NCBI GenBank assembly: GCA_027492485.1
Contig: JAPUER010000022.1
Coordinates: forward strand, 16,296-80,295
Direction: 5' to 3'
From: Betaproteobacteria bacterium
GTDB taxonomy: Bacteria > Pseudomonadota > Gammaproteobacteria > Burkholderiales > Casimicrobiaceae
Length of the DNA: 64,000 nucleotides
The position numbers and the translations under genes were made by a program. The notes below the pieces were generated by a model that was not told the DNA's origin, made no database searches, and saw nothing but the letters and a program-made list of their open reading frames with translations. Below, one piece after another: positions 1-64,000 of this stretch; within the stretch, counting starts at the first letter, position 1, and every line of letters starts with the position of its first letter.

Positions 1-2
1 CC

Positions 3-167
3 TGGTTGCCGCAGAGCCTGATCGCGCCGGAGCTGGCCGGCGGTGCGCTAGTGCTGGCCGGCGACGACGCCTGGACGGTGCCGATCGAGGTGCGGCTGTT
101 CCGGCCGCGGGTGCCGTTGTCGGAGACGGCAGAGGCGTTGTGGCGGGTGGCGAGCAACGCCCGGTGA
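3..167 (+). CDS. LysR-family transcriptional regulator, C-terminal fragment
   Basis: Only the last 54 codons are inside the window; the gene begins upstream of base 1. The frame ends at TGA 165-167. The tail (WLPQSLIAPEL, then WTVPIEVRLFRPR and LSETAEALW) resembles the end of the LysR substrate-binding domain, where a strand of the type VPIEVRLFR is followed by a final helix. The family binds DNA through an N-terminal helix-turn-helix and a small-molecule inducer through this C-terminal domain. Which genes it controls cannot be judged, because the divergent neighbour that would suggest a target lies outside the window. Family assignment from a fragment is moderately secure. Confidence 0.6.
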   Translation, partial: WLPQSLIAPELAGGALVLAGDDAWTVPIEVRLFRPRVPLSETAEALWRVASNAR

Positions 168-203
168 TCGCCGATCGTCGCCTGCGGCCCCGTCGCAACC
201 GTC

Positions 204-328
204 GATACATCTTTACGATGAATGCCGCATCGGATAAGGGCTCCGGCCGCAAATTGGCTGAAAGTCGACTTCATGCGAAATATCGCGCCATGCCTAGCGC
301 AGATACCGCATAAGCAAAAAAGCTGATG
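204..328. repeat. Dispersed 123-bp palindromic element, copy A
   Basis: Central AAGTCGACTT at 262-271, right end AAAAAAGCTGAT at 316-327, degenerate left end near 205-214 (ATACATCTTT). The arms are about 61 bp each side of the centre, as in the other copies (7115, 24085, 26074, 37645, 45734 and 52929). It fills most of the 168-329 gap and stops two bases before the stop codon of the minus-strand DUF3108 gene. Confidence 0.75.
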
Positions 329-329
329 G

Positions 330-1502
330 CTACTCGGTGCTGATCGCCGTCAGTTCGAACGAGGCACTGCGGCCCTGCCCGTTCACCACTTTCAGCCGCA
401 GCGGGATGTAGTGAAACTCGGGTGACAGCCAGAAGGTGGCGTTGCCGTTCGGCTTGCCGTCGGCGTCGGGTTTGCGGCTGCCCTTCCAGACCTGGGTGGC
501 GACCTTTTTCAGCTGGCGCTGGCCGGTGACCGGGTCGGCATCGCCGGTCGGCACCTCGATCGTTTCCTCGCCCGCGCGGTCGAGCGTATAGACATCCATA
601 CGCCGCGTGGTGCCGACGCTGAGCGTCACGCGGTCGGTCTTCGGCGTCGAAAAATAGAACTGCACGATCCAGGTCAGCGCATCGTGCGGCTGCCCCTCGA
701 ACGGCACCGGCTCCTTGTCCGGCAGGCGCAGCACGCCTTTGTCGTAGTCGAAGACCACTTCGCGCCGCTTGTCGGGGTTGCCGCGTTCCTCGACGAATTT
801 TTCCGGGCGCAGGCCGTCGGCGGTGATCTGCCCTTCCGATTCGCCGGTGAAGGTGCCGGGATAGAGCAGCGCTGCGATACCGCGACCGCGGCCGACGATG
901 CGCAGCTTGTAGCGGCCGTTGTCGTGGCTGAATTGCAGCACCACCGGGCCGACCTCGAACTTCTGCTCGCCGAGAAACGCGGTGTAGCCGAGGTTGATCT
1001 TCTTCGGCGGCATGCGCGCCGGCGGCGGTGGCGGCTCGGGGGCGGGTGGTGGCGGCGCCGGTTCCGGCGGCGGCGGTGCGGCAGCGACTGCTGGCTCGGG
1101 CGCCGCGGCGCTGTCCGGCGCGGCGGGCGCAACCGGGGTCAGGTCCGGCACCGGGTCGGCAACGATGGCAACCGGCGCTTCGGCGGCGACGACCGGCTTC
1201 GGCCGCTTCGGTTTCGGTTTCGGCTTCGGCGCCGGCGGCGGCGTTGCGACCGGCAGCGGCGGGGGCGGCAGCGGCATCAGCTTCGCCGCCAGCGTGATGC
1301 GCTGGTCCTCCGGCGGCTCCACATCGGCGGTGGCGCCGATCAGCAGATGCAGCAGGATCGAGGCCGCCAGCGCCAGCGTCAGCTTGCGGCGCGGCGTCGC
1401 CAGCAGGCCGCGACGGCTGGCCAGGCCACGCGCCAGGTCAAAGCGGGCCGCATCGTGGGCCGCCGGGTTCACATTCACGCGGGAGGAGACAGCATCGGCC
1501 AT
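330..1502 (-). CDS. DUF3108 protein with TonB-like proline-rich linker
   Basis: 390 residues. A short cytoplasmic start is followed by one membrane segment (about residues 41-58, LTLALAASILLHLLIGA), a long Pro/Ala/Lys-rich stretch (about 75-165, including repeated PKPKPK) and a C-terminal folded domain (about 168-390) resembling DUF3108. The arrangement, inner-membrane anchor plus proline-rich spacer plus periplasmic domain, recalls TonB, but the C-terminal domain is not TonB-like. DUF3108 proteins are described as periplasmic and of unknown function; they commonly sit beside purN in Betaproteobacteria. It lies 42 bp downstream of purN on the same strand and is probably cotranscribed. The shadow frames on the other strand come from its GC-rich proline repeats. 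Function not known. Confidence 0.85.
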   Translation of the reverse strand: MADAVSSRVNVNPAAHDAARFDLARGLASRRGLLATPRRKLTLALAASILLHLLIGATADVEPPEDQRITLAAKLMPLPPPPLPVATPPPAPKPKPKPKRPKPVVAAEAPVAIVADPVPDLTPVAPAAPDSAAAPEPAVAAAPPPPEPAPPPPAPEPPPPPARMPPKKINLGYTAFLGEQKFEVGPVVLQFSHDNGRYKLRIVGRGRGIAALLYPGTFTGESEGQITADGLRPEKFVEERGNPDKRREVVFDYDKGVLRLPDKEPVPFEGQPHDALTWIVQFYFSTPKTDRVTLSVGTTRRMDVYTLDRAGEETIEVPTGDADPVTGQRQLKKVATQVWKGSRKPDADGKPNGNATFWLSPEFHYIPLRLKVVNGQGRSASFELTAISTE

Positions 1503-1544
1503 GGCGGCGGCTAAACGCTGGCGCCGATGGCCGCGATGACAGGG

Positions 1545-2135
1545 TTATCCGCCACGCGCCGGCCCGGTACGCACCCGCAAACCCTCGACCGCCAGTCGCC
1601 CCTCGCAAAACAGGCGCACCGCGTAAGGCAGGATCTGATGCTCCTGTAGCAGCACTTTCGCGGCCAGCGTGTCGGGCGTGTCGTCGTCCTCCACCTGCAC
1701 TGCGGCCTGCGCGATGATCGGGCCGCGGTCGAGCTCGGGGGTGACGAAATGCACTGTGCAGCCGTGCAGCTTGACGCCGTCGGCCAGCGCGCGCTGGTGG
1801 GTGTCGAGCCCCGGAAAGCTCGGCAGCAGCGAGGGGTGGATATTGATCAGCCGACCGGCAAAAGCGTTGACGAACACCGGTGTGAGAATGCGCATGAAAC
1901 CGGCCAGTACGACCAGATCGGGCCGGTATTCGTTCAATGCGGCCACCAGCGCGCCGTCGAAGGCTTCGCGGCTGGCGTAGTCCTTGTGGCCGATGGCGAA
2001 AGTGGCGATGCCGGCGTCGCGCGCAATGGCAAGCCCACCGGCGTCGGCCTTGTTGCTGCCGACCACCACCACGTCGCCGCCGCAGTCGTTGCGCAGCAGC
2101 GCCGCCATGTTCGAGCCGCGCCCCGAGATGAGCAC
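1545..2135 (-). CDS. purN: Phosphoribosylglycinamide formyltransferase
   Basis: Transfers a formyl group from 10-formyltetrahydrofolate to GAR, the third step of purine synthesis. Visible family motifs are GRGSNM near the start, the folate/catalytic segment INIHPSLLPSFPGLD with its His, and GCTVHFVTPELDRGPII with the conserved Asp. Length (196 residues) fits the family. The start is the GTG at 2133-2135, giving MLISGRGSN; most family members have about five more residues before LISG, and the frame upstream holds no ATG. This, with the open end of purM in the same place, hints at an indel at the junction. Same strand as purM and DUF3108, so likely one transcript. Confidence 0.9.
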   Translation of the reverse strand: MLISGRGSNMAALLRNDCGGDVVVVGSNKADAGGLAIARDAGIATFAIGHKDYASREAFDGALVAALNEYRPDLVVLAGFMRILTPVFVNAFAGRLINIHPSLLPSFPGLDTHQRALADGVKLHGCTVHFVTPELDRGPIIAQAAVQVEDDDTPDTLAAKVLLQEHQILPYAVRLFCEGRLAVEGLRVRTGPARGG

Positions 2136-3298
2136 GGCGATGGGTTGGCGCGGCGGTCCGGGCGGTTCAAGCGCCCATCCCGGGCGGCGGCGTCATCGGT
2201 GCCGCCGCGCGGCTCGATGATCGCACGCTTGCGGCCGGCCTCGACGCTGCCGGCGACCCAGGCCTCGATGCCGCATTGTTTGGCGATGGCCACGGTCTCC
2301 GCTGCCTGATCGGGGCGCACGAAGAACGCGAAGCCGGCGCCCATGTTGAGCGTGCCGTAGGCCTCGGCGGCGTCGAGCTTCGCCTCGCGCTGCATGAAGG
2401 CGAGCACCGGCGGCACCGGCGGCACCGTGTGCATGCGGTAGGTCAGCTCGCTGGTGTGGCGCAGCAGTTTGCGCCAGCCGTGGCCGGTAATGTTGACGCA
2501 GTAGTGCACGTCCACACCTGCCTTGGCGAGCGCTTCGGTGACCGGCGCGTAGAGCACGGTTGGTGCGAGGATCGCCTCGCCGAAGCGTTGTCCGTTGCCT
2601 ATGTCGGCCTGATAGCCGCCCGCCACGCGCTCGGCCAGCTTGCGCGCGAGCGAGACGCCGTTGGCATGGATACCGCTCGACGCCAGCAGCACGATGGCGT
2701 CGCCCGCGCCCAGCTTGTCGCCCAGCGACAGCCGCGACTTCGGCTGCACCAGCCCGACGCAACTGGCGCCGAGGTCGATGGTGCCGCCCTCGACAACGCC
2801 GGCCAGCGCCGGCGTTTCGCCGCCGCCCCAGGACACGCCACAGACCTCGCAGGCCGCCTGCCAGCCGGCGATCAGATCGGCGGCGCGTCGCCGATCGGCA
2901 AACCAGTCGCTGCCGCCCGCCGCCCAGTACGCCTGCACGATCAGCGGCGTGGCGCCGACGGTGATCAGGTCGTTGACCGCCATGGCGATGGTGTCCTGCG
3001 CAATCGCCGCGTAGAAACTTTTGCCGGTTTCGCGGTACACGGCGTCGGCCACGAGGATCTTGGTGCCGAGGCATTCCACGATGGAGGCCAGATAAAACGG
3101 CCCGGCATCGAGCACGTAAGCCGATTCGCCGCGCGAGGCCGCGACTTCGCCGAGACCGTGCCGCGCGAGCTGCGCCGCCGTGGCGCGCGCCGATTGCTGC
3201 GCCAGCAGCTTGATCGGGTCGACCTGATCGTAGTTGACGCCGGCCTGCTCGTAGGTCAGGGCGTCGGGGTTTGGAGCGGGCGCGGACGGGGCGGACAT
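1934..3298 (-). CDS. purM: Phosphoribosylformylglycinamidine cyclo-ligase, divergent type, with run-on end
   Basis: AIR synthase: closes the imidazole ring of the purine precursor using ATP. The start (LTYEQAGVNYDQVDP) and the segments CLGTKILVADAVY, AMAVNDLITVGATPL, GVSWGGGETPAL and NMGAGFAFFV are recognisable PurM landmarks, but the usual GVGTKL reads CLGTKI and the protein is divergent from the E. coli type. The recognisable part ends near residue 366 (AIIEPRGG); the frame then continues about 88 codons out of frame through purN because no stop is met until 1934. A one-base loss in the run CCC at 2174-2176 would give a TGA at 2167-2169 and a normal-length protein. Function assignment is firm; the C-terminus is doubtful. 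Confidence 0.8.
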   Translation of the reverse strand: MSAPSAPAPNPDALTYEQAGVNYDQVDPIKLLAQQSARATAAQLARHGLGEVAASRGESAYVLDAGPFYLASIVECLGTKILVADAVYRETGKSFYAAIAQDTIAMAVNDLITVGATPLIVQAYWAAGGSDWFADRRRAADLIAGWQAACEVCGVSWGGGETPALAGVVEGGTIDLGASCVGLVQPKSRLSLGDKLGAGDAIVLLASSGIHANGVSLARKLAERVAGGYQADIGNGQRFGEAILAPTVLYAPVTEALAKAGVDVHYCVNITGHGWRKLLRHTSELTYRMHTVPPVPPVLAFMQREAKLDAAEAYGTLNMGAGFAFFVRPDQAAETVAIAKQCGIEAWVAGSVEAGRKRAIIEPRGGTDDAAARDGRLNRPDRRANPSPCSSRGAARTWRRCCATTAAATWWWSAATRPTPVGLPLRATPASPLSPSATRTTPAAKPSTARWWPH

Positions 3299-3324
3299 AA
3301 TGGTTCTTGCATGAACGTGTTGTA

Positions 3325-4641
3325 ATGCCGCCCACCATGAACGCAGACGCGAACAACAAGAAAGACGGAGGCGAGGCCGGCGCCGGCACGGCTGCCGGTG
3401 CCGCCGGCGACAGTGGCCGGGCGAGCGAAAATTCTAGCCCGCCGGCAGGCGCCTCGCCGGCACCACTGGCGCCCACGACGGCGACCGCCGCCGGGCCGAT
3501 CGTGCCGCTCGCCAGCGCCGTCGCCCGCACCAACTGGTGGAGCGCGCTGGCGCCCGGCCACCGTGCGCTGGCGATCATCGCCGTGCTGGTGGCAATCGGC
3601 TATCTGCTCGGCGCGCTGGCGCCGGTGCTGACCCCGTTCATGTTCGGCGCCGTGCTTTCCTACGTTGGCACGCCGGTGGTGGCGGCGCTGGAAGCGCGGC
3701 GGGTGCCGCGGGCAGCCGGCGCCGTATTGGTAATATTGGCGATCGCCGCCTTTGCTGCCGGCATGGTGCTGGTGGTGGCGCCGCTGGTGTCTTCGGAAAT
3801 CGCGCGCATCGGCGAAAAGCTGCCGGAACTGCTCACCAGGGCGCAGGAGCAATGGCTGCCGTGGATCAACCAGACGCTGGGTACGGCATTCTCGTTCGAC
3901 CTGTCGCAGTTGAAGACGCTGGCCAAGGACAACGCCGGCGCGGTGAGCGGGCTGTCGGCCAAGCTCGCCGGGTCGCTGCAATTCGGCGGCCAGGTGGTGA
4001 TCGGCCTCGTCATCAATGTGACGCTGGTGCCGGTGGTGATGTTCTACTTCCTGCGCGACTGGCCGCAGATGATCGCCGGCATCGACCGCATGCTGCCGCG
4101 CCCGGCGCGGCCGATGGTGCGCGACATTGCCCGCGAGATCGACGCCGTGCTCTCGGAATTCCTGCGCGGTCAGGGCATGGTGATGCTGGCGCTCGCCGCC
4201 TACTACAGCATCGCACTGAAGATCGCCGGGCTCGAATTCGCGCTGCCGGTCGGGCTGGTGACCGGCTTGCTGGTGTTCATCCCGTATGTCGGCTTCGGCC
4301 TCGGCATGACGCTTGGCATGCTGGCGGCGCTGACCCAGTTCAGCACTCCTGGCCCGATCGTGGCCGTCGCCGCCGTGTTCATGGTCGGTCAGGTGCTGGA
4401 GGGTTTCGTGCTGGTGCCCTATCTGGTCGGCGACCGCATCGGGCTGCATCCGCTGGCGGTGATCTTCGCGTTGATGGCGTTCGGTCAATTGTTCGGCTTC
4501 GTCGGCGTGCTGCTGGCGCTGCCCGCCAGCGCGGCACTGCTGGTGGCGTTGCGCGTGATGCAACGGCGGCTGGCGGAGGCCGACGCGCAGGAGGCGGGCG
4601 CCGCCGCGCCGCCGGCAAACCCGCCTGCCGCGCAACGTTGA
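3325..4641 (+). CDS. AI-2E family transporter (PerM-like membrane protein)
   Basis: A polytopic inner-membrane protein of about 438 residues. After a Gly/Ala-rich low-complexity N-terminus of about 65 residues come hydrophobic segments (ALAIIAVLVAIGYLLG, FMFGAVLSYVGTPVV, AVLVILAIAAFAAGMVL), a soluble middle part (LVSSEIARIGEKLPELL) and further segments including LPVGLVTGLLVFIPYVGFG, the signature of this family. Members export various compounds, for example autoinducer-2 or ions; the substrate here cannot be predicted. Possible starts are ATG 3325, ATG 3337 and TTG 3307; none has a clear ribosome binding site. Divergent from purM with only about 26 bp between; hda follows after 17 bp. The purM / transporter / hda order is typical of Betaproteobacteria. 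Confidence 0.88.
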   Translation: MPPTMNADANNKKDGGEAGAGTAAGAAGDSGRASENSSPPAGASPAPLAPTTATAAGPIVPLASAVARTNWWSALAPGHRALAIIAVLVAIGYLLGALAPVLTPFMFGAVLSYVGTPVVAALEARRVPRAAGAVLVILAIAAFAAGMVLVVAPLVSSEIARIGEKLPELLTRAQEQWLPWINQTLGTAFSFDLSQLKTLAKDNAGAVSGLSAKLAGSLQFGGQVVIGLVINVTLVPVVMFYFLRDWPQMIAGIDRMLPRPARPMVRDIAREIDAVLSEFLRGQGMVMLALAAYYSIALKIAGLEFALPVGLVTGLLVFIPYVGFGLGMTLGMLAALTQFSTPGPIVAVAAVFMVGQVLEGFVLVPYLVGDRIGLHPLAVIFALMAFGQLFGFVGVLLALPASAALLVALRVMQRRLAEADAQEAGAAAPPANPPAAQR

Positions 4642-4658
4642 GCGCGATTGCCACGGCG

Positions 4659-5381
4659 ATGGCCCAGAGCGCCCAGATTCCGTTCGATTTTTTTGCGCCG
4701 GCGCCGCCCGGCTTCGACAACTTCGTGGTCGGCGACAATGCGGAGGCGGTGAGCTGTCTGTACGGATTGACCCAGCCGCGGACGGCGGGCGTCGCGATGC
4801 CGCCGGTGGTGGCGTTGTGGGGCGGCCCCGGCGTCGGCAAGAGCCACCTGATCGCGGCGCTGGCCGCCAGCGCCGATGCCGCGTCCGGCGCCGTGCTGCG
4901 CCTGGCTGCCGGGCAGGCTTTTCCGGCCGACCCCTTCGTCGCGGCGCGCCTGCTATGCGTCGACGATGCCGACCGGTTGACGGCGGCGCAGCAGGCCTGG
5001 CTGTTCACGGCCTTCAACCACGTCGTGCCAGCCGCCGGCACTGTCGTTGTGAGTGGGCACACACCGCCCGCACAGTGGCCGCTGCGCGACGACTTGCGCA
5101 CCCGGCTTGGCAGCGGTTTGACGTTCGAGATCGTCGCCATCCCGCAGGACGCGCTGCCCTCGGCGCTGGCGGAGCACGCGGCACGGCGCGGCTTCGGTCT
5201 CAGCAACGAAGTGCTCACTTACATCCTGAGCCGCAGCCAGCGGGACATCGCGTCGCTCTGGCAAATCGTCGCCGGGGTCGACGCGCTGTCCCTCGCACTG
5301 AAGCGGCCAGTCACGGTGCCGCTGCTGCGTGAATTTCTCGCCCGCAACGCCGGCAGCGGTCATCGCTCGCCAGAAGTCTGA
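4659..5381 (+). CDS. hda: DnaA regulatory inactivator Hda
   Basis: 240 residues. Hda with the DNA-loaded sliding clamp stimulates ATP hydrolysis by DnaA and so prevents re-initiation of replication. The N-terminus carries a clamp-binding-like motif (QIPFDF, about residues 6-11), followed by a P-loop GGPGVGKSH (55-63), a Walker-B-like LLCVDDADRL, and a DnaA-type AAA+ lid region ending ILSRSQRDIASLWQIV. The DnaA DNA-binding domain is absent, as expected for Hda. Start ATG 4659 is chosen over TTG 4638 because it begins directly before the clamp motif. It follows the transporter gene by 17 bp and is probably cotranscribed with it. Confidence 0.9.
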   Translation: MAQSAQIPFDFFAPAPPGFDNFVVGDNAEAVSCLYGLTQPRTAGVAMPPVVALWGGPGVGKSHLIAALAASADAASGAVLRLAAGQAFPADPFVAARLLCVDDADRLTAAQQAWLFTAFNHVVPAAGTVVVSGHTPPAQWPLRDDLRTRLGSGLTFEIVAIPQDALPSALAEHAARRGFGLSNEVLTYILSRSQRDIASLWQIVAGVDALSLALKRPVTVPLLREFLARNAGSGHRSPEV

Positions 5382-5608
5382 AGAGTCAGGCACCGCGGCC
5401 GCAGTAAGCGTTTTCCCTAAAAACAACGCTAAAATTACAGGTTGAGCTAGAAAAAGAACTTCCGCAGGAAGATAAGCGCAAGCAGGGGAGCTCCGGTTTG
5501 TGTTTTTGTTACTTTCTGTGTCAACCGACCGGAAAGTGTCTTCGTTATCGGCTCAAGCTCGCAGCAATGTGAGCCGCGCAAAAAACCAACTCTATAGAGG
5601 ATTTGAAA

Positions 5609-5830
5609 ATGAGCAAACTGTTGACCGCCCTCATCGCTACGGCTTTCGCCGCTGTTTCTTTCGCACAAGCTCCGGCCGCCCCGGCAGCTCCGGCCGCTCC
5701 GGCCGCTGCTCCGGCAGCTGCTCCGGCCAAGGCCGCGGAAGCCAAGAAGGAAGCCGCTCCTGCCAAGGCTGAAAAGAAGGCCAAGAAGGCCAAGAAAAAG
5801 GCCAAGAAAGCTGAAAAGAAAGCTGCTTAA
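5609..5830 (+). CDS. Small secreted Ala/Pro/Lys-rich protein
   Basis: 73 residues. ATG 5609 is preceded by AGAGGA at a suitable distance. A signal peptide ([20 protein letters not shown]) is followed by a low-complexity body: first repeats of APAAPA, then [21 protein letters not shown]. The mature protein would be very basic and unstructured. A strong terminator follows directly (5862-5891) and a 227-bp gap precedes it, so it is likely its own transcription unit. Genes of this kind (short, secreted, Lys/Ala-rich) recur in Betaproteobacteria without an assigned role; binding to nucleic acid, LPS or phosphate-rich polymers is only conceivable from the charge. Function unknown. Confidence 0.75.
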
Positions 5831-5861
5831 TTCGACGGCGCTCCACGAGCGCTTCGGATGG

Positions 5862-5891
5862 AAAGGGCACCTTCGGGTGCCTTTTTCTTTT
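5862..5891 (+). terminator. Rho-independent terminator after the 73-residue gene
   Basis: Stem GGCACC (5866-5871), loop TTCG, stem GGTGCC (5876-5881), followed by TTTTTCTTTT. It lies 31 bp after the stop codon at 5830. The UUCG tetraloop and T-tract make this a strong intrinsic terminator. Confidence 0.9.
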
Positions 5892-5978
5892 GCTGCTTCG
5901 CCCCCAATTCGTTCTCGTCCACGTTTCCGGTTCCCCGTTGCGCCGATACTGCGCGCCGCGTCAGCGAAAATCCCCACC

Positions 5979-7085
5979 ATGAAAGTGATTGTCGGTCTCT
6001 CCGGCGGCGTCGATTCCGCCGTTTCCGCCTGGCTGCTCAAGGCGCAGGGCCATGAGGTGCTCGGCATCTTCATGAAGAACTGGGAGGACGACGACAACAG
6101 CGAATACTGCTCCTCGCGCGAGGATCTGGTCGACGCGGTCAGCGTGGCCGACCACATCGGCATCGACATCGAGGTGGTGAACTTCGCCACCGAGTACAAG
6201 GACCGCGTGTTTTCGTACTTTCTGGCCGAATACCAGGCCGGCCGCACGCCGAACCCGGACGTGCTGTGCAACACCGAGATCAAGTTTGCCGCCTTTCTCG
6301 ACCACGCGATGCGGCTGGGCGCCGACAAGATCGCCACCGGCCATTACGCCGGCGTGCGCGAGGCGACCGATGGCTCGGGCCGCGTCGAACTGCTCAAGGG
6401 CGACGACGACAGCAAGGATCAGTCGTACTTTCTGCACCGGCTGAATCAGGCGCAGCTGTCGAAGGCGATGTTTCCGCTGGCGAACATTCCCAAGCGCGAG
6501 GTGCGCGCGATCGCCGAACGCGAGCGCATCCCGAACTTCGCCAAGAAGGATTCGACCGGCATCTGCTTCATCGGCGAGCGGCCGTTCCGCGAATTCCTCG
6601 AACGCTATCTGCCGAAGACGCCGGGCCGCATGGTCACGCCCGAGGGCGAGGACGTCGGCGCCCATCAGGGGCTCGCGTACTACACGCTGGGCCAGCGCGG
6701 CGGCCTGCACATCGGCGGCTCACGGGCAGGCTCGGGCGAGCCGTGGTACGTGGCCGGCAAGGACATGGCGAACAACCGACTGATCGTGGTGCAGGGCCGC
6801 GAGCACCCGGCGCTGCGCCGCAACGACGTGCCGCTGGTCAACACGCACTGGATCGCCGGCAGCGAGCCGGTTGCCGGCAACGGCCGAGGCGCGGTCGCCG
6901 AAGGCGGCTACGGCGGCAAGACGCGCTACCGGCAACCGGATGCCGCCTGCGAATACCGGCCGCATGGCGGCGTCGATGGCCAGCCGCTGCTGCACTTCCA
7001 AGAGGGCCAGTGGGCACCGACGCCGGGACAGTACGCGGTGCTGTATCGCGGCAACGTCTGCCTGGGCGGCGGGGTGATCGCCTGA
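5979..7085 (+). CDS. mnmA: tRNA-specific 2-thiouridylase MnmA
   Basis: 368 residues. Adds sulfur to U34 of tRNA Lys, Glu and Gln, taking persulfide sulfur from the Tus relay. The PP-loop ATPase motif SGGVDS is at residues 8-13, the first catalytic Cys is C97 ([11 protein letters not shown]) and the second C196 ([10 protein letters not shown]). GHYAGV and [13 protein letters not shown] are further family segments. Start ATG 5979 gives the standard N-terminus [13 protein letters not shown]; the frame is open upstream but without family similarity. It lies between a terminator and repeat copy B, so it is probably transcribed alone. Confidence 0.96.
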
Positions 7086-7114
7086 GCAGTCCGACCGCAG
7101 GACGGCACCCGGCC

Positions 7115-7238
7115 TATCAGCTTTTCGATGCTGTGCGCTGTGCATATGGGCTGGACACGCTTTTCAAGCAAAAGTCGACTTAATGCGATTTACCGCGTCG
7201 AACCCATTACGGCAAAGGCTGCAATACAAAAGCTGCTT
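7115..7238. repeat. Dispersed 123-bp palindromic element, copy B
   Basis: Left end TATCAGCTTTT (7115-7125), centre AAAGTCGACTT (7171-7181), right end AAAAGCTGCTT (7228-7238). It occupies most of the gap between mnmA and the next gene, both on the plus strand. Confidence 0.85.
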
Positions 7239-7297
7239 CACGGCATGCGTGGCCGACGGGCTCGCCATGCCGGTGGCATCGTGATAGCGTTGCGACC

Positions 7298-7795
7298 ATG
7301 ACACCACGCACCGCGCTTCGCCATTCGCTGATCTACGTCCTGGTCGTCGCGCTCGCCGCGCCGGCCCCGATGACGCTGGCGCAGCAGTCGATGGCCCCGG
7401 CCACCGTGCCGGCGCCGGCTGCCAGCACGGCGACCAACGAAGCGACGGCGAAGAAACAGATCGCGGCGGCGCAGGCCAATCAGGCCGCCCTACGCATCAC
7501 GCGCAAGGCGGCGGACGAGTATGCGGTGCTCAACGTCGGCAACGGCAGCATCGTGATCAAGACCAAGTACTGCCACGAGTACGTGCGCGACGAAGAAGCC
7601 CTGCTGCAGACCAGCGAAGACGGCGCCGAAAACGCGCTGCTGTTCGCCACCGGCGCCTATTGCGAAGTGGTCGGCGTCAACAAGGAAAACGACCGCAGCT
7701 ACGGCCTGTTCGACTTCCTGATCGACCTCGGCCTGATGCTGCTGAACAGGGCCACCGGCGGCGTGACGCCGAAACCGATGCCGAAGCGCAATTAG
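7298..7795 (+). CDS. Secreted protein of unknown function
   Basis: 165 residues. An N-terminal signal peptide (LIYVLVVALAAPAPMTLAQ) ends near residue 29, then a Thr/Ala-rich linker, then a compact domain from about residue 60. That domain has two Cys (KYCHEY and AYCEVV), which could pair in the periplasm, and a hydrophobic stretch LFDFLIDLGLMLL near the end. No family was recognised. It is convergent with the amidohydrolase gene (17 bp apart) and separated from mnmA by repeat copy B, so context does not help. It appears real because of its signal sequence, spacing and codon use. Confidence 0.65.
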   Translation: MTPRTALRHSLIYVLVVALAAPAPMTLAQQSMAPATVPAPAASTATNEATAKKQIAAAQANQAALRITRKAADEYAVLNVGNGSIVIKTKYCHEYVRDEEALLQTSEDGAENALLFATGAYCEVVGVNKENDRSYGLFDFLIDLGLMLLNRATGGVTPKPMPKRN

Positions 7796-7811
7796 GGCCC
7801 GGTAGCCCCGG

Positions 7812-8843
7812 TCAGCGCGACGCAAAGCCGGTCAGCACGCCGGCGACGTTGTCGCCGATTTCGGCCACCGCGTAGCCGCCTTCCATCACGAACAGCGTCG
7901 GCGTTCCGAGCGTCGCGATGCGTTCGCCCATGCGCGGATAGTCCGGTGTTTTCAGCTTGAAGTGCGAAATCGGGTCGCCCTCGAAGGTATCGACGCCGAG
8001 CGAGACCACCAGCGCATCCGGCCGGAACGCCTTGATGCGCGCCAGCGCCTGGTCGAGCGCGGCAAACCAGCCCTCGACCGAGGTACCGGCCGGCAGCGGC
8101 AGATTGCAGTTGAAGCCGAGTCCGTCACCGCGCCCCGCCTCATCGGCGTGACCGAGGAAGAACGGATACTCGGTCAGCGGATCGCCATGAACGCTGACGA
8201 ACAGCACGTCGGCGCGGTCGTAAAAGATGTCCTGGGTGCCGTTGCCGTGGTGATAGTCGACGTCGAGAATCGCCACCCGCGCCGATCCGGCGTCGCGCAG
8301 CGCCTGGGCGGCGATGGCGGCCTGATTGAGGAAGCAGTAACCGCCGAAGAAATCGCGTCCGGCATGATGGCCGGGCGGGCGCGACAGCACGAAAGCGCCG
8401 GGTTCGCCGGCTGTCAGCAACGCCACGCCGGTCAGCGCGCAGTCGGCGCCGGCCCGCGTCGCCGCCCAGGTGCCGGCCGTGAGCGGCGAACCGGCATCGA
8501 ACGAATAGCGGCCCATGCGGGCGGCGAAGTTCTGCGGCTCGAGGTCGCAACGCATGCCGCGAATCGGCCACACCGAGGGAAACGCATCGCCGGCTCCGCC
8601 CAGCGCCACGTACTCGGCGTGCGCACCACGCAGAAAATTGACGTAGGACTCGCTATGCACCTTCAGGATGACGGCGTCGTCGTGTGGCGTCGGCGGCAGC
8701 ACCTCGCCCAGATGCGCGGCCTGCACCGCGGCGAGCACCCAGTCGGCGCGCTCCGGCTTCTCGAACGCCGGCACTTTTTCGCCGCGGAAAAATTCGTAGG
8801 CGGCCCGATGCTGCCCATGCGCGGCGTTGTAGATGGTCTTCAT
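7812..8843 (-). CDS. Histone-deacetylase-family amidohydrolase (acetylpolyamine amidohydrolase-like)
   Basis: 343 residues. A zinc hydrolase that removes acetyl groups from acetylated amines such as polyamines or acetyl-lysine. Diagnostic motifs are RPPGHHAGRDFFGGYCFLN (catalytic His pair), DVDYHHGNGTQDIFY (zinc Asp and His), GVDTFEGDP (second zinc Asp) and EGGYAV near the C-terminus. The N-terminus MKTIYNAAHGQHR matches the polyamine-deacetylase branch rather than AcuC. Start ATG 8843 is chosen because upstream codons run into a repeat. It lies downstream of the oplAH operon on the same strand, but repeat 8976-9062 intervenes. Substrate is inferred from subfamily only. Confidence 0.85.
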   Translation of the reverse strand: MKTIYNAAHGQHRAAYEFFRGEKVPAFEKPERADWVLAAVQAAHLGEVLPPTPHDDAVILKVHSESYVNFLRGAHAEYVALGGAGDAFPSVWPIRGMRCDLEPQNFAARMGRYSFDAGSPLTAGTWAATRAGADCALTGVALLTAGEPGAFVLSRPPGHHAGRDFFGGYCFLNQAAIAAQALRDAGSARVAILDVDYHHGNGTQDIFYDRADVLFVSVHGDPLTEYPFFLGHADEAGRGDGLGFNCNLPLPAGTSVEGWFAALDQALARIKAFRPDALVVSLGVDTFEGDPISHFKLKTPDYPRMGERIATLGTPTLFVMEGGYAVAEIGDNVAGVLTGFASR

Positions 8844-8975
8844 CGCCCTATTTTGCCGTCTGCCCCCTCGCCACCGCTTCGTCCGGCAGACCGCCATAGG
8901 CGCCCATTTCCCGCATCGCCGAGAGCATCGTGATGCTGCTCGATGAGCGGTTGCCGGAAAAATGGCGGTGCAATC

Positions 8976-9062
8976 GTAGCCGTGATGGAGCGCAGCGGAA
9001 TCGAGGGCCACTGTGGTTCGATGAACAAATGCCTCGATTCCGCTGCGCTGCATCGTGGCTAC
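8976..9062. repeat. Inverted repeat with 31-bp arms at the end of oplAH
   Basis: Left arm 8976-9006 (GTAGCCGTGATGGAGCGCAG...) and right arm 9032-9062 are near-perfect reverse complements with about 3 mismatches and a 25-bp loop. The right arm contains the TAG stop of oplAH (minus strand, 9059-9061). It may act as a transcription or mRNA end structure for the catabolic operon. It looks like one member of a dispersed repeat family, but only one copy was seen here. Confidence 0.8.
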
Positions 9063-12000
9063 GTCGCCTTGCCGAAGCCTCCGCCGCCCGGCGTCTGGAT
9101 GACGAATACATCACCTTTATTCATTGCAACCTCGCAGATGTGACCGAAATCCTCGCGGCCGCCGTCCGCACGCTCGACCCAGTTCTTTGCCGGCACGCCC
9201 GGTTCGCCGCCGGCCATGCCGTGCGGCCGATTGACGCGGTTGTTGCCGAGGATCGCGGCCGTCATCGGCGCCAGAAAGCGGATGCGGCGATCGGCGCCGT
9301 CGCCGCCGCGATGCGCGCCCGCGCCGCCCGTACCATGATTGATGGTGTGGGAATCGACGCGAACCGGGTAGCGGAACTCGAGCACCTCGGGGTCGGTCAG
9401 CCGCGAGTTGGTCATGTGGCACTGCACGACGCTGGTGCCGTCGAAGGTCGGGCCGGCGCCGGAGCCGCCGGAAATCGTCTCGTAGTACTGATAAGTCTCG
9501 TTGCCGAACGTGAAGTTGGTCATCGTGCCGTAGGCGCCCGCGAGCACGCCGAGCGCGCCGTACAGGCAGTTGGTTGCGGCCTGCGAGACTTCGACGTTGC
9601 CAGCGACGACGGCGGCCGGATACACCGGCGACAGCATGCTGCCGTCCGGGATCACGATCTCGATCGGCTTCAGGCAGCCCGCATTCATCGGAATCTCGTC
9701 GTCGACCAGCGTGCGGAACACATAAAGCACAACGGCGCGGCTGACGCTGCGCGGCGCGTTGAAGTTACTGGGCCGCTGTGCCGAAGTGCCGGTGAAATCC
9801 ACCTTCGCCGAGCGCGAGGCGCGGTCGATCGACACCTTGACGTGAATATGGCTGCCATCGTCCAGGTCGACGCCGAATTCGCCATCGGTGAGCTTGTGGA
9901 TGACGCGGCGCACGCTTTCCTCGGCGTTGTCCTGCACGTACTTCATGTAAGCGACGACGACCTCGCGGCCGAAGTGCCCGACCATCTTCGCCAGCTCGGT
10001 CGCCCCCTTGTTGCAACTGGCGACCTGCGCCCGCAGGTCGGCGATGTTCTGCGTGACGTTGCGCACGGGGTACGCGTCGCGGGTGAGGATCGCGGTCAGC
10101 TCGTCTTCGAGGAAGATGCCTTCGCGAACGAGCTGCACGTTGTCGAGCAGCACACCCTCTTCGCTGATGTGCCTCGAGAACGGCGGCATCGAGCCGGGCG
10201 TGATGCCGCCGATGTCGGCGTGGTGGCCGCGGGCGGCGGTGTAGAACAGCGGCCTGCTCTCACCTTTCAGGAACACCGGCGTCACCACCGTCACGTCAGG
10301 GATATGGGTGCCACCGGCATACGGCGCATTGAGCACGAAGGCGTCGCCCGGCTTCATCGTGCCGGCGCGCTTTTCGAGGATCACGCGCACGCTCTCGCCC
10401 ATCGAGCCGAGATGCACCGGCATGTGCGGCGCGTTGGCGACGAGGTTGCCCTCGGGATCGAAGATCGCGCAGGAGAAATCGAGGCGCTCCTTGATGTTGA
10501 CCGAGTAGCTCGTGTTGGCGAGCGTCACGCCCATTTGCTCGGCAATGGCCATGAACAGGTTGTTGAAGACTTCGAGCAGCACCGGGTCGGCGGTGGTGCC
10601 GATCGCGTGCGCGCGCTCTTTCACCTTGGTGCGCTCCAGCACCAAGTGATTGAGCGGCGTCACCAGCGCGCGCCATTCGGGCTCGACGACCGTGGTGGCG
10701 ATCGGCTCCTTGATGATGGCCGGACCGGTGACCACGTCGCCGGGGCGCAGATCCTCCCGGTAATAGACGCCGGTCTCGCGGTCGGCGTCGTCCATATAGG
10801 CACGCACGCTGGCGCGCGACTGCAGTGCCGTGTCGCGCGCCGTCAGTACCGGCGGCGCTTCGTTGGCCGATTGCGTCTGACCTATCGCTTCTGCAGCGAT
10901 CGCCTCGACGACGAGCGCGCGGCCGGGCATCAAAAAGCCGTAGCGCTGACGATAGGTGGACTCAAAAGCAGTGACCAGTGATGAGCAACCGGTGGCCGGC
11001 GTGACCGGAAGCTCGATCGCCGTGTCGGTACCGTCGTACTTGAGCGCGACCGAGTGGACGACGCGGACCTGCTCCGACGCGAGCCCCTGCGCTTCGACGT
11101 CGCCACGAGCGCCGTTGCCCAGCGCATCGAACTCGCCACGCAACGCCGCGAGCAGTTCATCGCTCAAGGGCTTCTCGACGGCCGCCTGGCGAAGCGTTCG
11201 CACATCGGCGAGACCCATGCCGTAGGCCGAGAGCACGCCCGCGAACGGGTGGATGTAGACGCGCTGCATGCCGAGCGCATCGGCAACCAGACAGGCGTGC
11301 TGGCCGCCGGCTCCGCCGAAGCAGGTCAGCGTGTATTCGGTGACGTCGTAGCCGCGCTGCACGCTGATGTGCTTGATCGCGTTCGCCATGTTCTCGACCG
11401 CGATGCGCAGGAAACCCGCCGCGATCGCCTCGGGCGTCTTCCTCTGGCCCGTTGCACGCTCGACCTCATCGGCGAGCTGCGCGAACTTGGCGACGACTGC
11501 GCCGGTGTCGAGCGGCTGGTCGCCGTTGGGACCGAACACTGCGGGGAACAACTCGGGGCGCAACTTGCCAACCATGACATTGCAGTCGGTCACGGTCAGT
11601 GGGCCACCACGACGGTATGCGGCAGGGCCGGGATTGGCGCCGGCGCTCTCGGGTCCGACGCGGAACTTGCTGCCGTCGAAGGTGCAGATCGAACCGCCGC
11701 CCGCCGCCACCGTGTGGATCTGCATGATCGGCGCACGCAGACGCACCCCGGCCACCTCGGTCTCGAACGCGCGTTCGTACTCGCCGGCAAAGTGCGTCAC
11801 GTCGGTCGACGTGCCGCCCATGTCGAAGCCGATCATCTTGTCGAAGCCCGCGAGTTGGGTGACGGCAGCCGCGCCGACGATGCCGCCAGCCGGTCCGGAC
11901 AGGATGGCGTCCTTGCCCTGGAAGCGATGCGCGTCGGTCAGTCCGCCCGCGCTTTGCATGAACTGCAGGCGCACGTCACCGAGCGAGGATTGCACCTGCT

Positions 12001-12691
12001 CGACGTAGCGACGCAGGATGGGCGACAAGTACGCGTCGACGACGGTGGTGTCGCCGCGCGACACGAATTTCATCAACGGCGACACCTCGTGCGACACGCT
12101 GATCTGCGTGAAGCCGATCTGCTGCGCAATGGCTTTCAGCGCATTTTCATGCGCGGCGTAGCGATAGCCATGCATCAGGCAGATGGCAACGGCGCTGAAC
12201 CCCTTGTCGTATGCGGCCTGCAGGTCGGCGCGTGCGGCGGCCTCGTGCAGCTGCGCGACGACGTCACCGTGCGCGCCGATCCGTTCGTCCACCTCGACCA
12301 CTGCCTCATAGAGCAGCTCGGGCAATTCGATCTTGCGCACAAACAGTTTGGGCCGCGCCTGATAGGCGATGCGAAGCTGGTCGCGAAAGCCACGGGTAAC
12401 GACCAGCAACGTGCGCTCGCCCTTGCGTTCCAGCAGCGCATTGGTCGCGACCGTGGTGCCCATCTTGACCGCTTCGATCTGCTCCGCCGGAATTGCCGCG
12501 CCCGGCTTGACGTCGAGCAGTTCGCGTACCCCCTGGACGGCGGCGTCCGCGTAGCGCTCGGGATTTTCAGACAACAGCTTGTGGGTGACCAGGCTGCCGT
12601 CGGGTCGGCGGGCGACGATGTCGGTAAAGGTGCCTCCGCGGTCGATCCAGAATTGCCAGCGCGGAATGTCGGGTTGAATTGGAGTGGTCAT
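9059..12691 (-). CDS. 5-oxoprolinase / hydantoinase, fused A and B subunits
   Basis: 1210 residues, a single-chain HyuA-HyuB fusion like ATP-dependent 5-oxoprolinase (OplAH). The N-terminal half has the ASKHA-type start [19 protein letters not shown] and [10 protein letters not shown]; the second half has the HyuB features [27 protein letters not shown] and [15 protein letters not shown]. The enzyme opens 5-oxoproline (pyroglutamate) to glutamate, or hydantoins in related enzymes. ATG 12691 is preferred to TTG 12700, since ATG sits 9 bp after the dctM stop. Last gene of dctP-dctQ-dctM-oplAH on the minus strand. The transporter and the divergent racemase-like gene support uptake and breakdown of a cyclic amide such as pyroglutamate; the exact substrate is inferred. 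Confidence 0.88.
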
Positions 12692-12700
12692 CAACGGCAA

Positions 12701-14011
12701 CTACTTTTCCTTGCCCATCACCACGTCGGGGAGCCACGTCACGATCTCCGGAAACACTGTCAGCATGATGATGCAGGCGATCAGGCAAACAAAGAACGGA
12801 ATCGACGCCCGCGCGATGGTGTTCGAGTCCTTGCCTGTCATGTTCTGCAACACGAACAGATTGAAGCCGACCGGCGGCGTGATTTCGGCAATCTCGACCA
12901 TCAGGACAATGAAGATACCGAACCAGATCAGATCGAAACCGGCCTTCTGGATCATCGGCAGCACGACCGCCGACGTCAGCACGATCATGGAGATGCCGTC
13001 GAGCGCCGTACCGAGCAGGATGTAGACCACCGAGAGCACCGTGATCAGCATGTACGGACTCAGGTTCAGCGAAGCCACCCATTCGGCCAGCGCGATCGGA
13101 ATGCCCGTGAACGCCATCGTCAGGCTGAGGTATTTGGCGCCGGCGAGAATGAACATGATCATGCAGGAGACCCGCGTCGAGCTCATCAGCCCGGCCCAGA
13201 AGTTCTCCCAGGTCAGCATCTTGCTCCACCACGCAATGGCCAGCGACCCCAGCACGCCATACGCCGCACACTCGGTCGCGGTGGCGATTCCGGCAATCAG
13301 CACCCAGGTGATGAAGACAATCAGCAGCGACACCGGGATCAGCCGTCGCGAGGCATACATCTTCTGGCGAAAGCTCATCGCCGGTTCGACCGGGGGCATC
13401 TTGTCGCTATTGCGCGCCGCCCAGATGCCGATGTAGAGCGAAAAGATCCCCATCAGCAGGAAACCGGGCAGGAAGCCTGCGAGGAAGATGCGGATGATCG
13501 AGGCGTCAGCGGCGACGGCGTAGACCACCATCGTGATCGATGGCGGAATCAGGATGCCCAGGCCACCGGCTGTTGCCAGCGAGCCGATCGCGACGCGCTC
13601 GTCATAGCCGCGTCGCAGCAGTTCCGGCAGCGCCACTTTGGCGACGGTCGCGGTGGTCGCGGCCGAGGAGCCCGACACCGAACCGAACAGGCCGCAGGCC
13701 AGGATGTTCACATGCAGCAGGCGCCCCGGGATACGTCGCAGCCAGGGCGACAGGCCTTCGAACATCTCCTCCGAAAGCTTGGTGCGAAACAGGATCTCGC
13801 CCATCCAGATAAACATCGGCAGCGCCGCCAGCTCCCACGATGCCGTGGCATTCCAGAAGGCTGTGAACAGATTTTTGTCCGGCGGACTGGTGCCGAAGAC
13901 GGCCAGGCCGAACCAGCCAACGATAGCCAGCGCCACGCCGATCCAGACGCCGAAACAAAGCAGGACCAGCAACAAACCGAGCAGTAGTGCCGCGATTTCG
14001 ATGAGTCCCAT
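12701..14011 (-). CDS. dctM: TRAP transporter large permease subunit (DctM)
   Basis: 436 residues, about 12 hydrophobic segments, starting MGLIEIAALLLGLLLVLLCF. Large membrane subunit of a tripartite ATP-independent periplasmic transporter, which uses the sodium or proton gradient to import a ligand delivered by DctP. Segments such as GSVSGSSAATTATVAKVALPE and GGLGILIPPSITMVVYAV are typical of DctM. Its ATG directly follows the dctQ stop (TAAATG), so translation is probably coupled. oplAH follows 9 bp later. Confidence 0.93.
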   Translation of the reverse strand: MGLIEIAALLLGLLLVLLCFGVWIGVALAIVGWFGLAVFGTSPPDKNLFTAFWNATASWELAALPMFIWMGEILFRTKLSEEMFEGLSPWLRRIPGRLLHVNILACGLFGSVSGSSAATTATVAKVALPELLRRGYDERVAIGSLATAGGLGILIPPSITMVVYAVAADASIIRIFLAGFLPGFLLMGIFSLYIGIWAARNSDKMPPVEPAMSFRQKMYASRRLIPVSLLIVFITWVLIAGIATATECAAYGVLGSLAIAWWSKMLTWENFWAGLMSSTRVSCMIMFILAGAKYLSLTMAFTGIPIALAEWVASLNLSPYMLITVLSVVYILLGTALDGISMIVLTSAVVLPMIQKAGFDLIWFGIFIVLMVEIAEITPPVGFNLFVLQNMTGKDSNTIARASIPFFVCLIACIIMLTVFPEIVTWLPDVVMGKEK

Positions 14012-14545
14012 TTAGACGTCCTCGCTGAAATCGCCACGCGCATGGCGCTCGCGCACGGCAACCACGTAGTCGGGCTCATTGCCGCGAAGGACATGCCAGG
14101 CCTGATCGGTGACGGCGAGAAACAGCAGCACAGCACCCAACGCAAACGGTGCCTGCGGGATCCATAGCGGAATCGCCACCAGCCCGTTCGCGTAGTCGTT
14201 AAATTCCCACGACTCGTAGACAAAACGGCAAATTGCCCATGCAATGTAGCCGGTGAACAATGTCGCAAGCACCAGACACAGGATTTCCATGCGTCGCTGC
14301 CAGTGCCCGGACAACTTCTCGGTGATCAGCGACATGCGCACGAAGTCGCCATGCCGGAAGGTGGCGGCCAACCCGAGAAAGGCGGCCGAGGCGGTGAGCC
14401 AGGCGGTGATGTCGTCGCTGCCCCCGGTCTTCACCCCGATCTCGCGCATGATGGTCGTCGCAATCATCAGCGCAAAGATCGACAACACGCAGAACGCCGC
14501 CAGCACGCCGGCGGCCTCGAAAAGCCAAAGCAGTTTCTTTCGCAT
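14012..14545 (-). CDS. dctQ: TRAP transporter small permease subunit (DctQ)
   Basis: 177 residues with four membrane segments (AAGVLAAFCVLSIFALMIA, ITAWLTASAAFLGLAATF, EILCLVLATLFTGYIAWAI, PQAPFALGAVLLFLAV). The FRHGDFVRM stretch between segments 2 and 3 matches the DctQ family. ATG 14545 is chosen because the protein then begins MRKKLLWLFEA, a normal DctQ start; upstream codons lack similarity. It lies 112 bp after dctP and abuts dctM. Confidence 0.9.
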   Translation of the reverse strand: MRKKLLWLFEAAGVLAAFCVLSIFALMIATTIMREIGVKTGGSDDITAWLTASAAFLGLAATFRHGDFVRMSLITEKLSGHWQRRMEILCLVLATLFTGYIAWAICRFVYESWEFNDYANGLVAIPLWIPQAPFALGAVLLFLAVTDQAWHVLRGNEPDYVVAVRERHARGDFSEDV

Positions 14546-14657
14546 GCGTTCCCCGAGCGCTATGTGAGATGGCAGAAGCCGAAACGCCCTTGTGGGCCAG
14601 TGCGTGAACGCCTGCCGGATCGCCGCCGCCGGCAACGATCCGTGCCCGCGTCAGGCG

Positions 14658-15638
14658 TTACTTGTTGCGATACGCCGCGATCACGGCGCGGCCTTCGTCA
14701 CCGGCCTTGCGCTGCCATTCGGCCAGCATGACGTTGCCGGCCTTGCGCAGATCGGCGACCAGTTGTTCGCTCGGCACGGCGATGTTCATGCCTTTGGCCT
14801 TGAGCTGATCCTTGTACCAGTTGTTCTTGTCTTCGGAGAGCTTCCAGCCGCGCGCCTCGGCTTCTTTCGCCGCCTTCAGCACGGCAGTCTGAGTCGGCTT
14901 GTCGAGTGCCTCAAAGGCCTTCTTGTTCACGATCACCGCATTCTTCGGCAGCCAGGCTTGCGTGTCGTACCAGTTCTTGATGCTTTCGTACGTCTTGGTG
15001 TCGTAACCGGTCGAGCCCGACGACATATAGCTTTCGACCACGCCCGTCGAGAGCGCCTGGCTCAGTTCCGCCGCCTGCACGGTGACGGGTTGTGCGCCGA
15101 GCAACTCGGCGAGCTTCGCGGTAGCCGGGCTGTAAGCGCGCCACTTGCTGCCCTTCAGATCATCGCCTCGGGCCAGCGGTTTCTTGCTGTAGATCCCCTG
15201 CGGCGGCCACGGCACGGTGTAGAGCAGCATCATGCCCTGCTTGCCGAGGGTGGTGTCGAGCGCAGCTTTCGACGCGTCGTACAGCTTTTTCGATTCGGCG
15301 TAGCTGCTGGCGAGGAACGGGATGCCGTCGAGACCGTAGAGCGGGTTCTCGTTCTCGAAATTGACCAGCAACACTTCACCCGCCTGCACCTGCTGCCCCT
15401 GCACGGCACGTTTGATTTCCGGCGCCTTGATCAGCGAAGCGTTGGCGTGAACCGTGATTTTCAGTTTGCCGGCCGATGCTTTCTCGACGTCGCCTGCGAA
15501 TTGCAGCAGGTTCTCGGTGTGGAAGTTCGTCGTCGGATACGCCGAAGCCAAGTCCCACTTGGTCTGTGCCGAAGCGGGGATTGATGCCATCGTGCCGGCC
15601 ATTACCGCCGCGGCAAGGAGAGTCTTGTGCAGTTTCAT
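14658..15638 (-). CDS. dctP: TRAP transporter solute-binding protein (DctP)
   Basis: 326 residues with a signal peptide ending near ASIPASAQ (residue 24), hence periplasmic. DctP family segments include KWDLASAYPTTNFHTENL, SKWRAYSPATAKLAELLG and ESYMSSGSTGYDTKTYESIK. ATG 15638 has GGAGA seven bases upstream. It captures the ligand and hands it to DctQM. Some Bordetella DctP proteins bind pyroglutamate; the presence of oplAH in the same operon makes pyroglutamate a reasonable but untested candidate here. Transcribed divergently from the racemase-like gene. Confidence 0.92.
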   Translation of the reverse strand: MKLHKTLLAAAVMAGTMASIPASAQTKWDLASAYPTTNFHTENLLQFAGDVEKASAGKLKITVHANASLIKAPEIKRAVQGQQVQAGEVLLVNFENENPLYGLDGIPFLASSYAESKKLYDASKAALDTTLGKQGMMLLYTVPWPPQGIYSKKPLARGDDLKGSKWRAYSPATAKLAELLGAQPVTVQAAELSQALSTGVVESYMSSGSTGYDTKTYESIKNWYDTQAWLPKNAVIVNKKAFEALDKPTQTAVLKAAKEAEARGWKLSEDKNNWYKDQLKAKGMNIAVPSEQLVADLRKAGNVMLAEWQRKAGDEGRAVIAAYRNK

Positions 15639-15875
15639 CGTAGGGTCTCCGGTTAGTGTTGGTTGCGCCAGAATCGAGCGCCAGCCTTGGAGGGCACAAG
15701 CGCGGAACAGCCCATTTTGACGGATCGCGGCAGTCGGTTTGCCGTCGTCGTTCGATTCATGCGGTTGAAAGCAATATTTCATTTCAATTGCAAATTGTCA
15801 AAAGCACCACGAACGATGACGTCGACAGGCGATAGCCGTCGGGTTTCGTCGCGTGGTTTCGGCTAATCTATCGCC
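15639..15875. promoter_or_regulatory. Divergent promoter region, dctP and racemase-like gene
   Basis: 237 bp between two divergent starts. It contains a short inverted repeat CAATT-GCA-AATTG at 15785-15797 within an AT-rich patch, a candidate operator for a regulator of the catabolic block. No regulator gene is adjacent, and no confident sigma-70 or sigma-54 boxes could be placed. Confidence 0.35.
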
Positions 15876-16583
15876 ATGCCGGCGCCTGCCCCTGTGAACC
15901 TGACGCCCGGGCCGCCACGCGCGCTCGGCATCCTCATGCTGGACACCCAGTTTGACCGGCCGCCGGGCGACGCCGGCAATCCGGCGTCCTGGCCGTTCCC
16001 GGTGCAGATCGAGCGGGTATCGGGCGCCCATGCGCGCCCCGTCGTTAGCGGACAGTACGCCGCTGCTGGCGAATTCATCGCCGCCGGTCAGCGTCTTGCC
16101 GGCAACGGCGTAGCGGCGATCATCACAACCTGCGGTTTCCTGGTTCGTCATCAGGATGAGCTGGCGGGCGCGCTTCCGGTGCCAGTCGAAACCTCGACAC
16201 TGCTGCACTACGCCGCGCTGCAACGAGGCCTCGGCGACGACAAACGGGTGGCGATTCTCACCATCGATGCCGCCGCCCTTGGGCCGGATGTGCGCGCAGC
16301 CGCGGGCATCGATCGCGACGCGCTGGTGTTTTCGTTGCCGGCGACATCGCACTTTGTGTCGGCCATTCTGGACGCCAGATGCGCACTCGACGTGCAACGT
16401 GCCGAGGCGGAATGGGTCAAGCTCGCGCTCGACGTCCAGCGCCACCATCCGCAGCTGGGTATGTGGCTGTTCGAATGCGCCAATATGCCTCTCTATGCGG
16501 ACGCCGTCCGTCGGGCTACCGGTTTGCCGGTGTTCGACGCATTGAGCATGGGGCGCAGGCTGTACGCCAGGAGCGGCCGATGA
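15876..16583 (+). CDS. Asp/Glu/hydantoin racemase-superfamily protein
   Basis: 235 residues. The two-domain Asp/Glu racemase fold uses two Cys as acid/base pair; here they are plausibly in IITTCGFLV (about residue 88) and in LFECANMPLYA (about residue 205), each at the usual place. RALGILMLDTQF and VAILTIDAA are the expected beta-strands. It is divergent from the dctPQM-oplAH operon, which acts on a cyclic amino acid derivative, so interconversion of D and L forms of the substrate is a sensible inference. Its TGA overlaps the xerD ATG (ATGA), suggesting cotranslation with an unrelated gene. Enzyme activity not certain; some relatives are decarboxylases or isomerases. Confidence 0.7.
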   Translation: MPAPAPVNLTPGPPRALGILMLDTQFDRPPGDAGNPASWPFPVQIERVSGAHARPVVSGQYAAAGEFIAAGQRLAGNGVAAIITTCGFLVRHQDELAGALPVPVETSTLLHYAALQRGLGDDKRVAILTIDAAALGPDVRAAAGIDRDALVFSLPATSHFVSAILDARCALDVQRAEAEWVKLALDVQRHHPQLGMWLFECANMPLYADAVRRATGLPVFDALSMGRRLYARSGR

Positions 16584-17494
16584 TCGCGGCCAGCGCCGCC
16601 ACCGGCGAATTGATCGACCGCTTTTGCGACCATCTCTGGCTGGGCGATGGCCTCGCCACGACCACGCTGGACAACTACCGTCAGGACATGCTCCGCTACG
16701 ACGCGTGGTGCACGGACAGCGGCATCGCGGCATCGACTGCCACCCGCAGCGACATCGAGCGCTATCTGGCGGCGCAGTTTGCCGCCGGTGCCCGCCCCGC
16801 GTCGATCAACCGGCGCCTGTCGACGCTGCGGCGTTTCTACCGCTGGCAACTGGAGAGCGGCGCCGTCACCGTCAATCCCTGCGATCTCATCGAGGCGCCG
16901 CGTGCCGTCCGTTATCTGCCAAAAACGCTGTCCGAACAACAGGTCGAGGCGCTGCTGCAATCCCCTGAAGTACATACGCCGCTCGGCGAGCGCGACGCCG
17001 CCATGCTGGAGACGCTTTACGCGACCGGGCTGCGCGTCAGCGAACTGGTTGGCCTGAAAGTGCAGCAGGTCAATCTGGAGCTTGGTCTGGTCAAGGTCAT
17101 TGGCAAGGGCTCGAAAGAACGACTGGTGCCGCTGGGCGAGCCCGCAGTGGCGGCTATACGGCGCCACACCGCCGGCGCGCGGCTAGGCTGGTTGCCACCG
17201 CCGAAGCGAAGCGATTACCTGTTCCTGACCTCGCGCGGCGAACCGATGACCAGGCAAGCCTTCTGGCATCTGATCAAACGCCACGCGCTGAACATCGGCA
17301 TCGATCCCGCGAGCCTGTCGCCGCATACCCTTCGTCACGCTTTCGCGACCCACCTGCTGAATCACGGCGCCGATTTGCGCGTGGTGCAAATGTTGCTCGG
17401 GCACAGCGACATCACCACCACCCAGATCTACACCCACGTCGCGCGTGAACGGTTGAAGCAGTTGCACCAGCAGCATCACCCACGCGGGAAATAA
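16580..17494 (+). CDS. xerD: Site-specific tyrosine recombinase XerD
   Basis: 304 residues, the standard XerD length. XerD with XerC resolves chromosome dimers at dif. Catalytic residues are all visible: R152 (GLRVSE), K178 (GKGSKER), H249 and R252 (PHTLRHAFATHLL), H275 (LLGHSDI) and Y284 (TTQIYTHV). The N-terminal core-binding domain (about 10-100) is intact. No phage or integron neighbours are present, so this is the housekeeping recombinase. ATG 16580 overlaps the stop of the racemase-like gene; ybaK follows 6 bp after its stop. Confidence 0.94.
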   Translation: MIAASAATGELIDRFCDHLWLGDGLATTTLDNYRQDMLRYDAWCTDSGIAASTATRSDIERYLAAQFAAGARPASINRRLSTLRRFYRWQLESGAVTVNPCDLIEAPRAVRYLPKTLSEQQVEALLQSPEVHTPLGERDAAMLETLYATGLRVSELVGLKVQQVNLELGLVKVIGKGSKERLVPLGEPAVAAIRRHTAGARLGWLPPPKRSDYLFLTSRGEPMTRQAFWHLIKRHALNIGIDPASLSPHTLRHAFATHLLNHGADLRVVQMLLGHSDITTTQIYTHVARERLKQLHQQHHPRGK

Positions 17495-17500
17495 TCCACC

Positions 17501-17986
17501 ATGCCGAAAAACGAAGACTTCCCCGTCACTCAGGCCATTCGCGCACTGCGCAGCGCAAAGGCCGAATTCACGCCGCATCTGTACGACTACGTGGAGCATG
17601 GCGGCACCGCCCATTCCGCCGCCAGCCTTGGCGTCGATGAGCACGCCGTCATCAAGACCATCGTCCTCGAAGACGAGCGCAGACAAGCGCTGATTTGCCT
17701 GCAACATGGCGATCGCGAGGTCTCGACCAAAAACCTGGCGCGAACGATTGGCTGCAAAACCATCACTCCTTGTGCGCCCGACGTGGCCAACCGCCACACC
17801 GGCTATCTGGTCGGCGGCACCTCACCGTTCGGCACCCGCAAGCCGATCCCGATCTACATGCAGGAAAGCATTGCCGCGTTGCCGCGCATCTACATCAACG
17901 GCGGCAAACGCGGGTTTCTGGTTAGCATGCCCCCTGCCAATCTGCTTCGCGTGCTGAAACCGACATTGGTGGACGCCGCCGCCTGA
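17501..17986 (+). CDS. ybaK: Cys-tRNA(Pro)/Cys-tRNA(Cys) deacylase YbaK/EbsC
   Basis: 161 residues. Hydrolyses Cys mischarged on tRNA(Pro), an editing function acting in trans. The family pattern is clear: Lys in HAVIKTIVLED (catalytic region), the segment VSTKNLARTIGCK, and GYLVGGTSPFGTRKPIPIYM, the typical G-x-x-S/T-P-F-G loop. It starts 6 bp after xerD and is probably cotranscribed. Confidence 0.92.
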   Translation: MPKNEDFPVTQAIRALRSAKAEFTPHLYDYVEHGGTAHSAASLGVDEHAVIKTIVLEDERRQALICLQHGDREVSTKNLARTIGCKTITPCAPDVANRHTGYLVGGTSPFGTRKPIPIYMQESIAALPRIYINGGKRGFLVSMPPANLLRVLKPTLVDAAA

Positions 17987-18030
17987 CTGTAACGATCACA
18001 GTCGCAACCCAGCGACAGCTTTAGTACATT

Positions 18031-18906
18031 ATGCGGATGTCATCGTCACGCCCTTCGCCGAACCCGAAAGCCAGGGGGACCGTTACCCGTCCCTGGGGAT
18101 TCGCGGGCGGCACCGATGTCGGCCGTGAACGGGCGCACAACGAAGACGCCATCCTGGTCGACACCGAACGCAAGCTGGTCGTACTGGCCGATGGCATGGG
18201 CGGCTATCAGGCCGGCGAGGTGGCGAGCCGCCTGGCGGTTGACGTCGTCCGCGAAGAGTCGGCCGACCTCAGCGTCTCGGATAGCGAACTGGGCCGGATT
18301 GACCCCGATACCGGGATGTCGGTCGCCATGCGCCAGTTGCGCAGCGCCATCGAGAAAGCCAACAACCGCATCTGCAGCGTGGCCCGCGGCAAAGACGAAT
18401 TGAACGGCATGGGCACCACCATTGTCGCCGCGCGTTTCTATGACGGCCGGGTCGGTATCGCGCATGTCGGCGATTCCCGCTGCTACCGATTCCGCGAACA
18501 TGTTCTTGAGCAGTTGACGCGCGATCATTCCTACGTTCAGGACCAACTTGAGAAAGGCCTGATCTCCGAGGAAGATGCCAAAAATTCGCCGCAGAAGAAC
18601 CTGATCACCCGCGCGCTCGGCATCGATGCCATCGCCGAGGCCGATGTGCAGGAGTTTCGCACCCGTCCAGGCGATGTCTATTTGTTATGTTCCGACGGGC
18701 TGTCCGATCTGGTCAGCACGGAAGCCTTGCAAACGCATCTGGCGACCGACCGACCGCCCGGCGACTACGTCAAACGACTCATCGATGCGGCCAACACGAA
18801 CGGCGGCCGCGACAACATTTCGGTCATCATCGTGCGCGTAGGAGATCCGCCCCTGGCCGATCTGTGGTGGCAAAAATTCCTCAAGAAGCCCGGCGACAAG
18901 CAATAG
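18031..18906 (+). CDS. PP2C-type serine/threonine phosphatase
   Basis: 291 residues, a metal-dependent protein phosphatase of the Stp/PrpC kind. Metal-binding and catalytic motifs are GRERAHNEDAILVD (Asp of the first motif), VVLADGMGGYQAGEVAS, GTTIVAARF followed by IAHVGDSRCYRF, LLCSDGLSDLV and GGRDNISVIIV. The N-terminus has about 25 extra residues before the domain. It is followed after 9 bp by a gene for an FHA protein, which reads phosphothreonine, so the two probably act in one phospho-signalling path; no Ser/Thr kinase gene lies nearby. Not obviously part of a type VI secretion locus. Confidence 0.92.
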   Translation: MRMSSSRPSPNPKARGTVTRPWGFAGGTDVGRERAHNEDAILVDTERKLVVLADGMGGYQAGEVASRLAVDVVREESADLSVSDSELGRIDPDTGMSVAMRQLRSAIEKANNRICSVARGKDELNGMGTTIVAARFYDGRVGIAHVGDSRCYRFREHVLEQLTRDHSYVQDQLEKGLISEEDAKNSPQKNLITRALGIDAIAEADVQEFRTRPGDVYLLCSDGLSDLVSTEALQTHLATDRPPGDYVKRLIDAANTNGGRDNISVIIVRVGDPPLADLWWQKFLKKPGDKQ

Positions 18907-18915
18907 CGCACGACC

Positions 18916-19869
18916 ATGGCAAAGCTCTTCTGGTTGCAACCGGACAACACGATCGTCGAGTTCCCGCTCAAGGCGGAACAGAATTTGATCGGGCGCAGCA
19001 GCCGCTGCGATGTACGCATCAAACACCCCGGCATCAGTGCCGAACACGCCTTGATACGGGTGTTGTCCGGGGCCGCAACCGTTGAAGACCTGAACAGCAC
19101 CAACGGCACGCGGGTGAACGGTCGCCGCATCGAAAGCCACACGTTGCGCCACGGCGACCAGATCGGCGTCGGCCGCGAACGCCTCATGTACTTCGCCGAA
19201 CTGGACGAGGCGTCGCGATTCGCGCAACCGGAGTCGATTGAACCATTCGCACAACCAGCGCCGGGCGGCGAAACGGTCAACACCGGGGCACCGTCCGCAG
19301 TATCGGGCGTCGAAGGTGAAACGGCCTTACCGTCGCGGACACCGGCGACACGACCGGCTGCGCTAAACGTCGCGCTCGAGCTGCCGCCGCCCACTACCGG
19401 CGCGGCCGGTGTGCCGACAGTGAAGGCGGGGCGCAAAGCGGCGAATCCGGCCATACGCGGCGGTGGCATGCCCGAGCTGGATCCCGCCTTGCTCGCCTCG
19501 CTGCCGCGCGGCACGACCCTGACGTCGCCGCCGGCCGTGCCGCGCGCGGCGACGGTGCCGCGCGTGCATGCACTGACAGCCAGCATCGCCGTGTTGTCCG
19601 GGCCCGCTGTCGGCAAACGTTATCCGCTGGACCAAGCGTCCGTCACACTCGGCAAGGAAGGCAAGCAGGTGATCGAGCTTGTTCGCGGCAGCCCGACGCG
19701 CTGGCAGCTTCGGCAGCGCGAAGGCGTCACGCCGGCCTATGTCAATGGCGACGCGCTCGCCGGCGCTCGCGATCTCGTGGCCGGTGATGTCATCGAACTG
19801 GTCGGCGTCCGCCTGCGCTTCGAGATTGCGCTGGCGGATGAGCCCGAGGCCGACCCGCTGACCAGTTAG
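18916..19869 (+). CDS. FHA-domain protein with a second, degenerate FHA-like domain
   Basis: 317 residues. N-terminal FHA domain (about 1-97) shows the phosphothreonine-binding signature: IGRSSRCDVRI, then GISAEHALI, then DLNSTNGTRVNG. A disordered Pro/Ala/Thr-rich linker (about 100-215) leads to a C-terminal domain (about 222-312) with the same outline (IAVLSGPAVGKRYPLD, TLGKEGKQVIEL, VNGDAL, LVAGDVIELVGVRLRFE) but lacking the Ser-x-x-His and Asn signature. It would bind a phosphorylated partner with the first domain. Paired with the PP2C phosphatase and followed by a terminator. Confidence 0.85.
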   Translation: MAKLFWLQPDNTIVEFPLKAEQNLIGRSSRCDVRIKHPGISAEHALIRVLSGAATVEDLNSTNGTRVNGRRIESHTLRHGDQIGVGRERLMYFAELDEASRFAQPESIEPFAQPAPGGETVNTGAPSAVSGVEGETALPSRTPATRPAALNVALELPPPTTGAAGVPTVKAGRKAANPAIRGGGMPELDPALLASLPRGTTLTSPPAVPRAATVPRVHALTASIAVLSGPAVGKRYPLDQASVTLGKEGKQVIELVRGSPTRWQLRQREGVTPAYVNGDALAGARDLVAGDVIELVGVRLRFEIALADEPEADPLTS

Positions 19870-19912
19870 CGTCGCGTTGCCCCGGGTGTCTCGGCAGGGG
19901 CCGCCGCCCGGC

Positions 19913-19946
19913 AAAAAAAGAAAAGGCCGGAATATCCCGGCCTTTT
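19913..19946. terminator. Bidirectional terminator between convergent FHA and transporter operons
   Basis: Stem AAAAGGCCGG (19921-19930) pairs perfectly with CCGGCCTTTT (19937-19946) over a 6-base loop. On the minus strand the stem is followed by a run of seven T, from the A-tract at 19913-19919; on the plus strand by TTTTCGTT. It ends transcription from both sides. Confidence 0.88.
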
Positions 19947-19970
19947 CGTTCACGGTCCGTACACCGTTAC

Positions 19971-20111
19971 TTACTTGTGTGCTTTCTCGCCGGATTGAGT
20001 GGCGGGCACTTCGTGCTTCTCACCACTCATGTCGATGTCCCCCCCGCCCTTCATCAGCAGCCAGAGTGCGAGCGCGGCGAATACCACGAATGCAACGATG
20101 TACTTCCACAT
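19971..20111 (-). CDS. 46-residue single-span membrane protein downstream of the MHS transporter
   Basis: ATG 20109-20111 to TAA 19971-19973. The product starts MWKYIVAFVVFAALALWLLM, one clean transmembrane helix, then KGGGDIDMSGEKHEV and a hydrophilic tail ending AHK. The ribosome binding site AAAGGA lies inside the last codons of the transporter gene, whose stop is only 3 bp upstream, so the two are translationally linked. The intrinsic terminator at 19913-19946 follows. Size, helix and coupling suggest a small accessory subunit or stability factor of the transporter, as known for other transport complexes, but no family was recognised. Confidence 0.7.
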   Translation of the reverse strand: MWKYIVAFVVFAALALWLLMKGGGDIDMSGEKHEVPATQSGEKAHK

Positions 20112-20114
20112 GAT

Positions 20115-21794
20115 TTAGTCCTTTGCGTAGATGTCCACGTCCTTGGTTTCGCGAATGAACAGCATGCCGATGACAAACGTCATCGCCGCCACGATCACCG
20201 GATACCAGAGGCCGTAGTAGATGTCGCCGGTTGCCGCAACCATCGCGAATGCGGTGGTCGGCAGCAGGCCGCCGAACCAGCCGTTACCGATGTGGTAGGG
20301 CAAGCTCATCGACGTGTAGCGGATGCGGGTCGGGAACAGTTCGACCAGCATCGCTGCGATCGGACCGTACACCATGGTCACCAGGATCACCAGGTAGACC
20401 AGGATGGCCAGCACCATCGGTGTGTTCATCGCCTTGTCGTCGGCCTTGGTGCTCAGACCGGCGGCGGCCACGGCAGCGCCCACATCCTTCTTGAACGTGG
20501 CGATGGCGGCGGCGCTGTCCTTGTCGAACCCGTGCCCCTGTTCGTTGAGCTTGGCGGTCGGCGCCGTGATTTCCTTGTCGCCGATCTTGATCACCGCCGG
20601 CGCGCCGGCAGCCGCATTCGCATTCACATAGGGAACGAACGACTGCGCCATGGTGCGCTTGGCGATGTCGCAGGAGGTACGGAAGTCGATCTCGCGGGCG
20701 ATCGGGCTGCCCTGGAATGAGCAGGTTGCCGGATCGGCGGTGATCGTGACCGTTGCCTTCGCCTGCGCCGCAGCCAGCGCCGGGTTGGCATACTTGAGCA
20801 TCGCCGGGAACACGTAGAAATAGGTCAACACTGCGAGCAGGCAGCCGGCCATGATGATGATCTTGCGACCGATCTTGTCCGACAGCCAGCCGAAGAAGAT
20901 GAAGCCCGGCGTGCCGATCACCAGCGAGGCGGCGATCAGCAGGTTGGCCGTCTTGCCGTCAACCTTGGCGAGGGCGGTCAGGAAGAACAGCGCGTAGAAC
21001 TGGCCCGAATACCACACCACCGCCTGACCGGCTGTGAGGCCGAGCAGCGCGAGGATCACGACCTTCAGGTTTTTCCACTGGCCGAACGATTCCGACAGCG
21101 GAGCCTTGGAGACTTTGCCCTCTTCCTTCATTTTCTGGAAGGCGGGGGATTCGTTCATCGACAGGCGGATCCACACCGAGACGGCGAGCAGGAAGATCGA
21201 GACCAGGAACGGAATCCGCCAGCCCCATTCGTCGAATTCCTTGCCGGTGAATTCGCGGGTCAGCAGGATCACGATCAGCGACAGGAACAGGCCGAGCGTT
21301 GCCGTGGTCTGGATCCAGCTGGTGTAGAGACCGCGACGGCCCTGCGGCGCATGTTCGGCAACGTAGGTTGCTGCGCCACCGTATTCACCGCCGAGCGCAA
21401 GGCCCTGCAGCATGCGCAATACGATCAGGATGATCGGCGCGGCGACGCCGATCGAGTTGTAGTTCGGCAAACAGCCCACGATGAAGGTGGCCGAACCCAT
21501 GATGAGAATAGTCACCAGGAAGGTGTATTTGCGACCGATCATGTCGCCGAGGCGACCGAATACCAGCGCGCCGAACGGGCGCACCAGGAAGCCGGCGGCA
21601 AAAGCGAGCAGCGCGAAGATGTATGCCGACGTCGGGTCGAGACCGGCAAAGAATTGCTTCGCGATAACAGCTGCGAGGGAGCCGTAGAGATAAAAGTCGT
21701 ACCACTCGAACACGGTGCCGAGCGACGACGCAAAGATGACCTTCTTCTCCTCGGCGGTCATCGGACGCGTTGCGCCCGCAGTTGCAGTTGCCAT
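20115..21794 (-). CDS. MHS-family MFS transporter with large extra loop
   Basis: 559 residues, about 110-120 longer than ordinary metabolite:H+ symporters. It has the MFS start SSLGTVFEWYDFYLYGSLA, the motif GRLGDMIGRKYT, RMLQGLALGGEYGGAATYVAEHAP and GWLSDKIGRKIII. Between a membrane segment ending near 333 and the next near 459 is an insert of about 125 residues (PALAAAQAKATVT... to ...STKADDKAMN) with two Cys (ATCSF, TSCDI) that could form a disulfide outside the membrane. Related transporters import citrate, ketoglutarate, proline or shikimate. It lies below the two-component genes on the same strand with a 98-bp gap. Substrate unknown; an organic acid is likely. Confidence 0.88.
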   Translation of the reverse strand: MATATAGATRPMTAEEKKVIFASSLGTVFEWYDFYLYGSLAAVIAKQFFAGLDPTSAYIFALLAFAAGFLVRPFGALVFGRLGDMIGRKYTFLVTILIMGSATFIVGCLPNYNSIGVAAPIILIVLRMLQGLALGGEYGGAATYVAEHAPQGRRGLYTSWIQTTATLGLFLSLIVILLTREFTGKEFDEWGWRIPFLVSIFLLAVSVWIRLSMNESPAFQKMKEEGKVSKAPLSESFGQWKNLKVVILALLGLTAGQAVVWYSGQFYALFFLTALAKVDGKTANLLIAASLVIGTPGFIFFGWLSDKIGRKIIIMAGCLLAVLTYFYVFPAMLKYANPALAAAQAKATVTITADPATCSFQGSPIAREIDFRTSCDIAKRTMAQSFVPYVNANAAAGAPAVIKIGDKEITAPTAKLNEQGHGFDKDSAAAIATFKKDVGAAVAAAGLSTKADDKAMNTPMVLAILVYLVILVTMVYGPIAAMLVELFPTRIRYTSMSLPYHIGNGWFGGLLPTTAFAMVAATGDIYYGLWYPVIVAAMTFVIGMLFIRETKDVDIYAKD

Positions 21795-21892
21795 AAAAAA
21801 TCCCCTTCGGTGAATAACGCACGCTCGAACCTGGCGTGGCGATAGCGGAGTGAAAGTTAGAGAGCGGGGCTTACGGCGCTCTGACAGCCGCC

Positions 21893-23299
21893 TTACGCGA
21901 AACTGACAACGAATCGCGCGCCGTTCATGGCGGAAGTTTCGACGCGCACGCTGCCGCCATGCGCTTGCGCGACCTCGCGAACGATGGCGAGACCGAGGCC
22001 GGTGCCGGGGATTGGCGCGCCCGACTCGGTGTCGAGTTGCGCGACCCTGGCGAACGGCGCGAACACCCGTTCGCGATCGGCCTCGGCGATGCCCGGCCCG
22101 GAGTCGTCGACGACGATGCGCGACGGCTCGGCGCGCACGGCAAGCACCACGGTGCCGCCGCGCGGCGCGTATTTGAAGGCGTTGTCGACCAGATTGCGCA
22201 CCAGTTCGCCGATCAGCGTGGCGTCGCCCATGATCGCGACCTGCGTCGCCGACGGTTCGAACGCGAAATCGATTTCGCGTTCGATGGCCTGCGGCAACAC
22301 GTCGTGCGCGACGCCTTCGCACAGCGCATTCAGCACCACCGGCTGCCGGGCACCGGTGGTGCCGGCGCTTTCGGCGCGGGCCAGCGCCAGCAACTGATTG
22401 GCCAGCCGGCTGGCGCGGCGCCCGGTCGCCACCAGTCGCTGTACGGCGTTGTCGCGCTCGCTGCCTTCGGGCAAGCGCTGCACCAGTTCGCTTTGTGTGC
22501 GCAGCGCTGCCAGCGGCGTGCGCAACTGGTGCGCGGCGTTGGCGATGAACCGCTTCTGCGCGGCCAGCGAGGCCTGCAGGCGCTCGATCAGCGCGTTCAT
22601 CGAGGCGATCAGCGGTGCGATTTCGTGCGGGGCCAGTTGCTCGGGCAGCGGCGTCCAATCGTCGGCGGAACGCGCGTCGAGGTGTTGCTGCAATTCCTTC
22701 ATCGGGCGCGCGACATAGGTAAGCCCGTACCAGAGCAGGTAGAACGCCACCAACAGCACAGCCGTCTGCGCCAGCGCCTCGTGCAGCATGCCGGTCCTGA
22801 GCAATGCCGCCTGGCGTTCGCGCGATTGCGCCACGGCCAGCGTGAAATCGCGGGCGCCCGCCGTGAAGCGCAGTCGCACCACGCGCATCACGGCGTCGTC
22901 CATCACCGTGTTGAAGCCCTGTACGTGGCGGAATTCGCGCGGAACAACCGGCGCCGCTTCCGGGCTGTCGGCGTCGGCCGTCGCGCGCAAAAACGGCTGC
23001 AGGGAATCGTCACCCGCCACCGGCACGCCGCCGGCGTCGACGATCAGGTAAAGCACCGGGAACTCCGGCACCAGATTCATCCACTGCTTGGTCGCCTCCG
23101 ACGGGATCGGCAGATCGGGGCGCGTCGTCGCCCGCTGCTCCCACTCCGACATCAGCATCGCCGAGACTGCGCTCAGGCCATCGTCGAGCGCGGTGTCGAC
23201 GGTGGTACGGGCGCTCATGAACGAGATGCCCAGGCTGACCAGCCAGATCGAAAGCAGCGGCGCCAGCAGCCATTCCAGCAGCCGCGCGGCAAGACTCAT
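21893..23299 (-). CDS. Sensor histidine kinase, TctE/QseC-like
   Basis: 468 residues. Two membrane helices (about 8-30 and 160-185) bracket a periplasmic sensor region. A HAMP-like linker precedes the dimerisation helix with the phosphorylated His in NAAHQLRTPLAALRTQ, then the ATPase domain with N box VRNLVDNAFKYAPRGG, G1 box VDDSGPGIAEAD and G2 box GTGLGLAIVREVAQAHGG. The ATG overlaps the response-regulator stop (ATGA), so both are made together. The next gene downstream is the MHS transporter and the divergent side holds a Bug binding protein, as in tricarboxylate (Tct) loci, which suggests it senses an organic acid. Confidence 0.92.
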   Translation of the reverse strand: MSLAARLLEWLLAPLLSIWLVSLGISFMSARTTVDTALDDGLSAVSAMLMSEWEQRATTRPDLPIPSEATKQWMNLVPEFPVLYLIVDAGGVPVAGDDSLQPFLRATADADSPEAAPVVPREFRHVQGFNTVMDDAVMRVVRLRFTAGARDFTLAVAQSRERQAALLRTGMLHEALAQTAVLLVAFYLLWYGLTYVARPMKELQQHLDARSADDWTPLPEQLAPHEIAPLIASMNALIERLQASLAAQKRFIANAAHQLRTPLAALRTQSELVQRLPEGSERDNAVQRLVATGRRASRLANQLLALARAESAGTTGARQPVVLNALCEGVAHDVLPQAIEREIDFAFEPSATQVAIMGDATLIGELVRNLVDNAFKYAPRGGTVVLAVRAEPSRIVVDDSGPGIAEADRERVFAPFARVAQLDTESGAPIPGTGLGLAIVREVAQAHGGSVRVETSAMNGARFVVSFA

Positions 23300-24039
23300 T
23301 GCGTGCGGGCTGCGGCGCGCGACGCCTCGTCGTGTCCGTTAATGGCCTTGTCGCTGCCGTTGAGGGCGGGCTTGTCGATGCAGTAGCCAAGACCGCGGAA
23401 GGTGCGCACCTGGATGCCGGCCGGCTCCAGCTTCTTGCGCAGGCGGTGCACGTACACCTCGATGGCGTTCAGCGAAATATCGCTGTCCCAGGCGCAGAGG
23501 CCTTCCATCAGTTGTTCCTTGGTCACCGCGCGACCGGCGCGCAGCAGCAGCACTTCGAGAATGCCTGCCTCGCGCACCGAGAGTTCCAGCGGTGTGCCGT
23601 CGGACGAGGCCTGCCGGGAGGCGATGTCGAAGGTCAGGCGGCCATGTGCCAGCAGATTGCTGGTGGCGGCGTTGCGGCGACGGATCAGCGCGCGCACCCG
23701 GGCATGCAATTCGTCGAGCGCGAAGGGCTTCACCAGATAGTCGTCGGCGCCGGCGTCCAGCCCCTCGACGCGATCGGTGACGGAGTCCATCGCCGTGGTG
23801 ATCAGCACCGGCACCGATTTCTGCGCTTCGCCGCGCGAGCGCAACTGGCGCAGCACCTGCAACCCGGACATCTTGGGCAGCCCGAGATCGAGAATCACCA
23901 GATCGTATTGCGCCGTGCTCAGTGCCGTCGACGCCGAGGGGCCGTCGGTCACCCAGTCCACCGCGTAATGCTCGCGTTTCAGGCTCGCGCAGACGCCACT
24001 GCCCAGCTCGGCGTCATCCTCCACCAGCAGAATTCGCAC
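23296..24039 (-). CDS. OmpR-family response regulator, TctD-like
   Basis: 247 residues. Receiver domain: LLVEDDAELG acidic pair, phosphorylation Asp in YDLVILDLGLPKMSG, Thr in VLITTAMDS, Lys in DDYLVKPFALDEL. C-terminal winged helix: LELSVREAGILEVLLLRAGRAV to VYVHRLRKKLEP and RTFRGLGYCID. The start is GTG 24039, with AGGAGG seven bases upstream; upstream codons add no similarity. A polar tail of about 25 residues follows the usual end. Likely controls the transporter below it and perhaps the divergent Bug/aldolase genes across repeat copy C. Confidence 0.93.
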   Translation of the reverse strand: MRILLVEDDAELGSGVCASLKREHYAVDWVTDGPSASTALSTAQYDLVILDLGLPKMSGLQVLRQLRSRGEAQKSVPVLITTAMDSVTDRVEGLDAGADDYLVKPFALDELHARVRALIRRRNAATSNLLAHGRLTFDIASRQASSDGTPLELSVREAGILEVLLLRAGRAVTKEQLMEGLCAWDSDISLNAIEVYVHRLRKKLEPAGIQVRTFRGLGYCIDKPALNGSDKAINGHDEASRAAARTQ

Positions 24040-24084
24040 GATGTTTCCTCCTGCCGCAAGTGTAGTGTTTTGGCACAACGGACG

Positions 24085-24218
24085 TATCAGCTTTATGTCG
24101 AATGCGCCATTTGGCAAGGGTGTGGCCGATCATTTGTCAACAAGTCGACTTTCGATGTTTTCTCTTCATGCGCCCAATGGATACGGCGCTTGCAGCGATG
24201 AATTTCACAAAGCTGATA
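24085..24218. repeat. Dispersed palindromic element, copy C (134 bp)
   Basis: Left end TATCAGCTTTA (24085-24095), centre AAGTCGACTTT (24142-24152), right end AAAGCTGATA (24209-24218). The outer 10-bp ends are perfect inverted repeats. The right arm is about 10 bp longer than in other copies. It occupies the divergent promoter region between the response regulator and the Bug gene. Confidence 0.88.
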
Positions 24219-24303
24219 ACGTCGGTGTCCGCAACAAAATTGCGAACCGACCGGTCGTTGGCCGCGACAACACGGTGCTATCGTTGCCGTACTGGAGGAA
24301 ATC

Positions 24304-25314
24304 ATGCTGTTGTCACGTCCATCATCCTGCCGTCCACATACGGCGTTGCGTGGTCTGCTGCGCATCTGCGTTGCCGGCGCCGCGCTTGCCTTGCCCGCAC
24401 TGGTAGCGGCGCAGCCGTTCCCGTCGAAACCGGTGAAACTGGTGGTGCCCTACCCCGCCGGCGGCTTCCCGGACACCGTGGCGCGGGTGCTGGCCAAGGC
24501 GTTGACCGAAAAGTGGAACCAGCAGGTCATCATCGACAACCGCCCCGGCGGCAACGGCGCCGTCGCCGCGCAAACCATCAAGTCGGCGGGCGCCGACGGC
24601 TACACGCTGCTGGTCACCGACGGGTCGATGTTCACCATCAACCCTGCGCTCTACAGCAAGCTCGAATACGACCACAAAAAGGATTTCGTGCCGGTCTCCG
24701 CGCTCGGCAAGGCGCCGCTGTTCGTCACCGTGCACCCGAGCGTGCCGGCGAACACGCTCGCCGAGTTCATCGCCTACGTCAAGGCCAACCCCGGCAAGGT
24801 GAACTACGGCACCTCCGGCATCGGCAGCACCCACCATCTGACCGGCGAATCGTTCTCCGCAGCACTAGGCCTGAACATGGTGCACGTGCCGTTCAAGGGC
24901 ATGGGCCAGGCCACACCGGCGCTGGTCGGCGGCCAGGTGCAGATGATCTTCTCGGCGCTGCCGGCGATCGCCGGTTTCGTCAAGGATAACCGCGTCAAGC
25001 TGCTGGCGCAGAACTCCAGCAAGCGTTTCTCGCAGGCGCCGACCATCCCGACCATCGCCGAGGTCGCCATCCCCGGTTTCGACTTCGCGCCCACCACCAT
25101 CGTGATGGCGCCGGCGGGCACGCCGCCCGCCGTGCTCAAGCAGTTGTCGACCGACGTCGCGGCCGCCATCCGCACGCCCGCCGTCGCCGAAACGCTGCTC
25201 AACTCCGGCGTCGAAGTGATCGGCAGCAGCAGCGACGAGCTGGCCCGCGTGCTCGCCGAGGAAGCCGAACGCTTCGCCAAGATCATCAAGAGCATCAACA
25301 TCAAGGCGGACTGA
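24304..25314 (+). CDS. Bug/TctC-family tripartite tricarboxylate transporter binding protein
   Basis: 336 residues with a signal peptide ending ALPALVAAQ (about residue 36). Mature start PFPSKPVKLVVPYPAGGFPDTVAR is the Bug hallmark, and DNRPGGNGAVAAQ, KANPGKVNYGTSGIGSTHHL and VPFKGMGQATPALVGGQVQ are family segments. Bug proteins bind small carboxylates or similar solutes in the periplasm and occur in very large numbers in Burkholderiales, often without TctA/TctB nearby, as here. GGAGG lies before ATG 24304. A class II aldolase follows after 7 bp. Divergent from the two-component genes. Confidence 0.94.
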   Translation: MLLSRPSSCRPHTALRGLLRICVAGAALALPALVAAQPFPSKPVKLVVPYPAGGFPDTVARVLAKALTEKWNQQVIIDNRPGGNGAVAAQTIKSAGADGYTLLVTDGSMFTINPALYSKLEYDHKKDFVPVSALGKAPLFVTVHPSVPANTLAEFIAYVKANPGKVNYGTSGIGSTHHLTGESFSAALGLNMVHVPFKGMGQATPALVGGQVQMIFSALPAIAGFVKDNRVKLLAQNSSKRFSQAPTIPTIAEVAIPGFDFAPTTIVMAPAGTPPAVLKQLSTDVAAAIRTPAVAETLLNSGVEVIGSSSDELARVLAEEAERFAKIIKSINIKAD

Positions 25315-25321
25315 GCACGCC

Positions 25322-26062
25322 GTGACGAGTGCATCGCCAGCGCTGGTCGACGATCTGGTCAGCGCCAATCACATCCTGTTCGTCGAAGGCGTGGTCGATG
25401 GCTTCGGCCACGTCAGCGTCCGCCACGACGGCCGCGACGACCGCTTCCTGCTTGCCTGCGGCGTGGCGCCGGCCACCGTCACGGCGGACGACATCGTCGA
25501 AGTCGACTACGACGGAACCGTGCACGACATCGCCGGCCGCCGCAGCTACCTCGAACGCTTCATCCACAGCGAAATCTACAAGGCGCGGCCGGACGTGGTG
25601 GCCGTCGTGCACAGCCATTCGCCGGCGATCATTCCGTTCGGCGTCACCCGCGCCACGCTGCGGCCGGTGTGCCACATGAGCGGTTTTCTCGGCTTTTCGA
25701 CGCCGGTGTTCGAGATTCGCGACAGCGCCGGCGAAAACAACGACATGCTGGTCAAGAACGCGGCGCTCGGCCGTGCGCTGGCGGCGTCGCTCGGCGGCAA
25801 CCTGTTCGCGCTGATGCGCGGACACGGCTCGGTCACCGTCGCGCATTCGCTGACGCTGGCGGTGGCGCGCGCCATCTGGGCCGAAATGAATGCCAAATTG
25901 CAAACCGAGGCGATGCGAATTGCCGGTGGCGACGATGGCGTCAATTACCTGACGCCGGGCGAAGCCGCCGGCTCGATGACGATCAACGAAACCGTGGTCG
26001 ACCGGCCGTGGGATTTCTGGAAAGCCCGCGCCCGGGTGGCGCTGGCCGGGCTTAGTCGCTAG
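25322..26062 (+). CDS. Class II aldolase/adducin-family protein
   Basis: 246 residues starting at GTG 25322. A zinc aldolase/decarboxylase fold: the segment ANHILFVEGVVDGFGHVSVRH, the metal His in VVAVVHSHSPAIIPFGV and the third His in FALMRGHGSVTVAHSL. Related enzymes cleave sugar phosphates or decarboxylate hydroxy-acids such as ribulonate-type or hydroxy-aromatic intermediates. Being directly downstream of a Bug binding protein points to catabolism of the imported acid. The exact reaction cannot be told. Confidence 0.88.
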   Translation: MTSASPALVDDLVSANHILFVEGVVDGFGHVSVRHDGRDDRFLLACGVAPATVTADDIVEVDYDGTVHDIAGRRSYLERFIHSEIYKARPDVVAVVHSHSPAIIPFGVTRATLRPVCHMSGFLGFSTPVFEIRDSAGENNDMLVKNAALGRALAASLGGNLFALMRGHGSVTVAHSLTLAVARAIWAEMNAKLQTEAMRIAGGDDGVNYLTPGEAAGSMTINETVVDRPWDFWKARARVALAGLSR

Positions 26063-26073
26063 TCCAGCCAGGG

Positions 26074-26197
26074 TATCAACTTTTTCCCCGTAAACGGCAT
26101 TGGCGCTGGACTCAGGGTTCGGAAATGGTAAAAGTCGACTTTTGCTGATTTTCCGCTTTCAACCCCGATCGAATGCGCGTTTCATGCTAAAGCTGAT
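26074..26197. repeat. Dispersed 123-bp palindromic element, copy D
   Basis: Left end TATCAACTTTTT (26074-26085), centre AAAAGTCGACTTTT (26129-26142), right end TAAAGCTGAT (26188-26197). It sits between convergent genes and its right end supplies the last codons and stop of tcdA (TGA at 26182-26184 on the minus strand). Confidence 0.88.
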
Positions 26198-26973
26198 TCG
26201 CCGCAATGGCTGATCTCATCCAGCGCACACCCCGCCGCCAGCAGGCCCATGCTCGCGGTCATGTGCATCGCCGAGCCGTAGCCGGCGCAGGCGAGCCCGG
26301 CGCCGCCGTCCGCCGGCGCCGATGCCTGCGGCTCGGTGCTGTAGATCGCGGTGATGCGAAACTTTTTGTCGCCGCGCGGGAAGGCGTAGTCGCGCCGCAA
26401 GGTCGCGCGCAACTTCGACAGCAGCGCGTCGTGCGCCGTCAGCGCCAGATCGCCGGTGGTCAGGCGCGAGGCATCGGTCTTGCCGCCGGCGCCACCGCAG
26501 ACGTACACCGGCAATCGGTGTGTCACGCAATGCGCCACCAGCGCGGCCTTGGCGCGCACCTGATCGATGGCGTCGATGACGAAGCTGGCAGCGACCGGGA
26601 TCAGTGCGGCCAGGTTGTCCGGCGTCACGAAATCGTCGACGACGTCGACCTGACAATCCGGCGCGAAGCTGGCAATGCGTTCGCGCATCGCATCCACCTT
26701 GTTGCGCCCGAGATTGGCCAGCGTGGCGTGTGCCTGCCGGTTGAGGTTCGATTCCGCCACCACGTCGAGGTCGATCAGCGTCAGCCGCCCGACGCCGGAG
26801 CGCGCCAGCGCTTCCGCCGCCCACGAGCCGACGCCGCCGATGCCGACCACCACGCCGTGCGCCGCGCGGATGCGGGCGAAACCGGCCGCGCCATAGAGCC
26901 GCGCCACGCCACCCAGGCGCCGCGCGGCGTCGTCATCGAGGTCGGCGCCGCATGCGCTGGCAGGGGTCGTCAT
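26182..26973 (-). CDS. tcdA: tRNA threonylcarbamoyladenosine dehydratase
   Basis: 263 residues, ThiF/MoeB/HesA fold. It cyclises t6A37 of tRNA to ct6A with ATP. The nucleotide-binding GIGGVGSWAAEALARSGVG, the segment LIDLDVVAESNLNRQAHAT and DAIDQVRAKAAL are the CsdL/TcdA signature; a Cys is in YVCGGAGGKTD. Length is close to the E. coli protein. The last residues (GESALA) are encoded by the end of repeat copy D, so the natural C-terminus may have been replaced when the element inserted. Confidence 0.92.
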   Translation of the reverse strand: MTTPASACGADLDDDAARRLGGVARLYGAAGFARIRAAHGVVVGIGGVGSWAAEALARSGVGRLTLIDLDVVAESNLNRQAHATLANLGRNKVDAMRERIASFAPDCQVDVVDDFVTPDNLAALIPVAASFVIDAIDQVRAKAALVAHCVTHRLPVYVCGGAGGKTDASRLTTGDLALTAHDALLSKLRATLRRDYAFPRGDKKFRITAIYSTEPQASAPADGGAGLACAGYGSAMHMTASMGLLAAGCALDEISHCGESALA

Positions 26974-27039
26974 GGTGTCGCCGCGAGGCGCCGGTCAGGC
27001 CAGGCGCCGCCGCTTGCCGGCGCACGCCGCTGCGCTGCG

Positions 27040-27228
27040 TTACTTCGTTGCGTAGGGATAGGGCTTTTGGGCGACGCGTGCGGCGTCCTGCTCGGCGCGT
27101 TCCTTCACGTCCAGCGGCTGCTTGTCCCACCAGATGGCGCGCCCCCTGCGCTGATCGGCGTCGAGGTGCGGCTTGGCGGCCTTGAGCTCGGTGATGAACT
27201 GGGTGAATTCGGAAACGTAGCCGGCCAT
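27040..27228 (-). CDS. DUF3460 family protein
   Basis: 62 residues: MAGYVSEFTQFITEL, then GRAIWWDKQPLD and a C-terminal KPYPYATK. These match the small DUF3460 family, largely restricted to Betaproteobacteria and of unknown function. ATG 27228 is chosen since the family begins M-x-Y-x-S-x-x-T-Q-F; an upstream in-frame ATG would add 16 unrelated residues. Same strand as tcdA, 66 bp before it. Confidence 0.8.
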   Translation of the reverse strand: MAGYVSEFTQFITELKAAKPHLDADQRRGRAIWWDKQPLDVKERAEQDAARVAQKPYPYATK

Positions 27229-27308
27229 GATGGATGCCTTGGGGGCGCACGCAATGCGCCCGGAAATGTCGGTCAATCGGTCATTTTAGGGAAACGTTGA
27301 ACAAGCCC

Positions 27309-27388
27309 CCGTTCACCCTGAACGAAGTGAAGGGTTTGACAACTGAGTGAGGGTTGCAGACCCTTCGCCTTTGGCTCAGGGCGAACGG
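27309..27388. repeat. Inverted repeat of the CCGTTCGCCCTGA type
   Basis: Arms CCCGTTCACCCTGAACGAAG... (from 27309) and ...GGCTCAGGGCGAACGG (to 27388) pair over about 30 bp with a short loop. Same family as 30942-31019, 41642-41708, 45627-45708 and the single arm 50910-50940. It lies just beyond the 3' end of the methyltransferase gene. Confidence 0.85.
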
Positions 27389-27390
27389 CT

Positions 27391-28677
27391 TCACTTGTTC
27401 GGCATTTCGTTAGACGCATTTGCACCATCCGACGCCGGGGGCCGATCCGTGCGCCGCGACCCGGCATACAGCTCGAACTCGAACAGGCGGCAATCCAGCG
27501 CGCCATTGAACAGCGGCGTCCGTTTCGACGGCTTGAAACCGATGCCTCCCGGCAGCTCGCGGTCGGCAGTGATGAAGCAGGCGCGCCAGCCCGCCATCGC
27601 GCGCTTCAGCCACGCGCCGACCAACGGATACCAGGCCTTCAGTTCGGCCAATTCGTTGAGCCGTTCGCCGTAAGGCGGGTTGCTCAACAGCAGCCCGGCG
27701 GGCGCCGGCGCCGGCAGCGTTTCCATCGCCGCGCAGGTCAGGGCGACGGCCGCGGCGGTGGCCTCGCCGCCGACGTTCTGCAAATGGCGGCGGGTGACGG
27801 CGACCGCCTCCTCGCTGCGATCGTTGCCGAACAGCAGATCGGGCGGCAACGGCCGCACGCCCTGCGCGGCTTCCTCGCGCATGCGTTTGAACGCGGTTTC
27901 GTCGTAGTTGCGCAGTTTCTCGAAGGCGAACCCGCGCTGCGCGCCGGGGGCGACGTGCATGGCGATCATCGCCGCCTCGGTCAGGATCGTGCCGCTGCCG
28001 CACATCGGATCGAACAATGGCATCTGCCCCGTCCAGCCCTTCAGCGCCAGCATGCCGGCGGCAAGGTTCTCGCGCAGCGGCGCCGAGAGCCCCTCGCGCC
28101 GATAGCCGCGCTTGAACAGCGCCTCGCCGGCGAGATCGAGGTAAATCGTGGCCTTGTAGGCGGTCAGGAACACATGGATGCGCATGTCCGGCATGCTGGT
28201 GTTGACCGAAGGGCGCGAGGCCATCGCCGCGCGGAAGCGGTCGACAATCGCGTCCTTGACCCGCAGCGTGACGAATTCGAGGCTGGTCAGCGGCGAGCGG
28301 ATGGCGTCGACCTGCACGCGAATGGTCTCCCGCGCGGAGAACAGATGCGGCCAGTCGACATTGCGCGCAAGGCGGTAGATTTCTTCCTCGTGGCGATACT
28401 CCGCCTCGGCCTGTTGCCACAGCACGCGGCTCGCGATACGGCTCCACAGGCAAACGCGATAACCCAGCGTGAACGCGCCCTGAAAGGCAACCCCGCCATC
28501 GGTCGCCGACACCTGTTGCGCGCCCAGCGCCTTAAGCTCATCGGCAAGCGGCTGCTCAAGCCCGCGCGGACAGGGCGCAAAGAACTTCTGCGTCCGCTCC
28601 GGCACCGGTTTGGCGCGGATCGACAGCGTGCCGCTCCCCGTCGGGCGCGGCTGTGGACGTTGCGGCGGGATAGCCAT
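27391..28677 (-). CDS. THUMP-domain class I RNA methyltransferase (RlmL N-half/YpsC-like)
   Basis: 428 residues. FFAPCPRGLEQPLADELKALGA at the start and a THUMP domain (about 90-190) for RNA binding precede a Rossmann methyltransferase domain with the SAM motif LFDPMCGSGTILTEAAMIA and the catalytic NPPY (LLLSNPPYGERL), which marks N2-guanine or N6-adenine methylation. Members make m2G2445 in 23S rRNA. The second domain of E. coli RlmKL (RlmK) is absent, so this corresponds to the RlmL part only. ATG 28677 overlaps the queD stop (TGATG). It ends three bases from a palindromic repeat. Confidence 0.9.
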   Translation of the reverse strand: MAIPPQRPQPRPTGSGTLSIRAKPVPERTQKFFAPCPRGLEQPLADELKALGAQQVSATDGGVAFQGAFTLGYRVCLWSRIASRVLWQQAEAEYRHEEEIYRLARNVDWPHLFSARETIRVQVDAIRSPLTSLEFVTLRVKDAIVDRFRAAMASRPSVNTSMPDMRIHVFLTAYKATIYLDLAGEALFKRGYRREGLSAPLRENLAAGMLALKGWTGQMPLFDPMCGSGTILTEAAMIAMHVAPGAQRGFAFEKLRNYDETAFKRMREEAAQGVRPLPPDLLFGNDRSEEAVAVTRRHLQNVGGEATAAAVALTCAAMETLPAPAPAGLLLSNPPYGERLNELAELKAWYPLVGAWLKRAMAGWRACFITADRELPGGIGFKPSKRTPLFNGALDCRLFEFELYAGSRRTDRPPASDGANASNEMPNK

Positions 28678-29042
28678 CACGAACGCGACAGCGAGCAGCC
28701 GTCGCCCACGCCCTCGCGCCACACGCGCACCCGGGCAACGTTGGCGAAGGCCGGTTCCACCGCGTGCCAGACATACGCGCAGAGGTTCTCCAGCGTCGGC
28801 GCACCGAGCCCAGCCACCTCGTCGAGGTAGTGATGGTCGAGCAGGTCACGCACCCGGCCGAGATGCGCCCGCAGATAACCAAGATCGCTCACCATGCCGG
28901 TCTTCGCGTCGGGCGTGCCGGCCAGCGCCACTTCGCAGTAATAGGTATGACCATGAACGCGGCGCGAGCCTTCCGCCTCGATCTTGCGTTTCAACGTGTG
29001 CGCAGCGTCGAAAAAGAAGCGCTGGGTGATTTCGTAGTGCAT
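28677..29042 (-). CDS. queD: 6-carboxytetrahydropterin synthase-like protein QueD, catalytic Cys replaced
   Basis: 121 residues. QueD converts dihydroneopterin triphosphate to carboxytetrahydropterin, the first dedicated step to queuosine. Zinc His are H15 (FFFDAAHTL), H30 and H32 (VHGHTY); the DHH of LLDHHYL and Glu of VWREGVGDG are in place. The residue aligned with the catalytic Cys (E. coli C27, KCGRLHGH) is Ser26 (GSRRVHGH). Gene context (queE and queC upstream) still supports a queuosine role. Whether a nearby Cys such as C36 substitutes is not known. Confidence 0.85.
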   Translation of the reverse strand: MHYEITQRFFFDAAHTLKRKIEAEGSRRVHGHTYYCEVALAGTPDAKTGMVSDLGYLRAHLGRVRDLLDHHYLDEVAGLGAPTLENLCAYVWHAVEPAFANVARVRVWREGVGDGCSLSRS

Positions 29043-29049
29043 GGTGTAA

Positions 29050-29712
29050 TTATCGGATGCCGATGACCTTGTGCGTCTGCACCGAGAGTCGCCATTCGGG
29101 ATGCCGCAGGCACCAGTCGATCGCCAATTGCGTGTTGCGCGTGCGGTCGGGGCCGTCCATCGGTTGCACGAAACGGTGGCTGAAGTCGAGCGCGGCGAGT
29201 TCGGTGAAGTCGAGCGGCTGCGGCAGCACCACTTTCAGTTCCTGACCGCGCCGCTGCACGAGGTCGGCACCCGCTTTCGGGCTGACGCAGATCCAGTCGA
29301 TGCCTTCCGGCGCGGCGATGGTGCCATTGGTTTCCACCGCGACTTCGAATCCGCGGGCGTGCAAGGCGGCGATCAGCGGCGCGTCGAGTTGCAGGAGCGG
29401 CTCGCCGCCGGTGCACACGATCAGTGGCCTCGCGCCGCGCGGCGACCGTGGTTGGCCTGGCGCCGGGGACGGCAGGGGCCACTCGCTGGCGATCATCTCT
29501 GCGAGCGCCGCCGCATCCGCAAACTTGCCGCCGCGCGTGCCGTCGGTGCCGACAAAATCGGTGTCGCAAAACTGGCAGACTGCGGCCGCACGATCGCGTT
29601 CGACGCCGCTCCACAAATTGCAGCCGGCGAAACGGCAGAACACCGCCGGCCGGCCTGCATTCGCGCCTTCGCCCTGCAACGTGTAGAAAATTTCCTTGAC
29701 CGAGTAGGTCAT
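29050..29712 (-). CDS. queE: 7-carboxy-7-deazaguanine synthase
   Basis: 220 residues, radical-SAM enzyme that makes the deazaguanine ring of preQ0/queuosine from carboxytetrahydropterin. The iron-sulfur Cys are C31, C46 and C49 (CX14CX2C), the longer spacing found in the E. coli-type QueE. TLQGEGANAGRPAVFCR, VCTGGEPLLQ and VAVETNGT are family segments. ATG 29712 is the third of three equally spaced ATGs made by a tandem 23-bp repeat (29710-29758). queD follows 7 bp later. Confidence 0.93.
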   Translation of the reverse strand: MTYSVKEIFYTLQGEGANAGRPAVFCRFAGCNLWSGVERDRAAAVCQFCDTDFVGTDGTRGGKFADAAALAEMIASEWPLPSPAPGQPRSPRGARPLIVCTGGEPLLQLDAPLIAALHARGFEVAVETNGTIAAPEGIDWICVSPKAGADLVQRRGQELKVVLPQPLDFTELAALDFSHRFVQPMDGPDRTRNTQLAIDWCLRHPEWRLSVQTHKVIGIR

Positions 29713-29758
29713 TGTTACGTCCGCGAGTAGGTCATGGTGAAGTCCGCGAATGGGTCAT
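29710..29758 (-). repeat. Three start-codon copies in a 23-bp tandem repeat between queC and queE
   Basis: On the minus strand ATGACC-(C/T)A(C/T)TCG occurs at 29758, 29735 and 29712, exactly 23 bp apart. The first ATG overlaps the queC TGA (ATGA). The first two open micro-ORFs (MTHSRTSP-stop and MTYSRT-stop) in other frames; the third is queE. The second micro-ORF ends 2 bases before the queE ATG. Confidence 0.85.
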
Positions 29759-30468
29759 TGCCGACGCCACTTTGCATGACCGGCCTTGCGCAGCGCGCAG
29801 GCCGGGCATTCGCCGCAGCCATAGCCCCAGTCGTGGCGGGCACCGCGCACGCCGTGATAGCAGGTGTGCGTGTGCTCGACGATGAGATCGGTCAACGCGG
29901 CACCACCAAGCTGGTCGGCCAGCGCCCAGGTCTGCGCCTTGTCGATCCACATCAGCGGGGTTTCCACACGCAGCTTGCGATCCAGTCCGAGCGAAAGTGC
30001 CAACTGCATCGCTTTCATCGTGTTGTCGCGACAATCGGGGTAACCGGAGAAATCAGTCTCGCACATACCGCCGACCAGCACGTCAAGCCCGCGGCGATAG
30101 GCAATGGTCGCTGCGAAGGTGAGAAACAGCAGGTTGCGGCCCGGCACAAAGGTATTCGGCAGGCCGCTCTGTTCGTAGGCGATCGCCACGTCGCGTGTCA
30201 GCGAGGTCTCGCTGATCTGGCCGAGCACGGCGAGATCGACAACATGATCGTCGCCAAGCCGCGCGCTCCATTGCGGAAATGCGCTGTGCAGCTCACGTAG
30301 CGTCTCCAGCCGCACGTCCATTTCGATGCGGTGACGCTGGCCATAGTCGAAGCCGATGGTTTCGACCTGCGCAAACTGTGACAGCGCCCAGGCGAGGCAG
30401 GTGGTCGAGTCCTGGCCGCCGGAAAACAGCACCAGCGCTTTCGGTGCAAAGGGCGCGGGCACGCCCAT
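29755..30468 (-). CDS. queC: 7-cyano-7-deazaguanine synthase
   Basis: 237 residues. Converts carboxydeazaguanine to preQ0 with ATP and ammonia. PP-loop [11 protein letters not shown] near residue 15, FDYGQRH, the segment [14 protein letters not shown], and the zinc site near the C-terminus, [24 protein letters not shown] (described by its Cys at about 203, 218, 221 and 224). The ATG overlaps the hemJ stop (TGATG). Together with queE and queD it forms a queuosine precursor operon. Confidence 0.95.
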
Positions 30469-30890
30469 CAGAACGGTTTCAGCACGACGAAGATCACGAT
30501 GCCGAACAGCAGAAACACCGGCAATTCGTTGATGATGCGGAAGTAGCGCTCGGAATGCGTATTACGGTCGTCCCGAAATGCGCGCAGGTGTGACCAGCAG
30601 ACCCAGTGAAACACCATCAGCAGCAGCACCAGCGCCAGCTTGGCATGCAGCCAGCCGCCGCCGATGCCGTAGCCGAGCCAGAGCCAGAGACCGAAAACGA
30701 TGGACAGCACTGCACCCGGCGTCATGATGCCGTTGAACAACTTGCGCTCCATGATCTTGAAGCGCTCGCTGCCGCGCGCATCGTTTTCGTTCAGTGCCTG
30801 CACGTGATAGACGAACAGGCGCGGCAGATAGAAGATCGCTGCCATCCAGGTGATGACGAAGATGATGTGCAGGGATTTGATCCAGAGCAT
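30468..30890 (-). CDS. hemJ: HemJ-type protoporphyrinogen oxidase
   Basis: 140 residues, four hydrophobic helices. Starts [28 protein letters not shown], the HemJ/UPF0093 signature with two conserved His; also [23 protein letters not shown] and [12 protein letters not shown], with the conserved Lys. In organisms lacking HemG and HemY, HemJ oxidises protoporphyrinogen IX in heme synthesis. First gene of the group that continues with queC, which overlaps it by one base. Confidence 0.9.
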
Positions 30891-30941
30891 GCGTTAGTAC
30901 CTGTACCGCCGAGGGAAGTTTTCGCTCGCGAGACGTTCTCT

Positions 30942-31019
30942 CCCGTTCGCCCTGAGGCGGAGCCGAAGGGTTTGCCAGCGTGAAGCATCAAACCCTTCGC
31001 TGCGCTCAGGGCGAACGGC
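30942..31019. repeat. Inverted repeat of the CCGTTCGCCCTGA type
   Basis: Left arm from 30942 (CCCGTTCGCCCTGAGGCGGA) and right arm to 31019 (CGCTCAGGGCGAACGG) are complementary over about 30 bp around a 15-bp loop. It fills the gap between the alpha/beta hydrolase stop and hemJ. Confidence 0.85.
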
Positions 31020-31036
31020 TGTTTTCATGGAACGCA

Positions 31037-31651
31037 TCAATCGAAGCGACAATTGCGTTTGACGATGGCTTTCAGCTCCGTCAGACGACCGTGAAAGAAG
31101 TGTCCGGCACCGGGAAACACGGTCACCGGCAAGCCCTGTGGCCGCGCCCAGGCCAGCACGGCGTCGAGCGGCACCACATCGTCCTCTTCGCCGTGAATGA
31201 CCAGTGTGTCCTTCGGCACCCCGGCAAGTTGGAAGCGGCTGACCGCCGGCCCGACCAGCACCAGTTGCTGCGGTTGCGCGCGCGGCAATAGACGCGATTG
31301 CACGAAGCAGCCAAACGAAAAACCGGCGGCGATCAACGGCAGCGACGGCGCCACCTGCGCCCGCGCCCAGGCCAGCGCGGCGGCGGCATCCTCGGTTTCG
31401 CCGATGCCTTCGTCAAATGCGCCGCCACTCTTGCCGACACCGCGAAAGTTGAAGCGCACGCTGGCGAAGCCCAACTCGACGAAAGCCCTGGCCAGTGTTT
31501 GCACGACCTTGTTGTCCATGCTGCCGCCATGCAGCGGATGCGGGTGGCAAATCAGTGCCAGCGCGGTAGCGGTGGCGTGCGACGGTTGCTGCAAGACCAC
31601 CTCCAGCGGTCCTGCCGGGCCATCGATCAGCGTGCTCGTTGCGGCGTTCAT
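31037..31651 (-). CDS. Alpha/beta hydrolase
   Basis: 204 residues. Oxyanion-side segment LICHPHPLHGGSMDNKVV, then FRGVGKSGGAFDEG, nucleophile elbow AAGFSFGCFVQ (Ser near 110), acid VIHGEEDDVVPLD and catalytic His in FPGAGHFFHGRL. It belongs to the short dienelactone-hydrolase-like branch common in Proteobacteria, substrate unknown. Its ATG overlaps the VanZ-family gene stop (ATGA). Confidence 0.88.
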   Translation of the reverse strand: MNAATSTLIDGPAGPLEVVLQQPSHATATALALICHPHPLHGGSMDNKVVQTLARAFVELGFASVRFNFRGVGKSGGAFDEGIGETEDAAAALAWARAQVAPSLPLIAAGFSFGCFVQSRLLPRAQPQQLVLVGPAVSRFQLAGVPKDTLVIHGEEDDVVPLDAVLAWARPQGLPVTVFPGAGHFFHGRLTELKAIVKRNCRFD

Positions 31652-32763
31652 GACGACATTTTAGGTGCCTCGTCGGCCCCCATTTGCGTAGCGGCGGGCT
31701 CGGCGTCGGGTGATTTGCCGGGTGCACCGAAGCGCCATAGCAGCACCGCGGTGGCGATGAACGGCCAGGCCAGGATCACCGTATGCGTCAGTCCGTTGAG
31801 ATGCAGCAGATGCCCGTAGTTCCAGCTAAAGATCGAGAGCGGCGCTCTGGCGGAGATGAAGTCGGGCAGCAGCAAGGTGGTCAATACGCCGGTCAGCAGC
31901 GCAATCCCGGCGAGTATCGACTTCGCGCGGCGCGGCAACCAGAACAGCAGCATCAGTGCGAAGGCGCCGGTGGCGAGGCCTAGCGAGTTGCCGGGGCGCA
32001 GCCACTCGTCCCAGGCGACCGGCTTCAGCACTGCCTGCGCGGCCGCCGTCTTCATCAGCACCGCCACGCCGATGACCAGCACCAGCGCCACGCCGCCGAG
32101 CCAGCGTCGGCGCATGGTGAGGTCGGTAAACAGGCCGATGCCGATCAGCGCCGCTGCGGTTTGCGTCAGTTCCACCACCACCACCACCGGCTCGAACGCC
32201 GCCTGCTGTCCGGGGTGGAAGGTGGCGGCAAACAGCGGAATGGCCGGGTTCACCTGGGCCAGCAACCATACCGCCAGCAAGGCAAGCATCAAGTCGCCGG
32301 TGGCGCCGCTGACCACCCAGCGTTCGCGCAGCGCCGACGCCCAGCCGGCGAGGCGTTCGGACGCCGTCAACAGCAGTCCCAGCAGCGCACCAAGCAGGGC
32401 ACCGAGCGTGTTAGCCAGCATGTCGACGGTGCTGGCGAAGCGCGTCGGCAGCCACATCTGGGCGGTTTCCAGCAAAAACGACAGCACAACGGCAACGGCC
32501 GCCGTCAAGCCGACGCGGCGACGGCGCGACAGCCGGCGCGGCCATACCAGCACCAGTGCCGCACCGAGCGGCGCATAGGCGCAAACATTGAACACCACAT
32601 CGTTCCACAGCACCCGCTGCGGCAGTTGCCAGAGGAAAAACCGCGCGTTCGCCGGCAGCGCAGTCCACCCGGTAAACGGCTGCAAGCTGGCGTAGACGAT
32701 GACGCCGACGCAGATGACGGCGACCCAGGCGGCCAGCGTGCCGTGCCGCTGCGGGCGCTGCAT
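31648..32763 (-). CDS. VanZ-family membrane protein
   Basis: 371 residues, about ten hydrophobic segments. The N-terminal part (YASLQPFTGW, then DVVFNVCAYAPLGAAL and LETAQMWLPTRFASTVDMLANTLGALLG) is the VanZ-like domain, which in Enterococcus modestly raises teicoplanin tolerance; in most bacteria its role is unknown. The C-terminal half is further membrane helices without a recognised family. Start ATG 32763. It lies 54 bp downstream of the DUF3426 gene. Confidence 0.8.
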   Translation of the reverse strand: MQRPQRHGTLAAWVAVICVGVIVYASLQPFTGWTALPANARFFLWQLPQRVLWNDVVFNVCAYAPLGAALVLVWPRRLSRRRRVGLTAAVAVVLSFLLETAQMWLPTRFASTVDMLANTLGALLGALLGLLLTASERLAGWASALRERWVVSGATGDLMLALLAVWLLAQVNPAIPLFAATFHPGQQAAFEPVVVVVELTQTAAALIGIGLFTDLTMRRRWLGGVALVLVIGVAVLMKTAAAQAVLKPVAWDEWLRPGNSLGLATGAFALMLLFWLPRRAKSILAGIALLTGVLTTLLLPDFISARAPLSIFSWNYGHLLHLNGLTHTVILAWPFIATAVLLWRFGAPGKSPDAEPAATQMGADEAPKMSS

Positions 32764-32817
32764 CGACGCGCTCACACCGACACCGGGGCGGTCATCGCGC
32801 CGGCGTTGCGGCAACGC

Positions 32818-33843
32818 TCAGAGATAAGCGTGGTCAACCTTGAAGCCCACCACATTGGACTGGCTGGCGTCGAGATACAGCTTGATTTCGATCTCGGCGC
32901 CACCGTCGAGCCCGCGCGCCAGATTGGCGGTGGCCGGCGCGAACTCGGCGGGGGTGAACACCTTGCGCGCCACCAGCTCGCCACCCAGCCCATCGAGCGA
33001 AAGAACCAGATGCGGATAGGCAACCGCCTGATTGCCGCTGTTGCGCAGCGTCGCGGTGAACACCAGCAAGCCCTTGTGCGCCGGATCGGCGGCGAGATCG
33101 GCGCCGACAAAGCCGAGCGCATCGGTACCGCGCGGCGGTTCCAGCCGGCAGCCGATTTGCTCGCAGCCGAGCGCGAGTGCCGGCGCCAGCGCGGGCACCC
33201 GGCTCGCCAGCTCATCGCGAAAGAAATAGGCACCTTGTGCCGCGAGCCCGAGCAACGCCAGCAGCGACAGCAGGCCGTAGGCGATGCGCGAGCCCGGCGT
33301 CGCCTTCTGTGGCGCCGGCCGCCAGCGATAGTGGCCCGCCTCGGCGGTGGTGGTCACCGGTGGCGCTGCGGTCGGACTCTCGTCAAAGGCAGTGTCGGGG
33401 ATTGCCGCAGCGTCGGTGGCGTCGAGGTTCCTCACCTGCAGATCGTCCGCGCGGGCTTCCGTGTCGGCGCCCGACATCGGTCCGGTGGTGGTCGTCGGGG
33501 CGGCGCCTGCGCCGTCATGTGCGGATGCATTGCCGGCAACCGTGGCCGCCGGCGCAGCCTTTGCCGGATTCTCCGCAGCGACCGCAGGCGCCGGCGGCGC
33601 CGGCTGTTCGACCGCCGGCATGCCCTGAATGATGGTGCGCGGCGCGTCGATGCTCCGGTCGTCGTGGGTGGTGACCGGCGGCAGCGTGCCTTCGATCAGG
33701 TGTTCGACCGCATCGAAAATGCCGCGGCAGGCGCCGCAGCGCACCAGCCCGGCGTGCGGCTTCACCTGCTCCGCGCGCACGCGGAACTTGGCGCCGCAGT
33801 GCGGGCACCGCGTGACTGCTGGAACTTGTGTGATTGCCGTCAT
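32818..33843 (-). CDS. Zinc-ribbon DUF3426 membrane protein
   Basis: 341 residues. N-terminal zinc ribbon with CPHCGAKF and RCGACRG (four Cys at about 13, 16, 36, 39), typical of the MJ0042-type finger. A long low-complexity Ala/Pro/Thr linker follows, then one membrane helix (about 190-210, SRIAYGLLSLLALLGLAAQG) and a C-terminal domain with RNSGNQAVAYPHLVLSL, the DUF3426 region. Always near prmA and acc genes in Betaproteobacteria; role unknown. Sixty bases after prmA. Confidence 0.88.
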   Translation of the reverse strand: MTAITQVPAVTRCPHCGAKFRVRAEQVKPHAGLVRCGACRGIFDAVEHLIEGTLPPVTTHDDRSIDAPRTIIQGMPAVEQPAPPAPAVAAENPAKAAPAATVAGNASAHDGAGAAPTTTTGPMSGADTEARADDLQVRNLDATDAAAIPDTAFDESPTAAPPVTTTAEAGHYRWRPAPQKATPGSRIAYGLLSLLALLGLAAQGAYFFRDELASRVPALAPALALGCEQIGCRLEPPRGTDALGFVGADLAADPAHKGLLVFTATLRNSGNQAVAYPHLVLSLDGLGGELVARKVFTPAEFAPATANLARGLDGGAEIEIKLYLDASQSNVVGFKVDHAYL

Positions 33844-33903
33844 GCTGCAATCGTAGCGTAGGGGCCGCCGGGCGAAAACCGCGCGAGGGAGTGCGGCAAC
33901 CCG

Positions 33904-34890
33904 TCAGGCTGCCCGCGTGCCGCTCATGCGCACCCAGCCGTCGCGCTCGGCGCTGACCGTCATCGCGATCCACGGCGCATACGCGTCCCGGATGCGTTCT
34001 ATCTGCGGCGGCAAGATACCGGCGAGCGCGAGTTGTCCTCCCGCTTTCACGTGGGCGCAAATCGCCGGCGCCAGCACGGCGAGCGGACCGGCAAGGATGT
34101 TGGCCACCACGACATCGAACTGGCGGTCGAGCCGAGTGTCCGACACGGCGTAGCTCGCGCGCAGGCCGTTCGCCTCGGTGTTCAGCCGGGCGGTCGCCAC
34201 CGCCTGCGGGTCGATGTCGACGCCGGACACATCGGCGGCGCCCAGCGCCGACGCCGCCATCGCCAGAATGCCCGAGCCGCAGCCGTAGTCCAGCACCGAG
34301 CAGCCGGCGAGCGGCAGGGCACTCAACCACTCCAGGCAAAGCCGCGTGGTGGGGTGGGTGCCGGTGCCGAAGGCAAGGCCGGGATCGACGCGCAGGTTGA
34401 TGGCCGCAGGGTCGGGCAGCTCGCACCAGGTCGGCACGATCCACAGCCGTGGCGTGATCTGGATCGGCTCGAACTGCGCCTGCGTCGCGCGCACCCAGTC
34501 GGTCTCAGGCACCACGCGGAATTCGTGCGGGCCGAGCGCGTTTCCCTCGCCATCGCTACCGTCGCGCAGCGCCTGCCAGAGTGCTTCGATGTCCTCGGTC
34601 GCCACCGCGCTGTCGAACAGCGCGGCGATGCGGCTGTCCGCCCAGCGCTGCGAGAGCGGCATGCCCGGTTCGCCAAAAATCGGCTGCTCGGCATCGCTTT
34701 CGGCGTGCAGATCGGCGACGTCCACCGCGAGGGCGCCCGCTTCCAGCAGGGCGTCGGCAATGGCGTCGGCCGCTTCACCCTTCACCTGGCCCGAGATTTC
34801 AATCCAGGTACGCGCGTCGCGCGAGGACGAACGACCAATGACCAATGACGGATCGGTCTCGCCGGATGCGGGCGTCTCGTCTCTCGTCAT
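33904..34890 (-). CDS. prmA: Ribosomal protein L11 methyltransferase
   Basis: 328 residues, about 30 more than usual. PrmA trimethylates ribosomal protein L11. The SAM domain shows DPGLAFGTGTHPTTRLCLEWL, SVLDYGCGSGILAMAA, GVDIDPQAVATARLN and VVANILAGPL. The family normally starts near TWIEISGQ; here about 28 residues precede it, and their DNA (34825-34852) is a piece of the AATGACGAA repeat family, so the first part was probably gained from a repeat or the true start lies further inside. A TTG is available there. accC lies 31 bp upstream. Confidence 0.92.
   Translation of the reverse strand: MTRDETPASGETDPSLVIGRSSSRDARTWIEISGQVKGEAADAIADALLEAGALAVDVADLHAESDAEQPIFGEPGMPLSQRWADSRIAALFDSAVATEDIEALWQALRDGSDGEGNALGPHEFRVVPETDWVRATQAQFEPIQITPRLWIVPTWCELPDPAAINLRVDPGLAFGTGTHPTTRLCLEWLSALPLAGCSVLDYGCGSGILAMAASALGAADVSGVDIDPQAVATARLNTEANGLRASYAVSDTRLDRQFDVVVANILAGPLAVLAPAICAHVKAGGQLALAGILPPQIERIRDAYAPWIAMTVSAERDGWVRMSGTRAA
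34825..34852. repeat. AATGAC direct-repeat unit inside the prmA start region
   Basis: GGACGAACGACCAATGACCAATGACG-like units resembling the perfect inverted arms at 41518-41545 and 41738-41765 and the array at 54349-54375. Here it is translated as part of prmA (LVIGRSSS). Confidence 0.6.
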
Positions 34891-34921
34891 GGGTCATCCG
34901 TCCTGAGCGCCTGGCGGCGCC

Positions 34922-36280
34922 TTACTTGCGCCGCTCGGCCAGCTTGGCCATGCGCTGCTCGAGGTAGTGGATCGAGAAGCCGCCCTTGATGAACTGGGCA
35001 TCGTCCATCAGCTCGCGGTGCAGCGGGATGTTAGTCTTGATGCCCTCGACGATCATCTCGGACAGGGCGATGCGCATGCGGGCGATGGCCTGCTCGCGGG
35101 TGGCGCCGTAGGCGAGCAGCTTGCCGACCATCGAGTCGTAGTTGGGCGGCACGAAATAGCCGTTGTAGGCGTGCGAATCGACGCGGATGCCGGGCCCGCC
35201 GGGCGCATGCCAGCTGGTGATGCGTCCCGGCGATGGCACGAAGCTGTTCGGGTCTTCGGCGTTGATGCGGCACTCGATCGCGTGGCCCTTCTTGACGATG
35301 TCCTTTTGCCGCAACGTCATCTTCTGGTTGGCCGCGATCTTGATCTGCTCCTGCACGATGTCGACGCCGGTGATCAGCTCGGTGACCGGGTGTTCGACCT
35401 GCACGCGGGTGTTCATCTCGATGAAGTAGAACTCGCCGTCTTCATAGAGGAATTCGAAGGTGCCGGCGCCGCGATAGCCGATCTTCTTGCAGGCGTCGGC
35501 ACAGCGCTCGCCGATCCTGGCGATCAGGCGCTCCGGGATGCCCGGTGCCGGGCCTTCCTCGATGATTTTCTGGTGCCGGCGCTGCATCGAGCAATCGCGT
35601 TCGCCGAGATAAATCGCGTTTTTGTGCTGGTCGGCCAGCACCTGAATCTCGATGTGGCGCGGATTCTCCAGGAATTTCTCCATGTAGACCGTGCCATTGC
35701 CGAATGCGGCGAGCGCCTCGCCCTTGGTCAGCGTGACGGCGTTGATCAGCGCCGCTTCGGTCTGCACCACGCGCATGCCGCGGCCACCGCCACCGCCGGA
35801 TGCCTTGATGATGACTGGGTAGCCGATGCTACGGGCGATCTTGATGATTTCGCGCGGGTCGTCGGGCAGTGCACCGTCGACGCCGGGCACCACCGGGACG
35901 CCGGCCTTCTTCATGGCCGCTTTCGCCGAGACCTTGTCGCCCATCAGACGGATCGTCTCGGCGCGCGGCCCGATGAAGACGAAACCGGACTTCTCAACTT
36001 TTTCCGAGAAATCGGCGTTTTCCGACAGGAAACCGTAGCCGGGGTGGATCGCCTGGGCGTCGGTCACCTCGGCGGCGGCGATGATCGCCGGCACGTTGAG
36101 GTAGCTCTGGGCGGACGGCGCCGGGCCGATGCACACCGATTCGTCGGCGAGCTTGACGTACTTGGCGTCGGCATCCGCCTCGGAATGCACCACCACCGTC
36201 TTGATGCCCATTTCGCGGCAGGCGCGCTGGATGCGCAGCGCGATCTCGCCGCGGTTGGCGATCAGGATTTTGTCGAACAT
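34922..36280 (-). CDS. accC: Acetyl-CoA carboxylase, biotin carboxylase subunit
   Basis: 452 residues. Carboxylates biotin on AccB with bicarbonate and ATP, the first half of the committed step of fatty acid synthesis. Seen are [36 protein letters not shown] loop [40 protein letters not shown] and [19 protein letters not shown] 36280 is the standard start; another in-frame ATG at 36331 would add 17 residues ([10 protein letters not shown]...). It is 57 bp after accB. Confidence 0.96.
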
Positions 36281-36337
36281 CTGCGCGCCGGCAGCGGGCA
36301 GCTTTTTCGCCGAAGCAAGAGAGAGCGCCATCGTGAT

Positions 36338-36820
<483 letters not shown>

Positions 36821-36950
36821 GCGACGGGTCTCCTCTGCTGGAAGATTGCGGTTACCGCGGGTGGCGCCGCGGCCGTTGTACGTGTTGGTACGACGTGGTT
36901 GATCTGGTTGGCGGATGCCGGGCCGAGTAGGCGAGTTGCCGGGCGCGCGG

Positions 36951-37460
36951 TCAGCGACCGCCGTACTCGCCGGTCAGGAAGTCGAGCGCGAGGTCATAGC
37001 CGCGCACCCCCATGCCGACGATGATGCCGCGCGCAATGGCGCTCAGGTAGGAGTGATGGCGGAATTCCTCCCGCGCATGCACGTTGGTGATGTGCACTTC
37101 GATGAACGGCAGCGAGGCGCCGGCAAAGGCGTCGCGCAGCGCCACACTGGTGTGGGTGAAGGCGCCGGCGTTGATGATGCAGGCGCGGGTGCCATCGGTG
37201 CGGCTGGCGTGGATGCGGTCGAGCAGCACGCCTTCGTGGTTGCTTTGCAGACAATCGAGCTCGAATCCGGCCTTGGCGGCCCGCTCGGCCAGGTGGGTTT
37301 CGAGCTGCGCCAGCGTGGTGGAGCCGTATTTCTCGGGCTCGCGGGTGCCGAGCAGGTTGAGGTTCGGCCCGTGCAGCAGCAACAGGCGCGGCGCCTTGTC
37401 GCCGGTGGTTTTGCGTGACTTGTCGGCCTTTGCAGCGGCCGATTTAGCGTCTTTCGCCAT
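36951..37460 (-). CDS. aroQ: Type II 3-dehydroquinate dehydratase
   Basis: 169 residues. Third step of the shikimate pathway. Family motifs: [20 protein letters not shown] (catalytic Tyr), [27 protein letters not shown] and [19 protein letters not shown] (catalytic His). About 27 residues rich in Lys and Ala ([17 protein letters not shown]) precede the domain; the start at ATG 37460 therefore is either real with a basic tail or the true start lies inside. First gene of the aroQ-accB-accC-prmA run. Confidence 0.94.
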
Positions 37461-37820
37461 CAGGAATGACTCGCATCGAGCGGAAAAATCAATGCGAGTT
37501 GAATTGAGATGGGCGATAGTTTGCCTGAAATCGGGATTTGTTGCCAGATGGCGACAGAATTTTCCGCCCGATCCGAGGGTTGGCGACCGCCTTGCCGGCT
37601 GGCAAACGGCCGTCAACGACTTGGGACGGGCGGCGCGAAATTCTTATGGCTTTTTGCGGAAAACCCCAATTGAATAGGGCTCAGAGCCGCAAAATACCAA
37701 AAGTCGACGAATAGGCATTTGATGCTTTGAGCCCATATCCAATGGCGCGTCCAGCGAAAAGCTATACAGCGACTCGTGACGATCGTACGCGGCGCAAACC
37801 CTCGCCGCGAAACAATCGAA
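37461..37820. other. 360-bp gap between aroQ and tlpA
   Basis: Contains the aroQ promoter region and repeat copy E (37645-37766). An AT-richer patch (37490-37560) could hold the promoter, but no boxes could be assigned with confidence. No further gene seen. Confidence 0.5.
37645..37766. repeat. Dispersed 123-bp palindromic element, copy E
   Basis: Left end TATGGCTTTTT (37645-37655), centre AAAAGTCGAC (37699-37708) with its right half decayed, right end AAAAGCTATA (37757-37766). GAGCCCATATCCAATGG in the right arm matches GAGCCCATATTGGATAAGG in copy F. Confidence 0.8.
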
Positions 37821-38360
37821 TTAGCTCAACATCGATGCAATTTCGCCGTATTTGAGCCGACCTACGCGACGAAGCATCACTTCGCCGGCCGGCGAAACAA
37901 CCAGCGAGAACGGCAGCACGCCCTGCGGATTGCCCATCGTCTTCAGGGCTTCCAGCCAGGCGACGTCGGCCAGCAGCACCGGATAGTTGACGCCAATCTC
38001 TTTCGCGAAGTGCTCCACCGGTTGCCGACGATCGACGGCGATGCCGACAAATTGCAGGCCTTTGCCGCCAAAATCGGTTTGCGCCTTGACGAAATCCGGC
38101 ATTTCTTCGCGGCACGGCCCGCACCAGGTGGCCCAGAAGTTGATCACCAGCGTCTTGCCTTGCCAGGTCGACATCGGCGTTTGCTTGCCGCCGTCGAGCG
38201 CCTCGAAGCTGGCGCCGAGCAGTTTCGCCTCCTCGCCCTTGACTGCGCCGCGCGTCAGCCACCAGTGCCCGCCGAGCACGCCGATCGCGCCGGCCGAGAC
38301 ACCGGCAGCGCCGATCAGCAGGGCGCGGCGTCCGCCGCTTGTCGATTCACTCATTGCCAT
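37821..38360 (-). CDS. TlpA-type thiol:disulfide oxidoreductase
   Basis: 179 residues. One N-terminal helix (about 13-33, a Tat-like or Sec-type anchor after RR at 11-12) places a thioredoxin domain in the periplasm. The active site is WATWCGPC (C80, C83), with the cis-Pro in GVLPFSLV. TlpA/ResA proteins reduce periplasmic disulfides, for example in cytochrome maturation. It starts 4 bp after the free DsbD-alpha domain gene, which could be its partner in electron transfer. ATG 38354 is an alternative start. Confidence 0.88.
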   Translation of the reverse strand: MAMSESTSGGRRALLIGAAGVSAGAIGVLGGHWWLTRGAVKGEEAKLLGASFEALDGGKQTPMSTWQGKTLVINFWATWCGPCREEMPDFVKAQTDFGGKGLQFVGIAVDRRQPVEHFAKEIGVNYPVLLADVAWLEALKTMGNPQGVLPFSLVVSPAGEVMLRRVGRLKYGEIASMLS

Positions 38361-38364
38361 CTAC

Positions 38365-38973
38365 TCACTGACTCACGCGCTTGCGAAACTGCTGTTTGAA
38401 ACTGGTGGCGACGGTTTCCACGGGCGCCACCGCCTTGCCGTCGGCGGCGGGGCGAAACGTCCGCGTGGTGGGCGGATAGCAGACGCCGGCCTCTTCCGAG
38501 CAACCCTGATAGACGAGCTTCAGTTCGCCCGCCGCGGCGGCCGGGGCGGCCACCGCCAATTGCAACGGCTGGTCGTAGATCTCCACGCGGCCGAAATTCG
38601 GGTCCTGCTTCATCTTGCCCTTCGGCAGCGCCAGGCTGGCGAACGCCCGCCCGCCGGCGGCGAGTTCGAAGCGGTCGCGGTACAGGTAATGCCCCGGCAT
38701 CACGTCGATCCGCAGCACATACTTGCCGCGTTCCAGCGCCGCCGTGATCGGAAATGCCTCGTCGACCGGCAACGGCGCCGGCAACGTTGCTGCCGTCGTG
38801 GTACCGACGACCGCCGCGGCGGCGCGCGGCGGCGACGACTGCGCAGCCGCCGTCGCGACCGCCAGCAGCCCGCAAACCACCACGGCAAGCCTTGCGCGCC
38901 CACTGGCGGTCGCGTTCGCCGCACTTTTTTTCATCGCCGCTGTCATACTATGCATTGAGTGCGTCGCGTTCAT
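38365..38973 (-). CDS. Free-standing DsbD alpha (N-terminal) domain, periplasmic
   Basis: 202 residues. A signal sequence (ARLAVVVCGLLAVATAAAQ, about 27-45) precedes a domain matching the N-terminal DsbD/DsbC-binding region: LRIDVMPGHYLYRDRFEL and the redox pair in LVYQGCSEEAGVCYPP. In full DsbD this alpha domain is followed by the membrane beta domain and gamma thioredoxin domain; both are absent here. It therefore needs a separate membrane electron donor. The next gene is tlpA, 4 bp away. Start codon uncertain: ATGs at 38973 and 38934. Confidence 0.8.
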   Translation of the reverse strand: MNATHSMHSMTAAMKKSAANATASGRARLAVVVCGLLAVATAAAQSSPPRAAAAVVGTTTAATLPAPLPVDEAFPITAALERGKYVLRIDVMPGHYLYRDRFELAAGGRAFASLALPKGKMKQDPNFGRVEIYDQPLQLAVAAPAAAAGELKLVYQGCSEEAGVCYPPTTRTFRPAADGKAVAPVETVATSFKQQFRKRVSQ

Positions 38974-39020
38974 TCCGGTATGCCGGGCACGCTGGCGCCG
39001 AAACGGGTTGGGAGAGATTC

Positions 39021-39404
39021 ATGCCACTGCTAATGCTTGGAATTTTAGTTGCGCTGCCGGTGCTCGACATCTACGCCACGCTTCGATTCGCCGAAGCGCT
39101 GAATGTTCCGGGCTGGGCACTGTTCGTTCCAGGCCTGATCTTCGGCGTCGCCGTGTTCAAGCGGGAAACGCGCAATCTGCGCACCCGCTTCGCCAGCGCC
39201 ATGCAGAGCATGACGCTGCGCCCCATCGTATTCGACAGCGGCCGCCGCCTGCTGGCCGCCGTCCTGCTGCTGCTGCCGGGCTTCCTGAGCGACGTGTTCG
39301 CCCTGTTCCTGCTGCTGATCCCCAGCCGCAGCATCGCCCAACCCGCCACCGTCGCCGCCAGCGGGCCGCAGACCATGGATGGCGAGTTTCGGCGGGTGGA
39401 GTAA
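39021..39404 (+). CDS. fxsA: FxsA family membrane protein
   Basis: 127 residues. GGAGAG lies upstream of ATG 39021. Hydrophobic segments LLMLGILVALPVLDIYATL, GWALFVPGLIFGVAVF and LLAAVLLLLPGFLSDVFALFLLL match FxsA; the PGFLSD stretch is characteristic. FxsA overproduction relieves exclusion of phage T7 by the F plasmid in E. coli; its natural role is unknown. Divergent from the DsbD-alpha gene, convergent with the following gene. Confidence 0.9.
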   Translation: MPLLMLGILVALPVLDIYATLRFAEALNVPGWALFVPGLIFGVAVFKRETRNLRTRFASAMQSMTLRPIVFDSGRRLLAAVLLLLPGFLSDVFALFLLLIPSRSIAQPATVAASGPQTMDGEFRRVE

Positions 39405-39435
39405 AGCGTCAGCCTGCGCTGCACGGCATCCTCCA

Positions 39436-40695
39436 CTAGCCCGGTTGCTTGCGGCGAAAGCCCAGCGCGGCGAAGTCGCGGTTGCGATACATCGTCACCA
39501 CCCGGTCAATCTCCCGATCGACAATCGCCGGGTCCAGTCCGTCGCGCTGAAAGATGTACCGCATCAGACCGGCAAGATCCGATTGGTCACAGCCACCGTA
39601 GTCGATGCAGAAGTTCCGGAAGTAAGTGTTGTTGGGACCGCAGTCGTAGAGACCCAATGCGCAGGCCGTCAGCGGCGCCAACGCCAGTTCCATCGCCATG
39701 TACGGCATGGTCATCGCGAGGTCGTCGGGCCATAGGTCCGTTGGTGGCCGACCGGTAGCACGAGGTGACAGCAGCAGAAGCCGCGCCCAGGTATCCGGTT
39801 GCGCATCGAGGAAGGCACGTTCCAGCAGGTCGAAGTCGCGCGGTGCCAAATCGCGATCGTACATCTTGCCCTGCCAGCCTGCCCGCGAGTTGAACAACTG
39901 CGCACTGGTCACGCCCTGGGCAACCAGTCGGTCAACCGCGCCGCGCCACGCAACTCCGAAATCCGCTGAGATCGTGCCTGCCGCGCACTCGCTAGCCGAT
40001 TGAGCAACCACAGCCTCATATGCGGCGCGCTCGCTCGCGCTTAGCGGTGCTGCGTTGCGGACGTAGGCGTCGATCATGCGCTCGGGATCGGGTTGCTGGC
40101 CGGCCGTCCGCTGCTGGCCTGCCGACTGTATGGCGTCTGTCTCACGTGCAATTTGTGCACGTAGCTCGGGGGTGGGAAAAACTCGTTGCGGCCCAATCCT
40201 CGCCCGCGCTTCGTAGACACGCATTAGGTATTCGCTGGAGGGAACGGGCTCACCGGTTTTCGAATCGGAGCTTTGAGCCGTCATAACCTGGCGAACGTCC
40301 TTGCCGTGAAAATGCACGGCGGGAGTCGAGCAGTGGAGCGTCGCGAGAACTGCGCCGTAGACCAGCGCCGGGTCCCCTGAATTGACCGCCTGCATTTGTG
40401 CCGACAATGGCGCACTAAGCGCATGCAACGCCCGCCATTTGCGCGCCGGATCGACCATCGGGTCAAGCAGCAGCGCCGCCAGAGGGCGCGTTTCAAGCAG
40501 GGGCGAGGCCAACTGCACGCGGCCAGGCGATCGCTGTATTGCATGCGCCTTCGCTGGGTCGATGGAGGATTCAATCGGTCGCGACGTCTGATTTGGCCCT
40601 GCTTCAGGTGCGCTTTCACGCAACGCAAGAACCAGGCACGTCGCAAGGATCAATACCGCCAACGCCAATAGCGTTGCGCGATGCCGGACGGTCAT
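39436..40695 (-). CDS. Hypothetical exported protein coupled to lgt
   Basis: 419 residues. An N-terminal membrane helix or signal ([19 protein letters not shown]) leads to a soluble domain of about 380 residues with several Cys ([37 protein letters not shown]), suggesting disulfides outside the cytoplasm. The C-terminal half with [18 protein letters not shown] resembles repeated motifs seen in large uncharacterised Gammaproteobacterial and Betaproteobacterial proteins. No firm family. Its ATG (40695) overlaps the lgt stop (ATGA). Unknown function. Confidence 0.7.
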
Positions 40696-41477
40696 CCGGC
40701 CGGCCTGCGTCGCAGCAGCAACCAAACCCCGATCGCCATCAGCGGCACGCAGAGCCACTGCCCCATCGTCAGCCCGAGCGAGAGGAAGCCGAGGAAGCTG
40801 TCAGGTTCGCGGAAGAATTCGGTGCTGAAGCGCAGTGCGCCGTAGCCGAGGGCGAACATGCCGGCGACGCGGCCGTCCGGGCGCGACTTGCGCGAGAACA
40901 GCCAGACCAGCACGAACAGCACCACGCCCTCGGCGAAGAACTGGTAGAGCTGCGATGGATGACGCGGAATCTGGTCGACATGCGGGAACACCATCGCCCA
41001 CGGCAGCGACGGGTCGGCGGCGCGGCCGGGCAGCTCCGCATTGATGAAGTTGCCCATGCGCCCGGCGCCCAGGCCCGGCGGCACCAGCGGCGCGATAAAG
41101 TCCATCACCCGCCAGAACGGCCGCTCGGTGCGGCGCCCGTAGAGCCACATCGCGAACAGCACGCCGAGCAGACCACCATGAAAGCTCATCCCGCCCTGCC
41201 ACACCGCGAAGATTTCCAGCGGATTGGCGAGGTAGTAGCCCGGCTTGTAGAACAGGCAATAGCCAAGGCGTCCGCCAAGCACCACGCCAAGAATGCCGTA
41301 CAGCAGCAGGTCGTCGAGATCGGCCGGCTTCCAGCCTTTCAGGATTTGTTGCCGGGCGCGGTAGCGACCGAGCAGCAGGAACATGACGAACGCGGCCAGA
41401 TACATCAGCCCATACCAGCGCACGGCCAGCGGACCAATCTGCACGGCGATCGGGTCGATTTCGGGGTGGATAAGCAT
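40692..41477 (-). CDS. lgt: Prolipoprotein diacylglyceryl transferase
   Basis: 261 residues, seven membrane segments. Transfers diacylglycerol from phosphatidylglycerol to the lipobox Cys of prolipoproteins. [43 protein letters not shown] and the Lgt signature [18 protein letters not shown] are present; the catalytic His lies in SFHGG. Start ATG 41477. Likely modifies the lipoprotein DsbC of this window (54398). Confidence 0.96.
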
Positions 41478-41517
41478 GGGCTGCGCAGGACGATAGACGA
41501 AGGACGATGTGAGGCCA

Positions 41518-41765
41518 GGACGAATGACGAAGGACGAATGACGAAATCGGTCGTTCGTATTGCTTTTGTCGCGGGTCGGCTTGGGAGTGTAAGGCGGACC
41601 GGGGGCGGTGAGAGAATATTGCTCCGGCACAATATGGGTGGCCGTTCGCGCTGAGGCTAGGCCGAAGCGTTTGCCAATCAAACCCTTCGCTACGCTCAGG
41701 GTGAACGGAGTTCATGCTTCACCGTTCCGCGCGACTTTTCGTCATTCGTCCTTCGTCATTCGTCC
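41518..41765. repeat. 248-bp region flanked by perfect 28-bp inverted arms
   Basis: Arm 41518-41545 begins GGACGAATGACGAAGG and is repeated as its exact reverse complement at 41738-41765. Each arm itself holds two 9-bp AATGACGAA units. Between them lies another palindromic repeat (41642-41708). It occupies the divergent lgt-ilvD space. The structure is like a miniature inverted-repeat element but encodes nothing. Confidence 0.8.
41642..41708. repeat. Inverted repeat of the CCGTTCGCCCTGA type
   Basis: Arms CCGTTCGCGCTGAGGC... (from 41642) and ...CGCTCAGGGTGAACGG (to 41708), nested in the 28-bp-armed region 41518-41765. Slightly decayed compared with other copies. Confidence 0.75.
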
Positions 41766-41775
41766 TTCACCAAAC

Positions 41776-43452
41776 ATGTCCTACAACCGCCGCAGCAAAC
41801 TCATCACCGCGGGCGTTGCCCGCTCTCCCAACCGTGCCATGCTCCGCGCCGTCGGCTTCGGCGATGGCGATTTCGAGAAACCCATCGTTGGCGTCGCCAA
41901 CGGCCACAGCACGCTGAACCCCTGCAACGCCGGCATCCAGCCGCTGGCCGACCGCGCGGTCGAGGCCATCCGGGCCGCCGGCGGCATGCCGCAGATGTAT
42001 GGCGTGATCACCGTCACCGACGGCATCAGCATGGGCACCGAGGGGATGAAGTATTCGCTGGTGTCGCGCGAAGTCATCGCCGACGCCATCGAGACCGCCA
42101 CGCAAAGCCAGATGATGGACGGCGTGCTGGTGCTCGGCGCCTGCGACAAGAACATGCCGGGCGGCATGATCGCCATGTGCCGGATGAACATCCCGGCGAT
42201 CTACTGCTACGGCGGCACCATCAAGCCGGGCGTGTGGAAGGGCGAAAAGCTGACCATCGTGTCGCCGTTCGAAGCGGTCGGCAAGATGGCGGCCGGCACC
42301 ATCAGCCAGGAAGATTTCGACGGCATCGAGAAGCACGCCTGCCCGACCAACGGCGCCTGCGGCGGCATGTACACGGCGAACACGATGTCGTCTTCGTTCG
42401 AGGCGCTGGGCATGAGCCTGCTCGGTTCGTCGTCGATGGCGAATCCCGACCCCGAGAAGGCCGACAGCGTGGCCGATTCCAGCCGCGTGCTGGTCGAGGC
42501 GATCAAGAAAGACCTGAAGCCGCTCGACATCATCACCAAAAAGTCCATCGAAAACGCAGTGGCGCTGATCATGGCCACCGGCGGCTCGACCAATGCGGTG
42601 CTGCACTACCTTGCCATCACCCACGCGGCGGGCATCGACTGGACGATCGACGACTTCGAGCGCATGCGCAAGAAGGTGCCGGTGCTGTGCGATCTGAAGC
42701 CGTCGGGCAAATACGTGATGACCGATCTGCATGAGGTCGGCGGCGTGCCGCAGGTGCTCAAGCTGCTATTGAACAAGGGCCTGCTGCACGGCGACTGCAT
42801 GACCATCACCGGACGCACGATGGCGGAAGAACTGGCCAAGGTGCCCGATCTGCCGCGCAAGGACCAGGACGTCATCCGCCAGCCGGACGATCCGCTCTAC
42901 GCCCAGGGCCATCTCGCCATCCTCAAGGGCAATCTGGCGCCCGAGGGCTGCGTGGCCAAGATCACCGGCCTCAAGAACCCGGTGCTGACCGGCCCGGCCC
43001 GCGTGTTCAACAGCGAGCCCGAGTGCATGGACGCCATCATGGCCAACAAGATCAATCACGGCGACGTGCTGGTGCTGCGCTACGAAGGCCCGAAAGGCGG
43101 CCCCGGCATGCGCGAGATGCTGGCACCGACCAGCGCCATCATCGGCAAAGGCATGGGCGAGACCGTGGCCCTGATCACCGACGGCCGCTTCTCCGGCGGC
43201 ACCTGGGGCATGGTGGTCGGCCACATCGCGCCGGAAGCGCAGGTGGGCGGTTTGCTGGCGGTGGTGGAAGAAGGCGATTCGATCACCGTGGACGCGCACC
43301 AGTTGCTGATCCAGCTGAACGTGGACGACGCCACCATCGCCGCCCGCCGTGCGAAGTGGACGCCGCCGCCGCCGCGCTACACCAAGGGTGTGATGTACAA
43401 GTTCGCGCTGCTGGCGTCGAGCGCGAGCAAGGGCGCAGTGACGGATCTGTAG
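41776..43452 (+). CDS. ilvD: Dihydroxy-acid dehydratase
   Basis: 558 residues. Dehydrates dihydroxy-isovalerate and its methyl homologue in valine and isoleucine synthesis. The iron-sulfur Cys are visible in [21 protein letters not shown] and [33 protein letters not shown] near the C-terminus is the other signature. Three conserved Cys and length suggest the 2Fe-2S plant-like type. ATG 41776, 10 bp after the 28-bp repeat arm. No other ilv gene lies nearby. Confidence 0.96.
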
Positions 43453-43490
43453 AGTCGCGTTTTCTCTGCGGTAACAGAGCCGCGGTCAAG

Positions 43491-43611
43491 CCTCTCCCCC
43501 CCGTCGGGGGGAGAGGCTGGGGAGAGGGGCCGCGATGGGAAGAGCCAACGCGACTGCGGAGAGCCACCGTCACCCTCTCCCCAGCCCTCTCCCCTCAAGG
43601 GAGAGGGAGCG
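43491..43611. repeat. GGGAGAGG-type palindromic repeat
   Basis: An inner hairpin CCTCTCCCCCCCGTCGGGGG... (43491-43517) and a second arm CCCTCTCCCCAGCCCTCTCCC (43573-43593) followed by GGGAGAGGG (43600-43608). This is the widespread proteobacterial type of intergenic CCCTCTCCC element. It lies 39 bp after ilvD and may end its transcript. Confidence 0.8.
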
Positions 43612-43659
43612 GTCGACATTGACGTCAACAACCCGCGCCGCACTTCGTTATTCAACGCT

Positions 43660-44097
43660 ATGAAGTCCCATTTCCTCTTTTCCGCCCTCGCGCTGGCGAG
43701 CCTGCCCGCTGCGGCCATCGATTCCATCCCGCTCGACCAGTTGCAGCCGGGTCTGTGGAAGGTGGAGCGCAAGATCGAGAAGCTCGACCTGAACCCGGTC
43801 GAGTACGAAACCCGCAATACCGAATACTGCGCCAGCCCGCGCAAGGAAATCTCGCGCGTGCTCGCGGTCACCAATCTGCTGTGCAAGACCGAGGACAGCA
43901 AGATTGGTGACAATCGCTACAAAGTGCATGCGACTTGTCGCCTGGGACTCATCGCTGGCGAGAACACGACGATCATCACCATCGTCAGCCCGACCGAATA
44001 CACCGCCGAAGTCGACACCATTGGCACCAAGTTCGGCGAAAAGCAGCACCGCAAGGAAACGATCCGCGCCGTGCGCGCGGGCGACTGCCAGAGCTGA
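43660..44097 (+). CDS. DUF3617 family exported protein
   Basis: 145 residues with a signal peptide (MKSHFLFSALALASLPAAA). The mature start LDQLQPGLWKVERKI matches DUF3617 proteins, which begin with a P-G-x-W motif; conserved Cys in TEYCASP, NLLCKTED, HATCRLG and GDCQS would form disulfides. Function of the family is unknown; presumed periplasmic. pyk follows after 66 bp on the same strand. Confidence 0.85.
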   Translation: MKSHFLFSALALASLPAAAIDSIPLDQLQPGLWKVERKIEKLDLNPVEYETRNTEYCASPRKEISRVLAVTNLLCKTEDSKIGDNRYKVHATCRLGLIAGENTTIITIVSPTEYTAEVDTIGTKFGEKQHRKETIRAVRAGDCQS

Positions 44098-44163
44098 ACG
44101 CGGGCGCCGCCGGCCCGACACTACGGCACACTACAGACATCCGGCGGGACTACACTCGCCCGC

Positions 44164-45606
44164 ATGAAAGCCACCAAAATCGTTGCCACGCTCGGGCCTG
44201 CGAGCGATACCGTCGACATCATCGCCGCGATGATCGAGGCCGGAGCCGATGTGTTCCGCCTCAACTTCTCGCACGGCACGCCGGAAGATCACGCCGGCCG
44301 CGCCAACCGCGTGCGCGAGGCGGCCGTCCGCTGCGGCCGCGAGGTCGGCATCATGGGCGATCTGCAGGGCCCCAAGATTCGCGTCGGCAAATTCGACGGC
44401 GGCCGTGCCCACCTCGAGGCCGGGCAGCCGTTCATCCTCGACGCCGCGCTCGACAACAAGGCGCCGCTGTCCAACGGCGAACGCGCCAGCCTCGACTACA
44501 AACAACTGCCGCAGGATGTCCGGCCCGGCGACACGCTGCTGCTGGCCGACGGGCTGATCCAGTTGACGGTGACCCGCGTCGACGGCGACGCCGTGCACAC
44601 CATCGTCATCCACGGCGGCGAACTGTCCAACAACAAGGGCATCAACAAGCTCGGCGGCGGCCTCACCGCGCCGGCGCTGACCGCGAAAGATCTCGCTGAC
44701 ATCAAGACGGCGGTGGACATCGACGTCGACTACCTCGCGGTGTCGTTCCCGAAAAGCGCGGCCGACATGCAGACCGCGCGCACGGTGCTGGCGGCGGCGG
44801 GCGGCAAGGCCCGGCTGATCGCCAAGATCGAGCGCGCCGAGGCGATCGTGCCGCAGACGCTCGACGAAATCATCGACGTCAGCGACGGCATCATGGTGGC
44901 GCGCGGCGATCTCGCCGTCGAGGTGGGCAACGCGGCGGTGCCGGCGCTGCAAAAGCGCATGATCGTGCGCGCCCGCGACAAGAACAAGCTGGTGATCACC
45001 GCCACGCAGATGATGGAGAGCATGATCACCGCGCCGGTGCCGACGCGCGCCGAGGTGAGCGACGTGGCCAACGCCGTGCTCGATGGCACCGATGCCGTGA
45101 TGCTGTCGGCCGAGTCCGCCGCCGGCAAGTATCCGGTGGAAACGGTCAAGGCGATGGCCGCCATTGCGCTCGCCGCCGAGCGCTCGCAGGTGTACGAGCT
45201 CGACCGCGACTTCATCAACCAGCAGTTCGTGCGGGTCGACCAGGCCATCGCGATGGCATCGCTGTTCGCCGCGTTCCACCTGAACGCCAAGGCGATCGCC
45301 GCGCTGTCGCAATCCGGCTCCACCGCGCTCTGGATGAGCCGGCACGACAGCGGCGTGCCGATCTACGCGCTGACGCCGGAGGCCGCCGCCGCCCGCCGCG
45401 CCGCGCTGTACCGCGGCGTGCGCCCGGTGGTAGTGCCGTTCGACGCCGATCGCGACCGCGCCCTGCAAGCGGCGGAGGACGCGCTGAAATCGCGCGCCGC
45501 CGTGGCCGACGGCGATCTCGTTGTGCTCAGTTGCGGCGAACCGATGGGCAAGAGCGGCGGCACCAACGCGCTGAAAGTCGTCCGCGTCGGTGAGCATCGG
45601 AGCTGA
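44164..45606 (+). CDS. pyk: Pyruvate kinase
   Basis: 480 residues. Last step of glycolysis. MKATKIVATLGPAS, VFRLNFSHGTPEDH, GDLQGPKIRVG, the active-site segment RLIAKIERAEAI, MVARGDLAVEVG, ATQMMESMITAPVPTRAEVSDVANAVLDG (read in parts) and AVMLSAESAAGKYP are visible. C-terminal regulatory domain from about 350. Start ATG 44164. Confidence 0.97.
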   Translation: MKATKIVATLGPASDTVDIIAAMIEAGADVFRLNFSHGTPEDHAGRANRVREAAVRCGREVGIMGDLQGPKIRVGKFDGGRAHLEAGQPFILDAALDNKAPLSNGERASLDYKQLPQDVRPGDTLLLADGLIQLTVTRVDGDAVHTIVIHGGELSNNKGINKLGGGLTAPALTAKDLADIKTAVDIDVDYLAVSFPKSAADMQTARTVLAAAGGKARLIAKIERAEAIVPQTLDEIIDVSDGIMVARGDLAVEVGNAAVPALQKRMIVRARDKNKLVITATQMMESMITAPVPTRAEVSDVANAVLDGTDAVMLSAESAAGKYPVETVKAMAAIALAAERSQVYELDRDFINQQFVRVDQAIAMASLFAAFHLNAKAIAALSQSGSTALWMSRHDSGVPIYALTPEAAAARRAALYRGVRPVVVPFDADRDRALQAAEDALKSRAAVADGDLVVLSCGEPMGKSGGTNALKVVRVGEHRS

Positions 45607-45626
45607 GCACACACTGATTACAAGCT

Positions 45627-45708
45627 CCCGTTCGCCCTGAACGCAGTGAAGGGTTCGACCATTGGATGCCGATTTCAGACCCTTCGCCTTCGGCTCAGGG
45701 CGAACGGT
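45627..45708. repeat. Inverted repeat of the CCGTTCGCCCTGA type
   Basis: Arms CCCGTTCGCCCTGAACGCAG... (45627 onward) and ...CGGCTCAGGGCGAACGG (to 45708), about 30 bp each. Directly after pyk and probably part of its mRNA end; copy F of the other element follows 26 bp later. Confidence 0.88.
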
Positions 45709-45733
45709 TCCTACTTGATCATCAGCGTTTTCG

Positions 45734-45855
45734 TAACAGCTTTTCAGGCAAATGGCGTCAGCATTGGGCTAGCGACGCGAAATACTGAATAGTCGACTTT
45801 TAGACCAATCATGCCATGAGCCCATATTGGATAAGGCTTTCAGCGAAAAGTTGAT
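45734..45855. repeat. Dispersed 123-bp palindromic element, copy F
   Basis: Left end TAACAGCTTTT (45734-45744), centre AGTCGACTTTT (45791-45801), right end AAAAGTTGAT (45846-45855). Right arm contains GAGCCCATATTGGATAAGG, shared with copy E. Sits 40 bp before coaBC. Confidence 0.85.
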
Positions 45856-45895
45856 CGCCTCATAGCGCGTCCGCGACGGCGGCTACACTGCGCGC

Positions 45896-47149
45896 ATGGA
45901 AGCTCAAGTCAAACCGACGCAGCGCGTGCTGCTCGGCATCACCGGCGGCATCGCCGCCTACAAAGCGGCCGAATTGACGCGGCTGCTGGTCAAATCCGGC
46001 CGCGACGTGACCGTGGCGATGACCGCGGCGGCGCGCGAATTCGTCGGCCCGGCCACCTTCCAGGCGCTGTCCGGCCGTCCGGTCTACAGCGATCTGTGGG
46101 ACACACGGCCCGACAACGGCATGGCGCACATCGAGCTCACCCGCAATAACGACGTGATGCTGATCGCGCCGGCGTCGGCCGATTTTCTCGCCCGCCTGGT
46201 GCACGGCCGCAGCGACGATCTGCTGTCGACCACCGTGCTGGCGCGCACCATTCCGCTGATCGTGGCGCCGGCGATGAATCTGCAAATGTGGCAAAACCCG
46301 GCCACCCAGCGCAACGTCGCCACCCTGCGCGCCGACGGCGTGCACGTCATCGGCCCCGGCAACGGCGATCAGGCCTGCGGTGAAGTGGGCGACGGCCGCA
46401 TGCTGGAGCCCGCCGAAATCATGGCCGCGCTCGACGCTTGGGCGCAACCGAAAACCCTGCTCGGCAAGCGCGTGCTGATCACCGCCGGTCCCACGCAGGA
46501 AGCGATTGATCCGGTGCGAGTAATCACCAACCACTCCAGCGGCAAGATGGGCTATGCCCTCGCCCAGGCCTGCGCCGAGGCCGGCGCCGAGGTCGTGCTG
46601 GTCAGCGGGCCGACGCATCTATCGACGCCCTTCGCAGGCGTTGCGCCTGGCGAACCCGGCAGCGTGCGCCGCGTCAACGTCGTCAGCGCCGGCGAGATGC
46701 TCGCCGCGGTCGAAACCGAAGTGGACGAGAGCGACATCTTCATCGCCGTCGCCGCCGTCGCCGACTACCGCCCGGTCGCCAGCGCCGAACAGAAGATCAA
46801 GAAGAGCGACGCCGGGCTCAACATCCATCTCGAGCCCACGGTCGACATCCTCGCCCGCATCGCCAGACACGCGCGCCGCAGCGCCAATCCGGCGCGAACC
46901 GGCACGCCACCGTTCTGCGTCGGCTTCGCCGCCGAAAGCGAAAACGTCGAGCAATACGGCGCCGAAAAGCGCGCCCGCAAAGGCATCCCGCTACTCATCG
47001 CCAATCACGCGCAGAGCACGTTTGGAGCGGATGACAATCAGGTGACGCTGATTGACGAGCGCGGCGCGGAAGGCGCAACGCGGCTACCGCGGATGGGGAA
47101 GCTGGCGCTGGCGCGCGCCCTGGCGGCGGAGATCGCATCACGCATCTGA
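45896..47149 (+). CDS. coaBC: Bifunctional phosphopantothenoylcysteine decarboxylase / phosphopantothenate-cysteine ligase
   Basis: 417 residues. Makes 4'-phosphopantetheine from phosphopantothenate and Cys. CoaC flavin domain (about 1-185): LLGITGGIAAYKAAELTRLL, PASADFLARLVHG, PAMNLQMWQNPATQRN and the active Cys in GDQACGEVGDGRM. CoaB domain: VLITAGPTQEAIDPVRVITNHSSGKMGYA (read in parts), then VAAVADYRP and KIKKS, and FAAESENVEQYGAEK. ATG 45896. Confidence 0.96.
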   Translation: MEAQVKPTQRVLLGITGGIAAYKAAELTRLLVKSGRDVTVAMTAAAREFVGPATFQALSGRPVYSDLWDTRPDNGMAHIELTRNNDVMLIAPASADFLARLVHGRSDDLLSTTVLARTIPLIVAPAMNLQMWQNPATQRNVATLRADGVHVIGPGNGDQACGEVGDGRMLEPAEIMAALDAWAQPKTLLGKRVLITAGPTQEAIDPVRVITNHSSGKMGYALAQACAEAGAEVVLVSGPTHLSTPFAGVAPGEPGSVRRVNVVSAGEMLAAVETEVDESDIFIAVAAVADYRPVASAEQKIKKSDAGLNIHLEPTVDILARIARHARRSANPARTGTPPFCVGFAAESENVEQYGAEKRARKGIPLLIANHAQSTFGADDNQVTLIDERGAEGATRLPRMGKLALARALAAEIASRI

Positions 47150-47194
47150 TGCGTTAGAATCAGCGCATCAAACCTCCGCATTAATGGAGCTTCG

Positions 47195-47452
47195 ATGCGC
47201 ACCACGCTCGACATCGACGACGACATCCTCAGCGCCAGCAAAGAGCTGGCCAAAGCGGCCGGCAAAACGGCCGGGCAAGTCATTTCCGAGTTGGCGCGCA
47301 AAGCGCTGACGCAGCCGTATCAACGCACGCCGTCGCCAGCATTCCCCGCAGAAGAACCCGAGCCAATCTGCGGCATTCGACCATTGCCACATCGTGGTGG
47401 TGTCGTCACCAGCGAGATGGTGCGGAAATTGATGGACGACGAGGGCGTCTAG
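47195..47452 (+). CDS. Ribbon-helix-helix antitoxin (VapB-like)
   Basis: 85 residues. MRTTLDIDDDILSASKELAKAAGKTAGQVISELARKAL is a standard RHH N-terminal DNA-binding module; the C-terminal half (PICGIRPLPHRGGVVTSEMVRKLMDDEGV) would wrap the toxin. Its TAG overlaps the GTG of the PIN-domain gene by one base (TAGTG), the usual toxin-antitoxin coupling. It would repress its own promoter just upstream, in the 45 bp after coaBC. Confidence 0.88.
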   Translation: MRTTLDIDDDILSASKELAKAAGKTAGQVISELARKALTQPYQRTPSPAFPAEEPEPICGIRPLPHRGGVVTSEMVRKLMDDEGV

Positions 47453-47877
47453 TGCGAGCGCTTTATGACATCAACGTCCTGATTGCGCTCTTTGATCCAC
47501 AGCACACCCAGCATGCAAAGGCCACCGCGTGGCATGCCGCGAACCCCGACGGCTGGGCGAGTTGCCCGATCACGCAGAACGGGCTGCTGCGCATCGTCTC
47601 ACAGCCTCGCTACCCCAACCCGGCGCCGGTTGGGGTGTTGCGACCGCGCCTCGCGCATGCCACGGCTGGCGCAAACCATCAGTTTTGGCCCGACGATATT
47701 TCGCTCGCAAGCGTTGGCGTGCTGCACGACGGCGCACTCATCACGGCCGGTGCACTCACCGACCTCTACCTGCTCGCGCTCGCGGTACGTCACTCGGGGT
47801 GCCTCGTCACGCTCGACACCCGCGTTCGTTACACCGCTGTCATCGGCGCGACCCCCGGGCATTTGGTCGCGTTGTAG
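47452..47877 (+). CDS. PIN-domain ribonuclease toxin (VapC-like)
   Basis: 141 residues from GTG 47452. The PIN fold starts LYDINVLIALFDPQH with the first catalytic Asp, has conserved Thr/Asn in CPITQNGLLRIVSQPRYPNP, and the later acidic residues in LTDLYLLALAVRHSGCLVTLD. VapC toxins cleave tRNA or rRNA to halt growth. Typically about 130-145 residues, as here. Complete and apparently active. Confidence 0.88.
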   Translation: MRALYDINVLIALFDPQHTQHAKATAWHAANPDGWASCPITQNGLLRIVSQPRYPNPAPVGVLRPRLAHATAGANHQFWPDDISLASVGVLHDGALITAGALTDLYLLALAVRHSGCLVTLDTRVRYTAVIGATPGHLVAL

Positions 47878-48295
47878 GTAAACGCGGCCCCGCCGCTGTT
47901 CTCGCTGCGGCGCAGCCGAAGGGCCTGCAACGCCTTCGTCCAATGGCGTTTCCCAACCGCGGCCCGCGGCACCGCATGCATGCTGCTCTACGGTGATTTG
48001 TGGGAGCGGGCTTGCCCGCGAATGCAGACGATTCACGGGGGCGTACGCCACCACAAAGTTCGGATGTTGGTGGAGGCTTCGCGGGCAAGCCCGCTCCTGC
48101 AGGTCGCGCGTCGACTCACCGGATCATCCGCTATCGCTACTCGGCAGCGAACGGCCTTTGCGGCACAGAGTGGGCCGCGGCTGCCCACCCTACGGCGAGC
48201 ATGGTGACTACGGCGTCCGACCGCGTTTGGTTGCCGCCAGCGCGCGATCAAACCTGCGCTCACACCGGCAGACGGTCGTCTTGATGCGAGCCGCC
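47878..48295. other. 418-bp gap after the toxin gene, with a REP element
   Basis: Holds the REP-like inverted repeat 48000-48101 and GC-rich sequence with phrases such as GGGCCGCGGCTGCCCACCCTAC (48173-48194, read in parts) that look like further degraded repeat sequence. No gene with support was found on either strand. Confidence 0.55.
48000..48101. repeat. REP-like inverted repeat GTGGGAGCGGGCTTGCCCGC
   Basis: Left unit 48000-48021, right unit 48079-48101 inverted, about 57 bp apart. Same sequence type as 49968-50024 and the truncated one at 63965-63986, and very like the REP sequences of Pseudomonas. Confidence 0.85.
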
Positions 48296-49030
48296 TTACT
48301 GCCAAGGCTTGAACGGTGCGATACCAATCACGTCGCCGGTTTTCTTGTCGAGCATCACGGTCATGTCTTCACTGCGGGCCTTGAGGCCTTGAAACACCGT
48401 ATCGGACTCCGTGCGACCATGCGATGCGAGCCACGCGCGAATCTGCTCTGCCTTGCCGGGATTGAACTTGCCAAGCATTGCGACCGGTGCCGCGCGTTGC
48501 AGGATTTCCTCGCGCATGTTGGCGAGGGCTTGGTGGTGCTGCGGAAAGTGCCCGATATCGGCGCCGGCGAGCGCAGAGAAAATCACGCGCTCTTTTTCCT
48601 TCGCGTCATCCGGAGACCGCGTGCCCACCCATACCGGTCCCCACCAGGGCAGCCCTTGGCCGGCCTTCGCCAACTCCTCGGGCGCCACGTCGCTGGCCTG
48701 CACCACATCGAAGCGATGCCCAAGCGCGGCGACGTACACCGGTCGACCTGCGAGCAGCGTGTACACCCCGTAACAAAGCGCGGCGACCTGCACCGTTGCA
48801 ATCACCGCCAGGTCGAAGCGCAGCGACTTCTTCGCCGGGTTGAACACGATCAGCGTCATCAGCGGGCCAAGCGCCACGTCGATACCTAACAGCATCAGAA
48901 AGATGTCCAGCCCGCCGACCGCGCGGAACAACGGCGCGGGATACCAGACGAACCAGAACAGCGCAAGCAAGGTTGCCCCAACGAGCACTGAAAGGGCGAA
49001 GTGAATGGCGGCGGCACGCAAACGTGTCAT
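48296..49030 (-). CDS. TfpX/TfpZ-family type IV pilin accessory protein
   Basis: 244 residues. Four hydrophobic segments in the first 110 residues (AIHFALSVLVGATLLALFWFVWYP, GGLDIFLMLLGIDVALGPLMTLIVF, LAVIATVQVAALCYGVYTLL), preceded by MTRLRAA, then a periplasmic domain (about 110-244) with LPWWGPVWVGTRSPDDAKEKE. TfpX and TfpZ in Pseudomonas aeruginosa sit beside pilA and adjust surface pilus amount. Position after pilA fits. A hairpin terminator separates the two. Confidence 0.82.
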   Translation of the reverse strand: MTRLRAAAIHFALSVLVGATLLALFWFVWYPAPLFRAVGGLDIFLMLLGIDVALGPLMTLIVFNPAKKSLRFDLAVIATVQVAALCYGVYTLLAGRPVYVAALGHRFDVVQASDVAPEELAKAGQGLPWWGPVWVGTRSPDDAKEKERVIFSALAGADIGHFPQHHQALANMREEILQRAAPVAMLGKFNPGKAEQIRAWLASHGRTESDTVFQGLKARSEDMTVMLDKKTGDVIGIAPFKPWQ

Positions 49031-49064
49031 GGCAAAGTAGATCGATGAGAAAAACGAATCGCAC

Positions 49065-49094
49065 AAAAGCAAACACCGCCCGAAGGCGGTGTTT
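49065..49094. terminator. Hairpin between pilA and the pilin accessory gene
   Basis: AAACACCGCC (49071-49080), loop CGAA, GGCGGTGTTT (49085-49094) is a perfect 10-bp stem. On the minus strand it is followed by GCTTTTGTG, a weak T-tract, so it probably attenuates rather than fully stops pilA readthrough into the accessory gene. Confidence 0.6.
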
Positions 49095-49172
49095 CGCGCG
49101 GCGGCAGCACACTAGCAAAGCTGCCGCCGTACGATGGCGGGCACAACATGCCCACCATCGCCGCGGAAGTCA

Positions 49173-49652
49173 CTACGCCTTACAAACCGACGGCAGGTAG
49201 TTAGCATTGACGTTCGTCGCATTGGTACCAACCACAGTCAAGCCAGCTGGTACCGCACGATTGCCACAGATCCACGAAATGTCGTTGTTGGTGCTCAATG
49301 CAGGACGAACCGTCAAAAGCGTGCCGCTAAGCGCCGCATTGGATTGTCCACCGTACGTAACAGTAATCACACCACCCGCACTAGTCACGCTACCCACCAA
49401 TTTGCTAGAAGGGTTGTTCGCAATACCCAGAGCAGCATTGTTCGCAGGCCACGCACCGCGATCCGCATAGAAGGCTGCGATATCCGTCTTGAGGCCAGTG
49501 ATCATAGTCAGCCCTTCAGACGCTTGAGCGCGGATCAGATAATTTTGGTACGCCGGAATCGCCAACGCCGCCAAAATACCAATGATCGCCACAACGATCA
49601 TCAATTCGATCAGGGTGAAACCCTTTTGTACTGCACGAACGGTACGTTTCAT
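49173..49652 (-). CDS. pilA: Type IV major pilin
   Basis: 159 residues. Leader [11 protein letters not shown] is cleaved before F12 by PilD, giving the classical [19 protein letters not shown] hydrophobic spine with Glu at +5. C-terminal disulfide loop from WICGNRA to LPSVCKA. An AAGGA precedes ATG 49652 by 7 bases, and a sigma-54-like promoter lies at 49717-49733. The variable globular part (about 60-155) is rich in Gly, Ser and Thr. Base composition is lower in GC than the neighbours, typical of pilin genes under diversifying exchange. Confidence 0.93.
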
Positions 49653-49716
49653 TTCAATGTCCTTCCCCGGAATCGGGATTTGATGTTTCAGCGACTGGCG
49701 CTGCATGGTCGGCAAT

Positions 49717-49733
49717 ATGCAGCGGCCGTGCCA
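49717..49733 (-). promoter_or_regulatory. Sigma-54 (RpoN) promoter of pilA
   Basis: Read on the minus strand TGGCACGGCCGCTGCAT: the -24 GG and -12 GC are at the required 10-base spacing and 13 of the conserved positions fit TGGCACGNNNNTTGCW with one substitution (C for T). It would start transcription near 49706, giving a 5' UTR of about 54 bases. pilA transcription by RpoN and PilR is well known in Pseudomonas. Confidence 0.75.
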
Positions 49734-50033
49734 CCGCGGCCGTCAACCGCGAAAGCGCTTGTAAGGCATTGATTGTTATAGACATTTATTTTCTCGCCGG
49801 CACTGCTTTGAGCACGACGTCGCCAATTTGGCGAGCCGCGCCACCGTTCGAACTGCCAATTTGCGGCAGGACGCTGCCCGTGGCAGTCAGCGCTAGGCGC
49901 GCTGCGCGTTGGGAACACATCGAAAACGTTTCCCTGCCGAATCGGCAGCGCAATGTTTGACTTGCTTTGTGGGAGCGGGCTTGCCCGCGAAGGCAGGCGA
50001 TTCGCGGGCAAGCCCGCTCCCACAGGCCACACT
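49734..50033. other. 300-bp gap upstream of the pilA promoter
   Basis: Could hold PilR binding sites upstream of the sigma-54 promoter. Most of the rest is the REP element 49968-50024 and unassigned sequence; a short GGCAGC-rich patch near 49930 is unexplained. No gene seen. Confidence 0.5.
49968..50024. repeat. REP-like perfect inverted repeat
   Basis: Arms of 23 bp (49968-49990, TGTGGGAGCGGGCTTGCCCG..., and 50002-50024) are perfectly complementary over an 11-bp loop. The element follows the stop codon of the Uma2 gene (50034) on the minus strand by about 10 bases. Confidence 0.9.
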
Positions 50034-50642
50034 TCAGGCCGACGCCGTCACGGTCGCGCCGGGCGCCGCGTCGCGCTCAATGTCGGCCCACAACGCCCGC
50101 GCCGTCAGCGTGAACGCCACACTGTCGAGCGCGAGCCCCGCCGCGTCGTCGGCCAGCTCGGTGGGGTGCAGCACCCACAAGCCATCGCCACCGCGCCGGT
50201 ACAGGTCAGCCCGACGGCGCTCAAGGTCAACCAGCAGGTATTCGCGCAACGATTCGAGCGCGCGGTAGCTTGCGAATTTCACGCCGCGATCGTAGGCCTC
50301 GGTCGACTTCGAGAGCACTTCCACAATCAGCACGGGCTCGGATTTGCTGAGGCGGCTATCGCGATCCGCGTCACTACAGGTGACCAGAACGTCCGGATAG
50401 AAATATTCGTTGCGGGCACGCACGTGCAGCTTCATGTCGGCCATGTAGACGCGACGGGGCGTGCCGCGCAGGTGTTCGCGCAGGGCGATATAGGCATTGC
50501 CAGCGGCGGTGACATGCCGGTCTTCCGCCCCCGCCATTTGGAACACTTCACCACCGACAAATTCATGCCGCTCGGGCTGATCGGCCTCCCAGGCCAAGTA
50601 GTCGGCGGCAGTAAACGGAATCTGGCGAACAAGGTTCGACAT
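50034..50642 (-). CDS. Uma2/DUF820 family putative endonuclease
   Basis: 202 residues. Typical order: FTAADYLAWEADQPERHEFVGGEVFQMAG, then the PD-(D/E)XK-like core YPDVLVTCS (Asp), PVLIVEVLSKSTEAYDRGVKFASYR (E-V-x-S) and LREYLLVDLERR. Family members are restriction-endonuclease-like and often come in many copies in cyanobacteria and elsewhere; the real role is not settled. Start ATG 50642 since upstream codons come from repeat DNA. It stands alone among repeats. Confidence 0.85.
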   Translation of the reverse strand: MSNLVRQIPFTAADYLAWEADQPERHEFVGGEVFQMAGAEDRHVTAAGNAYIALREHLRGTPRRVYMADMKLHVRARNEYFYPDVLVTCSDADRDSRLSKSEPVLIVEVLSKSTEAYDRGVKFASYRALESLREYLLVDLERRRADLYRRGGDGLWVLHPTELADDAAGLALDSVAFTLTARALWADIERDAAPGATVTASA

Positions 50643-50743
50643 GGCGTCCACTCGATGAGCGAGAGGGTGTGATGATACGCGCGCCATCGGGCGGTGCGGT
50701 ATGGCTATTGAGGATTTCCGATTGGTTACCTGCCTCAGGCAAC

Positions 50744-50851
50744 TGTCGTCCCCGCGAAGGCGGGGACCCAGACCGAAACACCTGCGCCGTGCCATCTATT
50801 TCGCGTTCGGCTGAGTTCTACGGTCTGGATTCCCGCCTTCGTGGGAATGAC
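50744..50851. repeat. GTCGTCCCCGCGAAGGCGGGG-type inverted repeat
   Basis: Arms 50744-50774 and 50820-50851 (CGGTCTGGATTCCCGCCTTC...) are reverse complements with few mismatches; each arm also has an internal small hairpin CCCCGCGAAGGCGGGG. A type seen in many Proteobacteria. Confidence 0.85.
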
Positions 50852-50909
50852 ACGGAATGAACGCAAGCAACTAATCAGGTGAGGGTTTCACAATTCGCGG
50901 CCCGCCGGT

Positions 50910-50940
50910 ACCGTTCGCCCTGCGCGAAGCGAAGGGTCTG
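50910..50940. repeat. Single arm of the CCGTTCGCCCTGA repeat
   Basis: TACCGTTCGCCCTGCGCGAA then GCGAAGGGTCTG. Only one arm is present; it lies just past the end of the DUF3025 gene. Confidence 0.7.
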
Positions 50941-50974
50941 ATGTCAGAGGGGGTTGTCGCCAGTATGAGGAAAC

Positions 50975-51724
50975 TCAATCACGCAAACGCCGGGGTCGGA
51001 ACACGGCGCGATCGTCGTAGCAGTCCGGGTGTTCGTTCTCGGCAAACCAGCCCGGCACGCCGAGGATGGGCAACGGCAGACGATGCTCGGCGGCAGCGAG
51101 CAGGTGTCCGCCAACAATTCCGTTGGCGAGATGCCGGTCCAGCGTGGCGAGCGGCGTGGCGGGCGACCGATCGACCCACAGCGCCTTCACCGTCAGCCCG
51201 CGATGCGGATTGCTGGCGAGTTGCTCCAGCGTGCCGTGGCCGAACAGGATGACGCGGCAGTGGCGAACGAACGCCGTTCGGTGCTCGACGAACAGCCGCC
51301 GCCACTCGTGCGCTTCGTGCAGTGCGCGCAGATCGGCGCGCTGGCTGACGATCAGCGCGCCGGCTTCGTCGAACAGCGTCAGGATGTCGCGCCGGCGCGG
51401 ACGGCCGTTGGCAGTCGCCGCGGCGCCCAGCGCGACGTGGGCTTCGCTGATGGCGCGCTTCGATTGCGGAAAAGCACGCCAGACCAGTGCGTTGACGGTG
51501 TCGTGCAAATTGCCCGGGCGGACGATCAGCTCGTTGCGCTCGACCAGGCGGCGCTCGAATTCAAGTGCGCCGAGCGCGCGGGGCGGCGGCGGGACGAGCG
51601 TGGGGCCGATTGCTTGCGGCGCCGACGAACCCATCGCATCGCGATAGGGCGCGAATGCCGGGTGCCCGAACAGCGCTGGCGGGACGTCCGCCAGCGCGAC
51701 CGCGTCAACGGTGGCGTCCGCCAC
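50975..51724 (-). CDS. DUF3025 family protein
   Basis: About 249 residues from GTG 51724. Segments ELIVRPGNLHDTVNALVWRAFPQSKRAI and LTLFDEAGALIVS, and FGHGTLEQLASNPHRGLTVKALWV and VPGWFAENEHPDCYDDRAVFRPRR, match the DUF3025 family, common in Betaproteobacteria and of unknown function; conserved His and Asp suggest an enzyme. It begins inside the last 20 bases of the zinc-ribbon gene, so the start could also be at TTG 51754. Confidence 0.82.
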   Translation of the reverse strand: MADATVDAVALADVPPALFGHPAFAPYRDAMGSSAPQAIGPTLVPPPPRALGALEFERRLVERNELIVRPGNLHDTVNALVWRAFPQSKRAISEAHVALGAAATANGRPRRRDILTLFDEAGALIVSQRADLRALHEAHEWRRLFVEHRTAFVRHCRVILFGHGTLEQLASNPHRGLTVKALWVDRSPATPLATLDRHLANGIVGGHLLAAAEHRLPLPILGVPGWFAENEHPDCYDDRAVFRPRRLRD

Positions 51725-52877
51725 CCAGCCCGCCCAGCACGACGAAGACCACAATCAGCGCAGCGATCACCGCCAGCGCGATCTTGATCCAGCTCTTCGG
51801 ATATTCGCCGTCGATCTTGCCGGTGACGGCGTTGATGATGACCTGAAAATCCTTGCTGGAATAGACATAGGTCAGCAGCCACACCGGCGCCAGGATGTGC
51901 TTGAAGGTCTGCCGCGAGAAGTTGGCGTTGATCTGCAGATTGCGCTGGGTGTCGCCCGGCACCTGCTGCGAGCAGAGCGTGCGGGTGTCGTCCAGCATGC
52001 GTTCGCGGCTGGCTTTCGCGGCGGCGATCAGGTCGATCTGATAGCGCTCGACCGTCCAGCCGCTGACATAGGCCGGGTCGTAGGCTTTGAGCGCGCCGGT
52101 GCCTTTCTCGGTGGTCGGGAACGGCTCGATGTTGCGCAACAGGCCCTGATGCACGCCCCTCGAGCCGCAGACCAGCGTGTCGTCAAAGAAATGGTTGAGG
52201 CTGCCGGAGGCGTATTCCCAGCGCACGCGCTGCGCCTGCCGCGTCTTCTGCTCGCCGTTCTCGTAATAGGTCTCGGTGACGTAGTAGTAGTAGCCGGCCT
52301 CGGCCTGCCAGCGGGCATCGACCAGCGCATCGAACGTCCAGTACGGCAGATAGACGCCCTTGACGGTGTCGGTCATCGCCTTGCGCTTGAGCGCGTTCGG
52401 CGCCCACCAGAGCTTGCCGTACCAGGCGCGGATGCGGTCGCGCGCCTGCGGCTCGCTGACCTGGAACGGCAGGATACCTTCCGGCCGGATCACGTCGCCC
52501 GATTCGTCGTAATCGACAATCGCCGAGGCGCCGCAGAATTCGCAGGACTTGGCCTGTTTCGAGGCGTCGAAGACGCTGATCGCCTGGCACTGCCGGCACT
52601 TGATCATGCGCGTGGCGCGCGCCCAGCCGCGCGCTTCGCCCTGCATGTCGCGCAGCGCGGCGACGAGATCGTGTTCGACGACGTCGGTGGACTGGATGCC
52701 CGGGATCGCCTCGGACTCCTTCGGCATCGGCGCCTCGGTACCGCAAAAGGCGCACACCAGCTTCTGCTTGGCAGGATTCCACACCGCCTCGCCGCCGCAC
52801 GCAACGCAGGTGTACTTGCTGCGGGCCTGCTTTTCAGGGGCGGTGGCAGCGGTGTGGGTGGCGGTGGGTGGATTCAT
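51705..52877 (-). CDS. Double zinc-ribbon membrane protein, YdjG-like
   Basis: 390 residues. Two treble-clef ribbons: CVACGGEAVW with CAFCGTEA (about 24-47) and CRQCQAISVF with CEFCGASA (about 93-118). A folded middle domain contains GKLWWAPNALKRKAMTD and WTFDALVDARWQAEAGYYYY, and a C-terminal membrane helix lies at about 363-383 (IKIALAVIAALIVVFVVLGG). This domain order resembles Bacillus YdjG, which works with the SPFH protein YdjI and PspA-family YdjF at the membrane. The SPFH protein here is two genes upstream (53222), supporting the match. Confidence 0.82.
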   Translation of the reverse strand: MNPPTATHTAATAPEKQARSKYTCVACGGEAVWNPAKQKLVCAFCGTEAPMPKESEAIPGIQSTDVVEHDLVAALRDMQGEARGWARATRMIKCRQCQAISVFDASKQAKSCEFCGASAIVDYDESGDVIRPEGILPFQVSEPQARDRIRAWYGKLWWAPNALKRKAMTDTVKGVYLPYWTFDALVDARWQAEAGYYYYVTETYYENGEQKTRQAQRVRWEYASGSLNHFFDDTLVCGSRGVHQGLLRNIEPFPTTEKGTGALKAYDPAYVSGWTVERYQIDLIAAAKASRERMLDDTRTLCSQQVPGDTQRNLQINANFSRQTFKHILAPVWLLTYVYSSKDFQVIINAVTGKIDGEYPKSWIKIALAVIAALIVVFVVLGGLGGGRHR

Positions 52878-52928
52878 GGCAGGGAGATCCGATGATGCTT
52901 AAACGCCGCGGAGGGCGCAAACTTCCAG

Positions 52929-53047
52929 TCAGCATTTGTCCAGAACGACCGCTGCATCGGGAGCAATCTGGCAAATCGCGCAAAGTCGACATCAAGCCAA
53001 ATCGGCGGCTGGTCCCCGTTCAGTGGCGCTTTCATCGAAAAGTTAAT
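52929..53047. repeat. Dispersed 123-bp palindromic element, copy G
   Basis: Left end TCAGCATTT (near 52929), centre AAAGTCGAC (52982-52990) with decayed right half, right end AAAAGTTAAT (53038-53047). The most diverged copy. It separates the zinc-ribbon gene from the small membrane gene that ends at 53043. Confidence 0.7.
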
Positions 53048-53267
53048 GGATAGTGTGACGGTCACGCAAGCAATTCCATCCCCACTTGGCCAGGAACGCT
53101 CCGACAAGCAGAAGGAGCGTTCCAAGACGCCACCACACGTCGTGCTCAATCAACAGGTATCCGCCGTAAATCGCGCCGGCGCAACCAACGACCAGCAGTG
53201 TTCCGCCAAAAACGCGCAGCGCTAGCCCCTCAGGAACGTATCCACCGCCTCGCGCGTGATGCGCCAC
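53043..53267 (-). CDS. Small two-helix membrane protein between SPFH and zinc-ribbon genes
   Basis: 74 residues from GTG 53267. Two membrane segments (LRVFGGTLLVVGCAGAIYGGYLL and WWRLGTLLLLVGAFLAKWGW) with a short loop, basic C-terminus. It would overlap the end of the SPFH gene by 46 bases; a later start is possible. The last codons lie in the end of repeat copy G. Hydrophobic pattern and position in an operon of membrane proteins argue that it is real; no family recognised. Confidence 0.5.
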   Translation of the reverse strand: MAHHARGGGYVPEGLALRVFGGTLLVVGCAGAIYGGYLLIEHDVWWRLGTLLLLVGAFLAKWGWNCLRDRHTIH

Positions 53268-54325
53268 TGGGTGCCGATCTTGCGGCCTTTGAGGGCGCCG
53301 GAATCGAGCTCGGCGAGCACGTCGCTTTCGGCCACGCCGAGCACCTGCGCCACCTGCGCCGGGTTCATCAACTCCATCGCCGGTGCTGCGGCCGGCGCGG
53401 CGGCAGCAGCGGCGACCGGCGCCGCCATCGCACCCGGCACCATGCCGCGCGGCGCATTCGGGTTGGTGCCCACGGTGCCGCCGGGCTGGTTGATCATCTG
53501 CTGGCCGACGCCCATCGCCACCGCGAATTCGGCGCCGAAGCCCATGGTGCCGGCCTTGCCCTCGCCCACCGCGTTGGCCATGTTGTAGCGGATGTACTCG
53601 CCCATGTCGCCGATGGTGGTCATGGCGCCGCGTTTGTCGATCGCCTGCTCGACTTCCGGCGGCAGCGAGACATTCTCGATATTGAACGCCGTCACCTCGA
53701 TGCCGTACTTCGACGTCGTGATGGGATTGATCGCCGGCAGCAGCGCGTTGCCGATCTCGCTGTAGCGCGCGGCGACGTCGAGCGCCGGCACCTTGGCATT
53801 GGCAATGGCCTCAGTAAACACGGTGACGATCTTCGAGCGCATCACGTCGGCGAACTCGTCGAGGCGGAAGTGATTGTCGGTGCCGGCCACCTCTTTCAGG
53901 AACAGCGGCGGGTTGACGATCTTGAAGTCGTACTGGCCGAAGGCGCGCATGCGCACGACGCCGAAATCCGCGTCGCGCATCATGATCGGGTTCGCGGTGC
54001 CCCACTTGTTGCCCGCGAACGTGCGCGTGGTGACGTAGTAAACGTCCGCCTTGAATGGCGTCTCGAAGCCGTACTTCCAGCCGAGGATGGTCGACAGCAC
54101 CGGAATGTTCTGCGTCGACAAGGTGTGCTTGCCCGGGCCGAGCGTATCGGCGTATTGCCCGAGGTAGACGAACTGCGCAACCTGACTTTCGCGAACGATC
54201 AGTTGCGCGTTGTTCTTGATCTGCTTGTCATCGTCCGGCCAGCGGTAAGAAAGCGTGTCGCGGGAATCATCCTGCCATTCGATGATCTCGATCAGCTCTT
54301 TCTTGATGAAGTCCATGAGGCCCAT
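53222..54325 (-). CDS. SPFH-domain protein, YdjI-like
   Basis: 367 residues. N-terminus MGLMDFIKKELIEIIEWQDDSRDTLSYR and segments NAQLIVRESQVAQFVYLGQYAD, GKHTLSTQNIPVLSTILGWKYG and WGTANPIMMRDADFG are near-identical in pattern to Bacillus YdjI, a flotillin-like SPFH protein. A Gly/Ala/Pro-rich stretch (about 270-315) precedes a C-terminal region (NPAQVAQVLGVAESDVLAELDSGALKGRKIGTQWRI, described in parts) that looks like a helix-turn-helix or DNA-binding-type fold, added relative to YdjI. It likely organises membrane domains with the zinc-ribbon protein. Confidence 0.87.
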   Translation of the reverse strand: MGLMDFIKKELIEIIEWQDDSRDTLSYRWPDDDKQIKNNAQLIVRESQVAQFVYLGQYADTLGPGKHTLSTQNIPVLSTILGWKYGFETPFKADVYYVTTRTFAGNKWGTANPIMMRDADFGVVRMRAFGQYDFKIVNPPLFLKEVAGTDNHFRLDEFADVMRSKIVTVFTEAIANAKVPALDVAARYSEIGNALLPAINPITTSKYGIEVTAFNIENVSLPPEVEQAIDKRGAMTTIGDMGEYIRYNMANAVGEGKAGTMGFGAEFAVAMGVGQQMINQPGGTVGTNPNAPRGMVPGAMAAPVAAAAAAPAAAPAMELMNPAQVAQVLGVAESDVLAELDSGALKGRKIGTQWRITREAVDTFLRG

Positions 54326-54348
54326 GTGTTACTCCCTTTGGTCGTGAA

Positions 54349-54375
54349 GACGAATGACGAATGACGAGTGACGAA
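54349..54375. repeat. Short direct-repeat array of AATGACGA units
   Basis: GACGAATGACGAATGACGAG then TGACGAA: three 9-bp units in tandem, same sequence type as the 28-bp arms at 41518-41545 and 41738-41765. It sits between the SPFH and dsbC genes. Confidence 0.75.
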
Positions 54376-54397
54376 ATAGCGGCTGCGTCGGTGCCGC

Positions 54398-55201
54398 CTA
54401 CTTTACGGCGACCTTGGTCTGCGCTGCGTTCAGACGTGCTTCCAGTTGCTCGCGCGGGATGGCGCCGGCGACCATGCGGCCGTCGGCGAGGAAGAACGAC
54501 GGTGTCGCGCGCACGCCGAGCTTTTGCCCGAGCTCGACGGTGGCGTCCACCGGATTGGCGCAATCGCCCTTGGCGGCGGCGTCGAACTTCTTGCGCAGCA
54601 CGGCGTCCTGCCAGGCGGCCAGCCGGTCCGGCGAGCACCAGATCGCCTTCTGTTTGTTGCGTGCGGCGGGATGCAGCGAGTCGATCGGGTACATGAAGTT
54701 GTAAACCGTCACGTTGTCCATGTCCTGCAGGGTCTGCTCCAGGCGCGTGCAGAACGGACAGTCGACGTCGGTGAACACGTACATCACGCGCTCGCCCTTG
54801 CCGCGCACGAACTTGATCGAGTCGGCCAGCGGCAGCGTCTTGACGTCGATGGCGCTGAGCTCGGCCGTGCGCTCCTCCGTCTTGTTGGTCATGGTCGCGG
54901 TTTCGATCAGATTGCCGACGATGAAATGGCTGAGTTTTTCGTCGAAGTAGATGACGTCGTCGCCAACCATTGCCTCGTACAGGCCGGGAAACACGGCAGC
55001 GCGCAAACCCTTGATCGGCGCGCCTTTGAAGCGCTCTTCGAGCACCGCCTTGACCTCGGCCAGTTTCGCCGCGCTCGATTCGGCGCGGGCAGGCGCGGCC
55101 ACGGCAGCTGCCTTCGGCGCCTTGCCGGCCGGTGGTTGCTGGGCGTTGCACGCTCCCAGCATGATGCCGGAAGCAAGCAGGGCGACGATGATGCGGTTCA
55201 T
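54398..55201 (-). CDS. dsbC: DsbC-family thiol:disulfide isomerase, lipoprotein form
   Basis: 267 residues. The signal ends with the lipobox SGIMLGAC, so C18 would be lipidated by Lgt; ordinary DsbC is soluble. Dimerisation domain (about 45-125) precedes the thioredoxin domain with TDVDCPFCTRLEQTL (C148, C151) and the cis-Pro in GVRATPSFFLADGRMV. A second Cys pair (WCSPDR and GDCANPV) is also typical of DsbC. It shuffles wrong disulfides in the periplasm. Membrane tethering is unusual; the alpha-domain gene at 38365 could be its electron source. Confidence 0.9.
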   Translation of the reverse strand: MNRIIVALLASGIMLGACNAQQPPAGKAPKAAAVAAPARAESSAAKLAEVKAVLEERFKGAPIKGLRAAVFPGLYEAMVGDDVIYFDEKLSHFIVGNLIETATMTNKTEERTAELSAIDVKTLPLADSIKFVRGKGERVMYVFTDVDCPFCTRLEQTLQDMDNVTVYNFMYPIDSLHPAARNKQKAIWCSPDRLAAWQDAVLRKKFDAAAKGDCANPVDATVELGQKLGVRATPSFFLADGRMVAGAIPREQLEARLNAAQTKVAVK

Positions 55202-55235
55202 ATGGGGGGTTCCTTGATAGCGCGGATTAAAGCGT

Positions 55236-56447
55236 TCATTGCATCGCAGCGGTAGACAGCGTGCGACGAAACGCGGGTACGCGGCCTAAAAGACGCATTC
55301 CCGCGTCGCCAGCCGCCATCAGCAATGGATGTCGGGATTGATTGTAGAGGCGGAAAAGACCGTCGGTCGCCAGTTGCATGGCGAGTGTCGGCCCGTACCG
55401 CTCCCGCCGATAACGCGCCAGCAGCAGGGGATGGCCGGGGTCGATGGCGCCCGCCGGGGCGTTGCGCCAGAGCGCGTACAGGCAGCGCGCGTCGGCAAGC
55501 CCGACGTTGACGCCCTGCCCCGCCAGCGGATGCATGGCGTGCGCAGCATCGCCGACGACCAGCACGCGTTTGCCGACCGGGTCGGCCAGCCGCAACAGGT
55601 TGAGCGGGAAGCTGCGCGCCGCGCCTGCCACGGCGCGCAGCCGCAGCGCAGATTCGCTGACCGCGTTGATCTCCTGCAGCAGTTCGCTTTCCGGCAGCGC
55701 ACAAAGCAGGGCAGCACGCCGGGGATCGGTCGACCACACCATCGACACCGCCGGTGAGCCGGCAACCTGGGGCAATGGCAGCAACGCGAGGATCGATCCG
55801 TCGGGCAAGAACCACTGCGTCGCGGTGTTGCGATGCCCGGTTGCCGCAAGCAGATGGGCGACCACGCCGTGCTGCGGATAGGCGTGACGTTGCGCGGACA
55901 GACCCGCCGCCTCGCGCAGACGGGAATGCACGCCGTCGGCCACCACGATCGCGCGGGCGCCGAGCAGGCTGCGGTCGGCCAGTTCGAGCAGCCTGCCGTC
56001 GATGCCGGCATCGCCGGCGTCGTGCAGATCGACGCCTTCGCCCTGCACGGCAACAACGCCCGACCGGATGGCGGTTCGCGCAATGGCGTGCGTCAGCGCC
56101 TCGTGTTCGATCACCCGGGCAATTTCGTCCTGCCCGCTGTCCGAGGCGCGTACATGCAGCGACCCAGCGCCATCGCGGCCATACACGCGAATATCGGTCA
56201 CCGCGGCGCAGCGCGTGTCGTCGAACTCGACCCCCTGCTCAATCAGCCATTGCAGATTGCCGGCGGCCAGCGTGTAGACGCGGGCCGAGAGCGGCCCATC
56301 CGCCGGCGCCGAACGGGGATCGGGCAAGGCGTCGCGCTCGACCACGGCGACACGGGCATCGCGCCGCGCCCGCTTCGCCGCCAGCGCGCAGGCCCAGCCC
56401 ACCGGACCGCCGCCAGCGACCAGGACGTCGAATCGCTTGTTGTTCAC
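55236..56447 (-). CDS. UbiH/UbiF/COQ6-family FAD-dependent monooxygenase
   Basis: 403 residues. FAD dinucleotide fold VLVAGGGPVGWACALAAKRA at the N-terminus, the DG motif VVADGVHSRLREAAG and the second FAD motif VLVVGDAAHAMHPLAGQGVNVGLADA. These aromatic-ring hydroxylases act in ubiquinone synthesis; which ring position this one uses cannot be decided. It lies between dsbC (34 bp) and hslV (21 bp), where hslU would be expected. Confidence 0.88.
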   Translation of the reverse strand: MNNKRFDVLVAGGGPVGWACALAAKRARRDARVAVVERDALPDPRSAPADGPLSARVYTLAAGNLQWLIEQGVEFDDTRCAAVTDIRVYGRDGAGSLHVRASDSGQDEIARVIEHEALTHAIARTAIRSGVVAVQGEGVDLHDAGDAGIDGRLLELADRSLLGARAIVVADGVHSRLREAAGLSAQRHAYPQHGVVAHLLAATGHRNTATQWFLPDGSILALLPLPQVAGSPAVSMVWSTDPRRAALLCALPESELLQEINAVSESALRLRAVAGAARSFPLNLLRLADPVGKRVLVVGDAAHAMHPLAGQGVNVGLADARCLYALWRNAPAGAIDPGHPLLLARYRRERYGPTLAMQLATDGLFRLYNQSRHPLLMAAGDAGMRLLGRVPAFRRTLSTAAMQ

Positions 56448-56468
56448 AGTCCTGCTACCGAAAGTCCG

Positions 56469-57023
56469 CTACGCCTGCCACGCCAGTTCTTCGATGACAT
56501 GATTCTGATTGGTGTAGATGCAGATCTCTCCCGCCACCTTCAGCGATTCGGCGACGATGTCGCGCGCCGACAGCTCGCTGTGCTGGGTCAGCGCCCGCGC
56601 GGCAGCCTGCGCAAATCCGCCGCCGGAGCCGATGGCGACGATGCCATGCTCCGGCTCCAGCACGTCGCCGTTGCCGGTGATGATCAGCGAGGCACTCTGG
56701 TCGGCCACCGCGAGCATAGCTTCCAGCCGGCGCAGGATGCGATCCTGCCGCCAGTCCTTGGCGAGTTCCACCGCGGCGCGGGTCAAATGTCCCTGATGCT
56801 TTTCAAGCTTGCCCTCGAAACGCTCGAACAGTGTGAAGGCGTCGGCCGTGGCGCCCGCGAACCCGGCCAGGATACGGTCGTGGTACAGCCGCCGCACCTT
56901 GCGCGCCGTCGCCTTGATCACCATGTTGCCAAGCGTTACCTGACCATCGCCGCCCAGGGCGACGGTGTTGCCGCGGCGCACCGAGACGATTGTGGTGCCG
57001 TGAAAATCGAGTCTGGAATCCAT
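56469..57023 (-). CDS. hslV: ATP-dependent protease subunit HslV
   Basis: 184 residues. The proteolytic chamber of HslUV. Start [18 protein letters not shown]: removal of the first nine residues exposes the catalytic T10. [39 protein letters not shown] and [15 protein letters not shown] are standard. The gene for its ATPase partner HslU, normally directly downstream, is not here; a UbiH-type gene occupies that place, so HslU must be encoded elsewhere if HslV is active. Confidence 0.95.
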
Positions 57024-57086
57024 AGGTGCGGGCCGCGATGCGGCAAAAAGAAAATTCGGCAGCGCCGGTGAGCTGAAACAGGCGTC

Positions 57087-58313
57087 TCAGGCCGTCTTCA
57101 CAAACAGCGTGGCCGGCGCACCAGTCAGTTGCAGCAGCACCTGAATGATCGGCGTGGCACCGAGCACGCGCACATCGATCGCCTGCGCCATGAGACGGGT
57201 GAAGGAATTGGCTATCGCGCCGCCGCAGACAAAATCCACGCGCAACACCTGCCGCATGTCGACCACCACCGGATTGGTGGTGACCTTGTCGGCAACGACG
57301 GTCCGCAGGCAGGGATCGGCGGCGCCCTTGAGTTCGCCGACCCAAACCACGCGGTCGTCGACCAGCGCGTCTTCCGGCTCGTCTGCCGCGGCATTCTGGG
57401 TGGTCAGCACACTGCGTTGCAGCGGCGTCAACGCCTCCAGCGACGGCGGCGAAATCTCGAAGGTGACGGCGAAATCGACGGCGCGGTCGTCGAAGGTGGC
57501 GGTCTGCCCGGACCATTGCAGCAGTTCGAGCACCAGATACCACTGCCCTTTGCGCGCCCTTTCGCCGGCCTTGAGCGGCGCGGCAAGTCGGCGGATGGTG
57601 GCGTCCAGCGCGCGGAACGAAATGACTGCTCCCTTGCGCCGCAACGCAGCGAGCGCGCCGGCGAGCAGGGTGCCGCAAACATCGTTGACGCCTTGCAACT
57701 CGGCGATGTCCAGGTCAAAGCGGGGCGGTGTCGGCGAGGATTCTTTGCGCTTTGCCGCTTCGCTCAGTGCCACAATCACCGGCGCGTGCGGATCGGTCAG
57801 GTCGCCGCGCAAGAGCGACTTCGGTTTGGCACGCACCGCCGCCGTCGATGTCGGCTTGTTGGCAGCGTTGCTGCCGACCGCCATCTCGTCCCAGGCCGGC
57901 GCCGAACGTTCGAATTGCACCACGAAGCGCAGCGCAAGCTCCTCGAACGAAGCGCGGTCGTCGGCCCGCGCGTAAAGATCGAACAGGCACATCCACACCA
58001 TCGGCTGCGAGCGCTCCGCCGTGTCGAGCGCGTGCGCCAGAGCGGCGGTTGCCGCCGTCGCATTGCCGTGCGCGAACATCAGCGCAGCGTTTTCCAGCGA
58101 CGGCCCCAGTGCGCCTTCCTCCTCGACCTCGATGCGCGCGGCTTGCGGTGCCCAGCCACCGAATTCGGTATCGCCATGGTGCCGTGACGTCGTAGTCGCC
58201 GGGTCCGCCACGCGCTTGTCGTCCTTGCCCGATCGGGTGGGCGGATCGATCGGTGCCAACTCCAGCTTCGCCGCGCCCGGCTTGGGCGACTTCGGGAAAA
58301 TCTTGAAAGCCAT
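57087..58313 (-). CDS. STAS-domain-containing protein
   Basis: 408 residues. A variable N-terminal part with a helix-repeat-like region (about 80-140: MVWMCLFDLYARADDRASFEEL) and a C-terminal STAS-like domain (about 330-405: VVVDMRQVLRVDFVCGGAIANSF), with an earlier similar fold around 195-255. STAS domains bind nucleotides or anti-sigma partners; this type appears in Betaproteobacteria beside hslV without assigned function. ATG 58313 fits MAFKIFPKSPK. 36 bp after DUF3299. Confidence 0.75.
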   Translation of the reverse strand: MAFKIFPKSPKPGAAKLELAPIDPPTRSGKDDKRVADPATTTSRHHGDTEFGGWAPQAARIEVEEEGALGPSLENAALMFAHGNATAATAALAHALDTAERSQPMVWMCLFDLYARADDRASFEELALRFVVQFERSAPAWDEMAVGSNAANKPTSTAAVRAKPKSLLRGDLTDPHAPVIVALSEAAKRKESSPTPPRFDLDIAELQGVNDVCGTLLAGALAALRRKGAVISFRALDATIRRLAAPLKAGERARKGQWYLVLELLQWSGQTATFDDRAVDFAVTFEISPPSLEALTPLQRSVLTTQNAAADEPEDALVDDRVVWVGELKGAADPCLRTVVADKVTTNPVVVDMRQVLRVDFVCGGAIANSFTRLMAQAIDVRVLGATPIIQVLLQLTGAPATLFVKTA

Positions 58314-58349
58314 GTCGATGCGTTTGTCGATCAATCGTGCCGGCAGGGC

Positions 58350-58856
58350 CTACTGAGCCGGCACAGCATCGAGCAGCCGGTAGTACAGTCCGGCAGGGTC
58401 GTCCTTGAGCACCTGCAGGGTGCCGGACAGCGCGACGGCGTCGAAGCCGTAGCGCACATCCGACCTGGCACGCACTTCGATCATCGCATCCGGCCCCGCC
58501 GGCAGGCAGAACGAGCAATGCGGCGGCGCTGCCACCAGCAGGAAGCGGCGCTGCTTGTCGCCAATGTCGAGCGGCATCATGAAGCCCTGCACCCGGATTG
58601 GCTTCCCGTCCAGCACGGTGACGGCTTGCGCGAACGACGGCACCATCTTGCGGTCACGCTTGACCAGTTCTACCTGCCCGAGCGTACGCCACGAGGTGAA
58701 GCCGGGCTTTTCCGGCAGAAACTGCGAAGGCGGCATCAGCGCGCCGTCCGCCGGCACCGGCGTCACGGCCACCGCCGGTAGCACCGCAAAGGCAACCGCT
58801 GCCGACAGCGAAGCCAGCCAACCGCGGAAAACAGGAAAGCGGATTTTCATCTTCAA
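58350..58856 (-). CDS. DUF3299 exported protein
   Basis: 168 residues with a signal peptide (FRGWLASLSAAVAFAVLPAVAV). The core VRVQGFMMPLDIG-like stretch (IRVQGFMMPLDIGDKQ) and the Cys motif PPHCSFCLPAGPDAMIEV mark DUF3299, probably a metal-binding periplasmic protein. It is encoded beside an ABC permease (58857) and ATPase, an association known from the zinc-regulated ZrgABCDE system in Vibrio, where a DUF3299 protein is one component. Here DUF2796 (ZrgA) is not seen nearby. Confidence 0.85.
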   Translation of the reverse strand: MKMKIRFPVFRGWLASLSAAVAFAVLPAVAVTPVPADGALMPPSQFLPEKPGFTSWRTLGQVELVKRDRKMVPSFAQAVTVLDGKPIRVQGFMMPLDIGDKQRRFLLVAAPPHCSFCLPAGPDAMIEVRARSDVRYGFDAVALSGTLQVLKDDPAGLYYRLLDAVPAQ

Positions 58857-60035
58857 TTACCTCGACGACAGCTGCGCGGCAACGTCAATGGAAAAACTGC
58901 GGCGTAGGACCGGGATAGTAGCAATAACCGACAGAAAAAGCGCGCCGGCAAGGGCAATTACCCACAGCATGCCCCCAGTCGGCAGATCGACGACCAGACC
59001 GGGCAGCACCGCGTGCGACAGCGTCCACGCGCCGATCAGCAGCAGCACAGCCGCCAGCAACGACGCCATCACAACCAGTGCCAGCGCCTCGGCCAGCACC
59101 AGCACCAGCAGTTGCAGGCGGCTCGCACCCATCGCCCGCAGTACCGCCATTTCCGGTTCCCGCCGCGCCAGCGCCTGCAGCAACGCACCCAGCAACGACG
59201 CCATCGCGGCCGCGACCAGCACGCCGGCAAACGCCTTGACGATGACCGCAACCCAATCGAAGCTAGTCAGCAAACGTGCCGATTCCAGCGCCGGCACCGC
59301 TGCCTGCAGGCGCGTCGTGCTGTTGATGGTGCGCGGTAGCGTTGCCACGCCGAGCGGCCCTTTGCTTTGTATCAGCGCAAAGGTGGCCTCCGGCTCGCTG
59401 CTGGCGGCATGCCCTTCGTGCACCAGCCAGACACTTTCCAGCGGCGTCACCGCAATCTGGTCGACCACCCGTCCGCTTGCCTTGAGGATGCCGACAACCC
59501 GGTAGGGGTAACTGTCGTGCTCGGCTGCGGCTTCGCCACCGCCCATGCCGTGCGCGCCAATGAAGCTGTCGCCGACGCGCAGCTTGGCGCGAGCGGCCAG
59601 CGACGCGCCGACCACGGCTTCCATCGGTGCGGCCGGAAGCGCGCCTTCCGCCAATTCGGCGCCATAAAACGCCAGAAAGTCGGCGCCGGCGCCAACGATC
59701 CGCGCCCCCGCAACCGAGTCGCCCATCGCCAACGCAATGGTGCGGGCCACCATCGGGTTGCTCCGCAACGCTGCAATTTCACTGAGACGAATGTTGCCGT
59801 TGGGCACATCCAGATAGTAGACCGCTGCCAACACGTTTTGCAGCGCCGATCCCTTGGCACCGACCACGATGTCGATGCCTTCGGCCTGTCGCCGCGCATG
59901 GGACTCCAGCGTTGCTTGCAGCCAGACAATGCCAACCGCGCTCGCCATGCCCAGCGCGCAAAGCGCGATCGTCAACGCGAACTGCCACGGACGTTGCGAC
60001 AGGAACCGCGCGGCCAGACGCAGGATGGTGCTCAT
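58857..60035 (-). CDS. FtsX-like ABC transporter permease
   Basis: 392 residues. One membrane helix at the start (WQFALTIALCALGMASAVGIVWL), a long periplasmic domain (about 45-265) and three helices at the end, the MacB/FtsX (type VII) arrangement: IVVGAKGSALQNVLAAVYYLDVPNGN is typical of LolC-like permeases, REPEMAVLRAMGASRLQLLVLVL is the coupling helix. Its start overlaps the ATPase stop (ATGA) and its stop adjoins DUF3299. Probably works on the cell envelope rather than moving a solute across the membrane. Confidence 0.9.
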   Translation of the reverse strand: MSTILRLAARFLSQRPWQFALTIALCALGMASAVGIVWLQATLESHARRQAEGIDIVVGAKGSALQNVLAAVYYLDVPNGNIRLSEIAALRSNPMVARTIALAMGDSVAGARIVGAGADFLAFYGAELAEGALPAAPMEAVVGASLAARAKLRVGDSFIGAHGMGGGEAAAEHDSYPYRVVGILKASGRVVDQIAVTPLESVWLVHEGHAASSEPEATFALIQSKGPLGVATLPRTINSTTRLQAAVPALESARLLTSFDWVAVIVKAFAGVLVAAAMASLLGALLQALARREPEMAVLRAMGASRLQLLVLVLAEALALVVMASLLAAVLLLIGAWTLSHAVLPGLVVDLPTGGMLWVIALAGALFLSVIATIPVLRRSFSIDVAAQLSSR

Positions 60036-60808
60036 CGCGGCAACTCCAGTACCTGCACCGAGGCGGACGGCAAGGATTGCAGCAACATTTCACGCAACTG
60101 CCAATCGTGGCTGGCAACCACGGCGGCGCCGCCCGCCATCGCAAATCCGGCAATCTCGCGTGCAACCAGCCGGGCGCTGATTTCATCCAACGCCGCCGTG
60201 GGTTCGTCGGCGAGCAATAGTTTCGGCTGCGCCACAAGTGCGCGGGCGAGGCTCGCGCGCGCCGCTTGGCCAACCGAGATGGCCGCGGGGCGACGGGCTG
60301 CAAGCGACGCGATGGCCAGCGAATCCATCAGACGGTCGGCGCGCTGCCCGGCGCCCGCGCCCGATTTTCCGGCCAGCGCCAGCGGCAGCAGTACGTTTTC
60401 GCGCAGAGTCAGGGCCTCGATCAGGCACAGCCGCTGCGGCATCCAGCCGACGACAAAGGGGCGCAACGCATCGCGTTCGGCGGTCGGCAGCCCGGCGAGC
60501 GCCCGGCCGGCGACCGTCACCAGGCCGTCCGCAGTCGACACCGGCAACACCCCCGCCAATAGATGCAGCAAGGTCGATTTGCCGGCGCCGGAAGCGCCGC
60601 GCACCAGTAGCACCGTGCCCGCGACAACCGTAAAACTGCCGAACTCGATCGTCGCCTCGTCGGGCGCCAACTGCTTACCGCCGGCGCCCGCTGCATCGCC
60701 CGCTGTCGCCATACGACCGGCGACGCCCTTCGGCAGGTAGCGATGGCGCAAGTTGCGCACGCTCAACAAGGCAGGCTGTAAGTCAGTCTGTGGCAACCGG
60801 TTCCTCAA
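60032..60808 (-). CDS. ABC transporter ATP-binding protein (LolD-like)
   Basis: About 258 residues. Walker A in RGASGAGKSTLLHLLAG, signature ISVGQAARASLARALV (the usual LSGGQ is ISVGQ), Walker B LLLADEPTAALDE and the His switch in VVASHDWQ. Start uncertain: TTG 60808 or a later codon; no ATG lies before the first conserved strand. Pairs with the permease downstream. The altered signature could change ATPase behaviour but occurs in some members. Confidence 0.88.
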   Translation of the reverse strand: MRNRLPQTDLQPALLSVRNLRHRYLPKGVAGRMATAGDAAGAGGKQLAPDEATIEFGSFTVVAGTVLLVRGASGAGKSTLLHLLAGVLPVSTADGLVTVAGRALAGLPTAERDALRPFVVGWMPQRLCLIEALTLRENVLLPLALAGKSGAGAGQRADRLMDSLAIASLAARRPAAISVGQAARASLARALVAQPKLLLADEPTAALDEISARLVAREIAGFAMAGGAAVVASHDWQLREMLLQSLPSASVQVLELPR

Positions 60809-60816
60809 CGCCAGAA

Positions 60817-60842
60817 ATCAAAAAGGCCGGAAACCCGGCCCT
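60817..60842 (-). terminator. Rho-independent terminator after sodB
   Basis: On the minus strand GGCCGGG-TTT-CCGGCC then TTTTTGATTT (60842 down to 60817). It is 29 bases past the sodB stop at 60871. Confidence 0.88.
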
Positions 60843-60870
60843 TCTGACAGTGTTTTTGCTACGACTGCGA

Positions 60871-61473
60871 TCAGCCGGCGAAGTTCGCGTTGGCGAAGTC
60901 CCAGTTCAGCAGCTTGTCGATCAGCGTCTCGACGTATTTGGCGCGCAGGTTCTGGTAGTCGAGGTAGTAGGCATGCTCCCAGACGTCGATGGTCAGCAGC
61001 GGCTTCTGGCCCTTGGTGAACGGCACCTCGGCGTTGCCCGTCTTGACGATCTTGAGCGTGCCGGCATCGGCCACCAGCCACGCCCAGCCGGAGCCGAACT
61101 GCGTCACCGCCGCGTTGGCGAAATCGGCCTTGAACTTGTCGTAGCCACCGAGATCCTTGTCGATTGCCGCCGCGACGGCGCCGGTCGGTTTGCCGCCGCC
61201 ATTCGGCTTCAGGCTGTTCCAGTAGAACGTGTGGTTCCAGATTTGCGCGGCGTTGTTGAACACACCCACCATGTCCGGATTGCCGGCCGACTTCCGGATG
61301 ATGTCTTCCAGCGACAGTTGTGCAAGATCCTTGCCCTCGACCAGCTTGTTCAGGTTGTCGACGTAGGCCTTGTGGTGTTTGCCATAGTGAAACGACAGCG
61401 TGTTGGCCGAAATCAGCGGCTCCAGTGCGTTGTCGGCATAGGGAAGCGGCGGCAGGGAGAAGGGTGCACTCAT
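60871..61473 (-). CDS. sodB: Superoxide dismutase, Fe type
   Basis: 200 residues. Metal His and Asp in SFHYGKHHKAYVDNLN (H29), QIWNHTFYW, and DVWEHAYYLDYQN. The Gln in FNNAAQIWNH marks the iron form and GSGWAWLV is the usual segment. It disposes of superoxide in the cytoplasm. AAAGGA precedes ATG 61473. Own terminator downstream. Confidence 0.95.
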   Translation of the reverse strand: MSAPFSLPPLPYADNALEPLISANTLSFHYGKHHKAYVDNLNKLVEGKDLAQLSLEDIIRKSAGNPDMVGVFNNAAQIWNHTFYWNSLKPNGGGKPTGAVAAAIDKDLGGYDKFKADFANAAVTQFGSGWAWLVADAGTLKIVKTGNAEVPFTKGQKPLLTIDVWEHAYYLDYQNLRAKYVETLIDKLLNWDFANANFAG

Positions 61474-61603
61474 GGGGTTTCCTTTGGGTGGGACTGGCGG
61501 GCAGTCGCGCGTTTGAAGCAGGAACAAACGATTATGGCCGTTCGCGGCAAATCCGCGAGTAGCAAGGGGTCATTGCGACGCGACGCAGACCGCGTCGCAG
61601 CCA

Positions 61604-62176
61604 TCAATCGCCGAACAGCTTCTGCATGCGCTCGCGGCGCTCCTGCGCCTCGATCGACAGCGACGCCGTCGGGCGGGCGATCAGGCGGGCGACGCCGATC
61701 GGCTCGCCGGTCTCCTCGCACCAGCCAAAGCTGCCGTCGTCCACCATACGCAGCGATTTGTCCACCTTCTTGAGCAGCTTGCGCTCGCGGTCGCGGGTGC
61801 GCAACTCCAGCGTGTATTCCTCTTCCTGCGTCGCGCGGTCGGAGGGGTCGGTCGCGACCTCGGTATCGCGCAGATGCTCGCCGGTGTCGGTGGCGTTGTG
61901 CAGGATGTTGTCGCGCAGCTCGACCAGCTTTTCACGGAAAAAGGCGAGCTGCGCCTTGCTCATGTATTCCGATTCCGGCTGCGCGAGGATTTCGGCCTCG
62001 GTCAAGCCGCCGTATTTCTTCTGACTGTTCATCGTCAGCACGGGCGCCGGCCTGGTTGTCGAGGCGGCCGTTGCCGCCGGTTTGGTCGCTTTGCCGGCAG
62101 TGCCAGCTTTGCCAGCGGTGGCGGGCGGCGCCGTCTTTGCTGCGGGCGCGGTCTTCGCCTTGCTCGTAGTAGCCAT
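61604..62176 (-). CDS. dksA: DksA-type RNA polymerase regulator lacking the zinc cysteines
   Basis: 190 residues. A long low-complexity Lys/Ala/Thr N-terminus (about 1-50) precedes the DksA body with FFREKLVELRDNILHNATDTGEHL (coiled coil, Asp pair at the tip in VATDPSDRATQEEEY) and the C-terminal part GWCEETGEPIGVARLIARPTASLSIEAQERRE. Only one of the four zinc-binding Cys of E. coli DksA is present, so it should fold without zinc, as Pseudomonas DksA2 does. Acts with ppGpp on rRNA and amino acid promoters. Confidence 0.92.
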   Translation of the reverse strand: MATTSKAKTAPAAKTAPPATAGKAGTAGKATKPAATAASTTRPAPVLTMNSQKKYGGLTEAEILAQPESEYMSKAQLAFFREKLVELRDNILHNATDTGEHLRDTEVATDPSDRATQEEEYTLELRTRDRERKLLKKVDKSLRMVDDGSFGWCEETGEPIGVARLIARPTASLSIEAQERRERMQKLFGD

Positions 62177-62283
62177 AAAACTGTTCTGGAACCTTATCTG
62201 TCGATCAATCGAGTATCTGGTCGGCCGGCCGCTGTCTATTCGGGCGGCGCCGGATTTCGGGCGGCGCCGGATTATAGCGGCTG

Positions 62284-62820
62284 CTAGCCGCCCCCTGCTC
62301 CCGCCTCTGCGCGACAGTGCGCGCAACGACCGAAGGCTGCCAGTTCGATTCCCTGCAGCTCAATACCCGGGGGAACGGCCAGCGCCGGCGCCGCCACGTC
62401 GTCCAGGCAGATGGTGCGACCGCACTGTGTGCACTGAAAGTGGGCGTGAGAATGGGGTTTTTCCGGCCTCGTAAACGCAAACCGCATGGCGCGCTCGACG
62501 CCCGCCACGCCGCCCGCGGTGCCCACGCGATGCGCCAGCGAATGCTCGACCAGCCAGTCCAGTACGCGATACAGCGTCACCCGGTCGAGCCCGCTGTCGG
62601 ACAGTTGCAGCTCGATATCGGCATGCGACAACGCGCGATCCGATGCGATCAGGCAGGCGAGCACGTTGCGCCGGGCGCCGGTGTTGCGGCCGCCGCTCGC
62701 CATCACCAGCCTGCGCGCCAGCATGATCGCGGCCTGCGGCAGCGGTGCCGGGGCAATGCCGGCGGCTGCCGAAGCAGATGCCGCAGTGGCCGGATGCGAG
62801 CTTGCGGGATGGGAGCCCAT
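62284..62820 (-). CDS. Fur-family metal regulator, probably Zur
   Basis: 178 residues. Winged-helix domain with LSHADIELQLSDSGLDRVTLYRVLDWLVEHSLAHRV, metal and dimer part with HSHAHFQCTQCGRTICLDD and C-terminal FGRCAHCRAEAG. Two CxxC pairs form the structural zinc site seen in Zur and Fur. Alanine-rich extensions at both ends are unusual. It is next to a zinc-free DksA and near a DUF3299 ABC cluster, which favours zinc as the signal, though Fur cannot be excluded. Divergent from pyrC. Confidence 0.85.
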   Translation of the reverse strand: MGSHPASSHPATAASASAAAGIAPAPLPQAAIMLARRLVMASGGRNTGARRNVLACLIASDRALSHADIELQLSDSGLDRVTLYRVLDWLVEHSLAHRVGTAGGVAGVERAMRFAFTRPEKPHSHAHFQCTQCGRTICLDDVAAPALAVPPGIELQGIELAAFGRCAHCRAEAGAGGG

Positions 62821-62910
62821 GATTAAATCCTACCAGTTCGAGACATCGCTGCGGCGGCGACTTCGCCGCCCCCATCCTGTCCACATCCTGTCCAGTTCGG
62901 GCCGCCCATC

Positions 62911-63969
62911 GTGCAATCCACCGCAACCGCCGCGTCGCTGTCCGCCGTCACCATCGGACGGCCGGACGACTTTCATGTCCACCTGCGCGACGGCGCCGGG
63001 CTTGCCTCGGTGGTGCCGTTCACCGCGCGGCAATTCGGTCGCGCACTGGTGATGCCCAACCTGAAGCCGCCGGTGACCACGGTGGCGATGGCGGCGGCGT
63101 ATCGCCAGCGCATCCTGCAGGCGTTGCCCGTCGATACCGCCTTCGAGCCACTGATGACGCTCTACCTGACCGACCGCACCGGGGTCGACGAGGTTGCGCG
63201 GGTAGCGGCGTCCGGTTTCGTCAAGGCTTTCAAGTACTACCCGGCGGGTGCCACGACCAATTCCGACTCCGGCGTGACGGCGCTCAGCAATGTCTATCCG
63301 GTGCTCGATGCCATGCAGCGGCATGGCGTGGTGCTGTGCATTCACGGCGAAGTGACCGATCCGGCGACCGATGTGTTCGACCGCGAGGCGATCTTCGTCG
63401 AACAATCGCTGGCGCAAGTCGTGCGCGACTTTCCGGCGCTGAAAGTCGTGGTCGAACACATCACCACACGCGAAGCGGCGGACTTCGTGGCCGCCGCGCC
63501 CGCCAACGTCGGCGCCACCATCACGCCGCAGCATCTGCTCTACAACCGGACCTCGATCTTCACCGGCGGCATCCGGCCGCACTTCTACTGCCTGCCGATC
63601 CTGAAGCGCGAGACCCATCGGCAGACGTTGATCAAAGCCGCGACCTCCGGTTCACCGAAATTCTTCCTCGGCACCGACAGCGCGCCGCATGCCAAAAACG
63701 CCAAGGAGACCTGTTGCGGCGCCGCCGGCTGCTTCACCTCGCATGCGGCGATCGAGCTTTATGCCGAGGCCTTCGACGCGGCGGGCGCGCTCGACCGGCT
63801 GGATGACTTCGCCAGCCGCTTCGGCGCCGGGTTCTACGGCCTGCCGCGTAACGCCGGCAGCGTCACCCTGGCACGCGAGACCTGGACGCCAGCGGACGAC
63901 TTTGCCTTCGGCGACGAGCGCATCGTGCCGCTGACGCAGGGGCGTTCGCTGCACTGGAAACTTCTGTAG
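62911..63969 (+). CDS. pyrC: Dihydroorotase
   Basis: 352 residues, class II dihydroorotase of pyrimidine synthesis. Zinc His in RPDDFHVHLRDG (H22, H24), carboxylated Lys in VKAFKYYPAGATTNSDSGV, further His in CIHGEVTDP and EHITTREAA, and Asp in FFLGTDSAPHAKNAKE. NAGSVTLARETWTP closes the domain. Start GTG 62911; a TTG-less upstream region supports it. Confidence 0.96.
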   Translation: MQSTATAASLSAVTIGRPDDFHVHLRDGAGLASVVPFTARQFGRALVMPNLKPPVTTVAMAAAYRQRILQALPVDTAFEPLMTLYLTDRTGVDEVARVAASGFVKAFKYYPAGATTNSDSGVTALSNVYPVLDAMQRHGVVLCIHGEVTDPATDVFDREAIFVEQSLAQVVRDFPALKVVVEHITTREAADFVAAAPANVGATITPQHLLYNRTSIFTGGIRPHFYCLPILKRETHRQTLIKAATSGSPKFFLGTDSAPHAKNAKETCCGAAGCFTSHAAIELYAEAFDAAGALDRLDDFASRFGAGFYGLPRNAGSVTLARETWTPADDFAFGDERIVPLTQGRSLHWKLL

Positions 63970-63986
63970 GAGCGGCTTGCCGCGAC
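63965..63986. repeat. Truncated REP-like unit at the window end
   Basis: TGTAGGAGCGGCTTGCCGCGAC, a shortened version of the GTGGGAGCGGGCTTGCCCGC unit, overlapping the pyrC stop. The partner arm would lie beyond the window. Confidence 0.65.
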
Positions 63987-64000
63987 CGCGCTGCTGAGGG

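What the first reader, a model, noticed from the sequence alone, without database searches (positions are those of the whole stretch)
204..53047. Seven copies of a roughly 123-bp ERIC-like palindromic element
Copies at 204-328, 7115-7238, 24085-24218, 26074-26197, 37645-37766, 45734-45855 and 52929-53047 share ends TATCAGCTTT / AAAGCTGATA, a central AAAGTCGACTTT and inner arm words such as GCCCATATTGGATAAGG. All but one keep about 61 bp each side of the centre (copy C has a 71-bp right arm). They are confined to gaps and have no coding capacity, so they resemble ERIC/BIME-type elements. I know no described family with this centre in Betaproteobacteria.
Basis: partly seen in the sequence, partly recalled or inferred. 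Interest (0 to 1): 0.8.

Follow-up and report, generated by a model that had tools for sequence, protein, structure and literature searches.

The report
Evenly spaced symmetric chromosome sites
In one genus of Burkholderiales bacteria, several hundred 124-base mirror-symmetric DNA sites appear to sit between genes about every 11 to 13 thousand bases, and where tested they keep their places in a related species while most of their letters change, which looks like a set of chromosome-organising sites rather than a jumping repeat.

Summary
The seven copies are real: a model built without any window copy finds 7 of 7, and shuffled DNA gives none. They belong to a family of roughly 350-370 per genome, extrapolated from 99 in 1.2 Mb of congener G005 and 36 in 423 kb of the window's own genome. 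They do not behave like ERIC. (1) Copies look like independent draws from one weight matrix; no two distinct copies of those compared exceed about 0.71 identity. (2) 17 of 17 sites with two-sided synteny carry an element at the orthologous place in G005, and G005's interval syntenic with the window holds exactly seven. (3) Spacing is more regular than chance in G005 (two stretches strongly, one weakly), borderline in one G000 contig. (4) No target duplications; arms of one copy pair hardly better than arms of different copies. Constraint follows a symmetric A/T-G/C block pattern to about 61 bp each side of GTCGAC. Best reading: double-stranded sites for an unidentified symmetric nucleoprotein complex that organises the chromosome. 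Binder and function are inferred, not shown. A gyrase-site reading was tested and not supported.

The parts
206..329 (.). Element A: symmetric ~124-bp site, 2 bp from the stop of gene 330-1502(-); element at the orthologous place in G005 (930564)
7114..7238 (.). Element B: between a tRNA methyltransferase-family gene (5979-7085 +) and 7298-7795 (+); G005 orthologue at 923507
24084..24218 (.). Element C: 10-bp insertion in the right arm; divergent gap between a response regulator (23296-24039 -) and a TctC-family gene (24346-25314 +); G005 orthologue at 899497
26073..26198 (.). Element D: perfect centre AAAAGTCGACTTTT; convergent gap, overlaps the 3' end of 26182-26973(-) by about 16 bp; G005 element 895497 lies in a wider (2.4-kb) syntenic interval
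37645..37765 (.). Element E: between DHquinase_II-family gene (36951-37460 -) and a redoxin-family gene (37821-38360 -); element at the same site in G005, G012, G014, G016, G018
45733..45857 (.). Element F: between pyruvate kinase (44164-45606 +) and a coaBC-like flavoprotein gene (45896-47149 +); element at the same site in 5 congeners, weak in G007, none in G010
52929..53048 (.). Element G: weakest copy; between 51705-52877(-) and an SPFH-domain gene (53222-54325 -); element at the same site in G005, G012, G018, a G010-type one in G010, none found in G006, G007, G014, G016, G020

Best explanation
Each element is a double-stranded recognition site, dyad-symmetric about GTC|GAC and about 61 bp long on each side, for a symmetric multi-subunit protein assembly that contacts or wraps about 124 bp. 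Several hundred such sites, on average one per 11-13 kb, sit in intergenic gaps and probably divide or anchor the chromosome at a scale like that of bacterial supercoiled domains. SHOWN on the sequence sampled: symmetry, near-fixed arm length, position-specific constraint, near-independence of copies, orthologous placement in G005, spacing more regular than chance, intergenic siting with convergent gaps favoured, detection only in this genus, and species-specific consensus words. INFERRED: that a protein binds, that it wraps the DNA, and that the role is chromosome organisation.
For: Model and shuffled control. Position-specific information: GTCGAC, A/T blocks at distances 4-7, 12-15, 44-45, 52-55 and GGGC at 26-29 are strong, while 8-11, 16-21 and 47-50 are near random. 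88 G005 copies: forward pairwise identity mean 0.511, sd 0.045, max 0.672 against 0.511, 0.041, 0.664 for column-shuffled copies. 17 of 17 sites with two-sided synteny filled in G005, while elements occupy 99 of 590 counted gaps; exactly seven elements in G005's interval syntenic with the window. Spacing CV 0.49, 0.67, 0.37 in three 400-kb G005 stretches against a null of about 0.91; 0, 0.037 and 0 of 5000 randomisations are as low. Pooled 124 intervals, CV 0.55, 2.4% below 0.3 of the mean against 26% for a Poisson process. Convergent gaps favoured, 24 of 70, odds ratio 3.1, p 1.2e-4. Neighbours are mixed, mostly housekeeping-type genes. The abstracts of PMC3420936 and PMC3820752 (search listing only) give 10-kb domains and 400-500 domains for enteric chromosomes, close to the spacing here.
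Against: No binding protein, ChIP or Hi-C data. Regularity is weaker in G005 stretch R2 (one 46-kb interval) and borderline in G000 C79 (CV 0.68, share 0.053). Consensus words differ among congeners and the elements are weak in G006-G010, which asks for a fast-evolving binder. The A/T profile has no clean helical period: 9.75 bp on the five-species mean over distances 1-62, but 7.25-7.75 bp in G000 and G005, so wrapping is only suggested. A small within-copy mirror excess exists. Site G is empty or unrecognised in 5 of 9 genomes with both flanks.
Confidence: 0.5

Rival explanations
1. Binding sites of one global transcription regulator (a very large regulon) rather than a structural system.
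For: Independent, weight-matrix-like sites at conserved gene neighbourhoods with species-shifted consensus are what regulator sites look like.
Against: Sites are enriched in convergent gaps, where there is no promoter in either direction (24 of 70), lie near stop codons (median 40 bp) more than starts (median 167 bp), are non-randomly spaced, and the window neighbours share no theme. 124 bp is long for one regulator.
Confidence: 0.15
2. Old mobile palindromic element (ERIC/MITE-like) that spread in the genus ancestor and has since decayed or been domesticated.
For: ERIC-like size, palindromic, intergenic, many copies, found only in one genus of the 64 genomes searched; half and split copies exist.
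Against: No near-identical copies, no target duplications in 152 copies, conserved place in a congener (17 of 17), uneven constraint that uniform decay would not give, regular spacing. A domesticated origin is not excluded.
Confidence: 0.13
3. Strong DNA gyrase sites spread along the chromosome.
For: The E. coli gyrase motif is a symmetric 130-bp pattern with periodic G/C content in both flanks (PMC6379681, passages and section 23); gyrase preferences vary by species (PMC12324340, passages); convergent gaps are favoured.
Against: Taking the dyad as the cleavage centre, the element has the -2A but not the -4G or +1G cleavage preferences. Its A/T profile at the annotated Mu gyrase cut gives r 0.159, reached by 31% of 9-bp windows in that 4.5 kb, against 0.48-0.71 at 23 C79 elements (one site only). 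The profile's period is not 10.75 bp. Sequence words are stronger and more species-variable than a degenerate gyrase motif.
Confidence: 0.1
4. Structured RNA or single-stranded DNA element (hairpin, cruciform, terminator, mRNA stabiliser).
For: Palindromic consensus overall and locally; small within-copy excess of mirror identity (30.35 vs 28.94 of 61, z -3.7 in 75 G000 copies; 28.14 vs 27.00, z -2.2 in 88 G005 copies) and of local hairpin energy (z -2.0, -2.6); own-arm alignment score reached by only 11 of 5000 permutations.
Against: Whole-element folding energy is no better than for arm chimeras (z -0.7, -0.2); central and outer helices z between -1.9 and 0.6. No Rfam family at gathering score in the window. 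In L055 a separate terminator-like hairpin lies beside the element.
Confidence: 0.07

Closest known systems
ERIC (enterobacterial repetitive intergenic consensus; details recalled, names and sizes also in listings)
   Same: About 125 bp, palindromic, intergenic, non-coding, many copies
   Different: Here copies share only about half their letters with no recent duplicates, stay at orthologous places, and are spaced more evenly than chance; the ERIC consensus itself was not compared
REP/BIME elements
   Same: Extragenic palindromes, favoured in convergent gaps, hundreds per genome
   Different: REPs are 20-40 bp (abstract of PMC3733652) and often clustered; these are single 124-bp sites, evenly spaced
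E. coli gyrase motif and the Mu strong gyrase site
   Same: Symmetric about a 4-bp palindromic centre, ~124-130 bp, alternating A/T and G/C
   Different: Cleavage preferences met in 1 of 3, A/T profile does not match the Mu site, period differs
Chromosome-organising motif sets such as matS, parS, KOPS (recalled)
   Same: Many dispersed sites that are independent draws from one motif
   Different: Those are short and regional or strand-polar (recalled); this is 124 bp, non-polar, and found in every stretch sampled of G000 and G005

Membership tests
ERIC / MITE | About 100-200 bp, palindromic, intergenic, multicopy | tested here: met
ERIC / MITE | Copies related by descent, some nearly identical | tested here: not met
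   Maximum about 0.71 among 65 distinct G000 copies and 0.69 among 88 G005 copies; column-shuffled copies give nearly the same distribution (the shuffle was done for G005, forward orientation only)
ERIC / MITE | Target-site duplication | tested here: not met
   152 copies, 448 edge/length combinations, nothing standing out
ERIC / MITE | Filled and empty orthologous sites between close genomes | tested here: inconclusive
   17 of 17 filled in G005; site G empty or unrecognised in 5 of 9 genomes with both flanks, too diverged to show a clean empty site; no strain-level data
ERIC | ERIC consensus sequence | not tested
   Consensus not fetched; no comparison made
REP/BIME | 20-40-bp REP units with a RAYT (Y1 transposase) partner | tested here: inconclusive
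   Three Y1_Tnp matches in G000, not linked to this element; unit size does not fit
Strong gyrase site | -4G/+8C, -2A/+6T, +1G/+4C about the cleavage centre | tested here: not met
   Only -2A/+6T present if the dyad is the cleavage centre
Strong gyrase site | Symmetric ~130 bp with G/C content periodic at 10-11 bp | tested here: inconclusive
   Length and symmetry fit; spectral peaks at 9.75 and 7.25-7.75 bp; no match to the Mu site profile
Strong gyrase site | Bound or cleaved by gyrase in the cell | not testable with these tools
   Needs Topo-Seq
Structured RNA | Pairing kept within each copy by compensating changes | tested here: not met
   Folding energies equal to chimeras; small mirror-identity excess only
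Set of chromosome-organising protein sites | Dispersed sites under position-specific constraint at conserved places | tested here: met
Set of chromosome-organising protein sites | Binding protein and effect on chromosome structure | not testable with these tools
   Needs ChIP, Hi-C or mutants

The most novel reading that the evidence does not exclude
A new class of bacterial chromosome element: an array of several hundred ~124-bp symmetric nucleoprotein sites, about one per 11-13 kb, kept in place by selection on spacing and symmetry while the sequence and even the consensus turn over rapidly; that is, DNA-encoded boundaries or anchors of ~11-kb domains read by an unknown fast-evolving binder.
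Probability: 0.4. Interest if true: 0.93.

Novelty: new variant of a known kind. Interest (0 to 1): 0.8.

Why it matters
Whether the ~10-kb supercoiled domains of bacteria have fixed, DNA-encoded boundaries is a long-standing question (they are usually thought mobile or stochastic; recalled). A genus with evenly spaced, position-conserved sites would make it directly testable. It also shows a kind of element that similarity searches miss: copies share a pattern, not an alignable sequence; a DNA search with copy A found only six of the genome's copies, itself included.

Tried and rejected
RNA or cruciform folding: tested with arm chimeras, not supported beyond a small excess. Column mutual information: dominated by neighbouring columns and one-base register shifts; no clear mirror pairs; not used. 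Gyrase: attractive by length and symmetry; one test failed (cleavage preferences), the Mu profile showed no match, the period was inconclusive. RAYT link: Y1 genes exist but nothing ties them to this element. Autoregulated binder beside close element pairs: genes around two close pairs in G005 were read, not searched; nothing suggestive. Phage and plasmid relatives: one copy (D) searched in each collection, no match. Rfam E-value search on 4 loci: three hits below gathering score; PrrB_RsmZ at L055:1799-1931 (E 0.026) ends about 15 bp before that element; taken as chance. Named-genome scan with one exact pattern: 8 stretches, 5 from Burkholderiales or Proteobacteria MAGs; the Flammeovirga, Enterococcus and Clostridium hits were taken as chance and none of the 8 was examined further. 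Other-genus control G043, 200 kb: 0 hits at E<1 with five models; congener G007, 200 kb: 0 to 2 hits at E<0.01 per model. Not used: inside-element identity 0.29 printed (artefact of free end gaps) and the noncoding-flank identities (random baseline 0.69). Genus name: not determined.
Full report
THE OBSERVATION. The window is G000:C22:16296-80295 of a 4.12-Mb, 83-contig genome. AAAAGTCGACTTTT (up to 2 mismatches) occurs 136 times in G000 against 10 for the reversed control. I aligned 53 G000 copies, most of them chosen by that centre, and built a sequence-only model R1. R1 finds the seven window copies and nothing else at E up to 1. To avoid circularity I made an HMM from the 48 copies outside the window: it finds the same seven, best-strand E from 1e-9 to 9e-23. 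The models find about 99-100 places in 1.2 Mb of G005 and 0 at E<0.1 in the same DNA shuffled locally.

HOW MANY, WHERE. G005, a congener with one 4.47-Mb contig, has 35, 30 and 34 elements at E<1e-3 in three 400-kb stretches: 99 in 1.2 Mb, about 370 per genome if the rest is alike. G000 contig C79 (359 kb) has 30 hits, two of them halves of one element split by another palindromic insert, hence 29; with the window's seven, 36 in 423 kb, about 350 per genome. With R1 at E up to 0.01, 16 of 17 genomes of the genus (own included; G015 none) and 0 of 47 genomes of six other genera match. Only 54 candidates per genome were scored under strict filters, and a strongly diverged version could be missed. 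G006 to G010 have only weak best matches (E 6e-4 to 6e-7).

GENE CONTEXT. My gene caller is a simple codon-usage script. By it 99 of 99 G005 elements lie in intergenic gaps (45-bp tolerance) and 0 of 30 C79 hits lie inside genes. Occupied: 24 of 70 convergent, 56 of 398 co-directional and 19 of 122 divergent gaps; convergent odds ratio 3.1, p 1.2e-4. Of 64 G000 copies, 19 are convergent, 32 co-directional, 11 divergent, 2 unresolved. Window neighbours are mixed, mostly housekeeping-type families; 2 of the 13 proteins scanned had no Pfam match.

NOT A REPEAT FAMILY IN THE USUAL SENSE. Forward pairwise identities of 88 G005 copies (mean 0.511, sd 0.045, max 0.672) nearly equal those of column-shuffled copies (0.511, 0.041, 0.664). 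The nearest-neighbour mean, 0.625, is above the shuffled 0.606, but it takes the better of two orientations and the shuffle only one. In G000 the maximum between distinct copies is about 0.71; the 1.0 printed there is copy D entered twice. No target duplications stand out among 152 copies. Conservation is uneven: GTCGAC, A/T blocks at distances 4-7, 12-15, 44-45 and 52-55 and GGGC at 26-29 are strong; 8-11, 16-21 and 47-50 are near random. Copies were picked by the centre, so its own conservation is partly ascertainment; that of the outer blocks is not.

FIXED IN PLACE. The window is syntenic with G005 856298-930827, where G005 has exactly seven elements, one at each site (copy D's in a wider interval). 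Of 65 G000 loci queried, 22 hit the held G005 stretches well, 17 with synteny on both sides; all 17 hold an element. For four (D, L047, L078, L080) the interval searched is 2.4-3.3 kb wide, so the match of place is looser. In all congeners with both flanks found, G005 included: site E is filled in 5 of 5. F is filled in 5 of 7, plus one weak match (G007), none in G010. G is filled by R1-type elements in 3 of 9, plus a G010-type element in G010.

SEQUENCE TURNS OVER. For the 17 pairs, orthologue/non-orthologue identity is 0.36/0.32 at low-, 0.56/0.50 at middle- and 0.79/0.74 at high-information positions; third codon positions nearby are 0.70 identical. By direct alignment 4 of 34 arms exceed the paralogue mean by 2 sd, against 15 to 22 of 34 adjacent 60-bp flank windows. 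The flanks include coding DNA and the arms have less headroom, so this overstates the contrast. The low-position figure against third codon positions still suggests that free positions change fast. The cause is unproven: local mutation, selection against similarity among hundreds of copies, or small alignment losses.

REGULAR SPACING. CVs are 0.49, 0.67 and 0.37 in the three G005 stretches against about 0.91 (sd 0.14-0.16) for elements dropped at random into gaps of at least 100 bp; 0, 0.037 and 0 of 5000 randomisations are as low. C79: 0.68, share 0.053; 0.64 with the split copy merged, null not rerun. Pooled: 124 intervals, CV 0.55, gamma shape 3.4, 2.4% below 0.3 of the mean against 26% for a Poisson process. 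Means are 10.9-13.2 kb, near the 10-kb domains and 400-500 domains given in the abstracts of PMC3420936 and PMC3820752 (listing only).

DNA RATHER THAN RNA. If the palindrome worked as a fold, arms of one copy should fit each other better than arms of different copies. Whole-element energies do not differ (z -0.7 in 75 G000 copies, -0.2 in 88 G005 copies). There is a small excess of mirror identity (1.4 and 1.1 of 61 positions; z -3.7, -2.2) and of local hairpin energy (z -2.0, -2.6), too small to be the main constraint; it stays a loose end. No Rfam family at gathering score in the window.

SPECIES VERSIONS. Consensus words differ: G012 GGTCG/CGACC, G014 CCATAACGGGCTTGG, G010 local palindromes like CGCCCAATTnAATTGGGCG, mostly without the GTCGAC centre. 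A/T profiles correlate 0.56-0.96 among G000, G005, G012, G014 and G018, with only 16, 12 and 16 arms for the last three. The G010 model was self-trained (9 places at E<1e-3 in 104 kb) and gives 2 hits at E<1 in shuffled DNA, so it is the least certain.

GYRASE TESTED. The E. coli motif (PMC6379681, passages and section 23; PMC12393610, passages) made this a serious candidate. The preferences reported for several gyrases (PMC12324340, passages) are met in 1 of 3. The A/T profile gives r 0.159 at the annotated Mu cut, reached by 31% of windows there, against 0.48-0.71 at 23 C79 elements, a few of which helped to make the profile. I rate it 0.1.

LITERATURE. Seven searches of an open-licence library showed no description of such an element in the rows listed; the sequence search returned six papers unrelated by title, not opened. 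Absence from print beyond that library is not established.

VERDICT. The feature is confirmed and the interpretation changes: a position-conserved, rather evenly spaced set of symmetric sites, not ERIC-like mobile DNA. A chromosome-organising role is the most likely reading (0.5); the binder is unknown.

Noticed in passing
L128:17920-18043 and L117:15434-15527 (G005): These copies carry a near-perfect ~30-bp palindrome at the centre with flanking A/T runs, like a bidirectional terminator; most copies do not.
   Followed up: no
G000 C79 about 196093-196350 (L223:16093-16349): One element is split near its centre by about 200 bp of another G/C-rich palindromic repeat.
   Followed up: partly
window 27301-27388, 30943-31018, 41677-41708, 45620-45707, 50911-50943: A separate repeat with CCGTTCGCCCTGA...GAAGGGTTTGA arms, REP-like in look. 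G000 has three Y1 transposase matches that might be partners.
   Followed up: no
window 47994-48055 and 49963-50024: GTGGGAGCGGGCTTGCCCGCGAA palindromic repeat, 82% identical copies.
   Followed up: no
window 41517-41546 and 41737-41766; also 34826 and 54349: GACGAATGACGAAGG-type words; a perfect 30-nt inverted pair 190 nt apart.
   Followed up: no
L124:3017-3079 (G005), L139:13929-13998 (G014): Half elements: one arm plus centre, the other arm missing.
   Followed up: no
G035 (another genus of the family): 45 matches to the centre pattern against 12 for the control but none to model R1; possibly an unrelated or strongly diverged element.
   Followed up: no
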